A DNA stretch of 43,990 nucleotides from a virus, in IMG/VR virus record IMGVR_UViG_3300042090_001763, positions 1 through 43,990 of that record, one strand, 5' to 3'. Under the pieces are notes generated by a model that saw nothing but the letters and a program-made list of their open reading frames with translations, did no database searches and was not told where the DNA came from. The position numbers were made by a program, and so were the translations under genes. Positions 1 through 43,990 of the stretch are shown here, in pieces (within the stretch, counting starts at the first letter, position 1; every line of letters starts with the position of its first letter).

Positions 1-481
1 CGATGGGGTGGCCGAGGGTGTGGTAGCGATCAACGATAAGCTGGGCTACTTCCTGGGTTTCGTCGGTGGAGTCGTCGAGAACCTGGATCTGGAGGAGGTC
101 GGGGGGGTAGTCGATTTTGCAGACCGCGTCGATGAGGCGGTCGATCACGAACTGCTCGTTGAAGATGGGGAGCTGGATGGTGACGCGTGGGAGCTGCGTG
201 AAGCGGGAGGGCGGCTCGTGGGTGGCGTTTTTGCGGTTGTGGTAGTAGAGCCAGACCAGGGTGTAACGGTGGAAGCCGTACATCGCGAGGATGATCATCA
301 CGATGAAGTAAGGGGTGAGGAGGGCGGTATCGAAGGAGAAGAGCTGCCAGTGGTAGAGGTTCTGGAAGGTGCGGTCGCCGTAGTGGGTGCGGAGGTAGTG
401 CTTGAGGTCGTTTTTGACAAAAAAGAGGGCGAGGGGTTGCGCGCGGGTGAAAAGGAATTGGGTGGCCGCGGCGGAGAGCAT
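1..481 (-). CDS. Family 2 glycosyltransferase, N-terminal part (host gene, runs off window)
   Basis: The first 160 residues are visible; the gene continues beyond base 1. The protein starts at the ATG at 481-479. It has one strong hydrophobic segment (around YFIVMIILAMYGFHRYTLVW), a short cytoplasmic stretch, then the GT-A entry typical of processive GT2 enzymes: LPRVTIQLPIFNEQFVIDRL followed by QVLDDSTDET, which supplies the first nucleotide-sugar-binding aspartates. By family it should transfer a sugar from an NDP-sugar to a membrane-associated polysaccharide or glycan acceptor, resembling cellulose/mannan-synthase-like enzymes. The acceptor cannot be told from this fragment. It lies outside the predicted prophage and reads away from it, so it is chromosomal; the prophage end sits 163 bases upstream of its start. 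Confidence 0.8.
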   Translation of the reverse strand, partial: MLSAAATQFLFTRAQPLALFFVKNDLKHYLRTHYGDRTFQNLYHWQLFSFDTALLTPYFIVMIILAMYGFHRYTLVWLYYHNRKNATHEPPSRFTQLPRVTIQLPIFNEQFVIDRLIDAVCKIDYPPDLLQIQVLDDSTDETQEVAQLIVDRYHTLGHPI

Positions 482-643
482 GAAGGAACAGGGTACAGGG
501 TGCAGGGTACAGGGTACAGGGAATAGAAGCTGTGAGTGAACAAATTGGGTGGCAGAGACGGGATAGGGCGGGCGGCGGCGGGATAGCGCGGGATTGGCGC
601 GGGTGCAAGTGAGTTTTCCACAGGGTTACGGCGGCGGACCTAA
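482..643. other. Host intergenic region upstream of the glycosyltransferase
   Basis: No gene is seen here. It holds the tandem 7-mer repeat, GC-rich sequence, and at 611-623 the sequence GAGTTTTCCACAG, whose inverted copy lies at 776-788 inside the prophage end. Confidence 0.5.
488..522. repeat. Tandem 7-mer repeat, five copies of ACAGGGT
   Basis: Five consecutive 7-base units: ACAGGGT, ACAGGGT, GCAGGGT, ACAGGGT and ACAGGGA. The repeat lies between the glycosyltransferase start and the prophage end, in host DNA. Short low-complexity tandem arrays of this type occur between genes in many Acidobacteriota genomes; no function is implied. Confidence 0.85.
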
Positions 644-665
644 TGTGCAAGTTAAATTGCACAAC
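644..665 (+). repeat. Left prophage end, transposase-site L1
   Basis: The site starts TGTGCAAGTTAAAT and ends TTGCACAAC. It matches the reverse complement of 43842-43863 at 19 of 22 positions and of 43866-43887 at 16 of 22. The TG start and the position outside all phage genes fit the terminal binding site of a Mu-family transposase. A second copy of the full site is not seen next to it on this side. Confidence 0.7.
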
Positions 666-931
666 TGAGGGCGTGAGACTTGGATTGCCGCACCTAACTT
701 ACTGATTCCACGTAGAGCAAGCCTCTAAATCCAAGTCTCACCAAAACCAGCGCAAAACCGCGCCGGCGGCGTCACCTGTGGAAAACTCCAAAAAGCCGCG
801 TCACCAGAGGGTCCGGATGGCTGTAGGAATCCAAGTCTCACCCCGACTTTTGGCCCTGTCAAGGGCAAATCCGCGTGTCCATCCGAGTCTCACTTCCAAA
901 AACTGTAGGCACGCCCCCTTTTTTGGGCGCG
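666..931. other. Left-end non-coding region of the prophage
   Basis: About 270 bases without a credible gene. It carries four copies of the GTGAGACTTGGATT repeat, an inverted copy of CTGTGGAAAACTC (776-788), and the hairpin that ends the leftward fibre operon. In Mu the corresponding stretch holds the spaced L2/L3 transposase sites; these repeats may play that role, but their sequence differs from L1. Confidence 0.55.
673..893. repeat. Four copies of the 14-bp repeat GTGAGACTTGGATT
   Basis: Copy 1 reads forward at 673-686. Copies 2 and 3 are inverted and identical over 15 bases (AATCCAAGTCTCACC) at 728-742 and 828-842, exactly 100 bp apart. Copy 4 is inverted with one change (ATCCGAGTCTCAC) at 881-893. 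I noticed no further copy in the window. The cluster sits within 250 bases of the prophage end, which suggests a role in the transpososome or in binding a phage or host regulator. Confidence 0.8.
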
Positions 932-932
932 C
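909..932 (-). terminator. Hairpin terminator at the end of the leftward fibre operon
   Basis: Directly after the stop of the 775-residue protein, the transcript can fold CGCCC against GGGCG (925-929 with 912-916) around an A-rich loop, extended by two more pairs across a mismatch. In the leftward direction a run of five Ts follows about 12 bases later, so it is an imperfect rho-independent terminator. In the rightward direction the loop itself supplies six Ts. Confidence 0.45.
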
Positions 933-3259
933 TACTTCGTCCGCAAGCCCGTATCCACCGGCGTGCCACACCCTGAGGGTGCGGTGGTGCCCCAGTACAC
1001 CTGATACGGGGAGTTGGGGCAGCGGTAAATCACGTTTGTTCCCCCACCGACATAGGCATTCCCTCCGTGTGTCCAGAGCGCTACCGTCCCCGCGTTGGCG
1101 ATGGTGCAGTCGGCGCTGCCGCCCGAAGAGTAGGCGCAATTTATCAGCCCCCCGGACGCGCCCCCGGTTGCGTTTCCAGACTGAGCGCTTATGGAAATCG
1201 AGTTGTAATCCGTGGCGTTGGAATAGGCATAGAGGTGGCCACCACTCAACCAGGTAGTGCCGATGTTCCCGTTCGCCCACAGGTTCCCCTGGCGGTTGGG
1301 GACGTTCGCTCCATTGGTCCCTGTGAAGGTTTCCACCCCACTAACGTCTAAGCCAGACACGCTGGTAGTTCCGGTCACGCTCAGCGCGCCGCCCACCGTT
1401 ACCGCGCCACCGACACCGAGCGTCCCCGCTACACTCGCGTTGCCTCCCCCGTCACTATTGGCGGCTACGTTGAGGTTTCCGCCCACAGCCAGGCCGCCAT
1501 AGGGCTGCAGTGCGGTGTATTGTGCCAACCACCCCTCATTGATGCCGAAGAACTCCGGGCCGTTTCCCACGATGGGCCCGTTAAACTCATCCCCGTAAAT
1601 CGTGGTTGTGCTGTTGATGTACCCCACGCAGTCCAGGCACTTGTTCTGCGAGGTTGGGTCATTGACCGCAATGGCGGCGCTATTGGACCCCGACATGTAC
1701 GGGTGAACGATCAGGTTTCCCTTGATGCCGTTGTTATTGTCGATCTGCACGGCGGCCACGGCGGTGGTGGTGCCCGACTCGTTGCGAAGGGAGTTGATCT
1801 GGTTCCCGGAGGCTACGCCGCCCCCTGTCGACTGATAACTCAGGTGAACGGAGTAGTAGCGCCAATTCTCCCCATCCACTGAAAAGATGGTGTTGTTGTT
1901 CGCGCAGTCCAGGAGGAAATTGGTGCCATAGTTTTGAATGCTGCCACCCAGCCAGTGATTGTCATTGGAGCAGGACCCCGTGCTGCTGCTGTCCGTGGCG
2001 TAAACCGCCACGTCGTTAGCTGTCGTGGAGTCGTCGTACATCGTGTTGGCGATGAAGTCGTTGTTGTAATCACCGCCGTTGACCGCGTAGTTCGCCCCAT
2101 CCTGGGTGATGACGGGGTGGGCGTTCCCGTTGGAGTGCCAGTTGGTTCCATCGAATCGGCTCCAGAGGATACCCTTCAGGTTCAGGGCGCCCAGAGCGCT
2201 GGAGTCCTGCGAGATATCGAACGTGCAGCCCAGCACCGTCACGTTACGCACAGAGGTGTTTCCCGTCGTCGCGCCCGCGTTGGCGTTTTGCAGCAGCCAC
2301 ACCGCGGCCGCCGTGGACTTCAGCTGGATCACAGACCCCGTGGATGCTCCTACGACATCGGATGCCGCACAGCGTATCTGCAGCCCTGAGCAGAGTCCGA
2401 TGTTCCCGGCGGTGGGATAGACCCCCGCCGGGAGATAGACGGAGCGGCTGCTGCTCGCGCAGGCGGAGGCTATGGTTGTGGCGGGGTCGCTGCTGGCCGG
2501 CGCCACCCACTCGCCGTTGACCTCAGGAGCCGTTATGGGACCTTCAATCGCCTGGGCAGCGGTTGTATTCGTGTGCACGGCGTTGGAATCGGTCCCCGCT
2601 GGCGCGGTAGGGATCCCAAAGTTCCACACCGCGTTCGTGGACGTGCCGCTGTTGGTCACAGTGGCGGTGCTGCCGGTCGGTCCCTGCGTTACGGTTCCGA
2701 CTGACATGGTTCCCGATGGGCCTTGCGGTCCCTGCGGGCCGTACTGCGTCGTCGCCAGCGCGGTCTCGTTCGGCTGGTAGTTGTCGAAGTTGCAGGTATA
2801 GACGCTGCTCACCACCGAGCACCAGTTCGAGTTCATCTGCACGCAGTTGTAGCCGCTTTGAAAGCCTTCCGTGCCGCCACCCAGCACCGTCGATCCATCG
2901 GAATTGTCGGTGACCTTGATGTTGTAGCAGACATTCGCCGGCGTCGTGACCTGAGAGTTCGCGAGCTGGTACGTCGCGGCGCCATCGACGGGCGACGTGA
3001 TCGCGCCGCTCACCACGTTCGCGCACTTCGTCTTTGTGCCCGCGTTGCCGCCGCCGGATACCAAAAACGGGATCGGCTGGGTATTGTTGTTGACGGGCTG
3101 CGCGCAAAACTGGCCGGAGGGCAGCAACGTCCCCTGGGCATCCACGATCTTGCTGGCGGTGATCACGGCGTAGGGTTGCGTCTGTGCAATGGCGCAGGGC
3201 AGCAGCGGCGCGGCCAGCGCTCCGAGGAGGAATAGTCGCGGTTTCGCAGTTAGTTTCAA
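932..3259 (-). CDS. Exported collagen-triplet/beta-helix fibre-like protein (775 aa)
   Basis: I chose the TTG at 3259: GAAGG precedes it, it overlaps the upstream stop as TTGA, and it gives a classic signal peptide (basic start, FLLGALAAPLLPCAIAQ). An ATG six codons upstream (3277) is the alternative. After the signal comes a Cys-containing beta-rich domain of about 140 residues sharing CY, CVQ, NWC and FDxYxPN with the neighbouring 629-aa protein. A short collagen-like stretch (GPQGPQGPSG, about residue 172) follows, then a long Asn/Gly/Thr-rich region with YLPAGVYPTAG that looks like a pectin-lyase-type beta-helix, and a C-terminal tail-fibre-like part. The architecture resembles phage tail fibres and spikes, but a Sec signal is unexpected for a virion protein made in the cytoplasm. 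It could be a receptor-binding fibre or a lysogen surface protein. Confidence 0.75.
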   Translation of the reverse strand: MKLTAKPRLFLLGALAAPLLPCAIAQTQPYAVITASKIVDAQGTLLPSGQFCAQPVNNNTQPIPFLVSGGGNAGTKTKCANVVSGAITSPVDGAATYQLANSQVTTPANVCYNIKVTDNSDGSTVLGGGTEGFQSGYNCVQMNSNWCSVVSSVYTCNFDNYQPNETALATTQYGPQGPQGPSGTMSVGTVTQGPTGSTATVTNSGTSTNAVWNFGIPTAPAGTDSNAVHTNTTAAQAIEGPITAPEVNGEWVAPASSDPATTIASACASSSRSVYLPAGVYPTAGNIGLCSGLQIRCAASDVVGASTGSVIQLKSTAAAVWLLQNANAGATTGNTSVRNVTVLGCTFDISQDSSALGALNLKGILWSRFDGTNWHSNGNAHPVITQDGANYAVNGGDYNNDFIANTMYDDSTTANDVAVYATDSSSTGSCSNDNHWLGGSIQNYGTNFLLDCANNNTIFSVDGENWRYYSVHLSYQSTGGGVASGNQINSLRNESGTTTAVAAVQIDNNNGIKGNLIVHPYMSGSNSAAIAVNDPTSQNKCLDCVGYINSTTTIYGDEFNGPIVGNGPEFFGINEGWLAQYTALQPYGGLAVGGNLNVAANSDGGGNASVAGTLGVGGAVTVGGALSVTGTTSVSGLDVSGVETFTGTNGANVPNRQGNLWANGNIGTTWLSGGHLYAYSNATDYNSISISAQSGNATGGASGGLINCAYSSGGSADCTIANAGTVALWTHGGNAYVGGGTNVIYRCPNSPYQVYWGTTAPSGCGTPVDTGLRTK

Positions 3260-5145
3260 CTGATCACCTTCAGCCATCCGGAGGCTGTGTATTGATCCGT
3301 GCTGTTACTGGAGAAGCCTTCTATGTTGATGACCGTGGAGGTCCCCACAGAAGTTGAAGATGCCCCATGAAGAAGGTAGGCCGTCGCCGTGTACTGATAG
3401 AAGCTATAGGCGTAAAACGCATTTGCGGCTCCGAAATCCAGAGTGGTTTGTATAGCCAGACAGCTCGTAGCACTCGTAAGGCTGATGCCACCGCTTGATC
3501 CTCCGACTTCGCTTCCCGCCACGAAGAGCCCGAGCGCGATATTCCCTGAGTTGCCCGAGACCCCACACACCACGGTGTGCAGTTCAATTACCGTGTTGGC
3601 CGCCGGAGTGATTCCCAGAGCGGGACAGCGCGAGAGGATGTTCCACCCGGAGCTGGCAGTAAACGCGGCCTTGAAGGAGCAGGCAACAGACTGCACGCCA
3701 TAGCCCGGGACGCCATTTAGCGTGGTTGCATTGACAGAATTAGAACCTCCGGAGTTGCTCGCGAACGTCTCCGCAGTCGACTGCGCGGTTGCGGCCGCTC
3801 CCGACGCATCGTAGACGCCGGGTCCAATGCCGCTCTGCAGCTGTGCCGAGGTCGCCGCCGTGTCAGCGCTGCCGCCGTTGGCGTAACGCACGCCGGTCAG
3901 CGATGTCGTTCCTGTGCCTCCGGCGGCCGCTGACAAAGTGCCGGTCACCTGCGAAAAGGCCACCTGCGCGCAGGTGGGGCCGCTGGTCGCGTCGGCGGTC
4001 TCGTAGTAGCCGGTAGTGCAGACACCGGTGCCAGCACGCCCAGCCGCGGCGCCCGTCGCAGCCGTATTGGCAAATGCATCCGTAGCGACCTTGGTGGAGC
4101 TGTCGGCAGCGATCTGCGTCGTCGCCGTCGTACCCGAAGGCAACGCACTGGCTGCGCTCAGGGAGCCGGAGCTTCCGCTGGTGTTCGCCGCGTTGTTCGG
4201 AATGTCCGCGCTGACCAGCGCCGGCAGCTGCGCGTGCGGCAGAGTCCCCGTGTCGATGTTGCTGGCGTTCGCGCTGAAGGCCTCCGCGTTGGACTGCGCG
4301 GTTGCGGCCGCGCCTGACGAGTCGTACACCTCCGAGCCAATCGCCGACTGCATCTGCGCCGAGGTGGCCGCCTGCACCGTGGATCCGTTGCCGGCCAGCA
4401 CGCCGCTGAGGCTCGTCGCCGTCGACGTGCTCACACTGTTCGGCCCAGCGGCGCCGGTTGCACCGGTTGCTCCCGTTGCCCCTGTGGCGCCCTGGGCACC
4501 GGTTGCTCCGGTTGCTCCTGTGGGACCCTGTGGGCCGGTTGCTCCTGTGGCTCCCTGTGGGATCGTGAGGCTGAGTTCGTAGTTCGGCGCCACACCGCCG
4601 ATCGATGCCGCGGCGGAGCTGCCGGGGGCTCCTGTCGTCACCGCGCCAACGGACAACGTCGGCGCTTCCACCAGGGCGATGGCAGCCGCATTCGGTGGAT
4701 ATTGATCGAAGTCGCAGGTACCGCTCTGGCACCAGTTGTTCGGCTCTGTGGTATTCCACGCGGGCTGCACACAGGAGAGCGGCGAATTCGCGCCGCCCAT
4801 GAGCAGATTGCCGGAATCGTCGAAGACGGTGACCTGGTAACACGGATTGGGCGGCCACGCGAGGCTTGTGTCCGCGACCTGCAGGGAAAAAGCGCCGTTC
4901 GTGATCGGCGCTGTCACTGGCAACGCTGCCGCCTGCCCATTGCCGTTCACGCGAAAGGCGAGCGGCGCGCCCGTGCTCGTGACCGGCTTCCACCAGATCG
5001 TCCCGCTCGGAATGAGCGTCGGGGTGCTGGCCCCGCCGGCGAGCTGAAGGTGGCTGCCCGTCACGGTCACGTAACCCGTCTGCGCGATCGCTGCAGACGT
5101 GGAGAAAGCCAGAAGCACCGCGAGGAAGGGACGCGCGAGACGCAT
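3256..5145 (-). CDS. Exported collagen-triplet fibre-like protein (629 aa)
   Basis: The start at 5145 gives a clean signal peptide (MRLARPFLAVLLAFSTSAAI, cleavage after AQ); the frame is open further upstream, but that part lacks any signal. The N-terminal domain shares CYQVTVFDDSGNLLMGG, CVQ, NWC and FDQYPPN with the 775-aa neighbour, so the two are paralogues with different C-terminal parts. Residues 193-235 are Gly-X-Y triplets (GATGATGPQGPTG and so on). The middle has phrases common in phage tail fibres (DSSTKVATDAFAN, GGTGTTSLTGVRYANG). The C-terminal domain is beta-rich and unrecognised. A 57-bp repeat fills the gap between the upstream stop (5213) and this start. The stop overlaps the next start. 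Confidence 0.78.
   Translation of the reverse strand: MRLARPFLAVLLAFSTSAAIAQTGYVTVTGSHLQLAGGASTPTLIPSGTIWWKPVTSTGAPLAFRVNGNGQAAALPVTAPITNGAFSLQVADTSLAWPPNPCYQVTVFDDSGNLLMGGANSPLSCVQPAWNTTEPNNWCQSGTCDFDQYPPNAAAIALVEAPTLSVGAVTTGAPGSSAAASIGGVAPNYELSLTIPQGATGATGPQGPTGATGATGAQGATGATGATGATGAAGPNSVSTSTATSLSGVLAGNGSTVQAATSAQMQSAIGSEVYDSSGAAATAQSNAEAFSANASNIDTGTLPHAQLPALVSADIPNNAANTSGSSGSLSAASALPSGTTATTQIAADSSTKVATDAFANTAATGAAAGRAGTGVCTTGYYETADATSGPTCAQVAFSQVTGTLSAAAGGTGTTSLTGVRYANGGSADTAATSAQLQSGIGPGVYDASGAAATAQSTAETFASNSGGSNSVNATTLNGVPGYGVQSVACSFKAAFTASSGWNILSRCPALGITPAANTVIELHTVVCGVSGNSGNIALGLFVAGSEVGGSSGGISLTSATSCLAIQTTLDFGAANAFYAYSFYQYTATAYLLHGASSTSVGTSTVINIEGFSSNSTDQYTASGWLKVIS
4441..4566 (-). 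repeat. Coding collagen-like Gly-X-Y repeat tract
   Basis: A degenerate 9-base repeat (GGNGCNACN on the minus strand) encodes GAT and GPQ/GPT triplets in the 629-aa protein. It is not a CRISPR: units abut and stay in frame. Such tracts vary in length by slippage and make triple-helical stalks. Confidence 0.85.
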
Positions 5146-5155
5146 GCTGCTTTGA

Positions 5156-5212
5156 GCATCGCGCGAGCGAGGGCGAACCAGTGCGAGAGACGCGACGGCT
5201 GCGAAAGCCGGT
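5156..5212 (-). promoter_or_regulatory. Module-boundary repeat, copy T2
   Basis: This 57-bp stretch fills the gap between the stop at 5213 and the region before the start at 5145. It aligns with 5901-5957 with about ten substitutions and no gap. The best-conserved core (5183-5207, minus strand) contains CCGTCGCGTCTCTCGC and is shared with 19375-19398. A second conserved part (TTCGCCCTCGCTCGCGCGAT) lies next to the start codon in the two leftward copies only. A shared control site for late or fibre genes is the likeliest reading; a REP-like repeat is the alternative. Confidence 0.6.
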
Positions 5213-5893
5213 CTAGGGAATCGCAGCCACATACGTGTTCGAGGGCGCCGACTCGATTCCCGAGGCGTCCACGCTGCGGACCTCGTAGCTGTACACCAGG
5301 CCATCGGCCGCCGTCGTATCGATGTAGCTCGTCTCCGTCACCGGTTCCGAGTTCAGCAGAGCCCAGGTGGTGCTGCCGCTGAGCGCCCGATAGACGTGGT
5401 AGCCCGCCACCGGATCGGCCGCTGCGGCCGGCGCGTCCCAGGTCAGCTCGACATCGTAGGGGATCGGAGGAGGTTCGCCGATCGCCGAACCGTAGATCAG
5501 AATCTTCGGGCTGGTGGCGTTCGTGGCGATGGTCAGCGAAGCACCCACCAGCGTTCCGGTCACCGTGGGATCCCAGGTAACGCTGATCACCGTGCTCGCC
5601 CCCGGCTGGAGGGTGACAGGCAGGCTGTCGGAGACAGAGAGGCCCGCGCCGGAGATGGCGGCGCCGGTGACGTTCAGCGGTGCGGTGCCTGAGGATGTAA
5701 CGGCGATTTTCGAGACTTCAGCCTCGCCGAGGATGACGTTGAGGAAGGCGATGCCGGTCGCGGAGAGCTGGGTTCCCGTAGTGGATCCGGCGGCCGCAGA
5801 GAGACGCAGGGCGGGCTCGCCCCGATGACGACCCTGCGCATGAACGCCGAGCGCGGCCAGAACGAGGATGAGAGCGAAGAGCCGGATGCGCAT
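5213..5893 (-). CDS. Secreted choice-of-anchor/fibronectin type III protein (226 aa)
   Basis: The ATG at 5893 gives a strong signal peptide (MRIRLFALILVLAALGVHAQ). Residues of about 30-130 resemble the choice-of-anchor D/ASPM-type beta sandwich: LSATGIAFLNVILGE near the start, VTSSGTAPLNVTG in the middle, then VTWDPTVTG. The last 85 residues form a fibronectin type III domain (VELTWDAPAAA, GYHVYRA, YSYEVRSVDASGIES). Both folds are common in exported Acidobacteriota proteins and bind proteins or glycans. It is the first of three exported proteins downstream of the early operon and is preceded by the boundary repeat. A virion-decoration, adhesion or lysogenic-conversion role is possible; the sequence does not decide. 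Confidence 0.78.
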   Translation of the reverse strand: MRIRLFALILVLAALGVHAQGRHRGEPALRLSAAAGSTTGTQLSATGIAFLNVILGEAEVSKIAVTSSGTAPLNVTGAAISGAGLSVSDSLPVTLQPGASTVISVTWDPTVTGTLVGASLTIATNATSPKILIYGSAIGEPPPIPYDVELTWDAPAAAADPVAGYHVYRALSGSTTWALLNSEPVTETSYIDTTAADGLVYSYEVRSVDASGIESAPSNTYVAAIP

Positions 5894-5900
5894 GTGCGCA

Positions 5901-5957
5901 GCATCGCGTGAGTGAGGGCGAAGGCGGGCGAGAGGCGCGACGGATGCGGAAGGCGCG
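5901..5957 (-). promoter_or_regulatory. Module-boundary repeat, copy T1
   Basis: This occupies the gap between the stop of the excisionase-like gene (5958) and the start at 5893. Its core (5928-5952, minus strand) differs from copy T2 in three positions and contains CCGTCGCGCCTCTCGC. The flank next to the start codon is also conserved with T2. It marks the border between the early chain and the exported fibre genes, where a separate promoter would be expected if these genes are expressed late. Confidence 0.6.
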
Positions 5958-6206
5958 TCAGAACCTCTTCTCCAGTCCGTTCCGCTCGTGCAGCTTTTCC
6001 ACGTAGGCCAGCAGCGAATCGTAGCTGATCCGCCAGGGGCTGCTGGGCTTGTCGGGGCGCACCTTGTACGCCTTCAGCGTCCCGTCCTCGCACATCCGCG
6101 AGATCGTGTCATGGGAGACGTCGAGGATCTCCGCAGCGCGCGTGGCGCTCACCGTGTACCTCGGGCTCCACGGCAGCAGCAGCTGATCGGGAACGCGAAA
6201 GCTCAT
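5958..6206 (-). CDS. Excisionase/MerR-type helix-turn-helix protein (82 aa)
   Basis: The middle of the protein reads YTVSATRAAEILDVSHDTIS followed by RMCEDGTLKAYKVRP and SSPWRISYDSLLAYVEKLHE. This is the winged-helix pattern of the HTH_17/excisionase family: helix-turn-helix, a wing with GTLKAYKV, then W-R-I followed by a long helix. Such proteins bind DNA, acting in phages as excisionases or small regulators. It is the last gene of the early chain, and its start overlaps the upstream stop by four bases. No partner recombinase is present apart from the DDE transposase, so a transcriptional role is more likely than a recombination directionality role. Confidence 0.75.
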   Translation of the reverse strand: MSFRVPDQLLLPWSPRYTVSATRAAEILDVSHDTISRMCEDGTLKAYKVRPDKPSSPWRISYDSLLAYVEKLHERNGLEKRF

Positions 6207-6430
6207 TCCGGAGAAACCTCCAGATTGGGATCGATGCGCAGCCGGCGCAGGAAGTCTTCGTCGGACGGTCCCTCCAGCGGCTGCACCGTCAGGTTGACCC
6301 TGATCCCGATCGCGTCGGTCATAACGCCGAGCTGATCGAGCGCGGCCAGCGCCGCATGCACGCCGGCCGATTCGAGGATGGCGTCCACGGCCGCATCGCG
6401 CAGGGCTTCGATGGCTTGCTGCCGCGTCAT
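6203..6430 (-). CDS. Small unknown early protein (75 aa)
   Basis: The ATG at 6430 overlaps the upstream stop as ATGA. The N-terminal half is helical and Ala-rich (RQQAIEALRDAAVDAILESA); the second half contains IGIRVNLTVQPLEGPSDEDF. No signal peptide, membrane segment or metal motif is seen. I do not recognise the family. Four-base overlaps on both sides put it inside the early chain, so it is probably translated by coupling. Confidence 0.6.
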   Translation of the reverse strand: MTRQQAIEALRDAAVDAILESAGVHAALAALDQLGVMTDAIGIRVNLTVQPLEGPSDEDFLRRLRIDPNLEVSPE

Positions 6431-6930
6431 GCCGGAGTCTCCTCCCGCAGGCCGCGGGCTTTCGCCATGTTCTTCAGAGCCCAGTAGACGCGGTTGGCGT
6501 CGCCGAGCGTGCGGATGCTCGCGCGATGGCCGAGCGGCGAACTGGGCGAGCGCAGCCAGCCGTCGAGCTGGGCCTGCGACCAGCCCAGGCGGTCGAGAGC
6601 GTCCTGAATGCGCGCGAGATCCGAAGCGCCGACCAGCGTGACCGAGCCCCGATCGCCGCGGCGGCCTTCGGTGCCGGCGCGTTCGGCGCGATGGCGGTCC
6701 GGGCGGTTCTGCGCCGGGTGCTGCACGCCGAGCTGCTTCTGCAGGGTGTCGATGAGGCCGCGCGCTTCCGAACGCGTGAGGTCGCGGAAGCTCGCGAGCG
6801 GGCGCCGCACCAGCTCCGCAGCCCAGGCGATGCGCGCCGCGCGATCCTTCGGCTGCTGCGTGTGCGCGCAGAGCTGGCCGTAGAGCGTCTGGAGACGCGC
6901 CATCTGCCCGCCATTGATCGGTGCGCTCAC
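6427..6930 (-). CDS. Phage protein with GemA-like N-terminal helical domain (167 aa)
   Basis: The first 70 residues (MARLQTLYGQLC, ARIAWAAELVRRPLASFRDL, then TRSEARGLIDTLQKQLG) recall the helical domain of Mu gp16/GemA-like proteins (DUF1018), where a tail of the form L-T-x-x-E-A-x-x-L-I-D-x-L is typical. A charged linker follows, then a second helical domain from about residue 100 (SDLARIQDALDRLGWSQAQL to VYWALKNMAKARG). In Mu, GemA affects host gene expression and DNA topology; here the link is by pattern only. The four-base overlaps with both neighbours are intact. Confidence 0.55.
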   Translation of the reverse strand: MSAPINGGQMARLQTLYGQLCAHTQQPKDRAARIAWAAELVRRPLASFRDLTRSEARGLIDTLQKQLGVQHPAQNRPDRHRAERAGTEGRRGDRGSVTLVGASDLARIQDALDRLGWSQAQLDGWLRSPSSPLGHRASIRTLGDANRVYWALKNMAKARGLREETPA

Positions 6931-7202
6931 TCGCCCTCCACAAGCAACGGCATCTCATCCGGGAGGGCCACCTGGAGATGGCTCGGCGTGAGCGGGTGTC
7001 CGAAGGTGAGCAGCGTGAGAACGACATCGGCGCCGGCGGCAATCGCGGCGCGCTCTTCATCGGTCAAACGCCAGCGCGAAAGAACGGGGCGCGCCGGCGT
7101 GTCGAGGTAGACCGCGGGCAGCGGATTGTATTGCTCCTGGTCCTTGCCGTACACGACCTCGATCGGCTCGGACCCTGGCATCACTGGGCTAACAGGCTCC
7201 AT
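6927..7202 (-). CDS. Conserved phage hypothetical protein (91 aa)
   Basis: The protein carries YGKDQEQYNPLPAVYLD, then VLSRWRLTDEERAAIAAGAD and VVLTLLTFGHPLTP. This combination is familiar from small hypothetical proteins in phage early regions and bacterial genomes; no function is established to my knowledge. There is no signal peptide or membrane segment. The start lies three bases after the stop of the 68-aa zinc-ribbon gene and the stop overlaps the next start. Confidence 0.65.
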   Translation of the reverse strand: MEPVSPVMPGSEPIEVVYGKDQEQYNPLPAVYLDTPARPVLSRWRLTDEERAAIAAGADVVLTLLTFGHPLTPSHLQVALPDEMPLLVEGE

Positions 7203-7689
7203 AGCTCACCCCGGCTTCGCTTTGTTCTTTGAGCCCTGCGGCCGGCCGCGGCGATCCAGCCGGTGTCCGCAGTGCGGGCACGTCTTTGGCGGTCCCTGCA
7301 CCGCCCGCCGGTCCTTCAGCCGGCACGGGTCGCTGCAGAAGCGATCCCGCGGATGCCGCACCGCGTTCGTGCAGCCCTGCCTCTGACACTGCCGTGCGTA
7401 TCCCTGATCCACCGTTTTCTCCCTGATGCAGTGCGGCCCCGAGAATGCCGTAGCCGGCGATGTCTCTATAGGGCGATTCGCCCAGCGCGTCGCGGTCGGT
7501 GGCGATGCGCTGCAGCTTGTCGAAGATGCGCACCAGCAGCAGCGCGTCACCGTACTGCTCCGGCGCCAGGCCTTCGGGATAGAGCAGGCGCAGGAACGCG
7601 CCCGCTTTGGCGAAGCTGCTGCCGTAGGCGGCGTTTTTGTGCTCGACCAGCTCGCCGATCTCGCGCGCGATGGTAAGGAAGCGGCTCAC
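7189..7689 (-). CDS. DUF1599-like nucleotide-metabolism protein with odd C-terminal extension (166 aa)
   Basis: Residues 1-90 resemble the phage DUF1599/MazG-like group: EIGELVEHKNAAYGSSFAKA, VRIFDKLQRIATDRDAL, ESPYRDIAGYGILGA. Proteins of this type have an all-alpha fold related to nucleotide pyrophosphohydrolases and accompany thymidylate or nucleotide genes. The last 75 residues are Gly/Ala/Pro-rich and lie entirely over the 68-aa zinc-ribbon gene in another frame. They look like read-through of a lost stop rather than a real domain. The start overlaps the upstream stop as ATGA. Activity cannot be claimed. Confidence 0.6.
   Translation of the reverse strand: MSRFLTIAREIGELVEHKNAAYGSSFAKAGAFLRLLYPEGLAPEQYGDALLLVRIFDKLQRIATDRDALGESPYRDIAGYGILGAALHQGENGGSGIRTAVSEAGLHERGAASAGSLLQRPVPAEGPAGGAGTAKDVPALRTPAGSPRPAAGLKEQSEAGVSYGAC
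7206..7412 (-). CDS. Small zinc-ribbon protein (68 aa)
   Basis: It starts at the GTG at 7412, preceded by GGGAG at good spacing. It has six to seven metal-ligand candidates: CQRQGC, then DRFCSDPC, then TCPHCGHRLDRRGRPQG. The first four cysteines resemble a treble-clef/zinc-knuckle; the last CPHCG is a zinc-ribbon knuckle followed by a basic tail (GSKNKAKPG) that could contact nucleic acid. It is wholly overlapped by the 3' part of the DUF1599-like ORF in another frame. The motif density makes this frame the coding one. Confidence 0.7.
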   Translation of the reverse strand: MDQGYARQCQRQGCTNAVRHPRDRFCSDPCRLKDRRAVQGPPKTCPHCGHRLDRRGRPQGSKNKAKPG

Positions 7690-7940
7690 GCGGTTTCCTC
7701 CTCATCGCCGCCGAACCAGTCGAATTGCACCGGGCGCCGGCGCTCCAGCTCCGCCTGCAGGCCGCGCAGATCGGCGAGCGCAACCGGATCGCGCCGCAGT
7801 TTCTTCATGGCCTCGCGATAGGCGCTGCGCATCTGCGGCGGCGTTCCTCCCAGCACGCGCGCGATCTCGACAAAACTCATCGCGGCCAGCGGATCGTCTC
7901 CGTCCGCGCGAATGCAGGCGCGCTGCGATGGCTTCTTCAC
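7686..7940 (-). CDS. Sigma-70 region 4-like HTH protein (84 aa)
   Basis: Residues of about 20-55 read AAMSFVEIARVLGGTPPQMR followed by SAYREAMKKLRRD. This is the pattern of sigma region 4: Ser-x-x-E-I-A, Leu-Gly, and a recognition helix ending in Ala-x-x-K-L-R-R. There is no region 2, so it is not a complete sigma factor. Phages use such short region-4-like proteins as promoter-recognition or anti-sigma/activator factors. Its position near the end of the early chain, before late transcription must begin, makes it the best candidate for a late activator. The C-terminal tail is acidic (DWFGGDEEETA). Confidence 0.65.
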   Translation of the reverse strand: MKKPSQRACIRADGDDPLAAMSFVEIARVLGGTPPQMRSAYREAMKKLRRDPVALADLRGLQAELERRRPVQFDWFGGDEEETA

Positions 7941-8395
7941 AGGCCCTCCTGACGCAGCAGCGTTCGTTCGAGGTCGCTCAGGGCTTTGCCCTGGCTCCTG
8001 CGCTCGACCGCGCGCCGCACGAAATGCTCGCGCCGCTTCCGCGCTGTTTCCTCGTCATCGGCGGCCACCAGCTTTGCGGGCGCGGGCTGCGGCTTCGGCA
8101 GCCGATAGCGATCGAGCGGCGCATGACTGTAGCGCAGCACGTCGGCGAACCAGCGATGGATGCGCTCGCCGGGCGCGTGATCGTCGCTGAGCAGCCGGTG
8201 ATCGAGGCAACGCTGGACGATCTCCACGGCCACGCGGGGATTGGCGCGCAGGAACGTTCCGACGCACCCGGCCTCGGCCGCGCCCCACGGCAGATCCGGC
8301 GTCTCCGGATTCTCCTTCTGCCAGTAGAGCTGCAGCAGCGCCTTCACCGCGGCGTGACGCGGATCCGGCGGCAGCCGATCGCGGCGCGGGCTCAT
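7937..8395 (-). CDS. Unknown early protein, basic C-terminal half (152 aa)
   Basis: The N-terminal half contains HAAVKALLQLYWQKENPETP, then LRANPRVAVEIVQRCLDHRL and GERIHRWFADVLRYSHAPLD, ending RYRLPKP. This helical pattern is familiar from phage and host hypothetical proteins with a role near replication genes, but none is characterised to my knowledge. The C-terminal half is charged (ARKRREHFVRRAVERRSQGK). It has four-base overlaps on both sides. No enzymatic motif is visible. Confidence 0.6.
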   Translation of the reverse strand: MSPRRDRLPPDPRHAAVKALLQLYWQKENPETPDLPWGAAEAGCVGTFLRANPRVAVEIVQRCLDHRLLSDDHAPGERIHRWFADVLRYSHAPLDRYRLPKPQPAPAKLVAADDEETARKRREHFVRRAVERRSQGKALSDLERTLLRQEGL

Positions 8396-9114
8396 GCAGT
8401 TTCTCCGAGAATGATCTGGACGGCTGGTTCAACGAGCGCCGCCCCGAGCCGCCGCTTCAGGCGGTCGCGGCATTCGGCGCACACAGCCATGCGGATGCCC
8501 GAGGCGCGCACTTCATAGACCACGCACTCCTGATGAACGCAGGTCTGCAGAGGCTGCTGCTGCTTCGCGATGCTGTGATTGCCAGCGGGATCGTCGCGAA
8601 TGACAGTGGCCGGGAAAATAGCGCCACCCTGCGTGATGAGGGCTGTGGTCTCTACCGGGAAGCCGCACGACATCACCGCATCGCAGAAGCGCAGAATGCG
8701 CGGACCGCTCATGCCGCGGGCGCCGTCGAAAGCGCCGTGATAGTCGGGTCCGGCGAGGCGCGTGGCGGAATGGAAGCTCACCTGGCCGATGGTCTGGCTA
8801 CTCGACGGACAGGGCAGATCGATATAGAGCACCCACTCGAAGTTTGGCGTGCTCTCATCGCGGCCCCAGCCCCAGCGGATGTTGAGGCCGAACTGCGGCA
8901 GCAGCCGCACGATCTCGCTCAGCGACCAGTTCTTCACATCGTAAGCGCCGCGACGGAAGCGGCCGCGGCGGTAGCGCTTCGCCGCATCGCTGCGCTTTTG
9001 CGCGCGGAACAGCGCGACCGCCAGCTCTCCGTAGCAGCCCAAGACGGTCAGCGCGGCGTAGTACGCCTTCGTCACACCGCCGTCGTTCTGGCTGAAGACT
9101 TCGGCTGCCGTCAC
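8392..9114 (-). CDS. Conserved phage protein with C-terminal zinc-finger-like cysteines (240 aa)
   Basis: The central part has the conserved phrases WVLYIDLPCP, GQVSFHSATRLAGPDYHGAF, and MSGPRILRFCDAV, which recur in a widespread but uncharacterised phage/plasmid family. The N-terminus (EVFSQNDGGVTKAYYAAL) and the basic stretch RYRRGRFRRGAYDVK are well formed. The last 60 residues carry CVHQECVV and VCAECRDRLKRRL, a likely zinc site. The ATGA overlap with the gene before it fixes the start at 9114. Confidence 0.65.
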   Translation of the reverse strand: MTAAEVFSQNDGGVTKAYYAALTVLGCYGELAVALFRAQKRSDAAKRYRRGRFRRGAYDVKNWSLSEIVRLLPQFGLNIRWGWGRDESTPNFEWVLYIDLPCPSSSQTIGQVSFHSATRLAGPDYHGAFDGARGMSGPRILRFCDAVMSCGFPVETTALITQGGAIFPATVIRDDPAGNHSIAKQQQPLQTCVHQECVVYEVRASGIRMAVCAECRDRLKRRLGAALVEPAVQIILGETA

Positions 9115-9530
9115 GACGGCATCCTCCCCTTGCAGATCCTGCCGCCGAAATGGCGGATGGCGCGATTGATGCCACGCATCGCACCATCCAGCTCAGCGCA
9201 CACGCGACACCGGTCCTCATGCTGAACGCGCGGATCAGTGGCAATCGCAAAAGCGTTGAGGTGATCGTTCTTATTCTCGAATGCCTTGTTCCAGAGGGCG
9301 TACAGCTCCGCGCGCACCTCGGCCGCGTTCCAGAGCAGGTGCTTCACCGCAGCCCCTGCGCGCGTTCCTGGATTCGGTTCGAGCCCATCTCGCTGATCGC
9401 CTGCGTGAACTGCGCGCGCGTCGGCCCCTTCGGGCTGCGCAGGAATGAACTCCGCGCCCTCGCCGTCATCGAAGCCGTCGATCTGGCTGCAGAGATCGGC
9501 GTACACCGCGTCATAGAGTAGTCGTCTCAT
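9111..9530 (-). CDS. Unknown early protein (139 aa)
   Basis: The ATG at 9530 overlaps the upstream stop as ATGA, so the longer open frame (to 9608) is not needed. The N-terminus RRLLYDAVYADLCSQIDGF is helical; a low-complexity linker follows, then a helical C-terminus (HLLWNAAEVRAELYALWNKA, DGAMRGINRAIRHFGGRICK). Three cysteines lie at DRCRVCAE and ICKG. I do not recognise the family. Confidence 0.6.
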   Translation of the reverse strand: MRRLLYDAVYADLCSQIDGFDDGEGAEFIPAQPEGADARAVHAGDQRDGLEPNPGTRAGAAVKHLLWNAAEVRAELYALWNKAFENKNDHLNAFAIATDPRVQHEDRCRVCAELDGAMRGINRAIRHFGGRICKGRMPS

Positions 9531-9732
9531 TTGCGTTTCAACCTCCGAACCTTTCCGGCACTGGCGCTGCGCGGCTCGCCGAGGTGCCATCCGTGACAGA
9601 AGCGGCACTCGTAAATCTGCAGGAGACCCCGCCGCCTGGGTGCTTCTGCAGCGTTCCCGTGAGCGCTCGCCGCGCTGCGCCCAGCGATACGTGCCGCACC
9701 TTTGTCAGGCAGGAGCGCTCCTCGCTGGTCAT
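9527..9732 (-). pseudogene. Zinc-ribbon protein gene broken by an apparent one-base frameshift
   Basis: One frame starts MTSEERSCLTKVRHVSLGAA at 9732 and continues plausibly to LQKHPGG; the other frame then supplies GLLQIYECRFCHGWHLG to the stop at 9527. Together they make the common phage layout of a basic N-terminus with Ala/Arg pairs followed by YxCxxCxGWHL. The switch falls in a run of four Gs (C-run at 9627-9630 on the plus strand); one extra G would join the halves into a protein of about 68 residues. An intact frame from a GTG at 9739 also exists but lacks the usual N-terminus. Sequencing error, mutation or frameshifting are all possible. Confidence 0.6.
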
Positions 9733-9735
9733 AAC

Positions 9736-10029
9736 TCACCCGAGCCTCGCCTTCGCGCCGGCGATTCGATCGAGGTCGGCGCGGATGGATGCGACCTCGG
9801 GCCGCCCTTCAATTTGCGCAATGTGGAGCTGCGCGTCGAGCGTGGCGATGTCGTAAGGCTGCAGCGGGCCGCCCCGGTCCCAGGCGCGCTGGGTCTCCAG
9901 CACAAGGCTGCGCAGGCGCATGGGCAGCCGATCCCAGTGATCGCGGCACATCAGCCGATGGAGCGGGATCGTTTCGTCGCAGCCCACGGCAAAGCACTTT
10001 TTGAACGACAGCTCGCTGTGCGGGATCAC
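9736..10029 (-). CDS. Small Cys/His-containing early protein (97 aa)
   Basis: The GTG at 10029 overlaps the upstream stop as GTGA. The N-terminus has FKKCFAVGCDETIPLHRLMC followed by RDHWDRLP; the pattern C-x4-C, C, H resembles a small zinc finger seen in phage proteins (a C-x-x-x-x-C, then MCxxHW). The rest is helical (RLRSLVLETQRAWDRG, ADLDRIAGAKARLG). Structural zinc and nucleic-acid or protein binding are possible; the function is unknown. Confidence 0.62.
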   Translation of the reverse strand: MIPHSELSFKKCFAVGCDETIPLHRLMCRDHWDRLPMRLRSLVLETQRAWDRGGPLQPYDIATLDAQLHIAQIEGRPEVASIRADLDRIAGAKARLG

Positions 10030-10478
10030 TTCGCCACCTCCAGAGAAAGCTGGCCGAGCAGCTCGCGCGTGCGCGCCGGGCCGGAGACGCAGCGGTGGGC
10101 CTGCACCTGGGCGCGGATCTGGTCGAGGAAATTGGCGTCGAAGACTTCCTGATCTTCGGCCGAGAGGATCAGGAAATAGCCGCCGTCGACCGAATCCTTG
10201 GAGCTGCCGATGGGCAGGTGCCAGCTGATGCGCAGCGCGCGCACGATGCCTTTGATCTCGCGGTCGCTCAGCTGCAGCCGGCTGCGCATCTCGCGGATGG
10301 TGACGGCATTCTTCGCGCCGCGGCGGAAGCGGATCGCGGAGAGCACCGCCTGCTCGTCGCTGCTCAGGCACTGCTCGAACGGACCGCCCGGCTGGCCATG
10401 GATCAGGCGCACGATCTCCTGATCGAGCGCTTCGACGCGCTCGGTCTGCGACTCCGGGAAGAGAGACTGCGGCGTCAT
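10026..10478 (-). CDS. Winged-helix early protein (150 aa)
   Basis: After a helical N-terminus comes SDEQAVLSAIRFRRGAKNAV, then TIREMRSRLQLSDREIKGIV with RALRISWHLPIGSSKD and GGYFLILSAEDQEVFDANF. This reads as a helix-turn-helix followed by a wing that ends in G-G-Y-F, a layout found in phage replication or regulatory proteins with a DprA-like winged helix. The ATGA overlap with the upstream gene fixes the start at 10478. DNA binding is inferred; the target is not known. Confidence 0.65.
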   Translation of the reverse strand: MTPQSLFPESQTERVEALDQEIVRLIHGQPGGPFEQCLSSDEQAVLSAIRFRRGAKNAVTIREMRSRLQLSDREIKGIVRALRISWHLPIGSSKDSVDGGYFLILSAEDQEVFDANFLDQIRAQVQAHRCVSGPARTRELLGQLSLEVAK

Positions 10479-10735
10479 CGCGACTCTCCAAACAGCGGCG
10501 CCTGCGCCAGCGGCGCGTTCTTGTGACGCGGGCAGTGATCGCGATCCGGGCCGACGCTGGTCGCGCACTGGTCGCACATCGCGGCATCGCAGGTTTTGCC
10601 GCGCGGGCCGACCGGGAAATCGCAGAGCTTCGTCGCCCACTGCGTGTTGCAGAAGGAGCATCTCTTTGGCTGTCGGCCGCGCGTACAGATAAACGCGGTG
10701 AAGTTGCCGTCTGGATCGCGATAGAGCGGCGTCAT
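10475..10735 (-). CDS. Cys-rich putative zinc-binding protein (86 aa)
   Basis: The protein has nine cysteines: CTRG, RCSFC, KLCDFPVG, KTCDAAMCDQCA and DHCPRH. The series CxxC, C, C-x4-C-x2-C, C-x2-H suggests two zinc sites. The phrases KLCDFPVGPRGKTCD and MCDQCATSVGPDRDHC recur in uncharacterised phage proteins. It is likely a nucleic-acid- or protein-binding module. Start at 10735 by ATGA overlap. Confidence 0.68.
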   Translation of the reverse strand: MTPLYRDPDGNFTAFICTRGRQPKRCSFCNTQWATKLCDFPVGPRGKTCDAAMCDQCATSVGPDRDHCPRHKNAPLAQAPLFGESR

Positions 10736-10956
10736 TCGGTGGCTCCGGGAATCTCGGGGACGACGGCGGGATGAGGAACCCAACATCTGTGCGGCAGGCC
10801 CGTGTCGCAACCGTTGGGGCCGCAATATCCGAGGTAGCCTCCGCAGACATCGCAGACGAAGGCGCCGTCAACGAGCTGGTGATGGCTGAGCACTCCCTGG
10901 CCGCAATTGCAGCAGCGCGGGAGTCGCGGGGGCTTCACTGCGCGCCAGTCGGTCAT
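10732..10956 (-). CDS. Small zinc-ribbon protein (74 aa)
   Basis: The ATG at 10956 overlaps the upstream stop; the open frame further upstream is not needed. The motif PRCCNCGQGVLSHHQLVDG followed by FVCDVCGGYLGYCG and GCDTGLPHRCW has two CxxC knuckles spaced like a rubredoxin-type zinc ribbon plus extra cysteines. Function unknown. It is one of a series of such small proteins in this chain. Confidence 0.66.
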   Translation of the reverse strand: MTDWRAVKPPRLPRCCNCGQGVLSHHQLVDGAFVCDVCGGYLGYCGPNGCDTGLPHRCWVPHPAVVPEIPGATE

Positions 10957-11240
10957 TCGGTCGCTCCCAGATGCGCGTTCGGATCGGGGCGAGGGACCGG
11001 TCCGGAGTAGCCGTCCGGCCCGGCGGGCGGATGCGGGCGCCAGTCCGGACAATCGGCCTCGACTTCCCCCATCAGCTCGTGGCACAGCTCGAGGCCGTTG
11101 TAGTAGCCAACGCGGCCGCGCACGATCGCGTCCACGTCGTCGGCGGCAATGCCGTCGCGCAGCACGTCGATGTGCTCGGTCGCGACCAGCAGCGCGCGCC
11201 GGATGAGATCGAGTTTGCTGGCGACCAGAGCGCGATCCAT
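10953..11240 (-). CDS. Unknown early protein (95 aa)
   Basis: The start overlaps the upstream stop as TAATG. The N-terminal two thirds are helical (SKLDLIRRALLVATEHIDVL, RVGYYNGLELCHELMGEVEA); the C-terminal third is Pro/Gly-rich (PPAGPDGYSGPVPRPDPN). No recognised domain, membrane segment or signal is seen. Confidence 0.58.
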   Translation of the reverse strand: MDRALVASKLDLIRRALLVATEHIDVLRDGIAADDVDAIVRGRVGYYNGLELCHELMGEVEADCPDWRPHPPAGPDGYSGPVPRPDPNAHLGATE

Positions 11241-11833
11241 TACGCGGTCACCTCATGCATGCGGCGGCTGTCGAGCGCGGCGCGGCCGGCGGCGGTGAGG
11301 CTCAGGCTCTCGGACGCGAGCGCTCCCGCCTCGTAGAAGGACGACAGCGCTTCCGCTTTTGCGTCCACGGTCAGAGAGTTCCACCAGTCGTTCAGCGCGC
11401 CCTCGCTCATGCAGAGCGTCGCGGTGGCCTCGTCCTCTTCTTCCGGCGCTTCCGGCGCGTTGCACGCCGTGACCTGCACCTGGGCCGGCTTCGCCGTATG
11501 CTGGTCGATGAAGCGCTCGGCGACCTCGGTCAGCGTCTCAGGCCGGGCGCGCTTCTGCAGATCGTGGAGCTTCTCCGCGCCGAGGCGCGTGATCTGCACG
11601 CCCATCATGCGGGGACGCTCAGGATCGGCGCAGCCCGGTTGCGGCACCGGCCAGGACGTGACGAGCTGCTCCTTCTCCATCTGCTCGACGAGCTGGGCCA
11701 CGTCGGACGTGCCAAAGACGAAGTGCGACGCGCCGAGACATTCCTGCAAGTCTTCGTGGACGCGGGGACGCGTCTCCAGCGCGGCGAGCACGATCAGCTG
11801 CTGGCGTTCGCGCTGCGTGAGGGCGGTTTTCAT
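11240..11833 (-). CDS. Unknown early protein with possible winged-helix N-terminus (197 aa)
   Basis: The ATG at 11833 overlaps the upstream stop; the open frame beyond it is a shadow. The N-terminal part TQRERQQLIVLAALETRPRV, then GTSDVAQLVEQMEKEQLVTS and ITRLGAEKLHDLQKRA, looks like a winged-helix or marR-like unit (helix, helix, then T-x-x-G). An acidic linker (PEAPEEEDEATATL) leads to SEGALNDWWNSLTVDAKAEA and LSLTAAGRAALDSRRM. I do not recognise the family; a DNA-binding role is a guess. Confidence 0.58.
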   Translation of the reverse strand: MKTALTQRERQQLIVLAALETRPRVHEDLQECLGASHFVFGTSDVAQLVEQMEKEQLVTSWPVPQPGCADPERPRMMGVQITRLGAEKLHDLQKRARPETLTEVAERFIDQHTAKPAQVQVTACNAPEAPEEEDEATATLCMSEGALNDWWNSLTVDAKAEALSSFYEAGALASESLSLTAAGRAALDSRRMHEVTA

Positions 11834-12366
11834 TTCCGGCCTGCTTTCTTCGCGGCCTTCTTCGCGGCTTTGGCCTCGCGCGCCTCGACCGCCGCGGAGG
11901 CTTCCACAGTGAGCGAGGGGGACCGGGTACTGACTCCGAAACAGAGCGAGAACAGTTGCGAGAGCTGCTTCCGCGTAACCTCGGGCAGCTTGCCCACGGC
12001 GAACTGCAGAGCCTTCGCGGCGCCCTTGCGCAGCGAGTACTTCACGCGGCGGTCGAAGAGCTGGCGGAAGAGGCGGGGCATCTTCGCGCGGCTCAGGGCG
12101 AGCTGCAGCTCGATCACATACGCGTCGACGATCTCGACCGTGGTGCCGGTGGTGACGGTCGCGATGGACTCGTCTCCTTCCAGACGGATCGACTTCTCGG
12201 CGTTGGTGGGGACGTAGCCGTAGCGCTGGACCGCTTCGATCAGCAGCGCCTTGGCGTTGCCCAGCGCCGTTTCCGCCGCCTCGGCTTCGGCCTTCCGCTG
12301 GTTGAAGGCGCGGCACAGGGAATCGACGAGCGGCCGTGCGATGTTTTCAGGCGTTGCTGGGTTCAT
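11830..12366 (-). CDS. Unknown early protein with Lys/Ala tail (178 aa)
   Basis: The ATG at 12366 has GAGGGA upstream and overlaps the preceding stop. The first half includes a coiled-coil-like helix (NQRKAEAEAAETALGNAKAL) then IRLEGDESIATVTTGTTVEI. The second half reads FRQLFDRRVKYSLRKGAAKA with LQFAVGKLPEVTRKQLSQLF. The C-terminus is AKAAKKAAKKAGRK, a nucleic-acid-binding tail. Length and place (downstream of A and B) match those of Mu Gam, but I see no convincing sequence match, so Gam is only a positional suggestion. Confidence 0.58.
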   Translation of the reverse strand: MNPATPENIARPLVDSLCRAFNQRKAEAEAAETALGNAKALLIEAVQRYGYVPTNAEKSIRLEGDESIATVTTGTTVEIVDAYVIELQLALSRAKMPRLFRQLFDRRVKYSLRKGAAKALQFAVGKLPEVTRKQLSQLFSLCFGVSTRSPSLTVEASAAVEAREAKAAKKAAKKAGRK

Positions 12367-12602
12367 GCTGGTTCCCTCTTTTCCGTGTTCGGTTGATCGG
12401 GGCTCAGGGCGCGCGCGAGCCGGATATGGGCGCAGGCCTCGCCGCAGATGTGCTCGACCTTCGAACCCTCGGCCGCCTTTGTGTTCGCGGGACCGAAGGC
12501 GATATGGTTGGCGCGATCGGGATACGTGATCACGATCCACCAGTGATTGGCTTCACCCTTCACCCGGCCGCAAACGTCGCAGGAGATCTGCGCGGTGATC
12601 AT
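12363..12602 (-). CDS. Small protein with zinc-binding pattern (79 aa)
   Basis: It begins MITAQISCDVCGRVKGEANH and later has VEHICGEACAHIRLARAL: CxxC and C-x3-C-x-H, enough for one zinc site. The centre (WWIVITYPDRANHIAFGPA) is beta-like. The pattern resembles small host and phage proteins with a CxxCG start. It abuts the upstream stop directly (TGA then ATG) and its stop overlaps the next start. Confidence 0.6.
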   Translation of the reverse strand: MITAQISCDVCGRVKGEANHWWIVITYPDRANHIAFGPANTKAAEGSKVEHICGEACAHIRLARALSPDQPNTEKREPA

Positions 12603-12779
12603 TCAGGCGACTCCTTTCGCGCGATCCCCGGCCGCCGCGCGCTGGGCCGGCCTCTTCGCCGCGGACTGCTGCTGCGCTGCGCGGCACGCCTGGCAGAGAC
12701 CGCTGGCGTGCCACTCCGGCCAGGTGATCGGCTGGCCGCATTTGCACGCGGGTGTGAGCTTGCGAATGCCGATGGCCAT
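12603..12779 (-). CDS. Small zinc-knuckle protein (58 aa)
   Basis: I chose the ATG at 12779 because it overlaps the upstream stop as TGATG and begins MAIGIRKLTPACKCGQPITW. The four cysteines (CKCG and GLCQACR) are set for one zinc ion. The tail is basic and Ala/Gln-rich (KRPAQRAAAGDRAKG). The upstream extension of the frame is a shadow of the neighbouring gene. Confidence 0.6.
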   Translation of the reverse strand: MAIGIRKLTPACKCGQPITWPEWHASGLCQACRAAQQQSAAKRPAQRAAAGDRAKGVA

Positions 12780-12907
12780 CAGCGGCCTCCGATCGCGGAC
12801 GCGACGCGTCCATCGAAAAATGCGGGCACGATCTCGACGAGGATCCACGCCACCACGCAGGCAAAGAACGCGGCGATCCAGAGGTCCTCCCGGCTGCGCG
12901 GCTTCAC
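12779..12907 (-). CDS. Tiny membrane protein (42 aa)
   Basis: A GTG at 12907 overlapping the upstream stop (GTGA) opens a 42-codon frame: a basic start (VKPRSREDLW), one hydrophobic segment (IAAFFACVVAWILVEIVPAF) and a short tail ending SAIGGR. It fills a gap that would otherwise break the overlap chain and its stop overlaps the next start as TGATG, which supports it. It may act with the neighbouring 70-aa membrane protein. Function unknown. Confidence 0.55.
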   Translation of the reverse strand: MKPRSREDLWIAAFFACVVAWILVEIVPAFFDGRVASAIGGR

Positions 12908-13116
12908 CGGCAGCCTCCCGCGATCCACCATCCGAGGGCGGCGCAGATCGCCAGCAAAACCGCGACGCCCGAGCCCCAGATGAGACCGCCGAGCAGGCGC
13001 TGCAGGATCCGCCTGGGACGAAGGCGCACGTAGATCTCGACGCGCTCGCCGTCGATCTCGATGGCGCGAATCGCTCCGCGCCGGTGGCGCAGCAGCTCCA
13101 GCGTGCAGGTCGTCAT
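12904..13116 (-). CDS. Small membrane protein (70 aa)
   Basis: The N-terminal 40 residues are soluble and basic (EIDGERVEIYVRLRPRRILQ), followed by one hydrophobic helix (LIWGSGVAVLLAICAALGWW) and a four-residue tail. This is a single-pass protein with the charged part probably in the cytoplasm. Four-base overlaps on both sides. Early membrane proteins in phages often act in superinfection exclusion or host takeover; nothing here proves it. Confidence 0.58.
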   Translation of the reverse strand: MTTCTLELLRHRRGAIRAIEIDGERVEIYVRLRPRRILQRLLGGLIWGSGVAVLLAICAALGWWIAGGCR

Positions 13117-13361
13117 ACGGACACCTCTTCGCCGGTATGCCGTTTCACGAATGCGACCAGCGCCGCCGCGACAGCCAGCGCCTGATCGACATCGAGGTGC
13201 GCGGCGCCGGCGAAATTCACACCCGGCTCAGAGATAAAGAGCCACAGCGAAGCAGCTTCCTCCGTGCTGGAATCCCGCAGCGTCAGGCGCTCGCCGTGGA
13301 TGCCCATCAGTTCCGGGCCTTCCTCGGCGTCGCGCACGCGTGTGAAGCGGCGATGCGTCAT
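13113..13361 (-). CDS. Unknown early protein (82 aa)
   Basis: The ATG at 13361 overlaps the stop of the MuB-like gene. The sequence has RLTLRDSSTEEAASLWLFIS, then AAHLDVDQALAVAAALVAFV, and looks like a small beta-then-alpha domain with no metal or membrane motif. I do not recognise it. The position right after A and B resembles where Mu carries small accessory genes. Confidence 0.58.
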   Translation of the reverse strand: MTHRRFTRVRDAEEGPELMGIHGERLTLRDSSTEEAASLWLFISEPGVNFAGAAHLDVDQALAVAAALVAFVKRHTGEEVSV

Positions 13362-14401
13362 GCGGGGACCTCGATTCTTTCCTCGGCCGGTTCCGGCTGC
13401 GCGGCGGCCAGCGCCTCGCGTGCTTCGCGCAGCGCCGCCATCAGCCGGCCGATGGAGATGTAGCGCTGCTTCTGGCGGCGCACCGCAACTTCCACGGTGG
13501 CCAGCTCGATCTGCTGCTGGACCAGCGAGCTGTCGACGCCAGCACAGACCGGCTCCAGCTCGCTGCGCACAATGCCCGCCGCTTCCTCGCGCGTGACCGC
13601 CGGCAGCGTGACCTTGTCGGTGACGCGGCGTTCGAGCTGCTCCAGCGTGCCCGCAAACTTCGAGAAAATCTGATCCAGCTCATGGCTGCCGGTGAAGATC
13701 AGCGAGAACCCGCCCTGGTCGAACAGCTCGCGCACCGTCTCCAGACAATCGATCGAGAGGTGCTGCGCCTCGTCGAATACCAGCGCCACCCTCTGTCCGC
13801 GAAACTCCCAGAGGATGTTCTGCAGGATGCGGTCGATTTCGCCGGCAATCGAAGTTCCGCAGGCCTGCGCCACGCGGCGCAGCAGATCGCGGGGCCGGAT
13901 GCCGGCGCGGCAGTAGATGTGGAAGAGGTGGCGCGCTCGCTCGGCGTGTGCCGCCGTCCGGTTGTGCTCGGCGATCAGCCCGCGCGTGACGTCGGTTTTG
14001 CCCGAGCCCGGCGGCGCGTAGACCATGAAGATCTGCGGGCGATCCAGAACCCGCGCGAAGATCTGCCGCAGACAGCGCACGTTGCCGATCTCGTAGAGCT
14101 TGCCGGTGAAGCTGCCGGTGGGCTGGATCGGATAGCGCTCCATGAATTCGAGCAGCGCCGCGCAGATCGGCGAGTCGTCGCCGCCGACGTTCTCGTAGCG
14201 GTCGGTGAGGAACTTCTGCAGCGTGGTGTAGCCGTAGCCGATGCGATGGGCAAAATCGGCGGTGGCCATCCCCGTCCGGTTCAGATACGCGCGCGCCAGC
14301 TCCTGCACGCGGTGGCGGCGGTCCGCCGTGCGTTCCAGCTGCGCGATTTTGCGCAGGTGCTCGGGGCTGGCGTGACGATTGCGGGTGCCGGCGACTCTCA
14401 T
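13358..14401 (-). CDS. MuB-like AAA+ transposition target/activator protein (347 aa)
   Basis: The start at 14401 overlaps the transposase stop as ATGA; the frame is open upstream but only as a shadow. Residues of about 40-90 form a small HTH (MATADFAHRIGYGYTTLQKF). The ATPase follows: Walker A APPGSGKTDVTR (Lys about 135), Walker B VALVFDEAQHL (Asp 210), then sensor-like LIFTGSHELDQIF. MuB-family proteins bind target DNA as ATP filaments, activate the transposase and give target immunity. The related transposon proteins IstB and TnsC share the fold. The pairing with the adjacent DDE transposase makes the assignment firm. Confidence 0.88.
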   Translation of the reverse strand: MRVAGTRNRHASPEHLRKIAQLERTADRRHRVQELARAYLNRTGMATADFAHRIGYGYTTLQKFLTDRYENVGGDDSPICAALLEFMERYPIQPTGSFTGKLYEIGNVRCLRQIFARVLDRPQIFMVYAPPGSGKTDVTRGLIAEHNRTAAHAERARHLFHIYCRAGIRPRDLLRRVAQACGTSIAGEIDRILQNILWEFRGQRVALVFDEAQHLSIDCLETVRELFDQGGFSLIFTGSHELDQIFSKFAGTLEQLERRVTDKVTLPAVTREEAAGIVRSELEPVCAGVDSSLVQQQIELATVEVAVRRQKQRYISIGRLMAALREAREALAAAQPEPAEERIEVPA

Positions 14402-16473
14402 TTGCGGAGGCCCTCCAGAAGAACGCGTGCGGCCTGCGCGGGCGTCGGGGGAGCTGCGCCCGCTGCAGGGTGGGCGGGGGAAGGAGATTGCGGCCGATGC
14501 GTGAGCACCGGCGCGATGGAGTGCGGAGCTTTGGCGGTACGGACCAGCGCCTCGATCGGCGAGTCGGCGCCGGCGGAGCGCGCGGCTGCGGCGATCCCGT
14601 CGACCACGCGCCGCGTCTCTTTTTCCAGATGCCGGCGGTCCGCCATCGAGTCGGCGATGCGCTGCTGCACGGTCGCGTCGGCCGGGTTGAAGCCGATCAT
14701 CTCCTTCAGCCGCGCGCCGCACAGGAAATGCCCGTCCAGATCGAGCACCGCAATCTCGGCGGGATCGTTCGGGTCCCACGCGGCCATCGCTTCGCGCTCC
14801 GTCATCTCGTGGAGCGCGTCGCGTCCGAAGGCGTCGGCATAGGTGTAGCGGCGGCGGTTGAGCCGGATCTCGCATTCGCGCACGCGGCATGTCGTGCGCT
14901 CCGGCAGCAGCAGCGCGAGCATTTCCGGGCCTTCCGGGAGGCGGCCTGCGACGCGCTCCGCAAAGACTTCCTCCGGCGTGCGGTTGTCCATCCCTTCGCC
15001 GGTGTGCGGCGTCTGGTGATACTCCTCGATCCACGCCATGCAGGCGGCGATCACCTGGCTCGCCGAAGGATGGGTCGATGCTTCGAGACGGCCGTGCTTC
15101 AGCGCCTTGCGGTGGACGGCCATCGCTGTGCTGGTCGCGTCCGGGCGCAGATGCGGAGCGCCGCCGGTGTAGTGCTCCCAGAAGAGCTTGTCGAAGCGGT
15201 CATGCACGGTGCCGAAGAACCGCTCGACGTGCTTGGACTGCGGATGGCGCACGATGCAGTGCGTGACCGTCACGCCGAGCCGGGCCAGCAGCCCGAGCTT
15301 CTCGATCTGCGCCATCTCGGTGTCGGCCCAGCCCCGGATCGCGGCCGGATCGCTGAGGTACGCGGGGATGGCTCCCTTCGTGACCTTGAGATAATCCTTG
15401 CCGTTGTCGCAGTAGAAGTGCTGGCAGATGCCCCACTGCGCGATAGCGCGGCGCAGGGCGGTCGCGATCGAGCGCGAGCTTTCGTGCGGCGCCCAGCTCG
15501 CGCCCACCACGAACCGCGACCGGAAGTCGAGCAGGCAGGTAAAGCGCAGGCGCAGGGGCGCGCCCCACGGCATCTCCGGGAAGCAGTCGTTCCACGCTTC
15601 CACGTCGTGCAGCATGTGATCGCTCACCCAGATCTCGTTGGGCTGCACGTCGCGGTAGTGGCGGGTGAGGTAAGGGGCGAAAGTCTCGCGATAGCGGCGC
15701 TGCCCTTCCCGCGCGTAAGTTTCCAGATAGGGCGGCAGCGACTTCAGCCAGCGGCGGACGGTCTGGTAATGGGGCAGATCGTGCTCGGCGAGGCCCAGAC
15801 GCTCGCGCTCGCGCAGGATGGCTTCGAAGCAGGCGCGGCAGTTCTGCTGGTACTTGAGATAGAAGGCGGCGGCGAGCAGCGCGGCCTCGCGGTGATCGTC
15901 GAACCACCGGCTCTGGTCGCGGTCGCTGCGTTTGCGGTCGGCCAGCGCCGGGAATCCGCCGGCGCGGTAGCGGGCCAGCCAGCTGTTCAGCGTGCGCACG
16001 CCGTTGCCGCTCTCCTCCGCCTGACGAGCGATCAGCTGCGACTTCGACGTGATGCCGAGCTGCTGCCAGCGGACGCGCTCCTGGGCGTAGTGGAGGATCG
16101 GTTCGAGGATCGCGTAGCGCTTTTCGGCCTGGCGCTGATCGTCCGGATCGGGCAGCACGATGCGCTCGGAAGGTGGCTGGCTGGCGAAGAGCGGCGCCTG
16201 CATCCCCAGTTGCGGCGCGCTCGCCTCGACAGAGGACGATTCGCCAGCCAGCTTGTCGGCGGCGTCGGCGGGAATCGACGCGGCCAGATATTCGCGAAGA
16301 CGGCGGCCATTCGGGCCGCCCTGCGCCGCAACGCGGGAGACCAGCTCGCGGCGGCGCCGGAACAGCGTGCTGCGCGACCAGCCGGTCCGCGCCAGCACAT
16401 CCTCGGCGGTGAGCCAGCCCTCGTGCGCGGGCACAAGGTAGAGCATCGGGGCAGCTGCCGTCTGCGTGCTCAT
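14398..16473 (-). CDS. MuA-like DDE transposase (691 aa)
   Basis: The N-terminus has a Mu-type winged HTH (LTAEDVLARTGWSRSTLFRR). The catalytic core carries D285 (IWVSDHML), D356 (FYCDNGKDY) and E417 (KHVERFFGT); the spacings of 71 and 61 residues resemble MuA's. After the core comes a beta-barrel-like region (CRVRECEIRLNRRRYTYADA). The length is close to MuA's 663 residues. The enzyme nicks both phage ends and joins them to target DNA, both to integrate and to replicate. Its sites should be the repeats at 644 and 43842-43887. It overlaps the upstream gene and the MuB-like gene by four bases each. Confidence 0.93.
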   Translation of the reverse strand: MSTQTAAAPMLYLVPAHEGWLTAEDVLARTGWSRSTLFRRRRELVSRVAAQGGPNGRRLREYLAASIPADAADKLAGESSSVEASAPQLGMQAPLFASQPPSERIVLPDPDDQRQAEKRYAILEPILHYAQERVRWQQLGITSKSQLIARQAEESGNGVRTLNSWLARYRAGGFPALADRKRSDRDQSRWFDDHREAALLAAAFYLKYQQNCRACFEAILRERERLGLAEHDLPHYQTVRRWLKSLPPYLETYAREGQRRYRETFAPYLTRHYRDVQPNEIWVSDHMLHDVEAWNDCFPEMPWGAPLRLRFTCLLDFRSRFVVGASWAPHESSRSIATALRRAIAQWGICQHFYCDNGKDYLKVTKGAIPAYLSDPAAIRGWADTEMAQIEKLGLLARLGVTVTHCIVRHPQSKHVERFFGTVHDRFDKLFWEHYTGGAPHLRPDATSTAMAVHRKALKHGRLEASTHPSASQVIAACMAWIEEYHQTPHTGEGMDNRTPEEVFAERVAGRLPEGPEMLALLLPERTTCRVRECEIRLNRRRYTYADAFGRDALHEMTEREAMAAWDPNDPAEIAVLDLDGHFLCGARLKEMIGFNPADATVQQRIADSMADRRHLEKETRRVVDGIAAAARSAGADSPIEALVRTAKAPHSIAPVLTHRPQSPSPAHPAAGAAPPTPAQAARVLLEGLRK

Positions 16474-16880
16474 CGGCTGGCCTCGGTGTCTCTGAAGATC
16501 AGCCCGATATTGGCCGTCAACTCATCGCGGAGGGCCAGGCGCCTTGGACCATCTGCGAGCTTGCGCGCATAAAAGTAGACGCTGCGTGCAGCGCGCAGAG
16601 CCACTCGCGTCCGCAGATCGCTGGATCCGCATCGCGTCGCATTGAGAATGTCGTCGAACGGGCAGCCCCAAACTTCCGCGAGCAGCGTGTCGTTGACGTT
16701 GAGTCCGAGCTTCATTCCGCGCAGACGGCGGCCGTCGCTGGTGACCTGCGGGTCATCGGCCGGGTCAAAAACCGGCTGATCCTTCGACTGCATCTGTTCG
16801 GCGATGCGGTCAGAGAAGAGGACCGCGATGGCAGCGCAGGCGATGTCGAGAGCCATTCCGAAGCGGTCAGAGGTTTTCAC
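16470..16880 (-). CDS. Unknown early protein upstream of the transposase (136 aa)
   Basis: The GTG at 16880 overlaps the upstream stop as GTGA, giving VKTSDRFGMALDIACAAIAV. The centre reads GMKLGLNVNDTLLAEVWGCP followed by FDDILNATRCGSSDLRTRVA. It is mostly helical with no signal or membrane span long enough to count. Its place between a regulator and the transposase is shared with other Mu-like phages. Function not recognised. Confidence 0.6.
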   Translation of the reverse strand: MKTSDRFGMALDIACAAIAVLFSDRIAEQMQSKDQPVFDPADDPQVTSDGRRLRGMKLGLNVNDTLLAEVWGCPFDDILNATRCGSSDLRTRVALRAARSVYFYARKLADGPRRLALRDELTANIGLIFRDTEASR

Positions 16881-17359
16881 AGGTCCACCCCTCCGAGCCG
16901 CTTCTCGATCCGTTCGGCCTGCTCGTCCGCGCGTTTGCGCACCAGATATTGGCGGCCCAGCTCCATGAGGTCCCTTTCTTCTGCTCCGATCACAAACAGA
17001 CCGGCCTTGAGGACGCGACAGGTCAAGAGGGAGTTGTCGGAGACGGCAGCGCAAAAGGCGCGATCCCAGGCGGAGGGGAACCGGTTGGGCTGCATCACCT
17101 CGGAGGTGTAGTTGTTCAGCATTTTCGCCGTCACGCGCACGCCGAGCATGATCGTCATCCCATCCGCGATCTGCTCACGGCTCAGGGAGCAGGACTTGAT
17201 GGCTGCGGAGATCGTGTCCCGCACGAGCTGATCGTCGTTGAATGAACCCGGCTCCTGGCCGAAGGGCAGCTCATTTTGTTTGGGAAAACGCTGTTGCAGA
17301 TTACTTATTGGCGAGGCGGATGCTGGCCCGCTAGATTGACCGTGCCATGGTTTTTTCAC
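16877..17359 (-). CDS. Conserved early phage protein of the transposase operon (160 aa)
   Basis: The GTG at 17359 overlaps the upstream stop (GTGA). The core SREQIADGMTIMLGVRVTAK, with MLNNYTSEVMQPNRFPSAWD, RAFCAAVSDNSLL and LKAGLFVIGAEERDLMELG, matches a family common just before the transposase in Mu-like phages, where a regulatory or DNA-binding role is supposed. SREQIADGM to KMLNNYTS has HTH-like spacing. The C-terminus is a charged helix (KRADEQAERIEKRLGG). Translation from an internal start is possible, since the first 35 residues look unstructured. Confidence 0.68.
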   Translation of the reverse strand: MKKPWHGQSSGPASASPISNLQQRFPKQNELPFGQEPGSFNDDQLVRDTISAAIKSCSLSREQIADGMTIMLGVRVTAKMLNNYTSEVMQPNRFPSAWDRAFCAAVSDNSLLTCRVLKAGLFVIGAEERDLMELGRQYLVRKRADEQAERIEKRLGGVDL

Positions 17360-17571
17360 GCAGCGCGCTCCGCATTCGCCAAACGCACCTGAAATTTGGC
17401 CACCTCGCGCTCGACACGGGCGTACTCCCGTTCGAGGGCGACTTCAACGCGCCTAGACCGCCTGCGTCCGTTGGCCACCATGCAAACGTGGGATCGACTC
17501 AACCCCATCTGCCGCGCCACTCGGCTCTGGAGGTTCCGGCAAAGCTTCGTCCGATAGACGGCGGGATTCAT
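17356..17571 (-). CDS. Small HTH protein, first gene of the early operon (71 aa)
   Basis: The ATG at 17571 is 33 bases after the predicted early transcription start. The centre, LQSRVARQMGLSRSHVCMVA followed by NGRRRSRRVEVALEREYARV, is a Cro/Ner-like helix-turn-helix plus a charged helix. In Mu the first early gene, ner, encodes a small HTH repressor of the early and repressor promoters, so a Ner-like role fits the position. The start codon overlaps a TATAAT box (17571-17576) read rightward. No good Shine-Dalgarno is seen. It lies opposite the longest possible frame of the repressor gene. Confidence 0.7.
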   Translation of the reverse strand: MNPAVYRTKLCRNLQSRVARQMGLSRSHVCMVANGRRRSRRVEVALEREYARVEREVAKFQVRLANAERAA

Positions 17572-18411
17572 ATAATCTCGGAGAGGAACCGCGTTCCTCA
17601 CGAAGAAGCAAAAGTAAAGGACGCTTACATTTCTGTCAAGCAAAATGTAGGCACGCTTTCCCGCCGTGAGCGGCTGCCCCTTATTTCCTTAAAAATCAGA
17701 GAGCTGCTTGACGCCCGAAAAATCCGGCAGGCGGATCTCGCGGACATTTGCGCCGTCAGTCGGGTGCAGGTGTCACGGTGGATCCATGAGTACGATCTCC
17801 CCAGTGCGTCTGCGCTGCTCGCGATCTCAGAGATCGTGTCGCATGAAGAACGCCAGTGGTGGCGAGATCAGGCCGCGATCCAGGCGGGCACGATGAAGGG
17901 GAAGCAGGTTGCATCTGCAGGTAACTGGGAGGCGAACACTTCAGCGTTATTGCCTGTCGCTGAGTCGATTCGTACGATCCACTTCATCACCAATTCCAAT
18001 AACTCAGGAGCAGATGTGGAAGAGTGTCTGGATCTGCCTCGTCAGTGGTTTCTAAGAGACCACGGGGAATTTCGTGCGTTGAGAGTGCAGGGCCGTGCCA
18101 TTTGCGACGCGATCGAAGGAGAAGCGATAGCCGTAATCGACGTGAGCCACCGGGACCCAAAGAGTCTGGTGGATTGCGTGGTTGTAGCTCGTGGCGTGGA
18201 AGGTCCGGTCGTCAACTGGCTTCGAGAAGATCAGGGCCATTTCATGCTGCAGCCGCTTAGATCGGGACCGTTGAAATTCGTAACCTTCGAAGATGGCGAC
18301 GGCAGCATCATCGGGCGGGTAGTGAAGTGGATCGGAGAGGCCCCGTGCCCGCGGCTCCCGACCAACGCGCAGGTGGCGCGGGACCTGAAAAAGAAGGCCA
18401 GAAAACACTGA
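17488..18411 (+). CDS. HTH/S24-like phage repressor lacking the cleavage residues
   Basis: An HTH (LISLKIRELLDARKIRQADL to VSRVQVSRWIHEYDLPSASA) precedes a C-terminal LexA/CI-like fold (FRALRVQGRAICDAIEGE to VVNWLREDQGHFML). In self-cleaving S24 proteins the first motif is G-D-S-M and a Lys follows in the later strand; here these positions are R-A-I and Asn, so self-cleavage looks impossible. It should hold the prophage silent by binding dyads at the early promoter. The start is unresolved. An ATG (17347) and this GTG (17488) both overlap the opposing HTH gene and lie upstream of the predicted promoter; an ATT at 17629 with AAAGGA seven bases before it would give 260 residues. Confidence 0.75.
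   Translation: MGSTQPHLPRHSALEVPAKLRPIDGGIHIISERNRVPHEEAKVKDAYISVKQNVGTLSRRERLPLISLKIRELLDARKIRQADLADICAVSRVQVSRWIHEYDLPSASALLAISEIVSHEERQWWRDQAAIQAGTMKGKQVASAGNWEANTSALLPVAESIRTIHFITNSNNSGADVEECLDLPRQWFLRDHGEFRALRVQGRAICDAIEGEAIAVIDVSHRDPKSLVDCVVVARGVEGPVVNWLREDQGHFMLQPLRSGPLKFVTFEDGDGSIIGRVVKWIGEAPCPRLPTNAQVARDLKKKARKH
17571..17576 (+). promoter_or_regulatory. Candidate -10 box of the rightward (repressor) promoter
   Basis: A perfect TATAAT read on the plus strand. The -35 region is weak (TTCGTC at 17546-17551, spacing 19). Transcription would start near 17583, on the 17-bp dyad, and run against the early promoter, so the two promoters face each other. Confidence 0.45.
17583..17599. promoter_or_regulatory. 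Operator-like dyad GAGGAACCGCGTTCCTC
   Basis: Seven-base arms GAGGAAC and GTTCCTC around a 3-base centre. It lies between the two facing promoters, just downstream of the early transcription start and at the predicted start of the repressor transcript. It fits a binding site for the Ner-like or repressor protein. Confidence 0.5.
17611..17639 (-). promoter_or_regulatory. Early promoter (leftward), TTGACA-17-TACTTT
   Basis: On the minus strand the -35 box TTGACA (17639-17634) is perfect. The spacer is 17 bases and the -10 box is TACTTT (17616-17611). It should drive the HTH gene and the whole transposition operon using the host housekeeping sigma factor. The -35 lies inside the TACATTT/AAATGTA dyad, so a protein bound there would block it. 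Confidence 0.65.
17626..17649. promoter_or_regulatory. Operator-like inverted repeat TACATTT-N10-AAATGTA
   Basis: Seven-base perfect arms at 17626-17632 and 17643-17649, 17 bp centre to centre, flanking the -35 box of the early promoter. This is the expected place for the lysogenic repressor to bind. Confidence 0.5.
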
Positions 18412-18436
18412 ACTGAAAACGGAGGGAAATACGACC

Positions 18437-18655
18437 ATGACACGCGAGGCGCTTCTGGGCGCAATCGACAGCGAACTCGACCGGCTGCAGGCGGCGCGAG
18501 CGATTCTTATCCACCAGCTACCCCACCGCGGCACGTTCCGCGCGAAGCGCGTTCTCAGCGCGGACGCCCGCAAGCGCATCAGCGACGCGCAAAAACGCCG
18601 CTGGGCGAAACAGCGCTCGATGGAGTCGCGAACCAAACTACCCGGTTCGCGTTGA
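18437..18655 (+). CDS. Small basic helical protein (72 aa)
   Basis: GGAGGG stands ten bases before the ATG. The protein has an N-terminal helix (LLGAIDSELDRLQAARAIL) and a basic second half, RVLSADARKRISDAQKRRWA followed by KQRS. Proteins of this layout are common in Acidobacteriota and their phages; the S-A-D-A-R-x-R-I-x-x-A-Q-x-x-R-W motif suggests nucleic-acid binding. It probably shares the repressor's transcript and may be expressed in the lysogen. Function unknown. Confidence 0.7.
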   Translation: MTREALLGAIDSELDRLQAARAILIHQLPHRGTFRAKRVLSADARKRISDAQKRRWAKQRSMESRTKLPGSR

Positions 18656-18678
18656 GGCAGGCTAACAGGCCGCCTTTT
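18654..18678 (+). terminator. Weak terminator-like hairpin after the repressor operon
   Basis: GGCAGG and CCGCC can pair with one bulged base around a short loop, followed by TTTTG. It ends the repressor and small basic gene unit before the lipoprotein. The stem is short, so confidence is low. Confidence 0.3.
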
Positions 18679-18680
18679 GT

Positions 18681-18715
18681 GAAAATACAGATTTTCTACA
18701 GATTCCCCGGATCTG
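18681..18715 (+). promoter_or_regulatory. AT-rich control region upstream of the lipoprotein
   Basis: It holds the dyad GAAAAT-acag-ATTTTC (18681-18696), the direct repeat TACAGATT at 18686 and 18697 (11 bp apart, one helical turn), and a second dyad CAGAT-N7-ATCTG (18699-18715). It is the most AT-rich stretch of the phage outside the switch and the right end. A promoter for the lipoprotein with a regulator site is likely, though no consensus -35/-10 pair stands out. Confidence 0.45.
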
Positions 18716-18742
18716 CGGATTCCATTTTTAGAAGGGGTCCGA

Positions 18743-19363
18743 ATGAAAGGAATGAAGGCGTTTTGCTCTGTGATCGCACTGGCCTCCCTCGGGATCGCCG
18801 GGGGATGTCGAACGGGCTCGCCGGCCGCCGAGGCACAGAAGGGCACCCCTGTTTTGAGGCAGATGCTGAGCCGCACAGACAGAGTGATCGTGAAGAACTT
18901 CTACACCCCGATGCCATTGGCAGAGGAAGCCCAGGGGGGCCTGACTCCAGGCTTCGCGAAGATCGGCGGCGTGTGGGTCTATCCTGCGGGCGACCGCACC
19001 CACGGGGAACGAGGTGGTTCGATTGAACTCCGATCCAGCGGCTACTACAGCGATGGGACTATCCCGCATGGGTTCGAGCACGCGATTGCCTATCTCGACC
19101 TGGGGGAGATGCAGGATCTCGATACGTCTCTCACCTACTTCGCCGGCACGCGGAGCGTCTGGAATTTGAATTCCAGCGCGAAGGAAGTCGAGGCTGACTT
19201 CGCGACCAAAGACGGCCTGAGTGTTTCGGCCTTTACTGTGGAGCACAAGCCGGTCGTTTTCCTGAGCGACGGCTCAGCGCAAGTGGAGATCCCATTCGAC
19301 AGAATCGGGGAGATCCAGAGCGCCGTCCGCAACGCGATCAAAGACGCCCAGTCCGAACAGTAA
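18743..19363 (+). CDS. Predicted lipoprotein, possible lysogenic cargo (206 aa)
   Basis: The N-terminus MKGMKAFCSVIALASLGIAG followed by GCRTG is a lipoprotein signal with a lipobox ending in G-G-C, about residue 22. The mature part is soluble and beta-rich (LTPGFAKIGGVWVYPAGDRT, EHAIAYLDLGEMQDLDTSL, VVFLSDGSAQVEIPFDRI). I recognise no family. The gene stands alone between the repressor unit and lysis with its own AT-rich upstream region, the typical place of a moron expressed in the lysogen. Superinfection exclusion or an envelope role are the first hypotheses. Confidence 0.72.
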   Translation: MKGMKAFCSVIALASLGIAGGCRTGSPAAEAQKGTPVLRQMLSRTDRVIVKNFYTPMPLAEEAQGGLTPGFAKIGGVWVYPAGDRTHGERGGSIELRSSGYYSDGTIPHGFEHAIAYLDLGEMQDLDTSLTYFAGTRSVWNLNSSAKEVEADFATKDGLSVSAFTVEHKPVVFLSDGSAQVEIPFDRIGEIQSAVRNAIKDAQSEQ

Positions 19364-19592
19364 GCTGCTTCCCACTTCGCATCCGTCGCGTCTCTCGCGG
19401 TCCCCGCAGAGCGCAGCGAAGCTGCGCCCGATACTCCCGCTCAGACCTGAACGGTCATGGCACGCGCATCTGCTTTTCATTGAGGAAAGGAGGTCGCGGA
19501 GACGCCAGAGCGAGGCATAAGCCGGGGACCGGGTGATCGTTGTCTGTCATCTGCTCCCCGCGGCTTCTTCCGTTCCGAGTCGCGGGAGTGCG
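19364..19592. other. Gap before the lysis genes, holding boundary repeat T3
   Basis: About 230 bases with no convincing gene. It begins with the boundary repeat core and later contains a strong Shine-Dalgarno-like AGGAAAGGAGGTC (19484-19496) without a long frame after it. It is a probable start region of the late transcript. Confidence 0.5.
19375..19398 (+). promoter_or_regulatory. Module-boundary repeat, copy T3
   Basis: This reads, in the direction of the late genes, the same core as T1 and T2 in the direction of theirs: CATCCGTCGCGTCTCTCGC with CTTCG before it. It starts 12 bases after the lipoprotein stop. Only the core is shared; the second conserved part of T1 and T2 is absent. Confidence 0.6.
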
Positions 19593-20099
19593 ATGAACGC
19601 GGGGCAGAGCGAGTTTCTCCGGACAGCCGTGCCAGCGGCGCAGGCATGCGAGCGTATGTGGCATGTCCCCGCGTCGATCACGCTGGCGCAGGCCATCCTC
19701 GAAAGCGCCTGGGGCCAGTCGAAGCTCGCGCGCGAGTGCAATAACTATTTCGGCGTGAAGGCCGCGCACGACGCCGCGCCCAACACGTATCAGGACTTCC
19801 TCACCACCGAGTTCGCCTGCGGGCACCGCACCAGCGAGACGGCCGCGTTCGCAAAGTATGCCGACGTGGCGGTGAGCTTTGCCGCGCACGCGCGGCTGCT
19901 GGCTGGCGCTCCGCGCTACCAGCCGGCCATGGCGGCCGCGTCGAATCCCGAACAGTTCGCGCAGCGCCTGCAGGCCTGCGGCTACTCCACCAACCCGCAG
20001 TACGCCAGCGATCTGATGCAGCTGGTGCGCCTCTACGATCTGACCCAATACGACGTTGAACCCGAACCGCCCGCGAAGGCCAACGAGCTGGCGGCCTGA
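19593..20099 (+). CDS. GH73-type muramidase/glucosaminidase, phage endolysin (168 aa)
   Basis: I chose the ATG at 19593 (GGGAG before it); a GTG at 19533 is possible. The motif ASITLAQAILESAWGQSKLA followed by NNYFGVKA is the FlgJ/LytG-type glucosaminidase signature, with the catalytic Glu at about residue 37. The rest (YQDFLTTEF, FAKYADVAVSFAAHARLLAG, FAQRLQACGYSTNPQYASDL) also fits. It cuts the glycan strand of peptidoglycan at the end of the lytic cycle. No signal peptide is seen, so a holin must let it out. Confidence 0.85.
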   Translation: MNAGQSEFLRTAVPAAQACERMWHVPASITLAQAILESAWGQSKLARECNNYFGVKAAHDAAPNTYQDFLTTEFACGHRTSETAAFAKYADVAVSFAAHARLLAGAPRYQPAMAAASNPEQFAQRLQACGYSTNPQYASDLMQLVRLYDLTQYDVEPEPPAKANELAA

Positions 20100-20131
20100 A
20101 CGACTGAACCGGAAACCCAGGAGGAACTTCT

Positions 20132-20962
20132 ATGACTTCGATCTATCAACTGCTCGCGGCCCACCAGGTGGCGCTCGGCATCGGCCTGCTGTGGGTGTTC
20201 AGCGCCTTCGTCTCGGCGCTGCCGGCGGCGACGGCGAAGAGCGGCCCCGTTTACACCACGGTCTACCACTTCCTCAGCATCATCTCCGGCGACCTCACCG
20301 TGCTGTTCGGCAAGTACATGCCGCCGGCTGCGGCGAGTTCCGGCACCGCGGGGATGGTCGCCCTGCTTTGCTTCTCCCTGGTGTTCACCCCGGTCCTGGG
20401 CTGCACGCAGCAGCAGAAGATCGACGTGGCGCAGGAGATCGTGAACTGGACGCCGGCGCTGACCAGCGCGGTCGATACGGCCGGCGGCCTGATCGAAGTG
20501 CTCGATCCGCCTTCGGCGCTCATCGTCACGCCGTCGCTGGCGGTGATCAACGCGCTCTCGCCCCAGGTGGTGACGGCGGCGAAGAATTATCTGGCGAACC
20601 CCAGCCAGACCACGATCCAGGTGCTGCAGGCGCTGATCGTCCAGCTGCAGAACAATGTGAACGCGGCGCTGCTGGACGCGGTGAAGATCTCGAATCCCAA
20701 CAGCCAGCAGAAGGCGACGACGGCGATCAACGGTATCGCGACCATTGTGAACTCGCTGCTGGCGCTGGTGCAGGGCATCAGCTCCAAAGCCCAGGTGGCG
20801 GCGATGAGCCGCAGCGTCACCGTGCATCTGGCCGAGATCCAGCCCCTGCTCGACCGGCGGGATTTGCAGCGGGCGGCCGCACGCATCTCCGCCGACCTGC
20901 AGCTGGCGCGGCCCGCGACCGTGGATCGGTACTTCGCGTATGAAGCGCAGGCTGGTTTCTGA
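20132..20962 (+). CDS. Holin-like/lipoprotein-like fusion protein of the lysis module (276 aa)
   Basis: A good Shine-Dalgarno (AGGAGGAAC) precedes the ATG. Residues 10-35 are hydrophobic (ALGIGLLWVFSAFVSALPA), residues 45-60 moderately so, and residues 75-92 read MVALLCFSLVFTPVLGCTQQ, an internal lipobox. After it a helical domain follows (IDVAQEIVNWTPALTSAVDT, TAINGIATIVNSLLALVQGI). Elsewhere the second part resembles stand-alone small phage lipoproteins, so this is either a fusion or two products from two starts (20132 and the ATG at 20354). A role in membrane disruption or spanin-like function fits its place after the endolysin. Confidence 0.62.
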   Translation: MTSIYQLLAAHQVALGIGLLWVFSAFVSALPAATAKSGPVYTTVYHFLSIISGDLTVLFGKYMPPAAASSGTAGMVALLCFSLVFTPVLGCTQQQKIDVAQEIVNWTPALTSAVDTAGGLIEVLDPPSALIVTPSLAVINALSPQVVTAAKNYLANPSQTTIQVLQALIVQLQNNVNAALLDAVKISNPNSQQKATTAINGIATIVNSLLALVQGISSKAQVAAMSRSVTVHLAEIQPLLDRRDLQRAAARISADLQLARPATVDRYFAYEAQAGF

Positions 20963-21288
20963 TGGGATCCGGCGGATTCGATCTACCCATCGCGGCGTCC
21001 AGCAGCCCTTCAGTCAAGCCGCTCGCCGTGCTTGTGATCGACGGGATCGCCCCTGACCGCTTTGTGCGGATTCAGGCTGCGGCCCAGGCGAAGCTCAACC
21101 AGCCGATGACCGGCACCAGTGGGGACGTCTCCCAGCATGGCGGCGACATCACCTGGAGCTACGACTCCGCGGTGAACGGCGGGGAGCTGACCTTTAACAT
21201 CAACCGGGAGTTCCATCTCGGATTCCTCCACTACAGCGCATCGGCGATCCAGAACGACCTGCGGGAGTGGGTCGACGGGATCGAGTGA
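20962..21288 (+). CDS. Unknown lysis-region protein (108 aa)
   Basis: The start overlaps the upstream stop as TGATG. The sequence includes LAVLVIDGIAPDRFVRIQAA, GGDITWSYDSAVNGGELTF and LGFLHYSASAIQNDLREWVD. It has no signal or membrane segment. The beta-rich middle and final helix suggest a small soluble domain; I do not recognise it. Confidence 0.58.
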   Translation: MGSGGFDLPIAASSSPSVKPLAVLVIDGIAPDRFVRIQAAAQAKLNQPMTGTSGDVSQHGGDITWSYDSAVNGGELTFNINREFHLGFLHYSASAIQNDLREWVDGIE

Positions 21289-21300
21289 AGGGAGGGGCGG

Positions 21301-21519
21301 ATGGCGTTCTTGTGCGTCCTGATCGGCGTGGTGCTCGGCTTCGTGCCCGGCTTGTGGATCGGGCTGCGCTTTGGAGCGCGGGTCGAAGGCTGGATCGGAC
21401 GGCTGGAGACGGCGGCCGGGACGCTGGCGCTGCGGCTGCTGCAGCTCACCCAGGCGGTCAAGTCTCTGCTCACGAAAGCGACCCCTCCGGCGGAGGCGGA
21501 GACGCCACCGAAAATCTGA
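21301..21519 (+). CDS. Small single-pass membrane protein (72 aa)
   Basis: GGAGGGGCGG precedes the ATG. The N-terminus is a hydrophobic helix (FLCVLIGVVLGFVPGLWIGL), followed by an amphipathic helix (LRLLQLTQAVKSLLTKA) and a Pro/Glu tail. In the lysis module such a protein may be a pinholin/antiholin or i-spanin-like partner, but the sequence gives no family. Confidence 0.6.
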   Translation: MAFLCVLIGVVLGFVPGLWIGLRFGARVEGWIGRLETAAGTLALRLLQLTQAVKSLLTKATPPAEAETPPKI

Positions 21520-21784
21520 AATCCAACCCGCGCAAAAGGGGCCGAAGGGTGGGGGTCAACCAGCCCCCGCCCGGAAGCCCGAAAGGGAAGGGGTAAAAGC
21601 CAGGGAAAACCGGGGATGGTCCGAAAATGCCAAAAATAGCGTCAGGAGGCCGCAGGAGCGTTTCCGGGTAGTCCAGCCCCGGAAAAAATCGGCGGCTCGC
21701 CAGCGCGGCTGTAATGCGCAGGAAAAATACCGTCGAACATTCTTTTTCGGCGGTCGGATCGGGTTTTAGGGGTATGAGGAAAAA
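21520..21784. other. Gap between lysis and packaging genes with a strong hairpin
   Basis: About 265 bases without a credible gene. At 21547-21572 GGGTGGGGGT pairs with GCCCCCGCCC over ten base pairs (two wobble pairs) around a 6-base loop, 28 bases after the stop. No T-run follows. The rest is A/G-rich, ending in GAGGAAAAA before the next ATG. Confidence 0.55.
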
Positions 21785-22252
21785 ATGGGCGGTTTGGGGG
21801 GCAGTCCGGTGCAGCCGGGAAGCGAGATCAAGGTCGACCTGAAAAGCCGGTTGCTGGAGCGGATTGTCGGCCTGATCGGCGCGCTGATTCCAGGCGCCGC
21901 CCTGGCCATCGTGCTGGCGGGATTTACCCTGCTCCGCCAGCAGCCCCAGAACAGCTTCGATCTGCTGCGCCAGTGGGGCGCCTGGTGGATCGTGAGCATC
22001 GCCGCCGGCTACTGGATCTGGACGTTCGCGATGCGGCTGATCGACGAGCTGCGGCGGCTCGGTACCGGCGTTCAGGATTCGGCCGTCGCGATTACGCGGC
22101 TGGCGGATCGGGACGACCGCGACCGCGACCGGATGCTGACCGAGACAGCGTTTGTGGGCTCGACGGTGCAGAAGCTGGGCGTCTCGGTGACCGAGATGCG
22201 CGAGCAGCTGACCCGCGTCGAGCGGGCTTTGGTTCGGAAGGACGGGGGATAG
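21785..22252 (+). CDS. Two-helix membrane protein with coiled coil (155 aa)
   Basis: Two hydrophobic segments (IVGLIGALIPGAALAIVLAG and WWIVSIAAGYWIWTFAMRLI) are followed by a charged coiled-coil tail (RLADRDDRDRDRMLTETAFV, EMREQLTRVERALVRK). Length, topology and place just before the small terminase recall the Mu gp25-type DUF2730 proteins, of unknown role, or a holin. The start has GAGGA six bases upstream. Confidence 0.62.
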   Translation: MGGLGGSPVQPGSEIKVDLKSRLLERIVGLIGALIPGAALAIVLAGFTLLRQQPQNSFDLLRQWGAWWIVSIAAGYWIWTFAMRLIDELRRLGTGVQDSAVAITRLADRDDRDRDRMLTETAFVGSTVQKLGVSVTEMREQLTRVERALVRKDGG

Positions 22253-22256
22253 GAAG

Positions 22257-22589
22257 ATGGCGCCGGACACGGCACAAATCAAGAGGCTGCGCGGAGTCAT
22301 CGTCGAGCTGGTGTATTCGCGGCACATGGCGCAGAGCGCCCGCCTCGATCACGTCATGCTCTGGCACATCCTTCGCGACGTGGGCTGCGACGTGGGGGAG
22401 GCGGACGTGCTCACCCAGCTGCAGGATCTGTGCGACCGCGGTTACGTGAAGTACCGGGAGTACAAGGACCCACGCGTGAGCCGGCTGTCGATGGAAGTCA
22501 CGTATGTCCGCATCTATGAGATTCAGCTCACCAGCCGCGGCCGCGACCTGCGCGAGGGAACGATCGTCGATCCGGCCATTCTGTTCTGA
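22257..22589 (+). CDS. Winged-helix-like protein before the terminase (110 aa)
   Basis: The pattern IKRLRGVIVELVYSRHM, then LDHVMLWHILRDVGCDVGEA, DVLTQLQDLCDRGYVKYREY and RIYEIQLTSRGRDLREG reads as a winged helix: three helices, a strand with Y-V-K-Y, and the terminal L-T-x-x-G-R-D-L. Similar small proteins stand at this place in Mu-like phages (gp26 region). Role unknown; packaging or regulation are possible. Confidence 0.65.
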   Translation: MAPDTAQIKRLRGVIVELVYSRHMAQSARLDHVMLWHILRDVGCDVGEADVLTQLQDLCDRGYVKYREYKDPRVSRLSMEVTYVRIYEIQLTSRGRDLREGTIVDPAILF

Positions 22590-22603
22590 GGAGACTGCGA
22601 CCC

Positions 22604-23335
22604 ATGGCGCAAACCAAACGGCGGCATCCCAGAACGGGCGAAAAGCGACAGGCGAACGTGCCGCTGAAAATCGACAGGCTGCCCGTCGAAGTCCGCGACG
22701 CTATTCAGTACCTGAAGAATGTGCGCGGCAAGACGTGGCAGGAGATCGAGGAGATCTCCGCGCTGCCGTACAGCGAGAAGTGGGCGCACGGCAAAGGCGG
22801 CTTTGTGAACTGGGAGCAGCTGGCGACGCCGGTGCTGGAGCTGTTCCCGGATATGCGGCTGCCGCACAGCAACCTGCACCGGTGGTACGACCTGCGTGTC
22901 GCCCAGGTGACGGCGGAGACCATGGCGCGCGCGGAGCAGGCGCGGGTCATTGCCGAAGGGTTTGTGAAGTCCGTCGTCGCGCATGACGACAAGGGCGTGC
23001 TGAACGCGGCGCGCGACCAGCTGATGTCGATCCTCGCCGAGGATGCAACGCCCAAAGGCCGGAAGGCCGCGGCGGCCGGCCTGATCGCGCTGGCGGAGAT
23101 GATGCAGCGCGCGCGGGAGAACACTATCAAAGAGCGCAAGGTCGCGGTGGACGAGCGGCGGATCGCCGCGCTCGAAGCCCGGGAAAAACTCGCGCGGCAA
23201 AAACTCGAAGCGGAAACCGAGAAGCTCCGGAAGAAGGCCGAGAAGGGGCAAATCACTCCCGACGATCTCGCGCGCCTCACCGAGCGCACCTTCGGCTTCC
23301 GCGTGAAGCCGGAGGCCGACGCTCATGCGGCCTGA
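22604..23335 (+). CDS. Mu gp27-like small terminase subunit (DUF3486) (243 aa)
   Basis: The N-terminus KIDRLPVEVRDAIQYLKNVR followed by GKTWQEIEEISALPYSEKW is the HTH part of the DUF3486/gp27 family, which in Mu recognises DNA for packaging. The C-terminal half is a long charged helix (ERRIAALEAREKLARQKLEA) with coiled-coil character. It overlaps the large subunit gene by 11 bases, as expected for a packaging pair. Confidence 0.8.
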   Translation: MAQTKRRHPRTGEKRQANVPLKIDRLPVEVRDAIQYLKNVRGKTWQEIEEISALPYSEKWAHGKGGFVNWEQLATPVLELFPDMRLPHSNLHRWYDLRVAQVTAETMARAEQARVIAEGFVKSVVAHDDKGVLNAARDQLMSILAEDATPKGRKAAAAGLIALAEMMQRARENTIKERKVAVDERRIAALEAREKLARQKLEAETEKLRKKAEKGQITPDDLARLTERTFGFRVKPEADAHAA

Positions 23336-24821
23336 GCTGCAGCCGGCTCTCCATCTGCCTCCGGCGCTCGCGCTGCGTCCCTACCAGGTGCGGTGGGTGC
23401 AGGATCGGTCGCGATTCAAGATCGCGATCAAGTCCGCGCGCATCGGCTTCTCGTTCGCGACGGCCCTCGAAGCCGTGCTCGATTGTCTGGCGAAGCCGAA
23501 CGACACCTGGACCGTGCTCAGCGCTTCCAAAGCGCAGTCGGTGGAGTTCATCGAGACCTGCCACCGGCTGATCGAGCTGATGCTCGGCACGGCGGATCTG
23601 TTCGTCGACGAAGACTGGTACGACGAGCTGGGCCGCATCGAAGCCATTCAGCAGCGGGTCACGATGCCGAACGGCTCGCGCATCATTGCGCTGCCGGCGA
23701 ACCCGCGCACGGCGCGCGGCTATCCCGGCAACGCCATTCTCGACGAGTTCGCCCACCACGAGGACAGCTATGCGATCTGGGCGGCGATCACCCGTCAGGT
23801 CGCCCTCGGCCACAAGGTCCGCGTTCTCTCGACGCCCAACGGCGAGCAGGGCAAGTTCTACGATCTCTGCCTCGAACTCGGGCTCACCGATGGGGTCGCG
23901 CCGGCGCACAACTTTGAGCGCTACAAAGGCTGGTCGATCCACTGGATCGATGTAACGATGGCGGTTGCCGATGGCTGTCCCATCGACATGGTGGAGATGC
24001 GCGACCTGATCAAGGACGAGGATATCGTCGCGCAGGAGTTCTACTGCCGGTTCCTGAAGGCCACCGGCGCGTGGCTGCCCATCGATCTGGTCCAGGCCTG
24101 CGAGGATCCCGGCGCGACCATGGAGTGGCCCATCGGCTATCGTCCGCGCGGCGCGCTGTTCGGCGGCATCGACGTCGGCCGCTCCGGCGATCGCACATCG
24201 TTCTGGCTGAAGGAAAAGATCGGCGATGTGCTGTGGACGCGCATGGTGCTGCACCTCCACGCGATGCCGTTTCCCGATCAGGCGAGAGCCGTCGACCCCT
24301 GGGTGCAGATGACGACGCGCACGGCGCTCGACACCACCGGCCTGGGCATTGGGCTCTACGACGATCTGGTCGAGCTGCGCCCCATCAACCTCACCCGCAT
24401 CATGGGCGTGAACTTCGCCGGATCGAGCCGGCTGCGCGAGAGCGAGAAGGAGCGCCGCAGCCAGAGTGTGCGTGGCGATGCCGGCCCGGACGGCGCGGTG
24501 CGCATGAAGGTGGATCTCGCGATCCGCATCAAGCGCTCCATGGAGGGGAGGAAGGAACGGATCCCCTACGATCTGCAGATTCGGCAGGAGCTGCAGGCGG
24601 TGAAGCGCGAGCAGACCGCGACCGGCGTGACCTTCGATGCGCCGCGAATCGAAGTCGACAGCGGCACTTCGGACGGGAAAAAGAAAAAGGTCTACGCACA
24701 CGCCGACGATTTCTGGGCGCACGCGCTCGCCACCTACGCGGCGAGTGGTGGAGCGATCGTCCTCGACGTCGCCACTACCGACCTGCCGACTTCCTACACG
24801 CAACTGGGAGGCTACTTCTGA
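23325..24821 (+). CDS. Mu gp28-like large terminase (498 aa)
   Basis: The ATPase part has RPYQVRWVQDRSRFKIAIKS followed by ARIGFSFATA, the atypical Walker A of the Mu gp28 group, and Walker B AILDEFAHHED (Asp 140, Glu 141). STPNGEQGKFYDL is the coupling motif region. The C-terminal nuclease part contains FGGIDVGRSGDRTSFWL (first acidic residue) and DTTGLGIGLYDDLVEL. It cuts and pumps DNA into the procapsid; in Mu-like phages packaging is headful from integrated copies, carrying host DNA. GGAGG lies upstream of the ATG. Confidence 0.9.
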   Translation: MRPELQPALHLPPALALRPYQVRWVQDRSRFKIAIKSARIGFSFATALEAVLDCLAKPNDTWTVLSASKAQSVEFIETCHRLIELMLGTADLFVDEDWYDELGRIEAIQQRVTMPNGSRIIALPANPRTARGYPGNAILDEFAHHEDSYAIWAAITRQVALGHKVRVLSTPNGEQGKFYDLCLELGLTDGVAPAHNFERYKGWSIHWIDVTMAVADGCPIDMVEMRDLIKDEDIVAQEFYCRFLKATGAWLPIDLVQACEDPGATMEWPIGYRPRGALFGGIDVGRSGDRTSFWLKEKIGDVLWTRMVLHLHAMPFPDQARAVDPWVQMTTRTALDTTGLGIGLYDDLVELRPINLTRIMGVNFAGSSRLRESEKERRSQSVRGDAGPDGAVRMKVDLAIRIKRSMEGRKERIPYDLQIRQELQAVKREQTATGVTFDAPRIEVDSGTSDGKKKKVYAHADDFWAHALATYAASGGAIVLDVATTDLPTSYTQLGGYF

Positions 24822-26293
24822 TGGCCGACGAAACACAGGCAATGCCGGCGCCGCCGCAAAAGGGGCAGATCGTCTCCGACCAAGCGCTGTACATGTCGCA
24901 GATCTCGCTCTACCGCAACTCCATGGCCTTCGGCGGCCTGCGCAATCCGAGCGAGATGTGGAGCACGATGGTCTACAACCATCCGCAGGCGATGCTGCTC
25001 TACCGCGAACTGGAAGAGAAGGACGAGGACATCGCGAACTGCCTCGACACGCTGCGGCTGGGCGTGCTGGAGCGCGATCGCCAGCTGACCCCCGGCGACG
25101 ATTCGCAGCAGGCGGCCGAGGTGGTCGCGTTCATCCAGGACCAGCTCGACAATCTGCCCGAGTTCCACACCGTGCTCGACTGCATTCTGGATGCCCCCGG
25201 CTACGGGTTCAGCGTGCAGGAGCTGATCTTCGACGAGAGCGAAGGGCAGGCCTCGATCAGCGCGATCAACGACTGCCCGCAGGAACTGTTTCTCTTCGGC
25301 GATCGCTACCAGCCGCAGATCGGGCAGCTGCAGTTTCTGAGCCAGCCGTGGGCCGCCTCGGGCGCGCCCGTGCCGGAAGAAAAGTTCATCGTCTTCACTT
25401 ACCGCAAGCGCGGCCGCAATCGCATGGGCCGGCCGCTGCTGAAGAGCGTCTTCTGGCCGAGCTGGTTCAAGCGCAATATCCAGCGGCTGTGGCTGCAGTA
25501 CGCCGAGAAGGGACCGGGCACGGCGGTGGTGCGCTATCAGGATGCCGACAGCGAGAGCGAGCGGCGGCGCGCGGCCGAGCTGGCCCAGTCGATCGTGGAG
25601 CGCACCGCCGTGGGCGTTCCGGCCACGTTCCAGATCGAGCTGGACCTGCTCAAGTCGGCACGCGCCATGGATCCGGCCGTCTACCAGAAATTCTTCGACG
25701 CCATGCAGTATTCGATCGCACGCAAAATTCTCGGCGAAACGCTCACCAGCTTCGGCAACGAGGGCGGCACGGGTGCGAAGGCGCAGGGCGAAGTGCATGC
25801 CGAGACGCTGAACACGCGCATCGTGGAGCTGTGCCGCTCCGTGGCCGACGTCGTCAATCGCCAGCTCATCCGGCCGCTCGTGCTTTGGAACTTCGGACCG
25901 CAGGCCCCGATGCCGAAGTGGCAGTTCGATCTCGGCGAAGAGGAGGATCTCCAGCAGCGGTCGCAGATCGATGCGCAGCTGCAGAAGATGGGAAAGAAGT
26001 TTACCGCGGGCTACATCGCGAAGCGGTATCAGGTGCCGCTCGTCGAAGACGAGGATCCGGACGATGCGCTGACGCCGATCGGCGGCGGCGCCGTCACACC
26101 GCCGCCCGACGAACCCGACCCCGACGATCCCGATGCCGACGAGGACGACGACGCGAAGTTTCACGAGGGCGAGCGCGAGCTGAAGGAAGTCGACTCGATC
26201 ATGGCGCAGCTGCGCGACGGCGTCGATCCGCTGCTGCGATCGCGCACGCGCCGGATCGTCGATTCCGCCATTCCCGTCCACGTCGCGGAGTGA
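24821..26293 (+). CDS. Mu gp29-like portal protein (DUF935) (490 aa)
   Basis: The ATG overlaps the terminase stop as TGATG. Typical phrases are LYRELEEKDEDIANCLDTLR, GYGFSVQELIFDESEG, RNRMGRPLLKSVFWPSWFKR and ARKILGETLTSFGNEGGTGA. The C-terminal tail is acidic (DDPDADEDDDAKFHEGE) before a last helix. DUF935 proteins form the dodecameric portal at the capsid vertex through which DNA enters and leaves. The long frame extending upstream is a shadow of the terminase gene. Confidence 0.9.
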   Translation: MADETQAMPAPPQKGQIVSDQALYMSQISLYRNSMAFGGLRNPSEMWSTMVYNHPQAMLLYRELEEKDEDIANCLDTLRLGVLERDRQLTPGDDSQQAAEVVAFIQDQLDNLPEFHTVLDCILDAPGYGFSVQELIFDESEGQASISAINDCPQELFLFGDRYQPQIGQLQFLSQPWAASGAPVPEEKFIVFTYRKRGRNRMGRPLLKSVFWPSWFKRNIQRLWLQYAEKGPGTAVVRYQDADSESERRRAAELAQSIVERTAVGVPATFQIELDLLKSARAMDPAVYQKFFDAMQYSIARKILGETLTSFGNEGGTGAKAQGEVHAETLNTRIVELCRSVADVVNRQLIRPLVLWNFGPQAPMPKWQFDLGEEEDLQQRSQIDAQLQKMGKKFTAGYIAKRYQVPLVEDEDPDDALTPIGGGAVTPPPDEPDPDDPDADEDDDAKFHEGERELKEVDSIMAQLRDGVDPLLRSRTRRIVDSAIPVHVAE

Positions 26294-26297
26294 GAGG

Positions 26298-27128
26298 ATG
26301 GCGATCCGCGTCCATCTTCCCGCTGCCGGCGACGACGGCTTCCGCGCGCGAGTGGCGTCCGTGCTGGCGCGGGGCCTCGCGCGGGCCGACCTGGTCGGGC
26401 GGGTGCAGATTCTCCGCCATGCGTACACGAAGACGAAACGACGGCTGCCCATCGCTGTCGGCGGCCGCGCGCTCACCTTCGACGAAAGCGATGACGATGT
26501 AAGCTCGGCGTTCGACGTGGGCGGCGAGGAGGCGGCCGAATATATCCGCCATCTCACGCCGGTCACGCGGGAGATCTTCGACGGACTCACCTCTCAATAT
26601 CGCAGGGACGCCTTCACGCTGTCCGGCGCGGCCGACGTGCGGCTGGTGCAGAGGATTCAGGACAAGCTGGGCGAGATCGCGGCGAAGGGCGGAACGCCGG
26701 CGGAGTTTCGCACCGCGGCGGACAAGCTCACATCGGAAGCCGGCGTCGAGGATCTGAATGCGTTCACGCTGGACACCGCGTTCAATACCGCGATGCAGAA
26801 GGCGTACAGCGCGGGACGGCTGCAGCAGATGCGCGAGCCGCACACCATGGACGCGCTGCCCGGCTGGCAGTACTGGACCGTGGGCGATCTGCGCGTGCGG
26901 CCGGAGCATGCCGTGCTCGATGGCTTCATCGCGCGCGCCATCGATCCGGTGTGGCTGAAGATTTATCCGCCCAGCGGATTCAACTGCCGCTGCTCGGTGA
27001 TTCCCGTACCCGCCGACGAAGCGGAGAAGATCGATCCGCAGTGGAGCGAGGGCGGACTGGAGCGGCTGCCGATCCTTGCGCGCGCGCTGGTTCCGCAGCG
27101 CGGATTCACGAGCCTGATTCACGCATAG
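26298..27128 (+). CDS. Mu gp30/F-like head morphogenesis protein (276 aa)
   Basis: The C-terminal half contains the Mu F signature: TAFNTAMQKAYSAGRLQQMR, PGWQYWTVGDLRVRPEHAVL, and KIYPPSGFNCRCSVIPV, with the closing N-C-R-C. The N-terminal half is helical (VASVLARGLARADLVGRV). In Mu this protein is a minor head component needed early in head assembly. It follows the portal by four bases. RBS region is GAGAGG. Confidence 0.88.
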   Translation: MAIRVHLPAAGDDGFRARVASVLARGLARADLVGRVQILRHAYTKTKRRLPIAVGGRALTFDESDDDVSSAFDVGGEEAAEYIRHLTPVTREIFDGLTSQYRRDAFTLSGAADVRLVQRIQDKLGEIAAKGGTPAEFRTAADKLTSEAGVEDLNAFTLDTAFNTAMQKAYSAGRLQQMREPHTMDALPGWQYWTVGDLRVRPEHAVLDGFIARAIDPVWLKIYPPSGFNCRCSVIPVPADEAEKIDPQWSEGGLERLPILARALVPQRGFTSLIHA

Positions 27129-27139
27129 GAGGAGAGGGG

Positions 27140-27262
27140 ATGATCGCGGCATTTCAGCAGCGCTGCAGGCTGCGCCTTCGCAGCACTCGCAGCTCTCGCC
27201 GCTTCCGCCGCCGTCGCAGTGGGGCGCAACTCTGCTCCGTAGAGTGGACCCGATGGCGCTGA
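27140..27262 (+). other. Arg-rich 40-codon frame with strong RBS, possibly the broken start of the protease gene
   Basis: AGGAGGAGAGGGG precedes the ATG, one of the best ribosome sites of the region, yet the frame gives an improbable product with 13 Arg in 40. In the protease frame the same DNA reads ISAALQAAPSQHSQLSPLPP then SQWGATLLRRVDPMALTKT, which looks more like coding sequence but has no start. One extra base near 27150 would join this ATG to the protease. It may instead be a translated leader: it ends inside the protease start. Confidence 0.35.
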
Positions 27263-28596
27263 CCAAAACAGTCGACGGGAAGGCACTCCCGAAGGAGCAA
27301 TTTGCGTATGTAGGCGATCCCTCGAACATTGCCACCTGGCACCTGCCCATCGACGACAGCCACATCGACTCCGCGCTGAAGATGTTCGGGCACGAGACGC
27401 ACGTCCCCTCCGATCAGAAGACCGCGGTGGCGCGCAAGATCGCCGCGACCGCGAAGGCGAAGGGATTCGACACCAAAGATTTTGAGGCGAACTACTGCCG
27501 CGCGAATGCGGAGCACGCCGAGACGCCCAGCCTCGGTCACGGCTGGATCGAGATTTTCCGCGCCGGCGACTACACCGCGCAGGGCAAGGTGAAGGTAACG
27601 CCCGAGCAGCTGCAGGGCATCGTCGATCGTTACGATCCCGGCTTCCATGAAGCGCCGGTAGTGGTGGGCCATCCGCAGGCGGATGCGCCGGCGTACGGCT
27701 GGATCGAAGCCATCGCGCTCCGCGGCGACACGCTGCTGGCGAAAGAAAAACAGGTCGATGCGAGCTTCGACGAGCTGCGCACGGCGGGGCGATTTAAGAA
27801 GCGCTCCGCCGCTTTCTATCAGGACGGCGACGGCGCTCCGATTTATCTGCGGCATGTGGCCTGGCTGGGCGCGCAGCCGCCGGCCGTCAAGGGTTTGAAG
27901 GATGCCGCGTTCAGCGAACACGGCAAGGGGTTTGTGGAGTTCGAGGAGGATGTAATGGCGGGAGAAACCGAGAAGAGCGTGAAGGAGCAGATCAAGGCGT
28001 TTTTCGTCGAGATGTTCGGGAATAAGCCCGGCGACGGCGGCAGCGCAACCTTCAGCGAAGCGGATGTGAAACGCATCGCCGCGGAAGCGGTGACGGCCGC
28101 CACGGCGCCGCTGCAGGCCAAGATCGCCACGCTCGAAGGCGATCTGAAGAATCACGGCGCGAAGTTCAGCGAGCGCGAAACGGCAATGGCCGCGGCGGAG
28201 CTGAAGCAGCGCGCCTCGGGCGCGGTGGCGCAGCTGAAAGCTGCCGGCCGGTGGGTGCCCGCCTTCGAGCGCATGGGCCTTGAGGCGATCTTCAGCGAGC
28301 TGGCGAAGAGCACAGTGAAGCTGGAATTCGGCGAGGGCGATGCGAAGAAGCAGGTCTCCCCGCTCGATCTGATGGTGACCTTCCTCGAAGGCCTGCCGAA
28401 GATCGTGCCCTCGGGCACCGTCTTCCAGGGCCGCGCTGGCGCCGACGCCAAACGGAGCGACGATCCTCTCACCGCCGCCACGCGCGAGCTGATGAAGAAA
28501 GATTCGAAGCTGACCTTCACCGAGGCCATGATCAAGGCCGCGGACGAGCATCCGGAGCTGACCGTGGCCGGACAAGGATCGGCGGGCAGCGTCTAA
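27253..28596 (+). CDS. Mu I-like protease/scaffold with N-terminal DUF6582-like domain (447 aa)
   Basis: Residues of about 13-80 (FAYVGDPSNIATWHLPIDDS, AVARKIAATAKAKGFDTKDF) resemble the DUF6582 domain found in phage structural genes. The protease part follows with GWIEIFRAGDYTAQGKVKVT, VVVGHPQADAPAYGWIEAI and KEKQVDASFDELRTAGRFKK, then a helical, charged C-terminal scaffold (EEDVMAGETEKSVKEQIKAF onward; EAVTAATAPLQAKIATLEG). In Mu the I gene makes the protease, and a shorter product from an internal start is the scaffold. Here the start is uncertain: ATG 27253, GTG 27244, or upstream after a frameshift. The internal ATG at 27955 could give the scaffold. Confidence 0.8.
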   Translation: MALTKTVDGKALPKEQFAYVGDPSNIATWHLPIDDSHIDSALKMFGHETHVPSDQKTAVARKIAATAKAKGFDTKDFEANYCRANAEHAETPSLGHGWIEIFRAGDYTAQGKVKVTPEQLQGIVDRYDPGFHEAPVVVGHPQADAPAYGWIEAIALRGDTLLAKEKQVDASFDELRTAGRFKKRSAAFYQDGDGAPIYLRHVAWLGAQPPAVKGLKDAAFSEHGKGFVEFEEDVMAGETEKSVKEQIKAFFVEMFGNKPGDGGSATFSEADVKRIAAEAVTAATAPLQAKIATLEGDLKNHGAKFSERETAMAAAELKQRASGAVAQLKAAGRWVPAFERMGLEAIFSELAKSTVKLEFGEGDAKKQVSPLDLMVTFLEGLPKIVPSGTVFQGRAGADAKRSDDPLTAATRELMKKDSKLTFTEAMIKAADEHPELTVAGQGSAGSV

Positions 28597-28647
28597 ATTT
28601 TACCCGAAGGGGTGGCGACGGCAGCGCCCCGACAGCGAAAGCCGCAA

Positions 28648-28666
28648 GCCGGGTGAGAAGCCCGGC
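28648..28666 (+). other. Hairpin GCCGGG-N7-CCCGGC before the decoration gene
   Basis: A perfect six-pair GC stem in the 102-base gap between the protease and decoration genes, 32 bases before the ATG and upstream of the GAAGGAGGGG ribosome site. It may stabilise or process the late mRNA. Confidence 0.5.
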
Positions 28667-28698
28667 ACAGTTCGAGCCCTGAAGGAGGGGCGAAGCAG

Positions 28699-29412
28699 AT
28701 GACGAACATCTCCACCGAGACCAAAGGTCCGCTGGGCATTCAGGGCTACGAGTCGCTTTATCCCACGGCGACGGCCGGTTATAAGCGCGGCCTTGCAGTC
28801 GTCTACGGGGCGGATCAGTTTCACGCCACTCTGGTCGCGACCGCCGCGGTGCCGATCCTCGGCCTTATCGAAGAGGATGCGGTCAACGTGAAAGAGCCGC
28901 TGCGCGTGATCGAGTTCGGCCAGACGGTGGCGCAGGTGGGCGGCGATTTCGGTTCGATGGTTCCGCTGGCCGTCAATGCCGCGGGCCAGCTGGTCGCGGC
29001 GCAGCCCGGGCAGCCGGTGGTTGCGGTATCGCTGGAGCCTTCCACGGGCATCGCGGGCAGCTACGTCACCGTCTTCGTGCTCGGCTTCTTCGGCTTCCAG
29101 ATGCCCGCGGGCGGCAATGTGAGTTATTACGTCGCAGCGGGCGCGATCCCGGTCGCCGGTGGCACCGCCGTCATCAACGGCGCCGCGGCGCTGGCGATGA
29201 CGCTGGCGCAGCCCACGGCCGCGCAGGACGGCATGATTCTTTTCATCACCGCGGAGACGGCCCACGCGCACACCATCACCACGGCGGCGAGCGGGATCAA
29301 CGGCAGCAAGCATGTCGTGACCTTCACCAATCAGGGCGACGGTGTGGAGCTGGAGGCAATCAACGCGGTCTGGAACGTGCGCAGCCTGGTGGGAGCGGCG
29401 GCGCTCAGCTAG
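28699..29412 (+). CDS. Head decoration-like protein (237 aa)
   Basis: GAAGGAGGGG precedes the ATG. The N-terminal half has YPTATAGYKRGLAVVYGADQ, VPILGLIEEDAVNVKEPLRV and GQTVAQVGGDFGSMVPLAVN, then GQPVVAVSLEPSTGIAGSYV, a beta-barrel pattern as in DUF2190-type decoration or fibre-anchoring head proteins. The C-terminal part has GGTAVINGAAALAMTLAQPT and an Ala/Thr-rich beta domain. Its place between protease and major capsid matches the decoration protein of many tailed phages. Exact family not certain. Confidence 0.68.
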   Translation: MTNISTETKGPLGIQGYESLYPTATAGYKRGLAVVYGADQFHATLVATAAVPILGLIEEDAVNVKEPLRVIEFGQTVAQVGGDFGSMVPLAVNAAGQLVAAQPGQPVVAVSLEPSTGIAGSYVTVFVLGFFGFQMPAGGNVSYYVAAGAIPVAGGTAVINGAAALAMTLAQPTAAQDGMILFITAETAHAHTITTAASGINGSKHVVTFTNQGDGVELEAINAVWNVRSLVGAAALS

Positions 29413-29426
29413 AGAGAATTGCAGGG

Positions 29427-29446
29427 CCGGTCGCTTCGGCGGCCGG
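29427..29446 (+). other. UUCG-capped hairpin before the major capsid gene
   Basis: CCGGTCGC pairs with GCGGCCGG (one wobble pair) around TTCG, an exceptionally stable 8-pair tetraloop hairpin, 14 bases after the decoration stop and 38 before the capsid start. No T-run follows, so mRNA stabilisation or processing is more likely than termination. Confidence 0.6.
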
Positions 29447-29484
29447 GCAAAGCTTGAAGCCCGGAGGGGCAGGAGGACGGATCG

Positions 29485-30561
29485 ATGGGTGGTTATGCAG
29501 GGTTAGCGCCGGCTGGGTTTCCCAATGTGGCGCTCAGCAATTTCGCCAAAGAATTCGCCGACGACGAAGTGCCGCTGGTCGGCGATATGGTCTGCCCGAA
29601 GGTCCCGGTCGATCGGCAGTCCTTCCCCTACGTGATCTGGGATCGCCAGAACCTGCAGCTTCCCGGATCGACGCTGCGGGCGCCGGGCGGCCGGCCGGGC
29701 ACGATTCGGCGCAGCTTCTCGACCGACACCTATTTCGCCCGCGACCACTCCCTCGAAAGCTTCATCCCCTTCGAGAGCGAGGCCTACGCGCTGGGACTGG
29801 GCTTCAGCGAGAAGGCGCATCTGACCGGCGATATCATCGGCCGCATCCGCCGCGCGCGCGAGAACGACATCGCCACGATGGTGCTCTCCACCACGAACTT
29901 CCCGAACGGCGTCACGCTCTCGGGCTCTTCGATGTGGGACAGCTACATCACCACGCCGGCGAACGACACCACGGCCACGGTCACCTCGCATCCGATTAAC
30001 GATGTCGAGACGGCGAAGGAAACGCTGCGGCAGGCCGCGGTGCCCGACAACCTGATGGTGCTGATCCTGTCCAGCCCGGTGGTGCGCGTGCTCGTCAACC
30101 ACCCCGACATCGTCGAGCGCTTCAAGTACACCAACACGACCGGCATCATCGACCTCGACAGGCTCTCCAGCGTCTTCGGCGTGAAATGCGTGCGCGCCGG
30201 CGCGCTGTCGGCCTCGCAGACGATGGGCCTCAGCTGGATCTGGGGGAACAACGCCTTCCTCGGCTACAGCAAGCCCAACCCGGATCGCAACGATGTGAGC
30301 TGCGCGAAGACGTTTGTGTGGGCGGGCGGCAAAGGTCCGGGGCCGGACGGCTCGACGATGGAGTACGCCGGCGCGCCGGGCACCATCGACGGCTACGGCG
30401 TGCTGGAGTGGATCGAACCGCACCTCTCCGAGAAAAAATATTGGCAGTCGGTGCACTGGTACTACGACCTGAAGGTCACGGCGCAGGAGACCGGCTATCC
30501 GCTGCTGAACGCGGTGAGCGGCGACACGATGGAGATCCTGGCAAGCCTGGCTGAGGGCTGA
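29485..30561 (+). CDS. Major capsid protein (358 aa)
   Basis: GCAGGAGGACGG precedes the ATG. The sequence has the features of HK97-fold capsid proteins of Mu-like phages: FADDEVPLVGDMVCPKVPVD, QSFPYVIWDRQNLQLPGST, KAHLTGDIIGRIRRARENDI, NHPDIVERFKYTNTTGI, FGVKCVRAGAL, and a C-terminal KYWQSVHWYYDLKVTAQETG. It follows protease/scaffold and decoration genes in the standard order. It builds the icosahedral shell. About 358 residues is a normal size. Confidence 0.82.
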   Translation: MGGYAGLAPAGFPNVALSNFAKEFADDEVPLVGDMVCPKVPVDRQSFPYVIWDRQNLQLPGSTLRAPGGRPGTIRRSFSTDTYFARDHSLESFIPFESEAYALGLGFSEKAHLTGDIIGRIRRARENDIATMVLSTTNFPNGVTLSGSSMWDSYITTPANDTTATVTSHPINDVETAKETLRQAAVPDNLMVLILSSPVVRVLVNHPDIVERFKYTNTTGIIDLDRLSSVFGVKCVRAGALSASQTMGLSWIWGNNAFLGYSKPNPDRNDVSCAKTFVWAGGKGPGPDGSTMEYAGAPGTIDGYGVLEWIEPHLSEKKYWQSVHWYYDLKVTAQETGYPLLNAVSGDTMEILASLAEG

Positions 30562-30631
30562 GGCGAGGTTTCGTAACGCGGGGCCGCGCTTCGCCGGCGC
30601 GGCCCTTTCCACAGCAAGCGAGGAGGATGAC

Positions 30632-30802
30632 ATGGCCGACAGCAAGAGTGCGGAAAAGAAGAAGAAGTATGCGGTGCGCCGCAAGGTGAAGCACGACAAC
30701 AAGCTCTACGCTCCCTCGGCGAAGGCGGCCGAGCCCAACCTCATCGAGCTGACCGAGTCTCAGGCTGCACCTCTGCTGAAGGTCGGCGCGATCACGGAGT
30801 AA
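30632..30802 (+). CDS. Small basic head-region protein (56 aa)
   Basis: AGGAGGATGAC precedes the ATG. The protein is Lys-rich (KKKKYAVRRKVKHDNKLYAP) and ends IELTESQAAPLLKVGAITE. This short layout, a V-x-K-H-D-x-x-x-Y core then L-T-E-x-x-A-x-x-L-L-x-x-G-A-I, is common in phage head-to-tail regions (DUF7210-like) and may stabilise the capsid or connector. No other function is visible. Confidence 0.72.
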   Translation: MADSKSAEKKKKYAVRRKVKHDNKLYAPSAKAAEPNLIELTESQAAPLLKVGAITE

Positions 30803-30814
30803 TCGCACACCCTC

Positions 30815-31294
30815 ATGGCGTACGCGACCCAGGCCGATCTCGTCCCTCTGCGCATGACGCAGAAGGATCTGAACGAGCTGTGCGTCGACAACGTTCCGGG
30901 TCAGACTCCGATCGCTCCGAATTCGGAGCAGGGGCAGGCGATCGTGGCCAGCGTTACGGCCGCCGCCCTGGAGGAAGCCTCGGGCAAGGTCGACAGCTAC
31001 TGCCGCGGCCGCTACGCCACGCCCCTGCAGCCCAGCGACGACGTGAAGGGGCTCACGCTCGACATCGCCGCGTGGCTGCTGTTCAGCCGGCGCCGCCAGA
31101 TCAAGATGAGCGAGGCGGTGCAGGCGCGTTACGAGGAAGCCATCGGATTCCTCAAGGACATCGCCGCCCGCAGGGCGTCGCTCGACCAGCCCGCCACCGC
31201 GCCCGCGGCGCAGACCGCGACCGCGGGTCCGGAGATCTCCGAACGCGATCGCCACCTGCGCTTCGACGAAAAGAACATCGAGGGCTTCGTCTGA
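30815..31294 (+). CDS. Mu gp36-like head-tail protein (DUF1320) (159 aa)
   Basis: The start MAYATQADLVPLRMTQKDLN followed by ELCVDN, with VTAAALEEASGKVDSYCRGR and YATPL, and LTLDIAAWLLFSRRR, matches the DUF1320/gp36 pattern: Y-x-T-x-x-D-L at the start, A-L-x-x-A-x-x-x-V-D-x-Y and R-Y-x-x-P-L. These helical proteins sit at the head-tail interface. The C-terminal Ala/Pro linker and RHLRFDEKNIEGF are also typical. It overlaps the next start. Confidence 0.85.
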   Translation: MAYATQADLVPLRMTQKDLNELCVDNVPGQTPIAPNSEQGQAIVASVTAAALEEASGKVDSYCRGRYATPLQPSDDVKGLTLDIAAWLLFSRRRQIKMSEAVQARYEEAIGFLKDIAARRASLDQPATAPAAQTATAGPEISERDRHLRFDEKNIEGFV

Positions 31295-31944
31295 TGAGCG
31301 GCACGGATATTTCGGTTCTGGTCGGCGATCGCAACGTCGTGCTCGCGCTCGACCGCTTCACTCTGTCGCTGCAGCAGAACGAAGAGCTGATGCGGGAGAT
31401 CGGCGCGTCGCAGCTGTTGTCGGTGCGGCGCACCTTCCGCGAACAGGGCGTGCCCGCCGGATCGTGGGTTCCGCTCTCGCCGAATACCATCCGCCGCAAC
31501 CCGAAGCTCTATGGCGCCGGCCACAAGCTGCTCATCCTCAGGGGCATGCTGCTGAACTCGATTACGTTTCGCACGATCCGCGGCGGCGTGGTCATCGGCA
31601 CGTCGCTGAAGTACGCGGCCGTGCACCAGTTCGGCTCGCGCGATCGCGGCGTGGCCATCGGCCCGCAGACGGAGGCGGAGTCGAAGGAGACGGTCTATGT
31701 CGGGCCGCACACCCGCGCATACACGAGAGAGCTGGGGACGGGCAAGCTGGGCGGACGCACACGGCGCATTCAGGGGCCGCTGAACCGCCGCACCATCGCC
31801 GTCATGGGGCACACCCGCCATCAGAACATTCCGCCGCGTCCGTATCTGGTCATCCGTCCCGAGGATCCGGCGCGGATTCGCGGCATCGCCGTGGCCTACA
31901 TCGATCGCGCGCGCAAAAGCGCCGGCCTGGGAGGCGCGTCGTGA
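31294..31944 (+). CDS. Mu G-like virion morphogenesis/tail completion protein (216 aa)
   Basis: The ATG overlaps the gp36-like stop. The core SVRRTFREQGVPAGSWVPLS, LILRGMLLNSITFRTI and VVIGTSLKYAAVHQFGSRDR, with NIPPRPYLVIRPEDPARI near the end, is the phage virion morphogenesis family (Mu G, lambda-Z/P2-S-like), which completes the tail end and joins it to the head. The middle holds an insert with VYVGPHTRAYTRELGTGKLG. The assignment is firm on H-Q-F-G and P-P-R-P-Y-L. Confidence 0.87.
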   Translation: MSGTDISVLVGDRNVVLALDRFTLSLQQNEELMREIGASQLLSVRRTFREQGVPAGSWVPLSPNTIRRNPKLYGAGHKLLILRGMLLNSITFRTIRGGVVIGTSLKYAAVHQFGSRDRGVAIGPQTEAESKETVYVGPHTRAYTRELGTGKLGGRTRRIQGPLNRRTIAVMGHTRHQNIPPRPYLVIRPEDPARIRGIAVAYIDRARKSAGLGGAS

Positions 31945-32426
31945 GCAGCACCTTCCGCATCGATTACGCGGAGGCCGCGCTGATCGCACTGCTGCGGCAA
32001 AATCTGGCCAGCGAATACAGCGCGCCGGTCGATGTCGAATCCCTCGGCAGCAAGGATTTCGACGAGGACGACACGCTGGTGCTCGATCCGCCGGCCGCGC
32101 GCGTGCGCTACGTCGGATCGAAGTTCGATACGCTGCGCGACAACAAGCGCCTCACCTACCAGGTTCCGCATATGTTCGAGATCCTGGCCTTCGAGTCGAG
32201 CGCGCGCGACAAGGCGGACGAGCGGCTGCAGACCCTGCAGCTGGTGGCCGCCATCCTCGATCAGCTCGCCGGCGCGCGCCTCGGACTGCAGGATGGAACG
32301 ACCTCGATGCCGATCGCGATCGTTTCGGTGGATCTGGTCGTGACGCAGGCCGGACCGGTCGATCAGCTCTTCTCGATCCTCATCGCGGTCGAGGGGATCG
32401 CGCAATTCAGCGGGGTGAACGCATGA
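31941..32426 (+). CDS. Mu gp37-like protein (DUF1834) (161 aa)
   Basis: The GTG overlaps the preceding stop as GTGA. The sequence YAEAALIALLRQNLASEYSA, DPPAARVRYVGSKFDTLRDN, MFEILAFESSARDKADERL and LQLVAAILDQLAGARLGLQD matches the gp37/DUF1834 layout, a tail-terminator-like alpha/beta fold. It likely caps the tail tube before joining. It overlaps the next gene by four bases. Confidence 0.78.
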   Translation: MSSTFRIDYAEAALIALLRQNLASEYSAPVDVESLGSKDFDEDDTLVLDPPAARVRYVGSKFDTLRDNKRLTYQVPHMFEILAFESSARDKADERLQTLQLVAAILDQLAGARLGLQDGTTSMPIAIVSVDLVVTQAGPVDQLFSILIAVEGIAQFSGVNA

Positions 32427-32674
32427 CGCAGAAGCCTTCCGATTTCGTCCAGGTGCAGCTCTCCGCCGCCGGCATCGCCTTCGCGGCGGGCGGCCCGGTG
32501 CGCGTGTCGAACGCGCACTTCAGTTACGAGTTCAGCCCCGGCGTGCCGGTTCGCGTGCTGACCAGCGAGTGGTCGCGCATGCTGGCGAACGAGACGGTCG
32601 GCGGCAAATCAATTCTGGAGATTGCTGCCGGCCCGGCGGCCCCTCCGGCAGAGCCAGAGGAGAAAGGAAACTGA
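32423..32674 (+). CDS. Small tail-region protein (83 aa)
   Basis: The sequence FVQVQLSAAGIAFAAGGPVR, HFSYEFSPGVPVRVLTSEWS and VGGKSILEIAAGPA is beta-rich, with an acidic tail. Its position corresponds to Mu gp38, a small protein before the tail tube or sheath, but no clear family match is seen. It overlaps the upstream gene by four bases. Confidence 0.62.
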   Translation: MTQKPSDFVQVQLSAAGIAFAAGGPVRVSNAHFSYEFSPGVPVRVLTSEWSRMLANETVGGKSILEIAAGPAAPPAEPEEKGN

Positions 32675-32678
32675 CCCG

Positions 32679-33692
32679 ATGGGTGGACCTTACAATTTTC
32701 TTTCGCAGTGGAAAACAGCACGAAACCTCGTGCTCAGCGCGAACTCGCAGGCCGCCTGGAACGAGACCATGGCCGACGCCGCGCTCACGCGGCGCCAGCG
32801 CTTCGATGGCTCCGCCATCCTTTCGCTCACGCCGACGCGGCGCACCGATCAGGGCTACGCGGGCAAAGGCACCGCCTTCGCCACCAACGGCCAGGTCACT
32901 TCGTGGGACACGAAGCTCGACGGGTTCAAGGCCGATCTGAGCGACTTCCTGGTCGGATGGCTCTTTGCCTTCTGCATGGGCAAGGACACCGTGACCGGCG
33001 CCGGGCCGTACACGCACAGCTTCGCCTTCGACGAATCGACGCGCAGCGCGGTGGCCACCAACGTCTACATGGAAGACACGGCGGCGGTCCACTACAAGCT
33101 GCCCGACATGTGCGTGAACGACATCACGCTGGCCATCAACGAAATCGGCGCGATCTCGGCCGAGATGTCGATGATGGGCACCGGCCGCATGACCATGGGC
33201 TCCATGGCCACGCTGCCGGCGATCCCGGCCGAGACCTATCTGCTCGGCTCCGATGCGGCGGTCACCTTCGGCCCGGTGGGCAGCACGGCTTCGTTCATCG
33301 GCCGCGTCATGAACGCCACGTTCAAGCTCGACAATCAGCTCACGGTACACCGCGCGCCGGGCGGCGGCCTCTATGGCATCTTCGTGCGCAAGGGGAACCC
33401 GAAGTTCTCGCTCAGCACCACGATTGCGGCCAAGGACACCGATGACGTTTTCACGCTCCTGCAGAACGATACGGCTTCGTCCTATTCGCTCGCGGTGAAC
33501 TCCGGCGCGTCGGCGCAGCTCACGGTCACGATCCCGCAGGCCCACCTGAAAACCACGAAGCTGGGCTTCGACGGTGAGATGGTGGTGTGGCAGATCGAAG
33601 CCGACGAGACGAGCTGCTACGACGTCTCCGGCGCACCCCCGATCACCGCGCAGGTGATCAATGGCGTCCCGACCTATCTGGTCACGGCGTAG
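32679..33692 (+). CDS. Probable major tail tube protein (337 aa)
   Basis: GAGGAGAAAGGA precedes the ATG at 32679. The protein is beta-rich with SLTPTRRTDQGYAGKGTAFA, GWLFAFCMGKDTVTG, CVNDITLAINEIGAISAEMS and MMGTGRMT, DNQLTVHRAPGGGLYGIFVR, and LGFDGEMVVWQIEADETSCY. The phrase on a shifted marker protein with a late M-x-G-T-G is typical of siphovirus tail tube proteins. It is followed by the chaperone-like genes and the tape measure. No contractile sheath gene is seen on either side. Confidence 0.75.
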   Translation: MGGPYNFLSQWKTARNLVLSANSQAAWNETMADAALTRRQRFDGSAILSLTPTRRTDQGYAGKGTAFATNGQVTSWDTKLDGFKADLSDFLVGWLFAFCMGKDTVTGAGPYTHSFAFDESTRSAVATNVYMEDTAAVHYKLPDMCVNDITLAINEIGAISAEMSMMGTGRMTMGSMATLPAIPAETYLLGSDAAVTFGPVGSTASFIGRVMNATFKLDNQLTVHRAPGGGLYGIFVRKGNPKFSLSTTIAAKDTDDVFTLLQNDTASSYSLAVNSGASAQLTVTIPQAHLKTTKLGFDGEMVVWQIEADETSCYDVSGAPPITAQVINGVPTYLVTA

Positions 33693-33870
33693 AGAAGAGT
33701 TGGGTCCGGGTGCGTTCCGGCTGATGGGCGCGCCCGGTTTTCCGCAACACTCCGCTGCACGACTCCGCGGCGGGGAGAGATTCCGCAAGGGCTGCGCGGG
33801 TCTCGAAGATGGACACGGTTCCTCACCGTGCGATTTGCGAATTCACCACCGCACCGACGAGGGGAGTCCC
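33693..33870. other. 178-base gap between tail tube and chaperone genes
   Basis: No gene seen. It holds a terminator-like hairpin (33706-33741) and a smaller one, CACGG-N7-CCGTG (33814-33830). Confidence 0.55.
33706..33741 (+). terminator. Terminator-like hairpin after the tail tube gene
   Basis: CCGGGTGCG pairs with CGCGCCCGG over nine base pairs (one wobble) around a 14-base loop, followed by TTTT. It is 13 bases after the stop. It could partly end transcription so that the tube, needed in many copies, is made in excess over the tape measure. Confidence 0.55.
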
Positions 33871-34629
33871 ATGGCAACTATCGAACTGACCCAGCCGCGC
33901 ACGATCGTGATCAAAGATCGGAAGCGCAGCTACTCGCTTGTGGTCGGGCGCATCGCGCGCGCCGACTGGCTGAAGTACTTCGAAGGCATCGTCTCGATCA
34001 GCGAGATGCAGGAAGGCAGGCGCATCGACTCCAGCGATTCGACCGCGGCGCGGCTGGAGCTGGTCGAGTCGAAGCTGATCGACGCGCAGGGCTATGCGGG
34101 GTACGCCACCTCCGGCGCGCTGGCCTCCGCGGTGTTGCCGGAAGGCTGGCAGCAGAAGATCCCGCTCGGCCACCGGCTCGCCGCCGGCAACGCGCTGGTC
34201 AGTGTGACCGCCGTCGATGCGGCCGATGAAGACAATGCGCCGCTCGCGCTGGGCGTGGAGGCAATCTGCCTGAATGCGGTGTGGGGCGCGGACGAGGAAG
34301 GCGTGATGCGCGAGTATCGCGGCCTCTGCCATCGCTTTCGCACGCCCACCGCGGAGCAGCAGCGCCGCTTCTCCCGCGATGCCAGCCGCTCCATGATCAT
34401 CGGCGGATCGCGCACCGGCAAGACGCGCTACCTGGGCGCGCGCGCCACGCTGGTCGCCCTCTACGACGAGCTGATCGAGAGCGTGGAAGGCTACACCGTC
34501 GACGGCAAGCCGCTCGGCGGGCGCGAGCAGATCATTGCCGAGATGGACACCTATCACAAGGCGGTCGCGGCCGACCGGCTGTTTTCGCCGGCCATGCCCG
34601 AGATCACCGAAAGCGACGAGGCAGAGTGA
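33871..34629 (+). CDS. Tail assembly chaperone-like protein (252 aa)
   Basis: GGGGAG precedes the ATG. The protein sits between the tail tube and tape measure genes, where tail assembly chaperones lie. It has IVIKDRKRSYSLVVGRIARA, DWLKYFEGIVSISEMQEGRR, VESKLIDAQGYAGYATSG, and near the end LVALYDELIESVEGYTVDGK followed by REQIIAEMDTYHKAVAADRL. GGSRTGKTRY looks like a P-loop but lacks a matching ATPase fold, so I do not call it one. The chaperone role is inferred from position only. Confidence 0.6.
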   Translation: MATIELTQPRTIVIKDRKRSYSLVVGRIARADWLKYFEGIVSISEMQEGRRIDSSDSTAARLELVESKLIDAQGYAGYATSGALASAVLPEGWQQKIPLGHRLAAGNALVSVTAVDAADEDNAPLALGVEAICLNAVWGADEEGVMREYRGLCHRFRTPTAEQQRRFSRDASRSMIIGGSRTGKTRYLGARATLVALYDELIESVEGYTVDGKPLGGREQIIAEMDTYHKAVAADRLFSPAMPEITESDEAE

Positions 34630-35027
34630 TCGATGTTGTCCGCGATCTGGAAGGCGTGCGCATGGCCCTCGAAGCGATCTTCGAGGAGGACTTCGTGCGC
34701 GGCCGCATCGAACTCCAGGCGGGTGGCGCCAGCGCCGAGACGCGCGCCCGCATGGAGTGGCAGATCCCGCAGCGCACGCTCTCGCCGGGCTACTACCGCT
34801 ACGCCGATCATCTTTTCCGGCTCGACGCGGAGCGGCGCGCCGGCGTCGGCTTCGCATCGGCTGAACTGGCCGCTTTCGAGGCAGACGGACTTGTTGTGCT
34901 GGACCGTGCCCGCCACGCGTTCGAGCACCGTCACCCCTCCTGCGGGGCCTGCGGCATCCGCCAGGAAAATCGTTTCAGTCCGGAGTGCTGCGGCTGTCAC
35001 GTCAAGTTCCGGCGCCGGGGGAAATAA
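34626..35027 (+). CDS. Cys-containing tail-region protein (133 aa)
   Basis: The GTG at 34626 overlaps the upstream stop as GTGA; the frame from the ATG at 34633 is a shadow. The first part VIDVVRDLEGVRMALEAIFE then IPQRTLSPGYYRYADHLF is alpha/beta; the end HPSCGACGIRQENRFSPECC followed by GCHVKF has CxxCG and CxxCH-like ligand pairs for zinc. It occupies the slot where siphoviruses often have a frameshifted chaperone extension. Function unknown. Confidence 0.62.
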   Translation: MIDVVRDLEGVRMALEAIFEEDFVRGRIELQAGGASAETRARMEWQIPQRTLSPGYYRYADHLFRLDAERRAGVGFASAELAAFEADGLVVLDRARHAFEHRHPSCGACGIRQENRFSPECCGCHVKFRRRGK

Positions 35028-38000
35028 ATGTCCACGGTAAACGGAGCCACCGCCGTCGAGATCACCATCAGCGTCGTCGACACGAACTCCGGTGACGTGA
35101 TTTCGAAGGTCAAGAAAAACATCTCGGACATCGGCACGGCCGGCAAAGCCGCGGGCCAGGGCGCGGCGGCCGGGATGGACCAGATCAGCAAGCACTCGCT
35201 CACCGCGCTCGATAACGTGCGGCTGCTGCGCGACGATCTCGGCATCCGCATTCCGCGGTCCATGGAAAAGGCGATCGCGTCGAGCAAGACGCTGATGGCC
35301 GGCATTGGAGCGCTTGGACAAGGTCTGCTGGCGGTCGGCGCCATCGACATCGGCATCCGCATCGCTGAGGGCTTGAAGAAAGGTTACGACGAGTATTTGT
35401 CCCTGACGGCCGCCGCGAAGGCGTACGCGGCCGAAGTTGATAAAGCGCGCCACCAGGACTTCATCGACAGCCACTCCATCGAAACAACCATCGCGCGGAT
35501 CGACGAAGCCACTGAGGCGATCCGCAAATACACCAACGAGGCCGAAAAAGCGAGTTCACACCAGCTCCGCGACTGGGCTGCCGTGCTCGGTGGCGCCCAG
35601 CTTGCGCTGCTGAACCCAGCCAGCCTGTCGGCGACGTACAAAGGCGTGAAAAACCTGATGGCGGGTAAGGACTCGGCAGACAAGGCCATCGACGCGCAAA
35701 AGCAGCTCGACGGGTTGCAGGACCGGGAAAGGGAACAGACACACGAGCGGAATCTGGAGCAGATCGAGGTCAATCACGCTCTCGACGGCGAGCTGCGCGG
35801 GCGGCAGAAAATCAACGCTGAGCTGGCGCAGCACACAGCGATCAACGCCGAGAATCGGCGATACGAAACCGAGCGCGAGGGCGCGCTTGGCAACGCCACC
35901 AGTGGCCAGTCCGGAGCTTCCGAGGAGGCACTGAAGGATCAGAAGGCTCAGCGGGAAGCGCAGGTCCAAACCTTCAACCTGAATCGCGAGCAGATGCAGG
36001 AGCTGCAGCGCATGCGGGCGGAGGCGGCAGAAGCTGGATTAAAAGGCGAGGCCCTCTATGCGCAACAGGAGCGAGATGCAATCGCTGCGCTCAAGGGCAC
36101 GGACAAAGACACCATCGACTATCGCAATTCGATCCATGCGAAGTTCCACGCTGAGGAGATGGCGCGTCTGCGCGATGAAGCGACGGAGACAGCGCGGATC
36201 CAGCGTGAGGCCGCAACGGCCGGCCTCACCGGCATTGCGAAGACGCAGGCCGAGGGCGCGGCGCGCGTAGGTGACATCGCAGGCGATGCGAACCTTTCTC
36301 CGGCGGCGCGTGCGGCCCGGATCGCGGCGGCGCAGCAGACCACGAATGCACAAATCCTTGAGGAGCAGCGTCAGTTTTCGGAAGAGGTCGATGCGATCTC
36401 CGACGCCAGCGCGCAGCATCAGGTCTCCGGGTTCGCGCGGATTCGCGCCGACGCCAGCCGCCAGCTCGACCAGCTGGAGCGTAAGTTCGAGACGACCTAT
36501 GGCCAGATCGATGTCTTTGCGCCCGGAGGAGCTGAAAAATATGCTGCCGGCTACGCCGATCTGCAGCGCGGCCGTGCCGGGATCGGCGCCGACGGGGACC
36601 AGCAGACCGCCGAGCTGGCTCGCCGCAACGCCGAGGAGACGGAGCAGATCGAGGCGCAGGCGCGCGCGAAGCTGCTGAGCGGAGAGAAACAACAGACCGC
36701 CGCGATCGAGACCGAATACGAGGAGCGCGTCCGTAAATACAAAGAGCAGCTCGATCAGCAGGAGATATCGCAGGACGACTTCAACCGCCGCGTCGTCGCT
36801 GCCGGGGAAGAGATGCAGGCGCAGATGGTGGAGCAGGCGCGTCAGGCGCGGGAAAAGATCGCCGGCGAGCTGAGCGCGATCATCGGGGCGCATCCTCTCG
36901 AAGGACTGCAGAAGCTGGGAGAGAAGTTTGCCAGCCAGGCCGGGGCGGCGCTGATCCAGCGCGCAGCGGCTCACTTCGGCGGCCTCCCGAATCCGGAGAG
37001 CGCCATCGATAAGATCGCGGGCATTCCGGGAGTGCGTGGCGGCTCCGCGAGCACTGCCGCTTCCCGCGCGGGCGGCATGATGACCATTGCCCATGCCGAG
37101 ATTCAGATCGGCAGCGCGTCGATTGCCGGCGGTGGTGGTGGATACGCGGGCACCGCGGGCGCGCACGCGGTGGGCTTCGGCGGCGCTGGCTCGACTACCT
37201 CGGGCGGTTGGGGCGGCGGCCTGTTCTCGGGATCGACCGCTGGCGGCGGCGGTGGATTCGGCGGAGGTGGGTTCGGAGGCGGAGACTTCGGCGGCGGACC
37301 TGCAGCGAGCGTGCTCAGCGGCACTCCAGGCGCTTTATCCTTCGGCGCTCCCGGAGGGGGATTCTCCAGCGCGATCGGCGGCATCAAGCAGGGCGTTGGC
37401 GCGGCGCAGGATCTCACCAGCCTGTTCAGCTCCGGCGCCGGCGGTGGCAGTTCCGCGGCGGCCGTGCTGGCGAAGGCGAAACTGCCCTCGGGCCTCGAAA
37501 CCGGCGCAGCCACGGGGACCGATGGCGGCGGCAGCATCGGCGGCGGATCGAGCGCTTTCGGCCAGTCCATGCTGGGCGGCGGCATGACAGCGTCGAACAC
37601 GCTGGGCGCGGCCGGCGCGGGACTCGGACTGTTCAGCGCCTTCAAGACGGGCGGGTTCGGCGGGGCACTGAGCGGCGCGATGAGCGGCGGCCAGCTGGGC
37701 ATGGAGGTGGGCGGCCCGATCGGCGCGGCCATCGGCGCGGTGGGCGGCGCAGTGCTCGGGTTCTTCGGCGGCGGCGAGCAGGCGCGCGTGTGGTGGCTGA
37801 AGCAGGGCCGTCCGCGGCTGGCCAACGACGTCGACAGCTTCGAGCACGGCGGGATGGATTATCTCTCCGCCTACATGGACATGGAACAGTTGAAGACCGA
37901 GGCCCACCAGACGCTGAGCAAAATGGGCTTCGTCGGGTCGCGCTACTACCACGACACCGTGACCGGCGAGATCGGCCAGGAAGAGGCGAAGCTCAGCCGC

Positions 38001-38327
38001 GAACAAAAGGCCGGGCGCAGCGCCGCCACCTTCAGCAGCGCGGAATACGACGTGGGAACGGACAGCGTGCCGCGCGACGGGATGGCCGTGATTCACGAGG
38101 GCGAACGCATCATGCCCAGCGACCAGAACGAGCGCATCACCCGCGCGATCGAGGCGCAGTCGACGATGCCGGTGATGTCCGGCGCCGCGGCCTCGGAGGT
38201 CAATCTGCACTTCCACTCGCCCGACGCGAAGGGGGCGCGCGATCTGCTCATGCAGCATTCCGACGCGGTGCGCGCCGCGCTGACCAAGAGCTATGGCGAT
38301 TACGGCGGCCAGGCGGACTGGAGCTGA
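35028..38327 (+). CDS. Tail tape measure protein (1099 aa)
   Basis: This is the longest central tail gene. Residues of about 150-620 are helical and charged (AEVDKARHQDFIDSHSIETT, EEQRQFSEEVDAISDASAQH, QLDQLERKFETTYGQ), with a hydrophobic stretch near 85-110. Residues of about 690-920 are Gly-rich (GGGGGFGGGGFGGGDFGGG) with small hydrophobic segments. The C-terminus ends with PRDGMAVIHEGERIMPSDQN and LNLHFHS-like strands, common at tape-measure ends. It sets tail length; at about 1.5 angstrom per residue this suggests roughly 160 nm. The frame starts right after the upstream stop. Confidence 0.88.
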   Translation: MSTVNGATAVEITISVVDTNSGDVISKVKKNISDIGTAGKAAGQGAAAGMDQISKHSLTALDNVRLLRDDLGIRIPRSMEKAIASSKTLMAGIGALGQGLLAVGAIDIGIRIAEGLKKGYDEYLSLTAAAKAYAAEVDKARHQDFIDSHSIETTIARIDEATEAIRKYTNEAEKASSHQLRDWAAVLGGAQLALLNPASLSATYKGVKNLMAGKDSADKAIDAQKQLDGLQDREREQTHERNLEQIEVNHALDGELRGRQKINAELAQHTAINAENRRYETEREGALGNATSGQSGASEEALKDQKAQREAQVQTFNLNREQMQELQRMRAEAAEAGLKGEALYAQQERDAIAALKGTDKDTIDYRNSIHAKFHAEEMARLRDEATETARIQREAATAGLTGIAKTQAEGAARVGDIAGDANLSPAARAARIAAAQQTTNAQILEEQRQFSEEVDAISDASAQHQVSGFARIRADASRQLDQLERKFETTYGQIDVFAPGGAEKYAAGYADLQRGRAGIGADGDQQTAELARRNAEETEQIEAQARAKLLSGEKQQTAAIETEYEERVRKYKEQLDQQEISQDDFNRRVVAAGEEMQAQMVEQARQAREKIAGELSAIIGAHPLEGLQKLGEKFASQAGAALIQRAAAHFGGLPNPESAIDKIAGIPGVRGGSASTAASRAGGMMTIAHAEIQIGSASIAGGGGGYAGTAGAHAVGFGGAGSTTSGGWGGGLFSGSTAGGGGGFGGGGFGGGDFGGGPAASVLSGTPGALSFGAPGGGFSSAIGGIKQGVGAAQDLTSLFSSGAGGGSSAAAVLAKAKLPSGLETGAATGTDGGGSIGGGSSAFGQSMLGGGMTASNTLGAAGAGLGLFSAFKTGGFGGALSGAMSGGQLGMEVGGPIGAAIGAVGGAVLGFFGGGEQARVWWLKQGRPRLANDVDSFEHGGMDYLSAYMDMEQLKTEAHQTLSKMGFVGSRYYHDTVTGEIGQEEAKLSREQKAGRSAATFSSAEYDVGTDSVPRDGMAVIHEGERIMPSDQNERITRAIEAQSTMPVMSGAAASEVNLHFHSPDAKGARDLLMQHSDAVRAALTKSYGDYGGQADWS

Positions 38328-38330
38328 TCC

Positions 38331-39128
38331 ATGTCGCAGCATGACATCCTCAACCCGGACCCCGGCTGGATCGCGTTGCTGCAGGATTCGATGTGCCCCA
38401 ACTACGGCTTCACGCGCAAGCGCGCGGCCACCCGCTCGCTGCAAAAGGCGGTCGGAGGCGTGCCTTACACGCGGGAGATCGGCAACACGGGACACGTCTT
38501 TGTGCTCTCCTGGCTGAGCAGGTCCTGGCCATGCGTGCGCAAGCTGAAGTGGTTCTACGAGCAGTTCGAGGATGGCTTCTTCACGCTCATCGATCACGAT
38601 GGCGGAGGTCGCCACTACGTCGGCCGCTTCACCACCGAGATCGTGCCGACCGAGACCGCGAACGGCATGTGGGATGTGCAGAATGTCCAGTTCGAAGAGA
38701 TCCCGCAGTCGCCGATGCTGCAGTACCCCAACGACTGGGACGACGATGCGGTGTGGCTCTACCCGCTGAACGATTTCACCGACGAGAAGCTGGCGATCCA
38801 GGGCGCGTGGGCGCAGGGCACCGTGCAGTCGAATGGCGTCGTCCGCACCATCCTGACCGACGCGGGCACGATCGGTGACTGGGCGCAGCACGAGTATCGC
38901 GGGTACGGCTTCCAGCTGTGGATGATGACCGGCCCCGCGCAGGGCACGGTGCAGATCCTCGTCGACGGCGTGCAGGTGGAGGCGGCCATGGCGCTCACCC
39001 GCACGACGGCGCTGGCGCCGACGATGATCTACCAGGAGACCAACCTTCCGCTCGATCTCCACCGCGTGCAGGTGGTGCAGACCACGGCCGTTCCTTCGAG
39101 CTGGTTCGCGCTGCGGGTGATGCGATGA
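38331..39128 (+). CDS. Distal tail-like protein (265 aa)
   Basis: GGAG precedes the ATG. The N-terminal half has DSMCPNYGFTRKRAATRSLQ, YTREIGNTGHVFVLSWLSRS and LKWFYEQFEDGFFTLIDHDG, with GRHYVGRFTTEIVPTETANG, then VQFEEIPQSPMLQYP, resembling distal tail or tail-tip baseplate proteins that follow the tape measure. The C-terminal half contains a small lectin-like beta domain (VWLYPLNDFTDEKL, RGYGFQLWMMTGPAQGTV, QILVDGVQVE). It could contact the host surface. Confidence 0.7.
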   Translation: MSQHDILNPDPGWIALLQDSMCPNYGFTRKRAATRSLQKAVGGVPYTREIGNTGHVFVLSWLSRSWPCVRKLKWFYEQFEDGFFTLIDHDGGGRHYVGRFTTEIVPTETANGMWDVQNVQFEEIPQSPMLQYPNDWDDDAVWLYPLNDFTDEKLAIQGAWAQGTVQSNGVVRTILTDAGTIGDWAQHEYRGYGFQLWMMTGPAQGTVQILVDGVQVEAAMALTRTTALAPTMIYQETNLPLDLHRVQVVQTTAVPSSWFALRVMR

Positions 39129-39760
39129 TCGGGAAGATCGAGCGGCGTCTGTGGGGCGGAATTCCTGTGGTCGGCGTCACGCTCGACGACGCCTTTATCC
39201 CCGTACCGCCGGAGGCGCCGGACGACGCCGCGGAGATTCTGGAACTTCTGCGCAGTGGAAAAAAACGTGTGGCCGATTTCTCGCACGCGCCGCTCGCTGC
39301 GTGCCGCCTTCTGCCTTACACGCCCCTGCCGGTGTTTCTCAGGTTGCGCTGCGAATGGTGCAAACAGCTGTTCTCCTGGCGCATGACGCGGCCCTGTCAG
39401 GCGGAGCGCAGCCGCCCGCGATGGTGCACGAAACGATGCCGGGCTAAGCACGCGAGCTGGCTCGCCAACCATCCCGCCAAAGCGGCCGTTGCCGAGGCGG
39501 CAGCCGCGGAGGTTCAGCATTCAGCCGCGCCGCCTCCACGGGTATTTCCAGAGAGCAAGGTAATCCAGAAGCTCGACGCGTGCCGCGAGCGCGAGGATGA
39601 CGCCCAGCGTTTGGAGGAGCGGCGCGCATTGAGCGAGCGCGAGACCGTACAGCACATCCTGTCGCGGTGCGGGAACGAGAGCTTTCGCACGACCGAAGCC
39701 CTCGCGAAGTGGGTGGATAAGTATTTGGGGCGGTTCGTGCAGCGGGCGGTGGCGCGATGA
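39125..39760 (+). CDS. Tail-module protein with zinc-finger-like motif (211 aa)
   Basis: The ATG overlaps the upstream stop as ATGA. The N-terminal third is unremarkable (GGIPVVGVTLDDAFIPVPPE). Residues of about 75-105 carry RCEWCKQLFSWRMTRPCQAE, then RWCTKRCRAKHASWL, arranged as CxxC, C, C-x3-C, a likely zinc site of the type seen in CGNR/treble-clef proteins. The rest is charged helix (LDACREREDDAQRLEERRAL). A DNA-binding-like finger inside the tail module is unusual. It may be a regulator riding on the late transcript or a tail assembly factor. Confidence 0.62.
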   Translation: MIGKIERRLWGGIPVVGVTLDDAFIPVPPEAPDDAAEILELLRSGKKRVADFSHAPLAACRLLPYTPLPVFLRLRCEWCKQLFSWRMTRPCQAERSRPRWCTKRCRAKHASWLANHPAKAAVAEAAAAEVQHSAAPPPRVFPESKVIQKLDACREREDDAQRLEERRALSERETVQHILSRCGNESFRTTEALAKWVDKYLGRFVQRAVAR

Positions 39761-40425
39761 TTGTCTGGCCCCAGCCTCTGATGACGAGTTCCGGAGGGCG
39801 CACCGGCATTGCGCCGGCATACCTGCTCGACGTCGAGGACGCGAACGAAAACTGCTACTACTGGGCGACGCGGAAGATCACCGCGCCCAGCGTGATCGTC
39901 GGCACCGGTGGCAGCGCCAGCAATCCTTACGTGCCGTGGATCGTGCGCGCGCCCCAGCTCTCCTTCCACCGTTCGAAGCAGGTAAACACCGGGACGCTGC
40001 AGCTGCAGAACCTGAGCGGCGACACGCTGCAGTCCGACTTCAAAAAAATCGTCCGCAAGACTACGCTGGAAGGCGCGCTGGCGGTGCTGCGGCGCTGGAA
40101 CGCGGCGGCCCAGGCCGCGGAGCGGGAATTCCACTGCACGCTGAGCTTCACCGACAGCAACCCGGAGATCGCCACGCTGCAGCTCCGCCAGCTGGACGAC
40201 GCGTCGCAGGAAAGCACCCCGCGTTACCTGATGTGCGAGATCTGTCAGTGGCGCTGGTCCTCGGCGCAGTGCGGCTCGACGGCCTCCACGCCCTGCCAGC
40301 AGAGCTATCCCACCTGCCAGGTGATCGAGCGCATTTTCGTGATCATGAACAATTACGAGAAAAACTACGGCGAGACCACCGCCAACACCTCCACTTACAT
40401 GCAGAATCGGGCGCGCCAGATCTGA
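39757..40425 (+). CDS. Lambda gpL-like tail-tip protein (222 aa)
   Basis: Four-base overlap at the start. The centre RAPQLSFHRSKQVNTGTLQL and AAQAAEREFHCTLSF is beta-rich. Residues of about 158-190 carry CEICQWRWSSAQCGSTASTP, then CQQSYPTCQVI, close to the Cys pattern of the lambda gpL/phiJL001 Gp84-like (DUF2163) tail proteins (C-x2-C-x-W, x-C-G, C, T-C), which bind an iron-sulfur cluster. It would form part of the tail tip under the tape measure. Confidence 0.72.
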   Translation: MIVWPQPLMTSSGGRTGIAPAYLLDVEDANENCYYWATRKITAPSVIVGTGGSASNPYVPWIVRAPQLSFHRSKQVNTGTLQLQNLSGDTLQSDFKKIVRKTTLEGALAVLRRWNAAAQAAEREFHCTLSFTDSNPEIATLQLRQLDDASQESTPRYLMCEICQWRWSSAQCGSTASTPCQQSYPTCQVIERIFVIMNNYEKNYGETTANTSTYMQNRARQI

Positions 40426-40428
40426 GCC

Positions 40429-43400
40429 ATGCCGAACTCCTCCAGCACCGTCGTCGTCGATTCGAGCCAGACCACCAACGCGCCGGCCGCGCTCGCCTAT
40501 GGCTTCGTGTGGGTGACGGGCAAGCGGCTGGAGTATTACATGCTCCAGAACACCGGCAACTCGAATCTCGATTTCACGCGTGTGGGCTTCTGGGCGCTCG
40601 GCGAGGGCGAGTGGGACGGCTGCGAGGAGTTGTGGATCAACGACGACTTCGTGTGGGGCTCGGAGTATGACGACCCTTCGCAATTCCACTTTCACCGCGG
40701 CGCGGATTCGGTGATCGGGACCGGCGTCACCGATTTCAGTTCGGTCGGCCCCGACCAGGGCACGGACTCCTTCTGGCAGTATTTCCCTTCGGCCGTCAAC
40801 CCGCTGAACTACAGCCGCCTCGCCTATTACGGCATCTTCCGCAAACAGCCGATCGAGAATCAGACCAACAACCACCAGAACGATCCGACGCAGTGGACCG
40901 ACGTGAGCCCCATCGGCCTGTGGCGTTCGCTGCGCGTGCGCCTGTTCGATGATGAGGGAAATCAGACCGGCTATGCCTTCACGCGCAATCCGGTGTGGCA
41001 CTGGGTGGACCTGAAGCTGCGGCGGAAGATTTTCCCCGAATACAACATCGATCTCACCAACGGGATCGCCGCAGTTCCCGCTGCGTGCCTGGCGCGCTTT
41101 AACTGGGCCGATATCTACGCGAGCGCGACTTACTGTGGCCAGTTACTCGCCAACGGCCGCCCGCGCTTCAGCGGCGATTACGCCTTCGCGCAGCAGACCA
41201 CCACCACCGCAATCGAGGAAACGATGCTGCGCAGCTGCCGGGGATTCACGCGCGAGAACGCCGGCAAAATCTCTCTGCTGATCGACCAGCCGCGGTCCTC
41301 GGTGTTCACCTTCAATCGGACGCACATCATGCCGGGGAGCTTCGCGCCCAGCGATAAAACGGCGAGCGCCGCGGCGAACTCTTACGTGGGCAAGTTCCGC
41401 GATCTGCTGGTCCCCTCAATCGCCGAGATCGCCAGCATCACCTGCTCGGATCATCGCTCGAATCCCGTGGTGGCATTCACGGCGCCGCATCCCTTCAACG
41501 CCGGCGATCGAGGCGCGATTGGCGGCACCGATACCATCTACGACGGCGTGTGGACCGTGGCCAGCGTTCCGGCGGGCACACAGCCAACGACGCTGGCCCT
41601 TGCGACGAAGGGATCGAATTATCCGGCCGGCCCCGTGGGCGCGGGCGGCGTGATGGGGCTCCTCTATTCGCGCTTCAAGGAGCGGGCGCCGACCTTCTGG
41701 CATCAGAACAATCAGTACGCGCGCGGGGCGGTCGGCGTGGGGATTCCGCGCCAGCTCAACGCGGTGCCAGTCAGCTACGACTTCTGCGTGAGCACCTTCG
41801 ATCAGGTCAGCCGCATCATGCGCTACGAGCGCGATCGCGCGCTCGGCCTCGATGTCGCGCCCTATGTGACGCCGCCCGCCTTCACGTTCAAATGCCCGAT
41901 GTACGCGCTCGACGGCGCGGGAAGCGGTGCGGTCGCATGTCAGATCCAGGAAGGCGATCGCGTCACGTTCGACTCGACTGCCGACTATGCCTATCAGGGG
42001 GATTACGAAGTCCTCGACGTCGAGGAATCGCCCTTCACCAGCGCGCCGGCGGCCGGTGACGGATCGATCGCGCAGAGGGCGGATCCGGAAGGAGGACAGA
42101 CCTCCCTCACGCTGGGCGCTTTCAACGAAGCGTATATGTACGACACCACCGACCCGAACTCGGCGAGCTGGAGCAATGTGCCGGGCAGCGACCCCGGCAA
42201 CGATGGCGACTACACCGCGATCGATCTGGCCGACAACGGCCAGCTCGCTTTCCTGACGCTTTCGCTGGCCAGCGGTGCGACGTTCGACCTTCCCTCGTCG
42301 GGATTTAATCCTGCCAATTTGATCGGCTGGGCTGGGCCACAGGGTTACCTTGAGACCAACAACGTGATGCATGTGATCGCGTTGTGCGACGTGGACACCG
42401 CGACCCGGCGCTGCACCCTGCAATACGAAGACGGGCAGAACGACGTTTGGAACGGCGATGTAAACGTCGCGGCGGCGACGTGGACCGGCGACAGCACTGC
42501 GGCCACTTTGAGCACGGCAACGGTCGGTGGCGAGCCTTTTCAGTGGCTCGTCTGCACACTCGCCGGCGGCGAGGTGATCGCTTTCGGCTGCGGCGTCGTC
42601 CCGGATGGAACCGTCATCGATCTTCCCGCCGGATTCAGCTGGTACGCAACGGATGGAGTCACGCCGAAGGCGTTCGCGGTCGCATTTCCGCACGATGCGT
42701 CGCCCAGCGAAGCAGGAGCGTCGGGCAATCAGGCGCACGGCGTCGGCGCCTATGTGGACTCGACCTCTGCGACGGTCACCGCGGATGGCGGCGCGGTCGC
42801 GCACCTGAACTATCAGGATGGCTCGGGACATACATGGCACGGGAACGCGAGAGTGCTGATCTTCGCGTGGAAGAACAATAGCGGCGGCGTCTCGATCTCG
42901 ACCTCGGGCGGTCTGACCTGGATGGAGTACACCACGTCGACGGGCTTTGTGCTCGGCGTCGGGATGGGCACGTTCGAAGACAGCACGGCGATGGCGCTCC
43001 CTGCGGCCGCCGGTCAGGGAAATTCGTTGCAGGTGATCGCCGGCCCGCACGATTTTGAGATCGTCGATCACCCGGCGCATGGAGTGGGCGCCTGCTATGT
43101 CGATGCGCAGCTCACCGTGCATTGCATGTTCGAGGATGGCGAGGGAAACCAGTGGACGGGGCACGCCGACGTATTCGCCTTGTTTTATGAGCCCACGGGC
43201 GGCAGCGGCACGAATGCGGGCGGGATTTCGGTGACCGTCACCCCGGCGGGTGCCAGTATTCCGCCCAGCACCACGCAGCAGTTTACGGCGATGGTGGCCG
43301 GCTCATCGAATACCGCGGTGAACTGGAGTGTCGATGGGGTCGCGGGAGGCAATTCCACGGTGGGAACCATCGACACAACAGGGCTCTACACAGCGCCGGC

Positions 43401-43812
43401 GACGAACGGCACCCATCAGATCACCGCGACCAGCCAGGCAAATTCGGCAGCTGAGGGCTGGCAGTTTGTGCAGGTCGGGACTGGATCGAGCGGCAGCGGC
43501 GGCAGCGGGGTCCAGGTCGTGGTTTCGCCGGGGAACGCCAGCGTGCCGCTGGGTGGAACCCAGCAGTTCGCCGCGACGGTCAGCGGAGTGACGGGGTCCT
43601 ATACGGTGGCATGGGCGGTGAACGGGATCGTCGGCGGCAACTCGACGGTAGGCACAATCAGCACCTCCGGTCTATATACTGCTCCGTCAACCTCGGGGGG
43701 TGCGAGTGTTACCGCCACCGTCAACGGCACGGTGGGCGGCGCGAGCGTCATCATCGGCAATCCAGGGGGCGAGTACGGGGGTGGCGGGGGGAGGCCGATC
43801 ACCACCTCCTGA
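40429..43812 (+). CDS. Large tail-tip/central fibre protein with C-terminal repeats and Ig-like domains (1127 aa)
   Basis: The N-terminal 530 residues have tail-hub features: AYGFVWVTGKRLEYYMLQNT, DDPSQFHFHRGADSVIGTGV, SGDYAFAQQTTTTAIEETML, FDQVSRIMRYERDRALGLDV. Then come three beta-repeats of about 105-130 residues, each ending in a motif like YEDGQNDVWNG (about 665), YQDGSGHTWHG (794) or FEDGEGNQWTG (900). Two Ig-like (Big-type) domains close the protein: ISVTVTPAGASIPPSTTQQF (from about 929) and VQVVVSPGNASVPLGGTQQF (from about 1027). The Ig-like folds are typical of Acidobacteriota surface proteins, so this is probably the main receptor-binding protein. It is the last gene before the right end. 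Confidence 0.83.
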   Translation: MPNSSSTVVVDSSQTTNAPAALAYGFVWVTGKRLEYYMLQNTGNSNLDFTRVGFWALGEGEWDGCEELWINDDFVWGSEYDDPSQFHFHRGADSVIGTGVTDFSSVGPDQGTDSFWQYFPSAVNPLNYSRLAYYGIFRKQPIENQTNNHQNDPTQWTDVSPIGLWRSLRVRLFDDEGNQTGYAFTRNPVWHWVDLKLRRKIFPEYNIDLTNGIAAVPAACLARFNWADIYASATYCGQLLANGRPRFSGDYAFAQQTTTTAIEETMLRSCRGFTRENAGKISLLIDQPRSSVFTFNRTHIMPGSFAPSDKTASAAANSYVGKFRDLLVPSIAEIASITCSDHRSNPVVAFTAPHPFNAGDRGAIGGTDTIYDGVWTVASVPAGTQPTTLALATKGSNYPAGPVGAGGVMGLLYSRFKERAPTFWHQNNQYARGAVGVGIPRQLNAVPVSYDFCVSTFDQVSRIMRYERDRALGLDVAPYVTPPAFTFKCPMYALDGAGSGAVACQIQEGDRVTFDSTADYAYQGDYEVLDVEESPFTSAPAAGDGSIAQRADPEGGQTSLTLGAFNEAYMYDTTDPNSASWSNVPGSDPGNDGDYTAIDLADNGQLAFLTLSLASGATFDLPSSGFNPANLIGWAGPQGYLETNNVMHVIALCDVDTATRRCTLQYEDGQNDVWNGDVNVAAATWTGDSTAATLSTATVGGEPFQWLVCTLAGGEVIAFGCGVVPDGTVIDLPAGFSWYATDGVTPKAFAVAFPHDASPSEAGASGNQAHGVGAYVDSTSATVTADGGAVAHLNYQDGSGHTWHGNARVLIFAWKNNSGGVSISTSGGLTWMEYTTSTGFVLGVGMGTFEDSTAMALPAAAGQGNSLQVIAGPHDFEIVDHPAHGVGACYVDAQLTVHCMFEDGEGNQWTGHADVFALFYEPTGGSGTNAGGISVTVTPAGASIPPSTTQQFTAMVAGSSNTAVNWSVDGVAGGNSTVGTIDTTGLYTAPATNGTHQITATSQANSAAEGWQFVQVGTGSSGSGGSGVQVVVSPGNASVPLGGTQQFAATVSGVTGSYTVAWAVNGIVGGNSTVGTISTSGLYTAPSTSGGASVTATVNGTVGGASVIIGNPGGEYGGGGGRPITTS

Positions 43813-43887
43813 AAATGGAATGTGCACGCTATTTGGCAGAGGTTCTGCCATTTAATTTGCACAATGTTGTGCCAAACAATTTGCGCA
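43813..43887. repeat. Right prophage end, tandem transposase sites R1-R3
   Basis: Reading inward from the end, R1 (43866-43887) begins TGCGCAAATTG and ends GGCACAAC; R2 (43842-43863) begins TGTGCAAATTAAATGG and ends GCAGAAC. They stand 24 bp apart, as MuA sites R1 and R2 are adjacent in Mu. R2 matches L1 (644-665) at 19 of 22 positions. A weaker third copy (43818-43839) keeps CAAAT and GCACA. The region is AT-richer than the rest of the phage. Confidence 0.75.
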
Positions 43888-43990
43888 GCCACAGAAGCTG
43901 GGAGCCCGGAGCGAGGATCGCGCTTCGCGCGATGCCCACGCTCCACCCCAACACGCCAAAAGCGGGCGCGCTGGGGACCCCGGCCTGTTC
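43888..43990. other. Host DNA beyond the right end
   Basis: About 100 bases with no gene visible. The sequence is GC-rich with the inverted pair GATCGCG-CTT-CGCGCGAT and a terminal GGGGACCCCGG, resembling intergenic repeats of Acidobacteriota chromosomes. Confidence 0.45.

Follow-up and report, generated by a model that had tools for sequence, protein, structure and literature searches.

Tail fibres set the host range of phages, and their construction and attachment are thought to take place in the cytoplasm. Several described systems share features with the proteins analysed here. The long tail fibre gp34 of cyanophage A-1(L) (PDB 8KEC; PMC10966104) has the same fold in its N-terminal anchoring domain, with a shoulder domain, Met1-Ile155, at the baseplate-anchored end, but is a baseplate fibre of a cyanophage myovirus; the chain as modelled begins with residue 1, which indicates no cleaved signal peptide. 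Minor tail proteins and fibres of actinophages (BlueFeather, BRock, Gordonia and Corynebacterium phages; BFVD) have a similar predicted fold, and some carry collagen, hydrolase or pectate-lyase modules, although their identity to the family domain described below is about 11-23%. Lambda Lom is likewise phage-encoded in the tail-fibre region with a signal peptide (the signal being known by sequence only in our family), but is an outer-membrane beta-barrel, neither a fibre nor a carrier of a virion-anchoring domain. PblA and PblB of Streptococcus phage SM1 are tail proteins that also reach the cell surface, but of a Gram-positive host and by a release reported to require the phage holin and lysin (PMC7600539). 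Sec-exported endolysins, such as Lys44 of fOg44 and the SAR endolysins, are phage proteins of the lytic cycle with Sec signals (PMC6116005), yet they are lysis enzymes and neither virion nor fibre proteins. Lom, PblA/PblB and the exported endolysins show parts of either route, to the particle or to the cell surface, and none of them is an exported fibre.

The window, that is the whole stretch of 43,990 bases analysed (IMG/VR record IMGVR_UViG_3300042090_001763), holds a Mu-like prophage and a host flank. The assignment to Mu-like transposable phages comes from a TnpA with rve and Mu-transpos_C domains, a TnpB and inverted end motifs. The Mu-type transposase A (14398..16473; phrog_310, 9.6e-88), the Mu B-like transposition protein (13358..15034 as the longest ORF, the true start being later; phrog_296, 1.1e-28) and an excisionase-like HTH gene (5958..6206; HTH_17, 2.8e-9) lie on the minus strand, and a regulator (16877-17359) belongs to the leftward early block. 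The rightward block encodes a repressor, endolysin, terminase, Mu F-like head protein, protease and major head protein, with, from weak matches, a candidate tape measure protein and a large hub-like one; its final late gene is a candidate J/hub-like tail protein (40429..43812, plus strand; weak phrog_1727 match, 0.001). The left end motif TGTGCAAGTTAAATTGCACAA (644..664, plus strand) has inverted copies at the right end, TGTGCAAATTAAATGGCA at 43846 and TGCGCAAATTGTTTGGCACAA at 43867 (43846..43887, minus strand); no target-site duplication is seen at the prophage ends. Outside the prophage, a minus-strand fragment of a GT2-like glycosyltransferase gene (2..481; Glycos_transf_2, 4e-4, below cutoff) has relatives at 51-72% identity in 78/80 genomes of Terriglobales, the order of Silvibacterium, which points to a Terriglobales-like Acidobacteriota host. 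Since the end motif stands at 644 with the host gene to its left, the three genes studied here fall within the phage, in the interval that separates its early operon from its left end. Four copies of ATCCAAGTCTCACC (672..894, at 672 on the minus strand and 729, 829 and 881 on the plus strand) separate ORF1 from that end and are candidate transposase or terminator sites; the repeat at the corresponding position of sister phages differs (TCCAACGGAACT). PADLOC gives no defence match.

All three genes are on the minus strand and their products start with a positive n-region, a hydrophobic core and an A-x-A-type site, as judged by eye and for ORF1 and ORF2 also by a crude rule. ORF1 (932..3277; 781 aa, 19 Cys in the precursor) combines a 31-aa signal peptide (3185..3277; MAEGDQLKLTAKPRLFLLGALAAPLLPCAIA before QTQ), an anchoring domain and a variable C-terminus. 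The domain (2753..3181) matches the family profile at 2.9e-49, a profile that includes ORF1 itself. ORF2 (3256..5145; 629 aa) has a 21-aa signal peptide (5083..5145; MRLARPFLAVLLAFSTSAAIA before QTG, with the predicted cut between AIA and QTG), a 136-aa anchoring domain (4675..5082), a collagen tract of 13 G-X-Y triplets (4438..4554; PF01391, 2.1e-6) and a C-terminus like those of PHROG tail fibre families, and it contains DSSTKVATDAF, which we take to be a motif typical of tail fibres. Its start is probably at 5145 (MRLARPFLAV...) and not at 5304, the start of the longest ORF; from 5145 it overlaps ORF1 by 22 bases. The leader upstream of ORF2 (5155..5210) is 82% identical to that of ORF3 (5900-5955). 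ORF3 (5213..5893; 226 aa) has a signal peptide at 5837-5893 (MRIRLFALILVLAALGVHA before QGR), a choice-of-anchor D domain above cutoff (NF012200, 7.7e-12), an ASH match (PF15780, 1.5e-7) and an Fn3-like domain. Other hydrophobic starts among 41 genes examined in the window belong mostly to membrane or lysis-region genes.

The original prediction gave all three genes clear Sec signals, and by sequence their starts have the signal peptide with cleavage site expected of Sec-exported proteins. Its shared Cys-containing N-terminal domain in the two large proteins is borne out by 36% identity over 266 residues of ORF1 and ORF2 (E 3e-12; 37% in the domain alignment). So is the swapping of C-termini, which are unrelated in ORF1 and ORF2, a pattern recurring across many phages. 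Collagen triplets had been proposed for both proteins: those of ORF2 stand, while ORF1 has GPQGPQGPSG alone, three triplets. For ORF3 the choice-of-anchor assignment holds and the Fn3 one is weak and sub-threshold. AlphaFold2 without an alignment gives the ORF1 C-terminus a pLDDT of 34, and this model was set aside.

Modelling of the shared domain, suggested with the original prediction, gives for ORF2 a confident beta-sandwich (AlphaFold2, 34 sequences aligned; pLDDT 91.4, pTM 0.85) with the fold of tail-fibre anchoring domains. In Foldseek against the PDB the best match is the A-1(L) tail fibre, with a match probability of 0.99 and E 0.023. VIA-align puts the same fibre first among solved structures (8kec_b residues 1-109, Z 9.8 over 99 residues, 12% identity), followed by the Bxb1 tail-tip protein (Z 8.1) and other rows at Z 7.2 or less. 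Structure matches to P22 tailspike and Sf6 gp14 were weak, absent among the VIA-align matches listed, and were dropped. Among named BFVD entries the best matches, with E values reaching 6e-5, come from minor tail proteins and tail fibres of actinophages. As modelled, the domain is an N-terminal virion-attachment domain at the fold level only, and it is not of host origin. A homologue in a confirmed virion fibre, which was to count against a secreted role, is accordingly found as a fold in A-1(L) and not as a sequence: a PDB sequence search with the domain profile returns nothing significant. The modelled beta-sandwich, with C-termini of collagen, lyase and esterase types, is not a beta-barrel of the Lom type.

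Relatives come from IMG/VR contigs, from Silvibacterium bohemicum S15 and from 30/298 genomes of its order, by profile search; as single protein queries against IMG/VR, ORF1 and ORF2 find none. Searches by tblastn against phages and plasmids give chance matches only: those in Vibrio phages (E 0.4-0.6) were rejected as chance hits to a head-region protein and one in an Eggerthella phage because it covers 33 residues only. Thirty-seven regions were fetched and 44 genes scored, two truncated ones being set aside. The domain thus occurs beside other phages, as the original prediction had asked to see, nearly always in phages of Acidobacteriota and often inside the tail module; phage context is not clear in the fetched regions of L075, L081, L087, L090 and L098.

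A predicted signal peptide precedes the domain in 34/44 genes (28 called by the crude rule, six added by eye), so that the signals of the window recur in the family, and the other 10/44 have their Met at the domain start. A Shine-Dalgarno sequence is present at 21/34 of the signal-peptide ATGs. No segment of signal-peptide strength occurs in 18 tape measure, 15 Dit and 8 capsid-like homologues of the same loci, nor in J2-type proteins; under the most generous rule, 4/13 J homologues, 2/14 of a 184-aa gene and 1/6 terminase homologues exceed the hydrophobicity cut. Two signal-bearing family genes share a locus in the window, L067, L084, L085 and L099, and no locus holds both forms together.

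Gene order assigns the family to tail modules. Lambda-like phages have the order tape measure, family gene, Dit (phrog_1302), 184-aa gene, 145-aa gene and central fibre J. The slot between tape measure and Dit is filled by signal-bearing genes in L063 (S. bohemicum, where Dit is not called), L018, L099, L021 and L065, and by signal-less ones in L064, L066 and L068; L070/71 also have signal-less genes in the slots of signal-bearing ones. In L023 and L074 a signal-bearing gene stands between the 184-aa and the 145-aa tail gene; in L078, L079, L089, L091 and, for its second family gene, L099 it is downstream of J; and in L067 a phrog_1101 tail protein is followed twice by such a gene, with homologues in L082-L086. 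The tail-module location applies to these lambda-like relatives; in Mu-like phages the gene stands at the left end, past the early operon. There the slot beside the xis and GemA-like genes holds signal-bearing genes in the window, L015, L094 and L096, and signal-less ones in L012, L014 and L069. Four related Mu-like phage records, found with the transposase as query, each have a family gene after xis-like and GemA-like genes, the excisionase-like gene (76-77% identity in L003, L004 and L005) serving as a marker ahead of the fibre slot. Three of their family genes (G001, G002, G003) start with MAGYTTVS or MAAGYTTVS, have no signal peptide and end in a GDSL-type hydrolase-like part, and the fourth (G004) starts with MMRRCALLLFGLLSLPAFA before QTGFVTI. 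The initiator Met of the signal-less forms aligns with the predicted mature N-terminus of the signal-bearing ones. A 268-aa neighbour downstream of the signal-less fibre is common to a lambda-like phage, at 81-90% identity. The original prediction had implied that a Sec signal speaks against a virion role, an opposition that these data do not support in that form: the domain has a virion-anchoring fold, and homologues without the signal occupy the same tail-module slots. For these two reasons the family genes are tail-fibre genes first, and the Sec signal, widespread in the family, is no sign against fibre identity.

The C-terminal modules vary and, as expected of tail fibres and spikes of Caudoviricetes, are of receptor-binding or enzymatic types: pectate lyase in the signal-bearing L018, GDSL esterase in the signal-bearing L063 and L067 and the signal-less L064 and L066, and the collagen tract in ORF2. 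Most signal-less members have GDSL-type C-termini, and signal loss may be linked to the type of C-terminus. Cysteine content is associated with the signal peptide. The domain of signal-bearing members has mostly 2, 4, 6 or 8 Cys, a WC..C loop is present in 18/34 of them versus 0/10 signal-less ones (Fisher p 0.003), 30/34 mature signal-bearing proteins have an even Cys count, and the median Cys per 100 residues is 1.65 in these mature proteins versus 0.76 in the signal-less ones. The signal-less members form two supported groups and one uncertain long branch nested among signal-bearing ones; because the tree implies 1-3 switches only, the association of signal and cysteines is suggestive and not independent support.

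We lean, at about even chances, to the hypothesis that ORF1 and ORF2 are tail fibres or spikes which leave the cytoplasm through Sec, become oxidised and most likely dock onto virions when the cell lyses or later. It builds on signal peptide, fold, tail-module location, slot exchange and Cys pattern, read from sequences and models, from which we infer export, cleavage, disulfides and docking. Most family members would be made as Sec precursors, with the signal peptide joined in register, so that the N-terminus after its removal is nearly the one that the signal-less homologues have from their initiator Met. The protein would then be exported, its domain disulfides would form by oxidation in the periplasm, and docking onto virion tails would take place once lysis breaches the envelope, the docked fibre supplying the receptor-binding and polysaccharide-active parts of the particle. 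ORF3 would be an accessory of this cassette, a small exported protein of Ig/Fn3 type, although ORF3-type and other signal-bearing genes of the region (L096, L078, L099) could be plain secreted cargo. That Acidobacteriota phages in general send fibres through Sec, give them periplasmic disulfides and add them to virions no earlier than lysis, so that tail assembly leaves the cytoplasm, we propose more tentatively. Fibres joining particles outside the cytoplasm, one of the possibilities in the original prediction, become the leading hypothesis. Phage tails assemble in the cytoplasm and we know of no Sec-exported tail fibre, both of which count against export; fibres can, as with the P22 tailspike, be added to finished particles in vitro. 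No report of Sec-exported tail fibres was found in the literature searched, whose coverage leaves out most subscription journals.

The main rival holds that these fibre genes now encode secreted or surface proteins, which are exported, processed and put to use outside the virion, either free or at the envelope; in the lysogen or lysing cell they might modify receptors or polysaccharides, exclude superinfection, clear EPS or serve in adhesion. We consider it possible, on the doubtful side. It would account for what appear from sequence to be real Sec signals, for esterase and lyase C-termini and for the small signal-bearing Fn3 and LamG-like neighbours in L023, L074 and L099, and it has a parallel in lambda Lom, exported and encoded between J and fibre genes (PMC12309495). 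It sits poorly with the retained virion-anchoring fold, with a place in the tail module that includes the interval between tape measure and Dit, with the exchange of signal-less fibres in the same slots and with signal-bearing loci that lack a co-resident signal-less family fibre. A hydrophobic N-terminus unused for export, either left in place on virion fibres or skipped by an internal translation start, would let ordinary cytoplasmic assembly explain the tail-module location, but it is unlikely given the n/h/c architecture with A-x-A-type cleavage sites near the domain start and the Cys enrichment with even counts; internal initiation itself is rejected by the Shine-Dalgarno check, which finds such a start near the domain in 0/34 signal-bearing genes. 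The least probable reading assigns the three genes to the host, either as part of its DNA next to the prophage or as a secreted host family carried as cargo. Bacteria commonly encode Ig and collagen proteins with signal peptides, and ORF3 has relatives in host genomes, but the end motifs and the repeats are found beyond the three genes, a family gene stands at the same place in 4/4 sister phages, and relatives of the family nearly all adjoin phage structural genes; the end motifs and sister phages lead us to reject the flank reading.

A family with export signals predicted to be cleavable, in which signal-bearing and signal-less versions can take each other's slot, amounts to a natural experiment. 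Either its fibres mature outside the cytoplasm with disulfides and yet reach the virion, or phages have made fibres into secreted proteins. Its recognition would aid the annotation of the poorly known phages of Acidobacteriota, and the signal-bearing fibres of soil Acidobacteria viruses probably reach the particle or the cell surface by an unusual path.

The gene next after the fibre without signal peptide codes for a 268-residue protein in the lambda-like phage L064 (14348-15154, +) and in the Mu-like sister phages L012 (3875-4681, +) and L014 (1300-2106, -). Its 81-90% amino acid sequence identity between Mu-like and lambda-like phages indicates, at the sequence level, that the cassette with this protein was recently transferred between phage types. 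At the left end of the Mu-like phages, the fibre gene is separated from the phage terminus by repeats: four ATCCAAGTCTCACC copies in the window (672-894) and several TCCAACGGAACT copies in L012 (about 4690-4950) and L014 (about 1000-1290). These repeats may be fast-diverging transposase or terminator sites. ORF2 and ORF3, window genes for predicted exported proteins, are adjoined upstream by 56-base leaders (5155-5210 and 5900-5955) with 82% identity, which could be a control element common to both genes or mark a recombination joint.

The lambda-like phage L021 encodes between its tape measure and Dit genes a 2911-residue fibre-family protein with a predicted signal peptide (9896-18631, +) and a weak GDSL match. 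The hub-like protein of the window (40429-43812, +) ends in tandem Ig-like repeats, 47-50% identical to the carboxyl terminus of the signal-peptide-bearing family fibre L080:11882-13246 (+).

A predicted lipoprotein of the phage with the lipobox-like sequence MKGMKAFCSVIALASLGIAGGC (18743-19363, +) directly precedes the window's endolysin and has a weak homologue (30%) in sister L003. L064 codes for a predicted signal peptide protein (MKIWVPILLCLTCSFGFAQ...; 8041-8928, +) between head and tape genes. Predicted signal peptide proteins lacking the family N-terminal domain adjoin fibre genes in L096 (15342-17255, +), L078 (2472-4238, -), L065 (1226-3535, -) and L099 (12213-13004, +). Exported proteins thus seem common in the fibre-gene region of Acidobacteriota phages.

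Follow-up and report, generated by a model that had tools for sequence, protein, structure and literature searches.

Direct-repeat elements at predicted late promoters of a Mu-like phage and a candidate winged helix-turn-helix activator

Described regulators and the phage locus

BldC, a MerR-like regulator of Streptomyces (PDB codes: 6AMA and 6AMK), binds head-to-tail to 9-bp direct repeats that occur in variable number upstream of promoters, with each protomer bound to one repeat (PMC5859096). The 43,990-nt stretch of viral DNA analysed here (the window) resembles these sites in carrying such repeats, as judged by sequence, and encodes an 82-amino-acid protein that is, like BldC, a small stand-alone winged helix-turn-helix (wHTH) protein (TM-score of 0.75–0.84 by target). 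Unlike BldC, this protein is encoded by a phage, its likeness lies in structure and not in sequence (15% identity) and its proposed role is in late phage gene expression. The repeat units are GC-rich in the window phage, compared with AATTnnnnC for BldC. To our knowledge, BldC has no counterpart to the wHTH paralogue pairs with an 18-bp repeat period that we describe below.

In a Foldseek search, the AF2 model of the window protein (pLDDT of 85) resembled BldC as well as wHTH proteins of the Xis/Cox/Apl type, namely Pukovnik Xis (4J2N) and the P2 DNA-binding protein (4LHF); Xis and BldC ranked highest, and the E-values were weak (0.01 to 0.03). Proteins of this type, including 186 Apl and RdfS, form head-to-tail oligomers or use direct-repeat sites and have dual transcriptional roles (PMC11963761). 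They serve site-specific recombination, whereas the window phage relies on MuA/MuB for transposition and has its sites at promoters.

Two further systems are close in function. The Mor and C activators of phage Mu bind upstream of the −10 element, where their site replaces or lies beside a weak −35, and a single activator serves the late promoters, that for lysis included (PMC4390567, PMC4461284). The candidate activator gene may likewise close the early operon, behind a GemA-like gene (6427–6930, minus strand; weak Pfam GemA match, E = 0.043, which falls below the cut-off), which would put the wHTH gene in the place of mor. The Mor site, however, is a pair of inverted 5-bp repeats with its centre at −43.5; that of the window consists of direct repeats at −66 to −40. 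AlpA of Pseudomonas is a small HTH protein of phage type that regulates lysis genes, as we propose for the wHTH protein, but it acts by antitermination through an element between −10 and −35 (PMC9371919). On the evidence below, the repeated element of the window probably marks activating sites of late promoters that are read by the wHTH protein, switching on lysis and fibre genes together.

Three copies of the element and their predicted promoters

The window belongs to a Mu-like transposable phage with MuA/MuB transposition genes. A search of its entire length with the 19-mer CATCCGTCGCGTCTCTCGC, allowing up to three mismatches, gave exactly three matches, at 5183–5201 and 5928–5946 on the minus strand (one mismatch each) and at 19380–19398 on the plus strand (no mismatch); shuffled sequences gave a mean of 0.07 matches and, in 100 shuffles, never as many as three. 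The initial annotation had placed a core at three module boundaries, each time just after a stop codon and facing the next gene, and had the two leftward copies share 57 bp. All of this is borne out: every copy lies 3 to 15 nt past a stop codon and is oriented towards the next gene, and copies A and B are alike over 56 bp (82%; 5900–5955 and 5155–5210, respectively), which is almost the entire spacer from the stop codon to the next start.

Copy A faces the gene for an exported ASH (choice-of-anchor)/Fn3 protein (5213–5893, minus strand, ATG at 5893; Pfam ASH, 1.5e-7), and copy B that for a 629-amino-acid collagen-repeat tail fibre with a signal-peptide-like N terminus (3256–5145, minus strand, ATG at 5145), with which the ancestral fibre unit begins. 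Copy C faces the endolysin operon, in which the glucosaminidase (19593–20099, plus strand, ATG at 19593) is the first recognized gene of the late unit. The ASH/Fn3 gene is an extra insertion, nothing corresponding to it between the genes for the wHTH protein and the fibre in the relatives G001–G003; both copies A and B would be present because this gene came with its own copy of the promoter. The left flank of the window encodes a glycosyltransferase that has plasmid matches at 40–53% identity.

The element is built of 9-bp direct repeats, with a unit of about nTCGCnnCY, and not of inverted repeats. Copy A reads TCCGCATCC / GTCGCGCCT / CTCGCCCGC (5924–5950, minus strand; −57 to −31 from the ATG at 5893), copy B TTCGCAGCC / GTCGCGTCT / CTCGCACTG (5179–5205, minus strand) and copy C TTCGCATCC / GTCGCGTCT / CTCGCGGTC (19377–19403, plus strand; predicted −66 to −40 of the late promoter). 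Downstream of copy A, a predicted −10 element, GATGCT (5900–5905, minus strand), occupies −12 to −7 from the ATG, with a leaderless start predicted at 5893; the same predicted −10 follows copy B (5155–5160, minus strand), 9 nt before the ATG and at the same spacing to the repeats. For the late promoter, the predicted −10 is GATACTCC (19430–19437, plus strand; family consensus TAnnCT), with a start predicted near 19443. It is abutted by a dyad, GCGCAGC-GAA-GCTGCGC (19411–19427, plus strand), similar to dyads in several relatives and conserved in the subgroup of the window phage.

No recognizable −35 is present at the three predicted promoters; the repeat arrays lie upstream of the TAnnCT-type −10, and some 30 to 40 bp separate their ends from the predicted starts. 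Within the subgroup, the distance from the beginning of an ATTGCATCT-like unit to the −10 is exactly 54 nt in 8 of 8 relatives (63 nt in a ninth), and the register of the window unit, at 55 nt, is one base off. At the exported genes, exactly 6 nt separate a −10-like nAnnnT hexamer from the ATG in 10 of 12 discovery phages and 12 of 16 held-out phages, compared with 0–3 at other offsets, so these genes look leaderless. Transcription had been expected to start just downstream of each copy; the predicted starts instead lie some 40 bp downstream of the array and, for copy A, at the ATG itself.

The lysin operon has a conserved structured leader RNA with hairpins and a GCCAGAGC motif (19440–19582, plus strand; no Rfam match), outside the element itself. 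Such a leader would suit a wHTH protein that uses the repeats for repression, or for antitermination of the AlpA/Q type, instead of recruiting polymerase. Precedents are phage wHTH proteins such as 186 Apl, which control promoters from direct repeats, and BldC, which at whiI can act as a repressor from −50 to −80 (PMC5859096). We nevertheless consider this use unlikely, as the lack of a visible −35 at the late promoters suits activation, the AlpA element lies closer to the start than the predicted −66 to −40 of the window element, and exported genes predicted to start at their ATG would offer no leader for antitermination.

Site pairing and repeat period in related phages

The exact 19-mer has one match among 84,980 genomes (GTDB), in a Myxococcales metagenome-assembled genome, which equals the number expected by chance, and the 16-mer core has 15 single matches in IMG/VR, in unrelated settings and none extending. 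Judged by these searches, the exact element sequence is private to the window phage. Our first guess of a shared element conserved between phages was wrong, as the sequence is absent from relatives and conservation is limited to the positions and the pairing. Searches of the structural region against phage records (megablast) and of the spacers against plasmids (blastn) returned nothing useful.

Most relatives carry their own, different element at the same two places, before the first exported (fibre-type) gene and before the lysin operon. The regions upstream of fibre and lysin genes are more alike within a phage than between phages (scores of 12.3 and 7.1; 0 of 20,000 permutations). Of 13 related phages, 10 have a phage-specific site common to both promoters (p ≤ 0.017 for each, tested against windows from its own genome), and the other 3 of the 13 pairs show none; the shared sites fall at about −72 to −40 from the predicted start at both promoters. 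The element differs between phages, but the −10 does not. This recurrent pairing supports the earlier suggestion that leftward fibre genes and rightward late genes share a site for a common late activator.

That all copies follow stop codons, and that A and B are plainly duplicates, could also be expected of host-type dispersed repeats (REP-like) or of a chance duplication of promoter DNA without shared function. This is extremely improbable given the single chance-level match of the exact 19-mer in the genome collection, the lack of any extending IMG/VR match and the recurrence of the same pairing with different sequences in other phages.

The repeat period varies with the number of wHTH genes. 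Upstream of lysin promoters, the 10 phages with one wHTH gene have a strong signal at a lag of 9 (z = 7.3), whereas the 12 phages with two have none at 9 (z = −0.4) and one at 18 (z = 4.4). Permuting the labels gave p = 0.0002 for lysin promoters and p = 0.0005 for fibre promoters, in statistics that were partly suggested by the same sequences. Gene number appears to predict the period, with one gene corresponding to 9 bp and two paralogues to 18 bp only. Held-out lysin regions confirmed the lag of 18 (z = 6.3) and, less strongly, that of 9 (z = 2.9). Held-out fibre regions gave a weak signal at 18 (z = 2.6) and no confirmation of the 9-bp period, a result probably due to the predominance of phages with two wHTH genes in that set. 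As relatives share ancestry, the split between one and two genes may reflect a single evolutionary event.

The candidate activator and its meaning for late expression

The wHTH protein (5958–6206, minus strand) is encoded just before copy A and consists of one MerR-like winged HTH of the HTH_17 or ‘excisionase family’ type (Pfam HTH_17, 2.8e-9; phrog_2907, 2.3e-9; TIGR01764, ‘excisionase’, 7.4e-7). Its gene is found in 70 of 78 loci and the remaining 8 are truncated, so that every locus long enough has it. The GemA-like gene is its upstream neighbour in relatives, its protein being conserved in 59 loci with the wHTH gene close behind. Likeness between sites follows likeness between wHTH proteins (Mantel rho = 0.21, p = 0.003), compared with rho = 0.07 (p = 0.13) for the neighbouring control, gemA. 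We infer that the 9-bp repeat sites belong to the wHTH protein. Its profile (A3) found no BldC chain in the PDB at E ≤ 10, the best wHTH match being 4J2N (0.071), and we therefore do not file it as a member of BldC; in Pfam it matches HTH_17 only, with no Mor-type HTH domain detected.

The excisionase annotation (PHROG, TIGR01764), the inverted orientation of A and B relative to C and the binding of wHTH excisionases to direct repeats (PMC11963761) would all fit recombination or excision sites. Yet transposition in this phage runs through MuA/MuB, a Pfam scan of roughly 30 window proteins (a subset of the open reading frames) revealed no tyrosine or serine integrase, and the sites are at fixed distances from −10 elements and not at the phage ends, which makes such a role very improbable.

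The initial annotation had named another reader, an 84-amino-acid sigma-region-4-like protein (7686–7940, minus strand), which would act as an alternative sigma factor at the same late sites. Its gene is in the early operon and has homologues in G004 and L044, and the C at position 5 of the TAnnCT −10 could suggest a special sigma factor. However, the protein has no Pfam or NCBIfam match, its profile matches 11 of 78 loci and misses phages with paired sites such as G001, G002, L068 and L057, and the private element, placed at −66 to −40 instead of −35, differs from phage to phage, unlike the −10. We consider this assignment improbable; the wHTH protein appears to be the better candidate activator.

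With the wHTH protein as activator, the three copies would be upstream activating sites of late promoters. The protein would be made from the last gene of the leftward early operon, and its molecules would line up head to tail on the 9-bp repeats, recruiting the host RNA polymerase or activating it. This would turn on the rightward lysis/structural operon together with the exported and fibre genes, which run leftward and would be transcribed from their own ATG or 3 nt before it and thus be nearly leaderless; the fibre gene would be preceded by the inserted exported gene with its own promoter copy. The copies, their geometry, the pairing within phages, the periodicity and its link to wHTH gene number are the parts of this model that are read from sequence. 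A broader proposal, for which we see an even chance, is that a BldC/Xis-like protein filament drives late expression across a family of Mu-like phages, with paralogue number setting the code: one protein would read 9-bp repeats and two alternating paralogues, as a hetero-filament, 18-bp repeats, giving a private, fast-changing address common to lysis promoters and leaderless fibre promoters.

From these observations, a promoter code would emerge for an uncultured group of transposable phages, together with an explanation of how lysis, structural and fibre genes on opposite strands can be switched on jointly. Proteins annotated as ‘excisionase’ would become candidate late activators. Leaderless fibre genes, if true, would be an unusual route to the expression of tail fibres. 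If the link between paralogue number and period holds, these phages would provide a natural series for the choice of DNA by head-to-tail wHTH proteins and for the co-evolution of protein and site.

A repeated element of private sequence in conserved places

On its left-going strand the 43,990-bp IMG/VR record encodes a transposase of the MuA type (14398-16473; phrog_310, 1e-87) together with a MuB-type ATPase. It also has a repressor (17347-18411), and a glucosaminidase endolysin (19593-20099) opens a right-going unit that includes a terminase (23325-24821). These genes identify the record as a Mu-like transposable phage. An 82-amino-acid HTH_17 protein (5958-6206, minus strand) ends the leftward early genes, and the exported and fibre genes come next. 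The left flank (1-481), which encodes part of a cellulose-synthase-like membrane glycosyltransferase, is probably host DNA, and the phage termini likely lie near 642 (TGTGCAAGTTAAATTGCACA) and 43889 (AATTTGCGCA). Near the left end, AATCCAAGTCTCACC occurs four times at 672-894 (up to three mismatches, both orientations; 0.46 expected), and these copies are candidate transposase end-binding sites.

A 19-mer has three matches in the window at up to three mismatches (0.07 expected): copies A (5928-5946) and B (5183-5201) on the minus strand and copy C (19380-19398) on the plus strand, ahead of the exported ASH/Fn3 gene (ATG at 5893), the 629-amino-acid fibre gene (ATG at 5145) and the endolysin operon, respectively. 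The initial annotation placed each copy just after a stop codon and directed towards the next gene, and inspection of the window bore out all its claims on position and direction. A and B are 82% alike across 56 bp, nearly the whole spacer from stop codon to next ATG. Judged by sequence searches, the element is private to this phage: the exact 19-mer matched once among 84,980 genomes, which is chance level; none of the 15 scattered IMG/VR matches to a 16-mer core extends; and no copy was found in relatives identified through MuA (53-58% identity) or terminase (64-69%).

Several relatives have a short sequence of their own, different from that of the window, common to the pre-fibre and pre-lysin spacers; in the related locus L057 it spans 31 bp with two mismatches (AATGTTTCCGCGCGGAAGTGTGTTTCCGCGC). 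Both regions are known for 13 phages. When the sequences upstream of fibre and lysin were compared by their best ungapped match, the score averaged 12.3 within phages versus 7.1 between phages; 0 of 20,000 random pairings reached the within-phage mean, and ten of the 13 pairs had p ≤ 0.017 against same-genome windows. The match usually falls between roughly -72 and -40 relative to the fibre ATG, and equally far from the predicted lysin transcript start; in the window, C is one 9-bp unit (± a base) farther from its own predicted start than A is from its own.

In three related phages (G001-G003), the fibre gene comes immediately after the HTH_17 counterpart (75-77% identity), a gene order that argues that the ASH/Fn3 gene of the window is an insertion, with A and B as its flanking promoter regions. 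Its insertion ahead of the fibre gene, together with a duplicated promoter, gives this exported-protein gene (5213-5893) the appearance of late-expressed surface cargo.

Promoter anatomy and a leader RNA

Lysin upstream regions of 30 phages could be aligned on the hexamer TAnnCT, chosen by eye. Within the window's subgroup, the distance from the start of a ATTGCATCT-like unit to this hexamer is exactly 54 nt in L086, L087, L090, L093, L097, L104, L108 and L117, even though the intervening sequence varies; L095 has 63 nt and the window 55. Ahead of the exported gene that heads the fibre unit, nAnnnT lies exactly 6 nt upstream of the ATG in 10 of 12 discovery promoters and in 12 of 16 held-out phages (0-3 at other offsets), a fixed spacing that makes the ATG itself the probable transcription start; A reads GATGCT-GCGCAC-ATG and B reads GATGCT-CAAAGCAGC-ATG.

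Adjoining the late -10 upstream, the window and several relatives have a GC-rich dyad, GCGCRGC-NNN-GCYGCGC (19411-19427), which may belong to the promoter or serve a second regulator. A structured leader RNA (19440-19582) separates the late promoter from the endolysin and has homologues in about 30 phages (for example, L086, L106, L133 and L088). Its first hairpin is followed by a second stem enclosing a GAAAGGAG loop, then by an invariant GCCAGAGC and by a third, long hairpin. Compensatory changes occur in 6 of 11 predicted pairs (15 sequences) and no Rfam family matched; this is possibly a new phage RNA.

Repeat period and the HTH_17 protein

When spacers were compared with themselves at every lag between 4 and 21, lags 9 and 18 stood apart (z = 3.3 and 5.4). 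Among 21 held-out lysin regions lag 18 was prominent (z = 6.3) and lag 9 weaker (z = 2.9), likely because phages with one and two HTH_17 genes after the GemA-like gene differ in period. The ten one-gene phages, including the window, gave z = 7.3 at lag 9 and 3.9 at lag 18; the 12 with two different paralogues gave -0.4 and 4.4. With gene number drawn from proteins and period from DNA, label permutation separated the groups at lag 9 for lysin promoters (p = 0.0002) and fibre promoters (5 versus 18 phages; p = 0.0005), values weakened by shared ancestry and by a split conceived only after both tables had been seen; at lag 18 the groups did not differ. Tandem pairs of HTH_17 paralogues are present in many relatives (L145, L151, L170, L176 and others) and bear the motifs LLLPF/ILPF and RHRDEDLLPFPLSDT; they appear fused in one frame in L192, and L136 and L144 have three HTH_17 matches each.

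The sigma-4-like protein (7686-7940, minus strand), previously put forward as a candidate for the common late activator, fits poorly: it was detected in only 11 of 78 loci, and phages that have paired sites are among those lacking it. The HTH_17 protein is present in 70, the remaining eight being truncated. Site similarity between phages tracks that of the HTH_17 proteins (Mantel rho = 0.21, p = 0.003); no tracking was seen with the neighbouring GemA-like protein (0.07, p = 0.13). Ranked by probability and target TM-score, the best matches to an AF2 model (pLDDT 85) were BldC and the Xis of phage Pukovnik, although the E-values were weak; BldC and the phage Xis/Cox/Apl proteins are the structural relatives of the HTH_17 protein. 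BldC protomers bind head to tail, each on one 9-bp direct repeat (PMC5859096). Such a binding mode predicts that one protein would read 9-bp units and two alternating proteins 18-bp units.

A proposed late switch

Mu C and Mor do the job proposed here for HTH_17 from a similar genomic place, but their domain is unrelated and Mor uses inverted repeats, unlike the direct repeats of the window. We found no report of such promoters in open-licence papers. A less likely reading is that the HTH_17 protein represses at the repeat arrays, or acts through antitermination. In the favoured one, for which we infer binding, activation and timing, early transcription would run to its last gene and let the HTH_17 protein build up; the protein would then cover the arrays of repeats at A, B and C and stimulate host polymerase at promoters that have no good -35. 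Lysis/structural and exported/fibre units would thus be switched on together.
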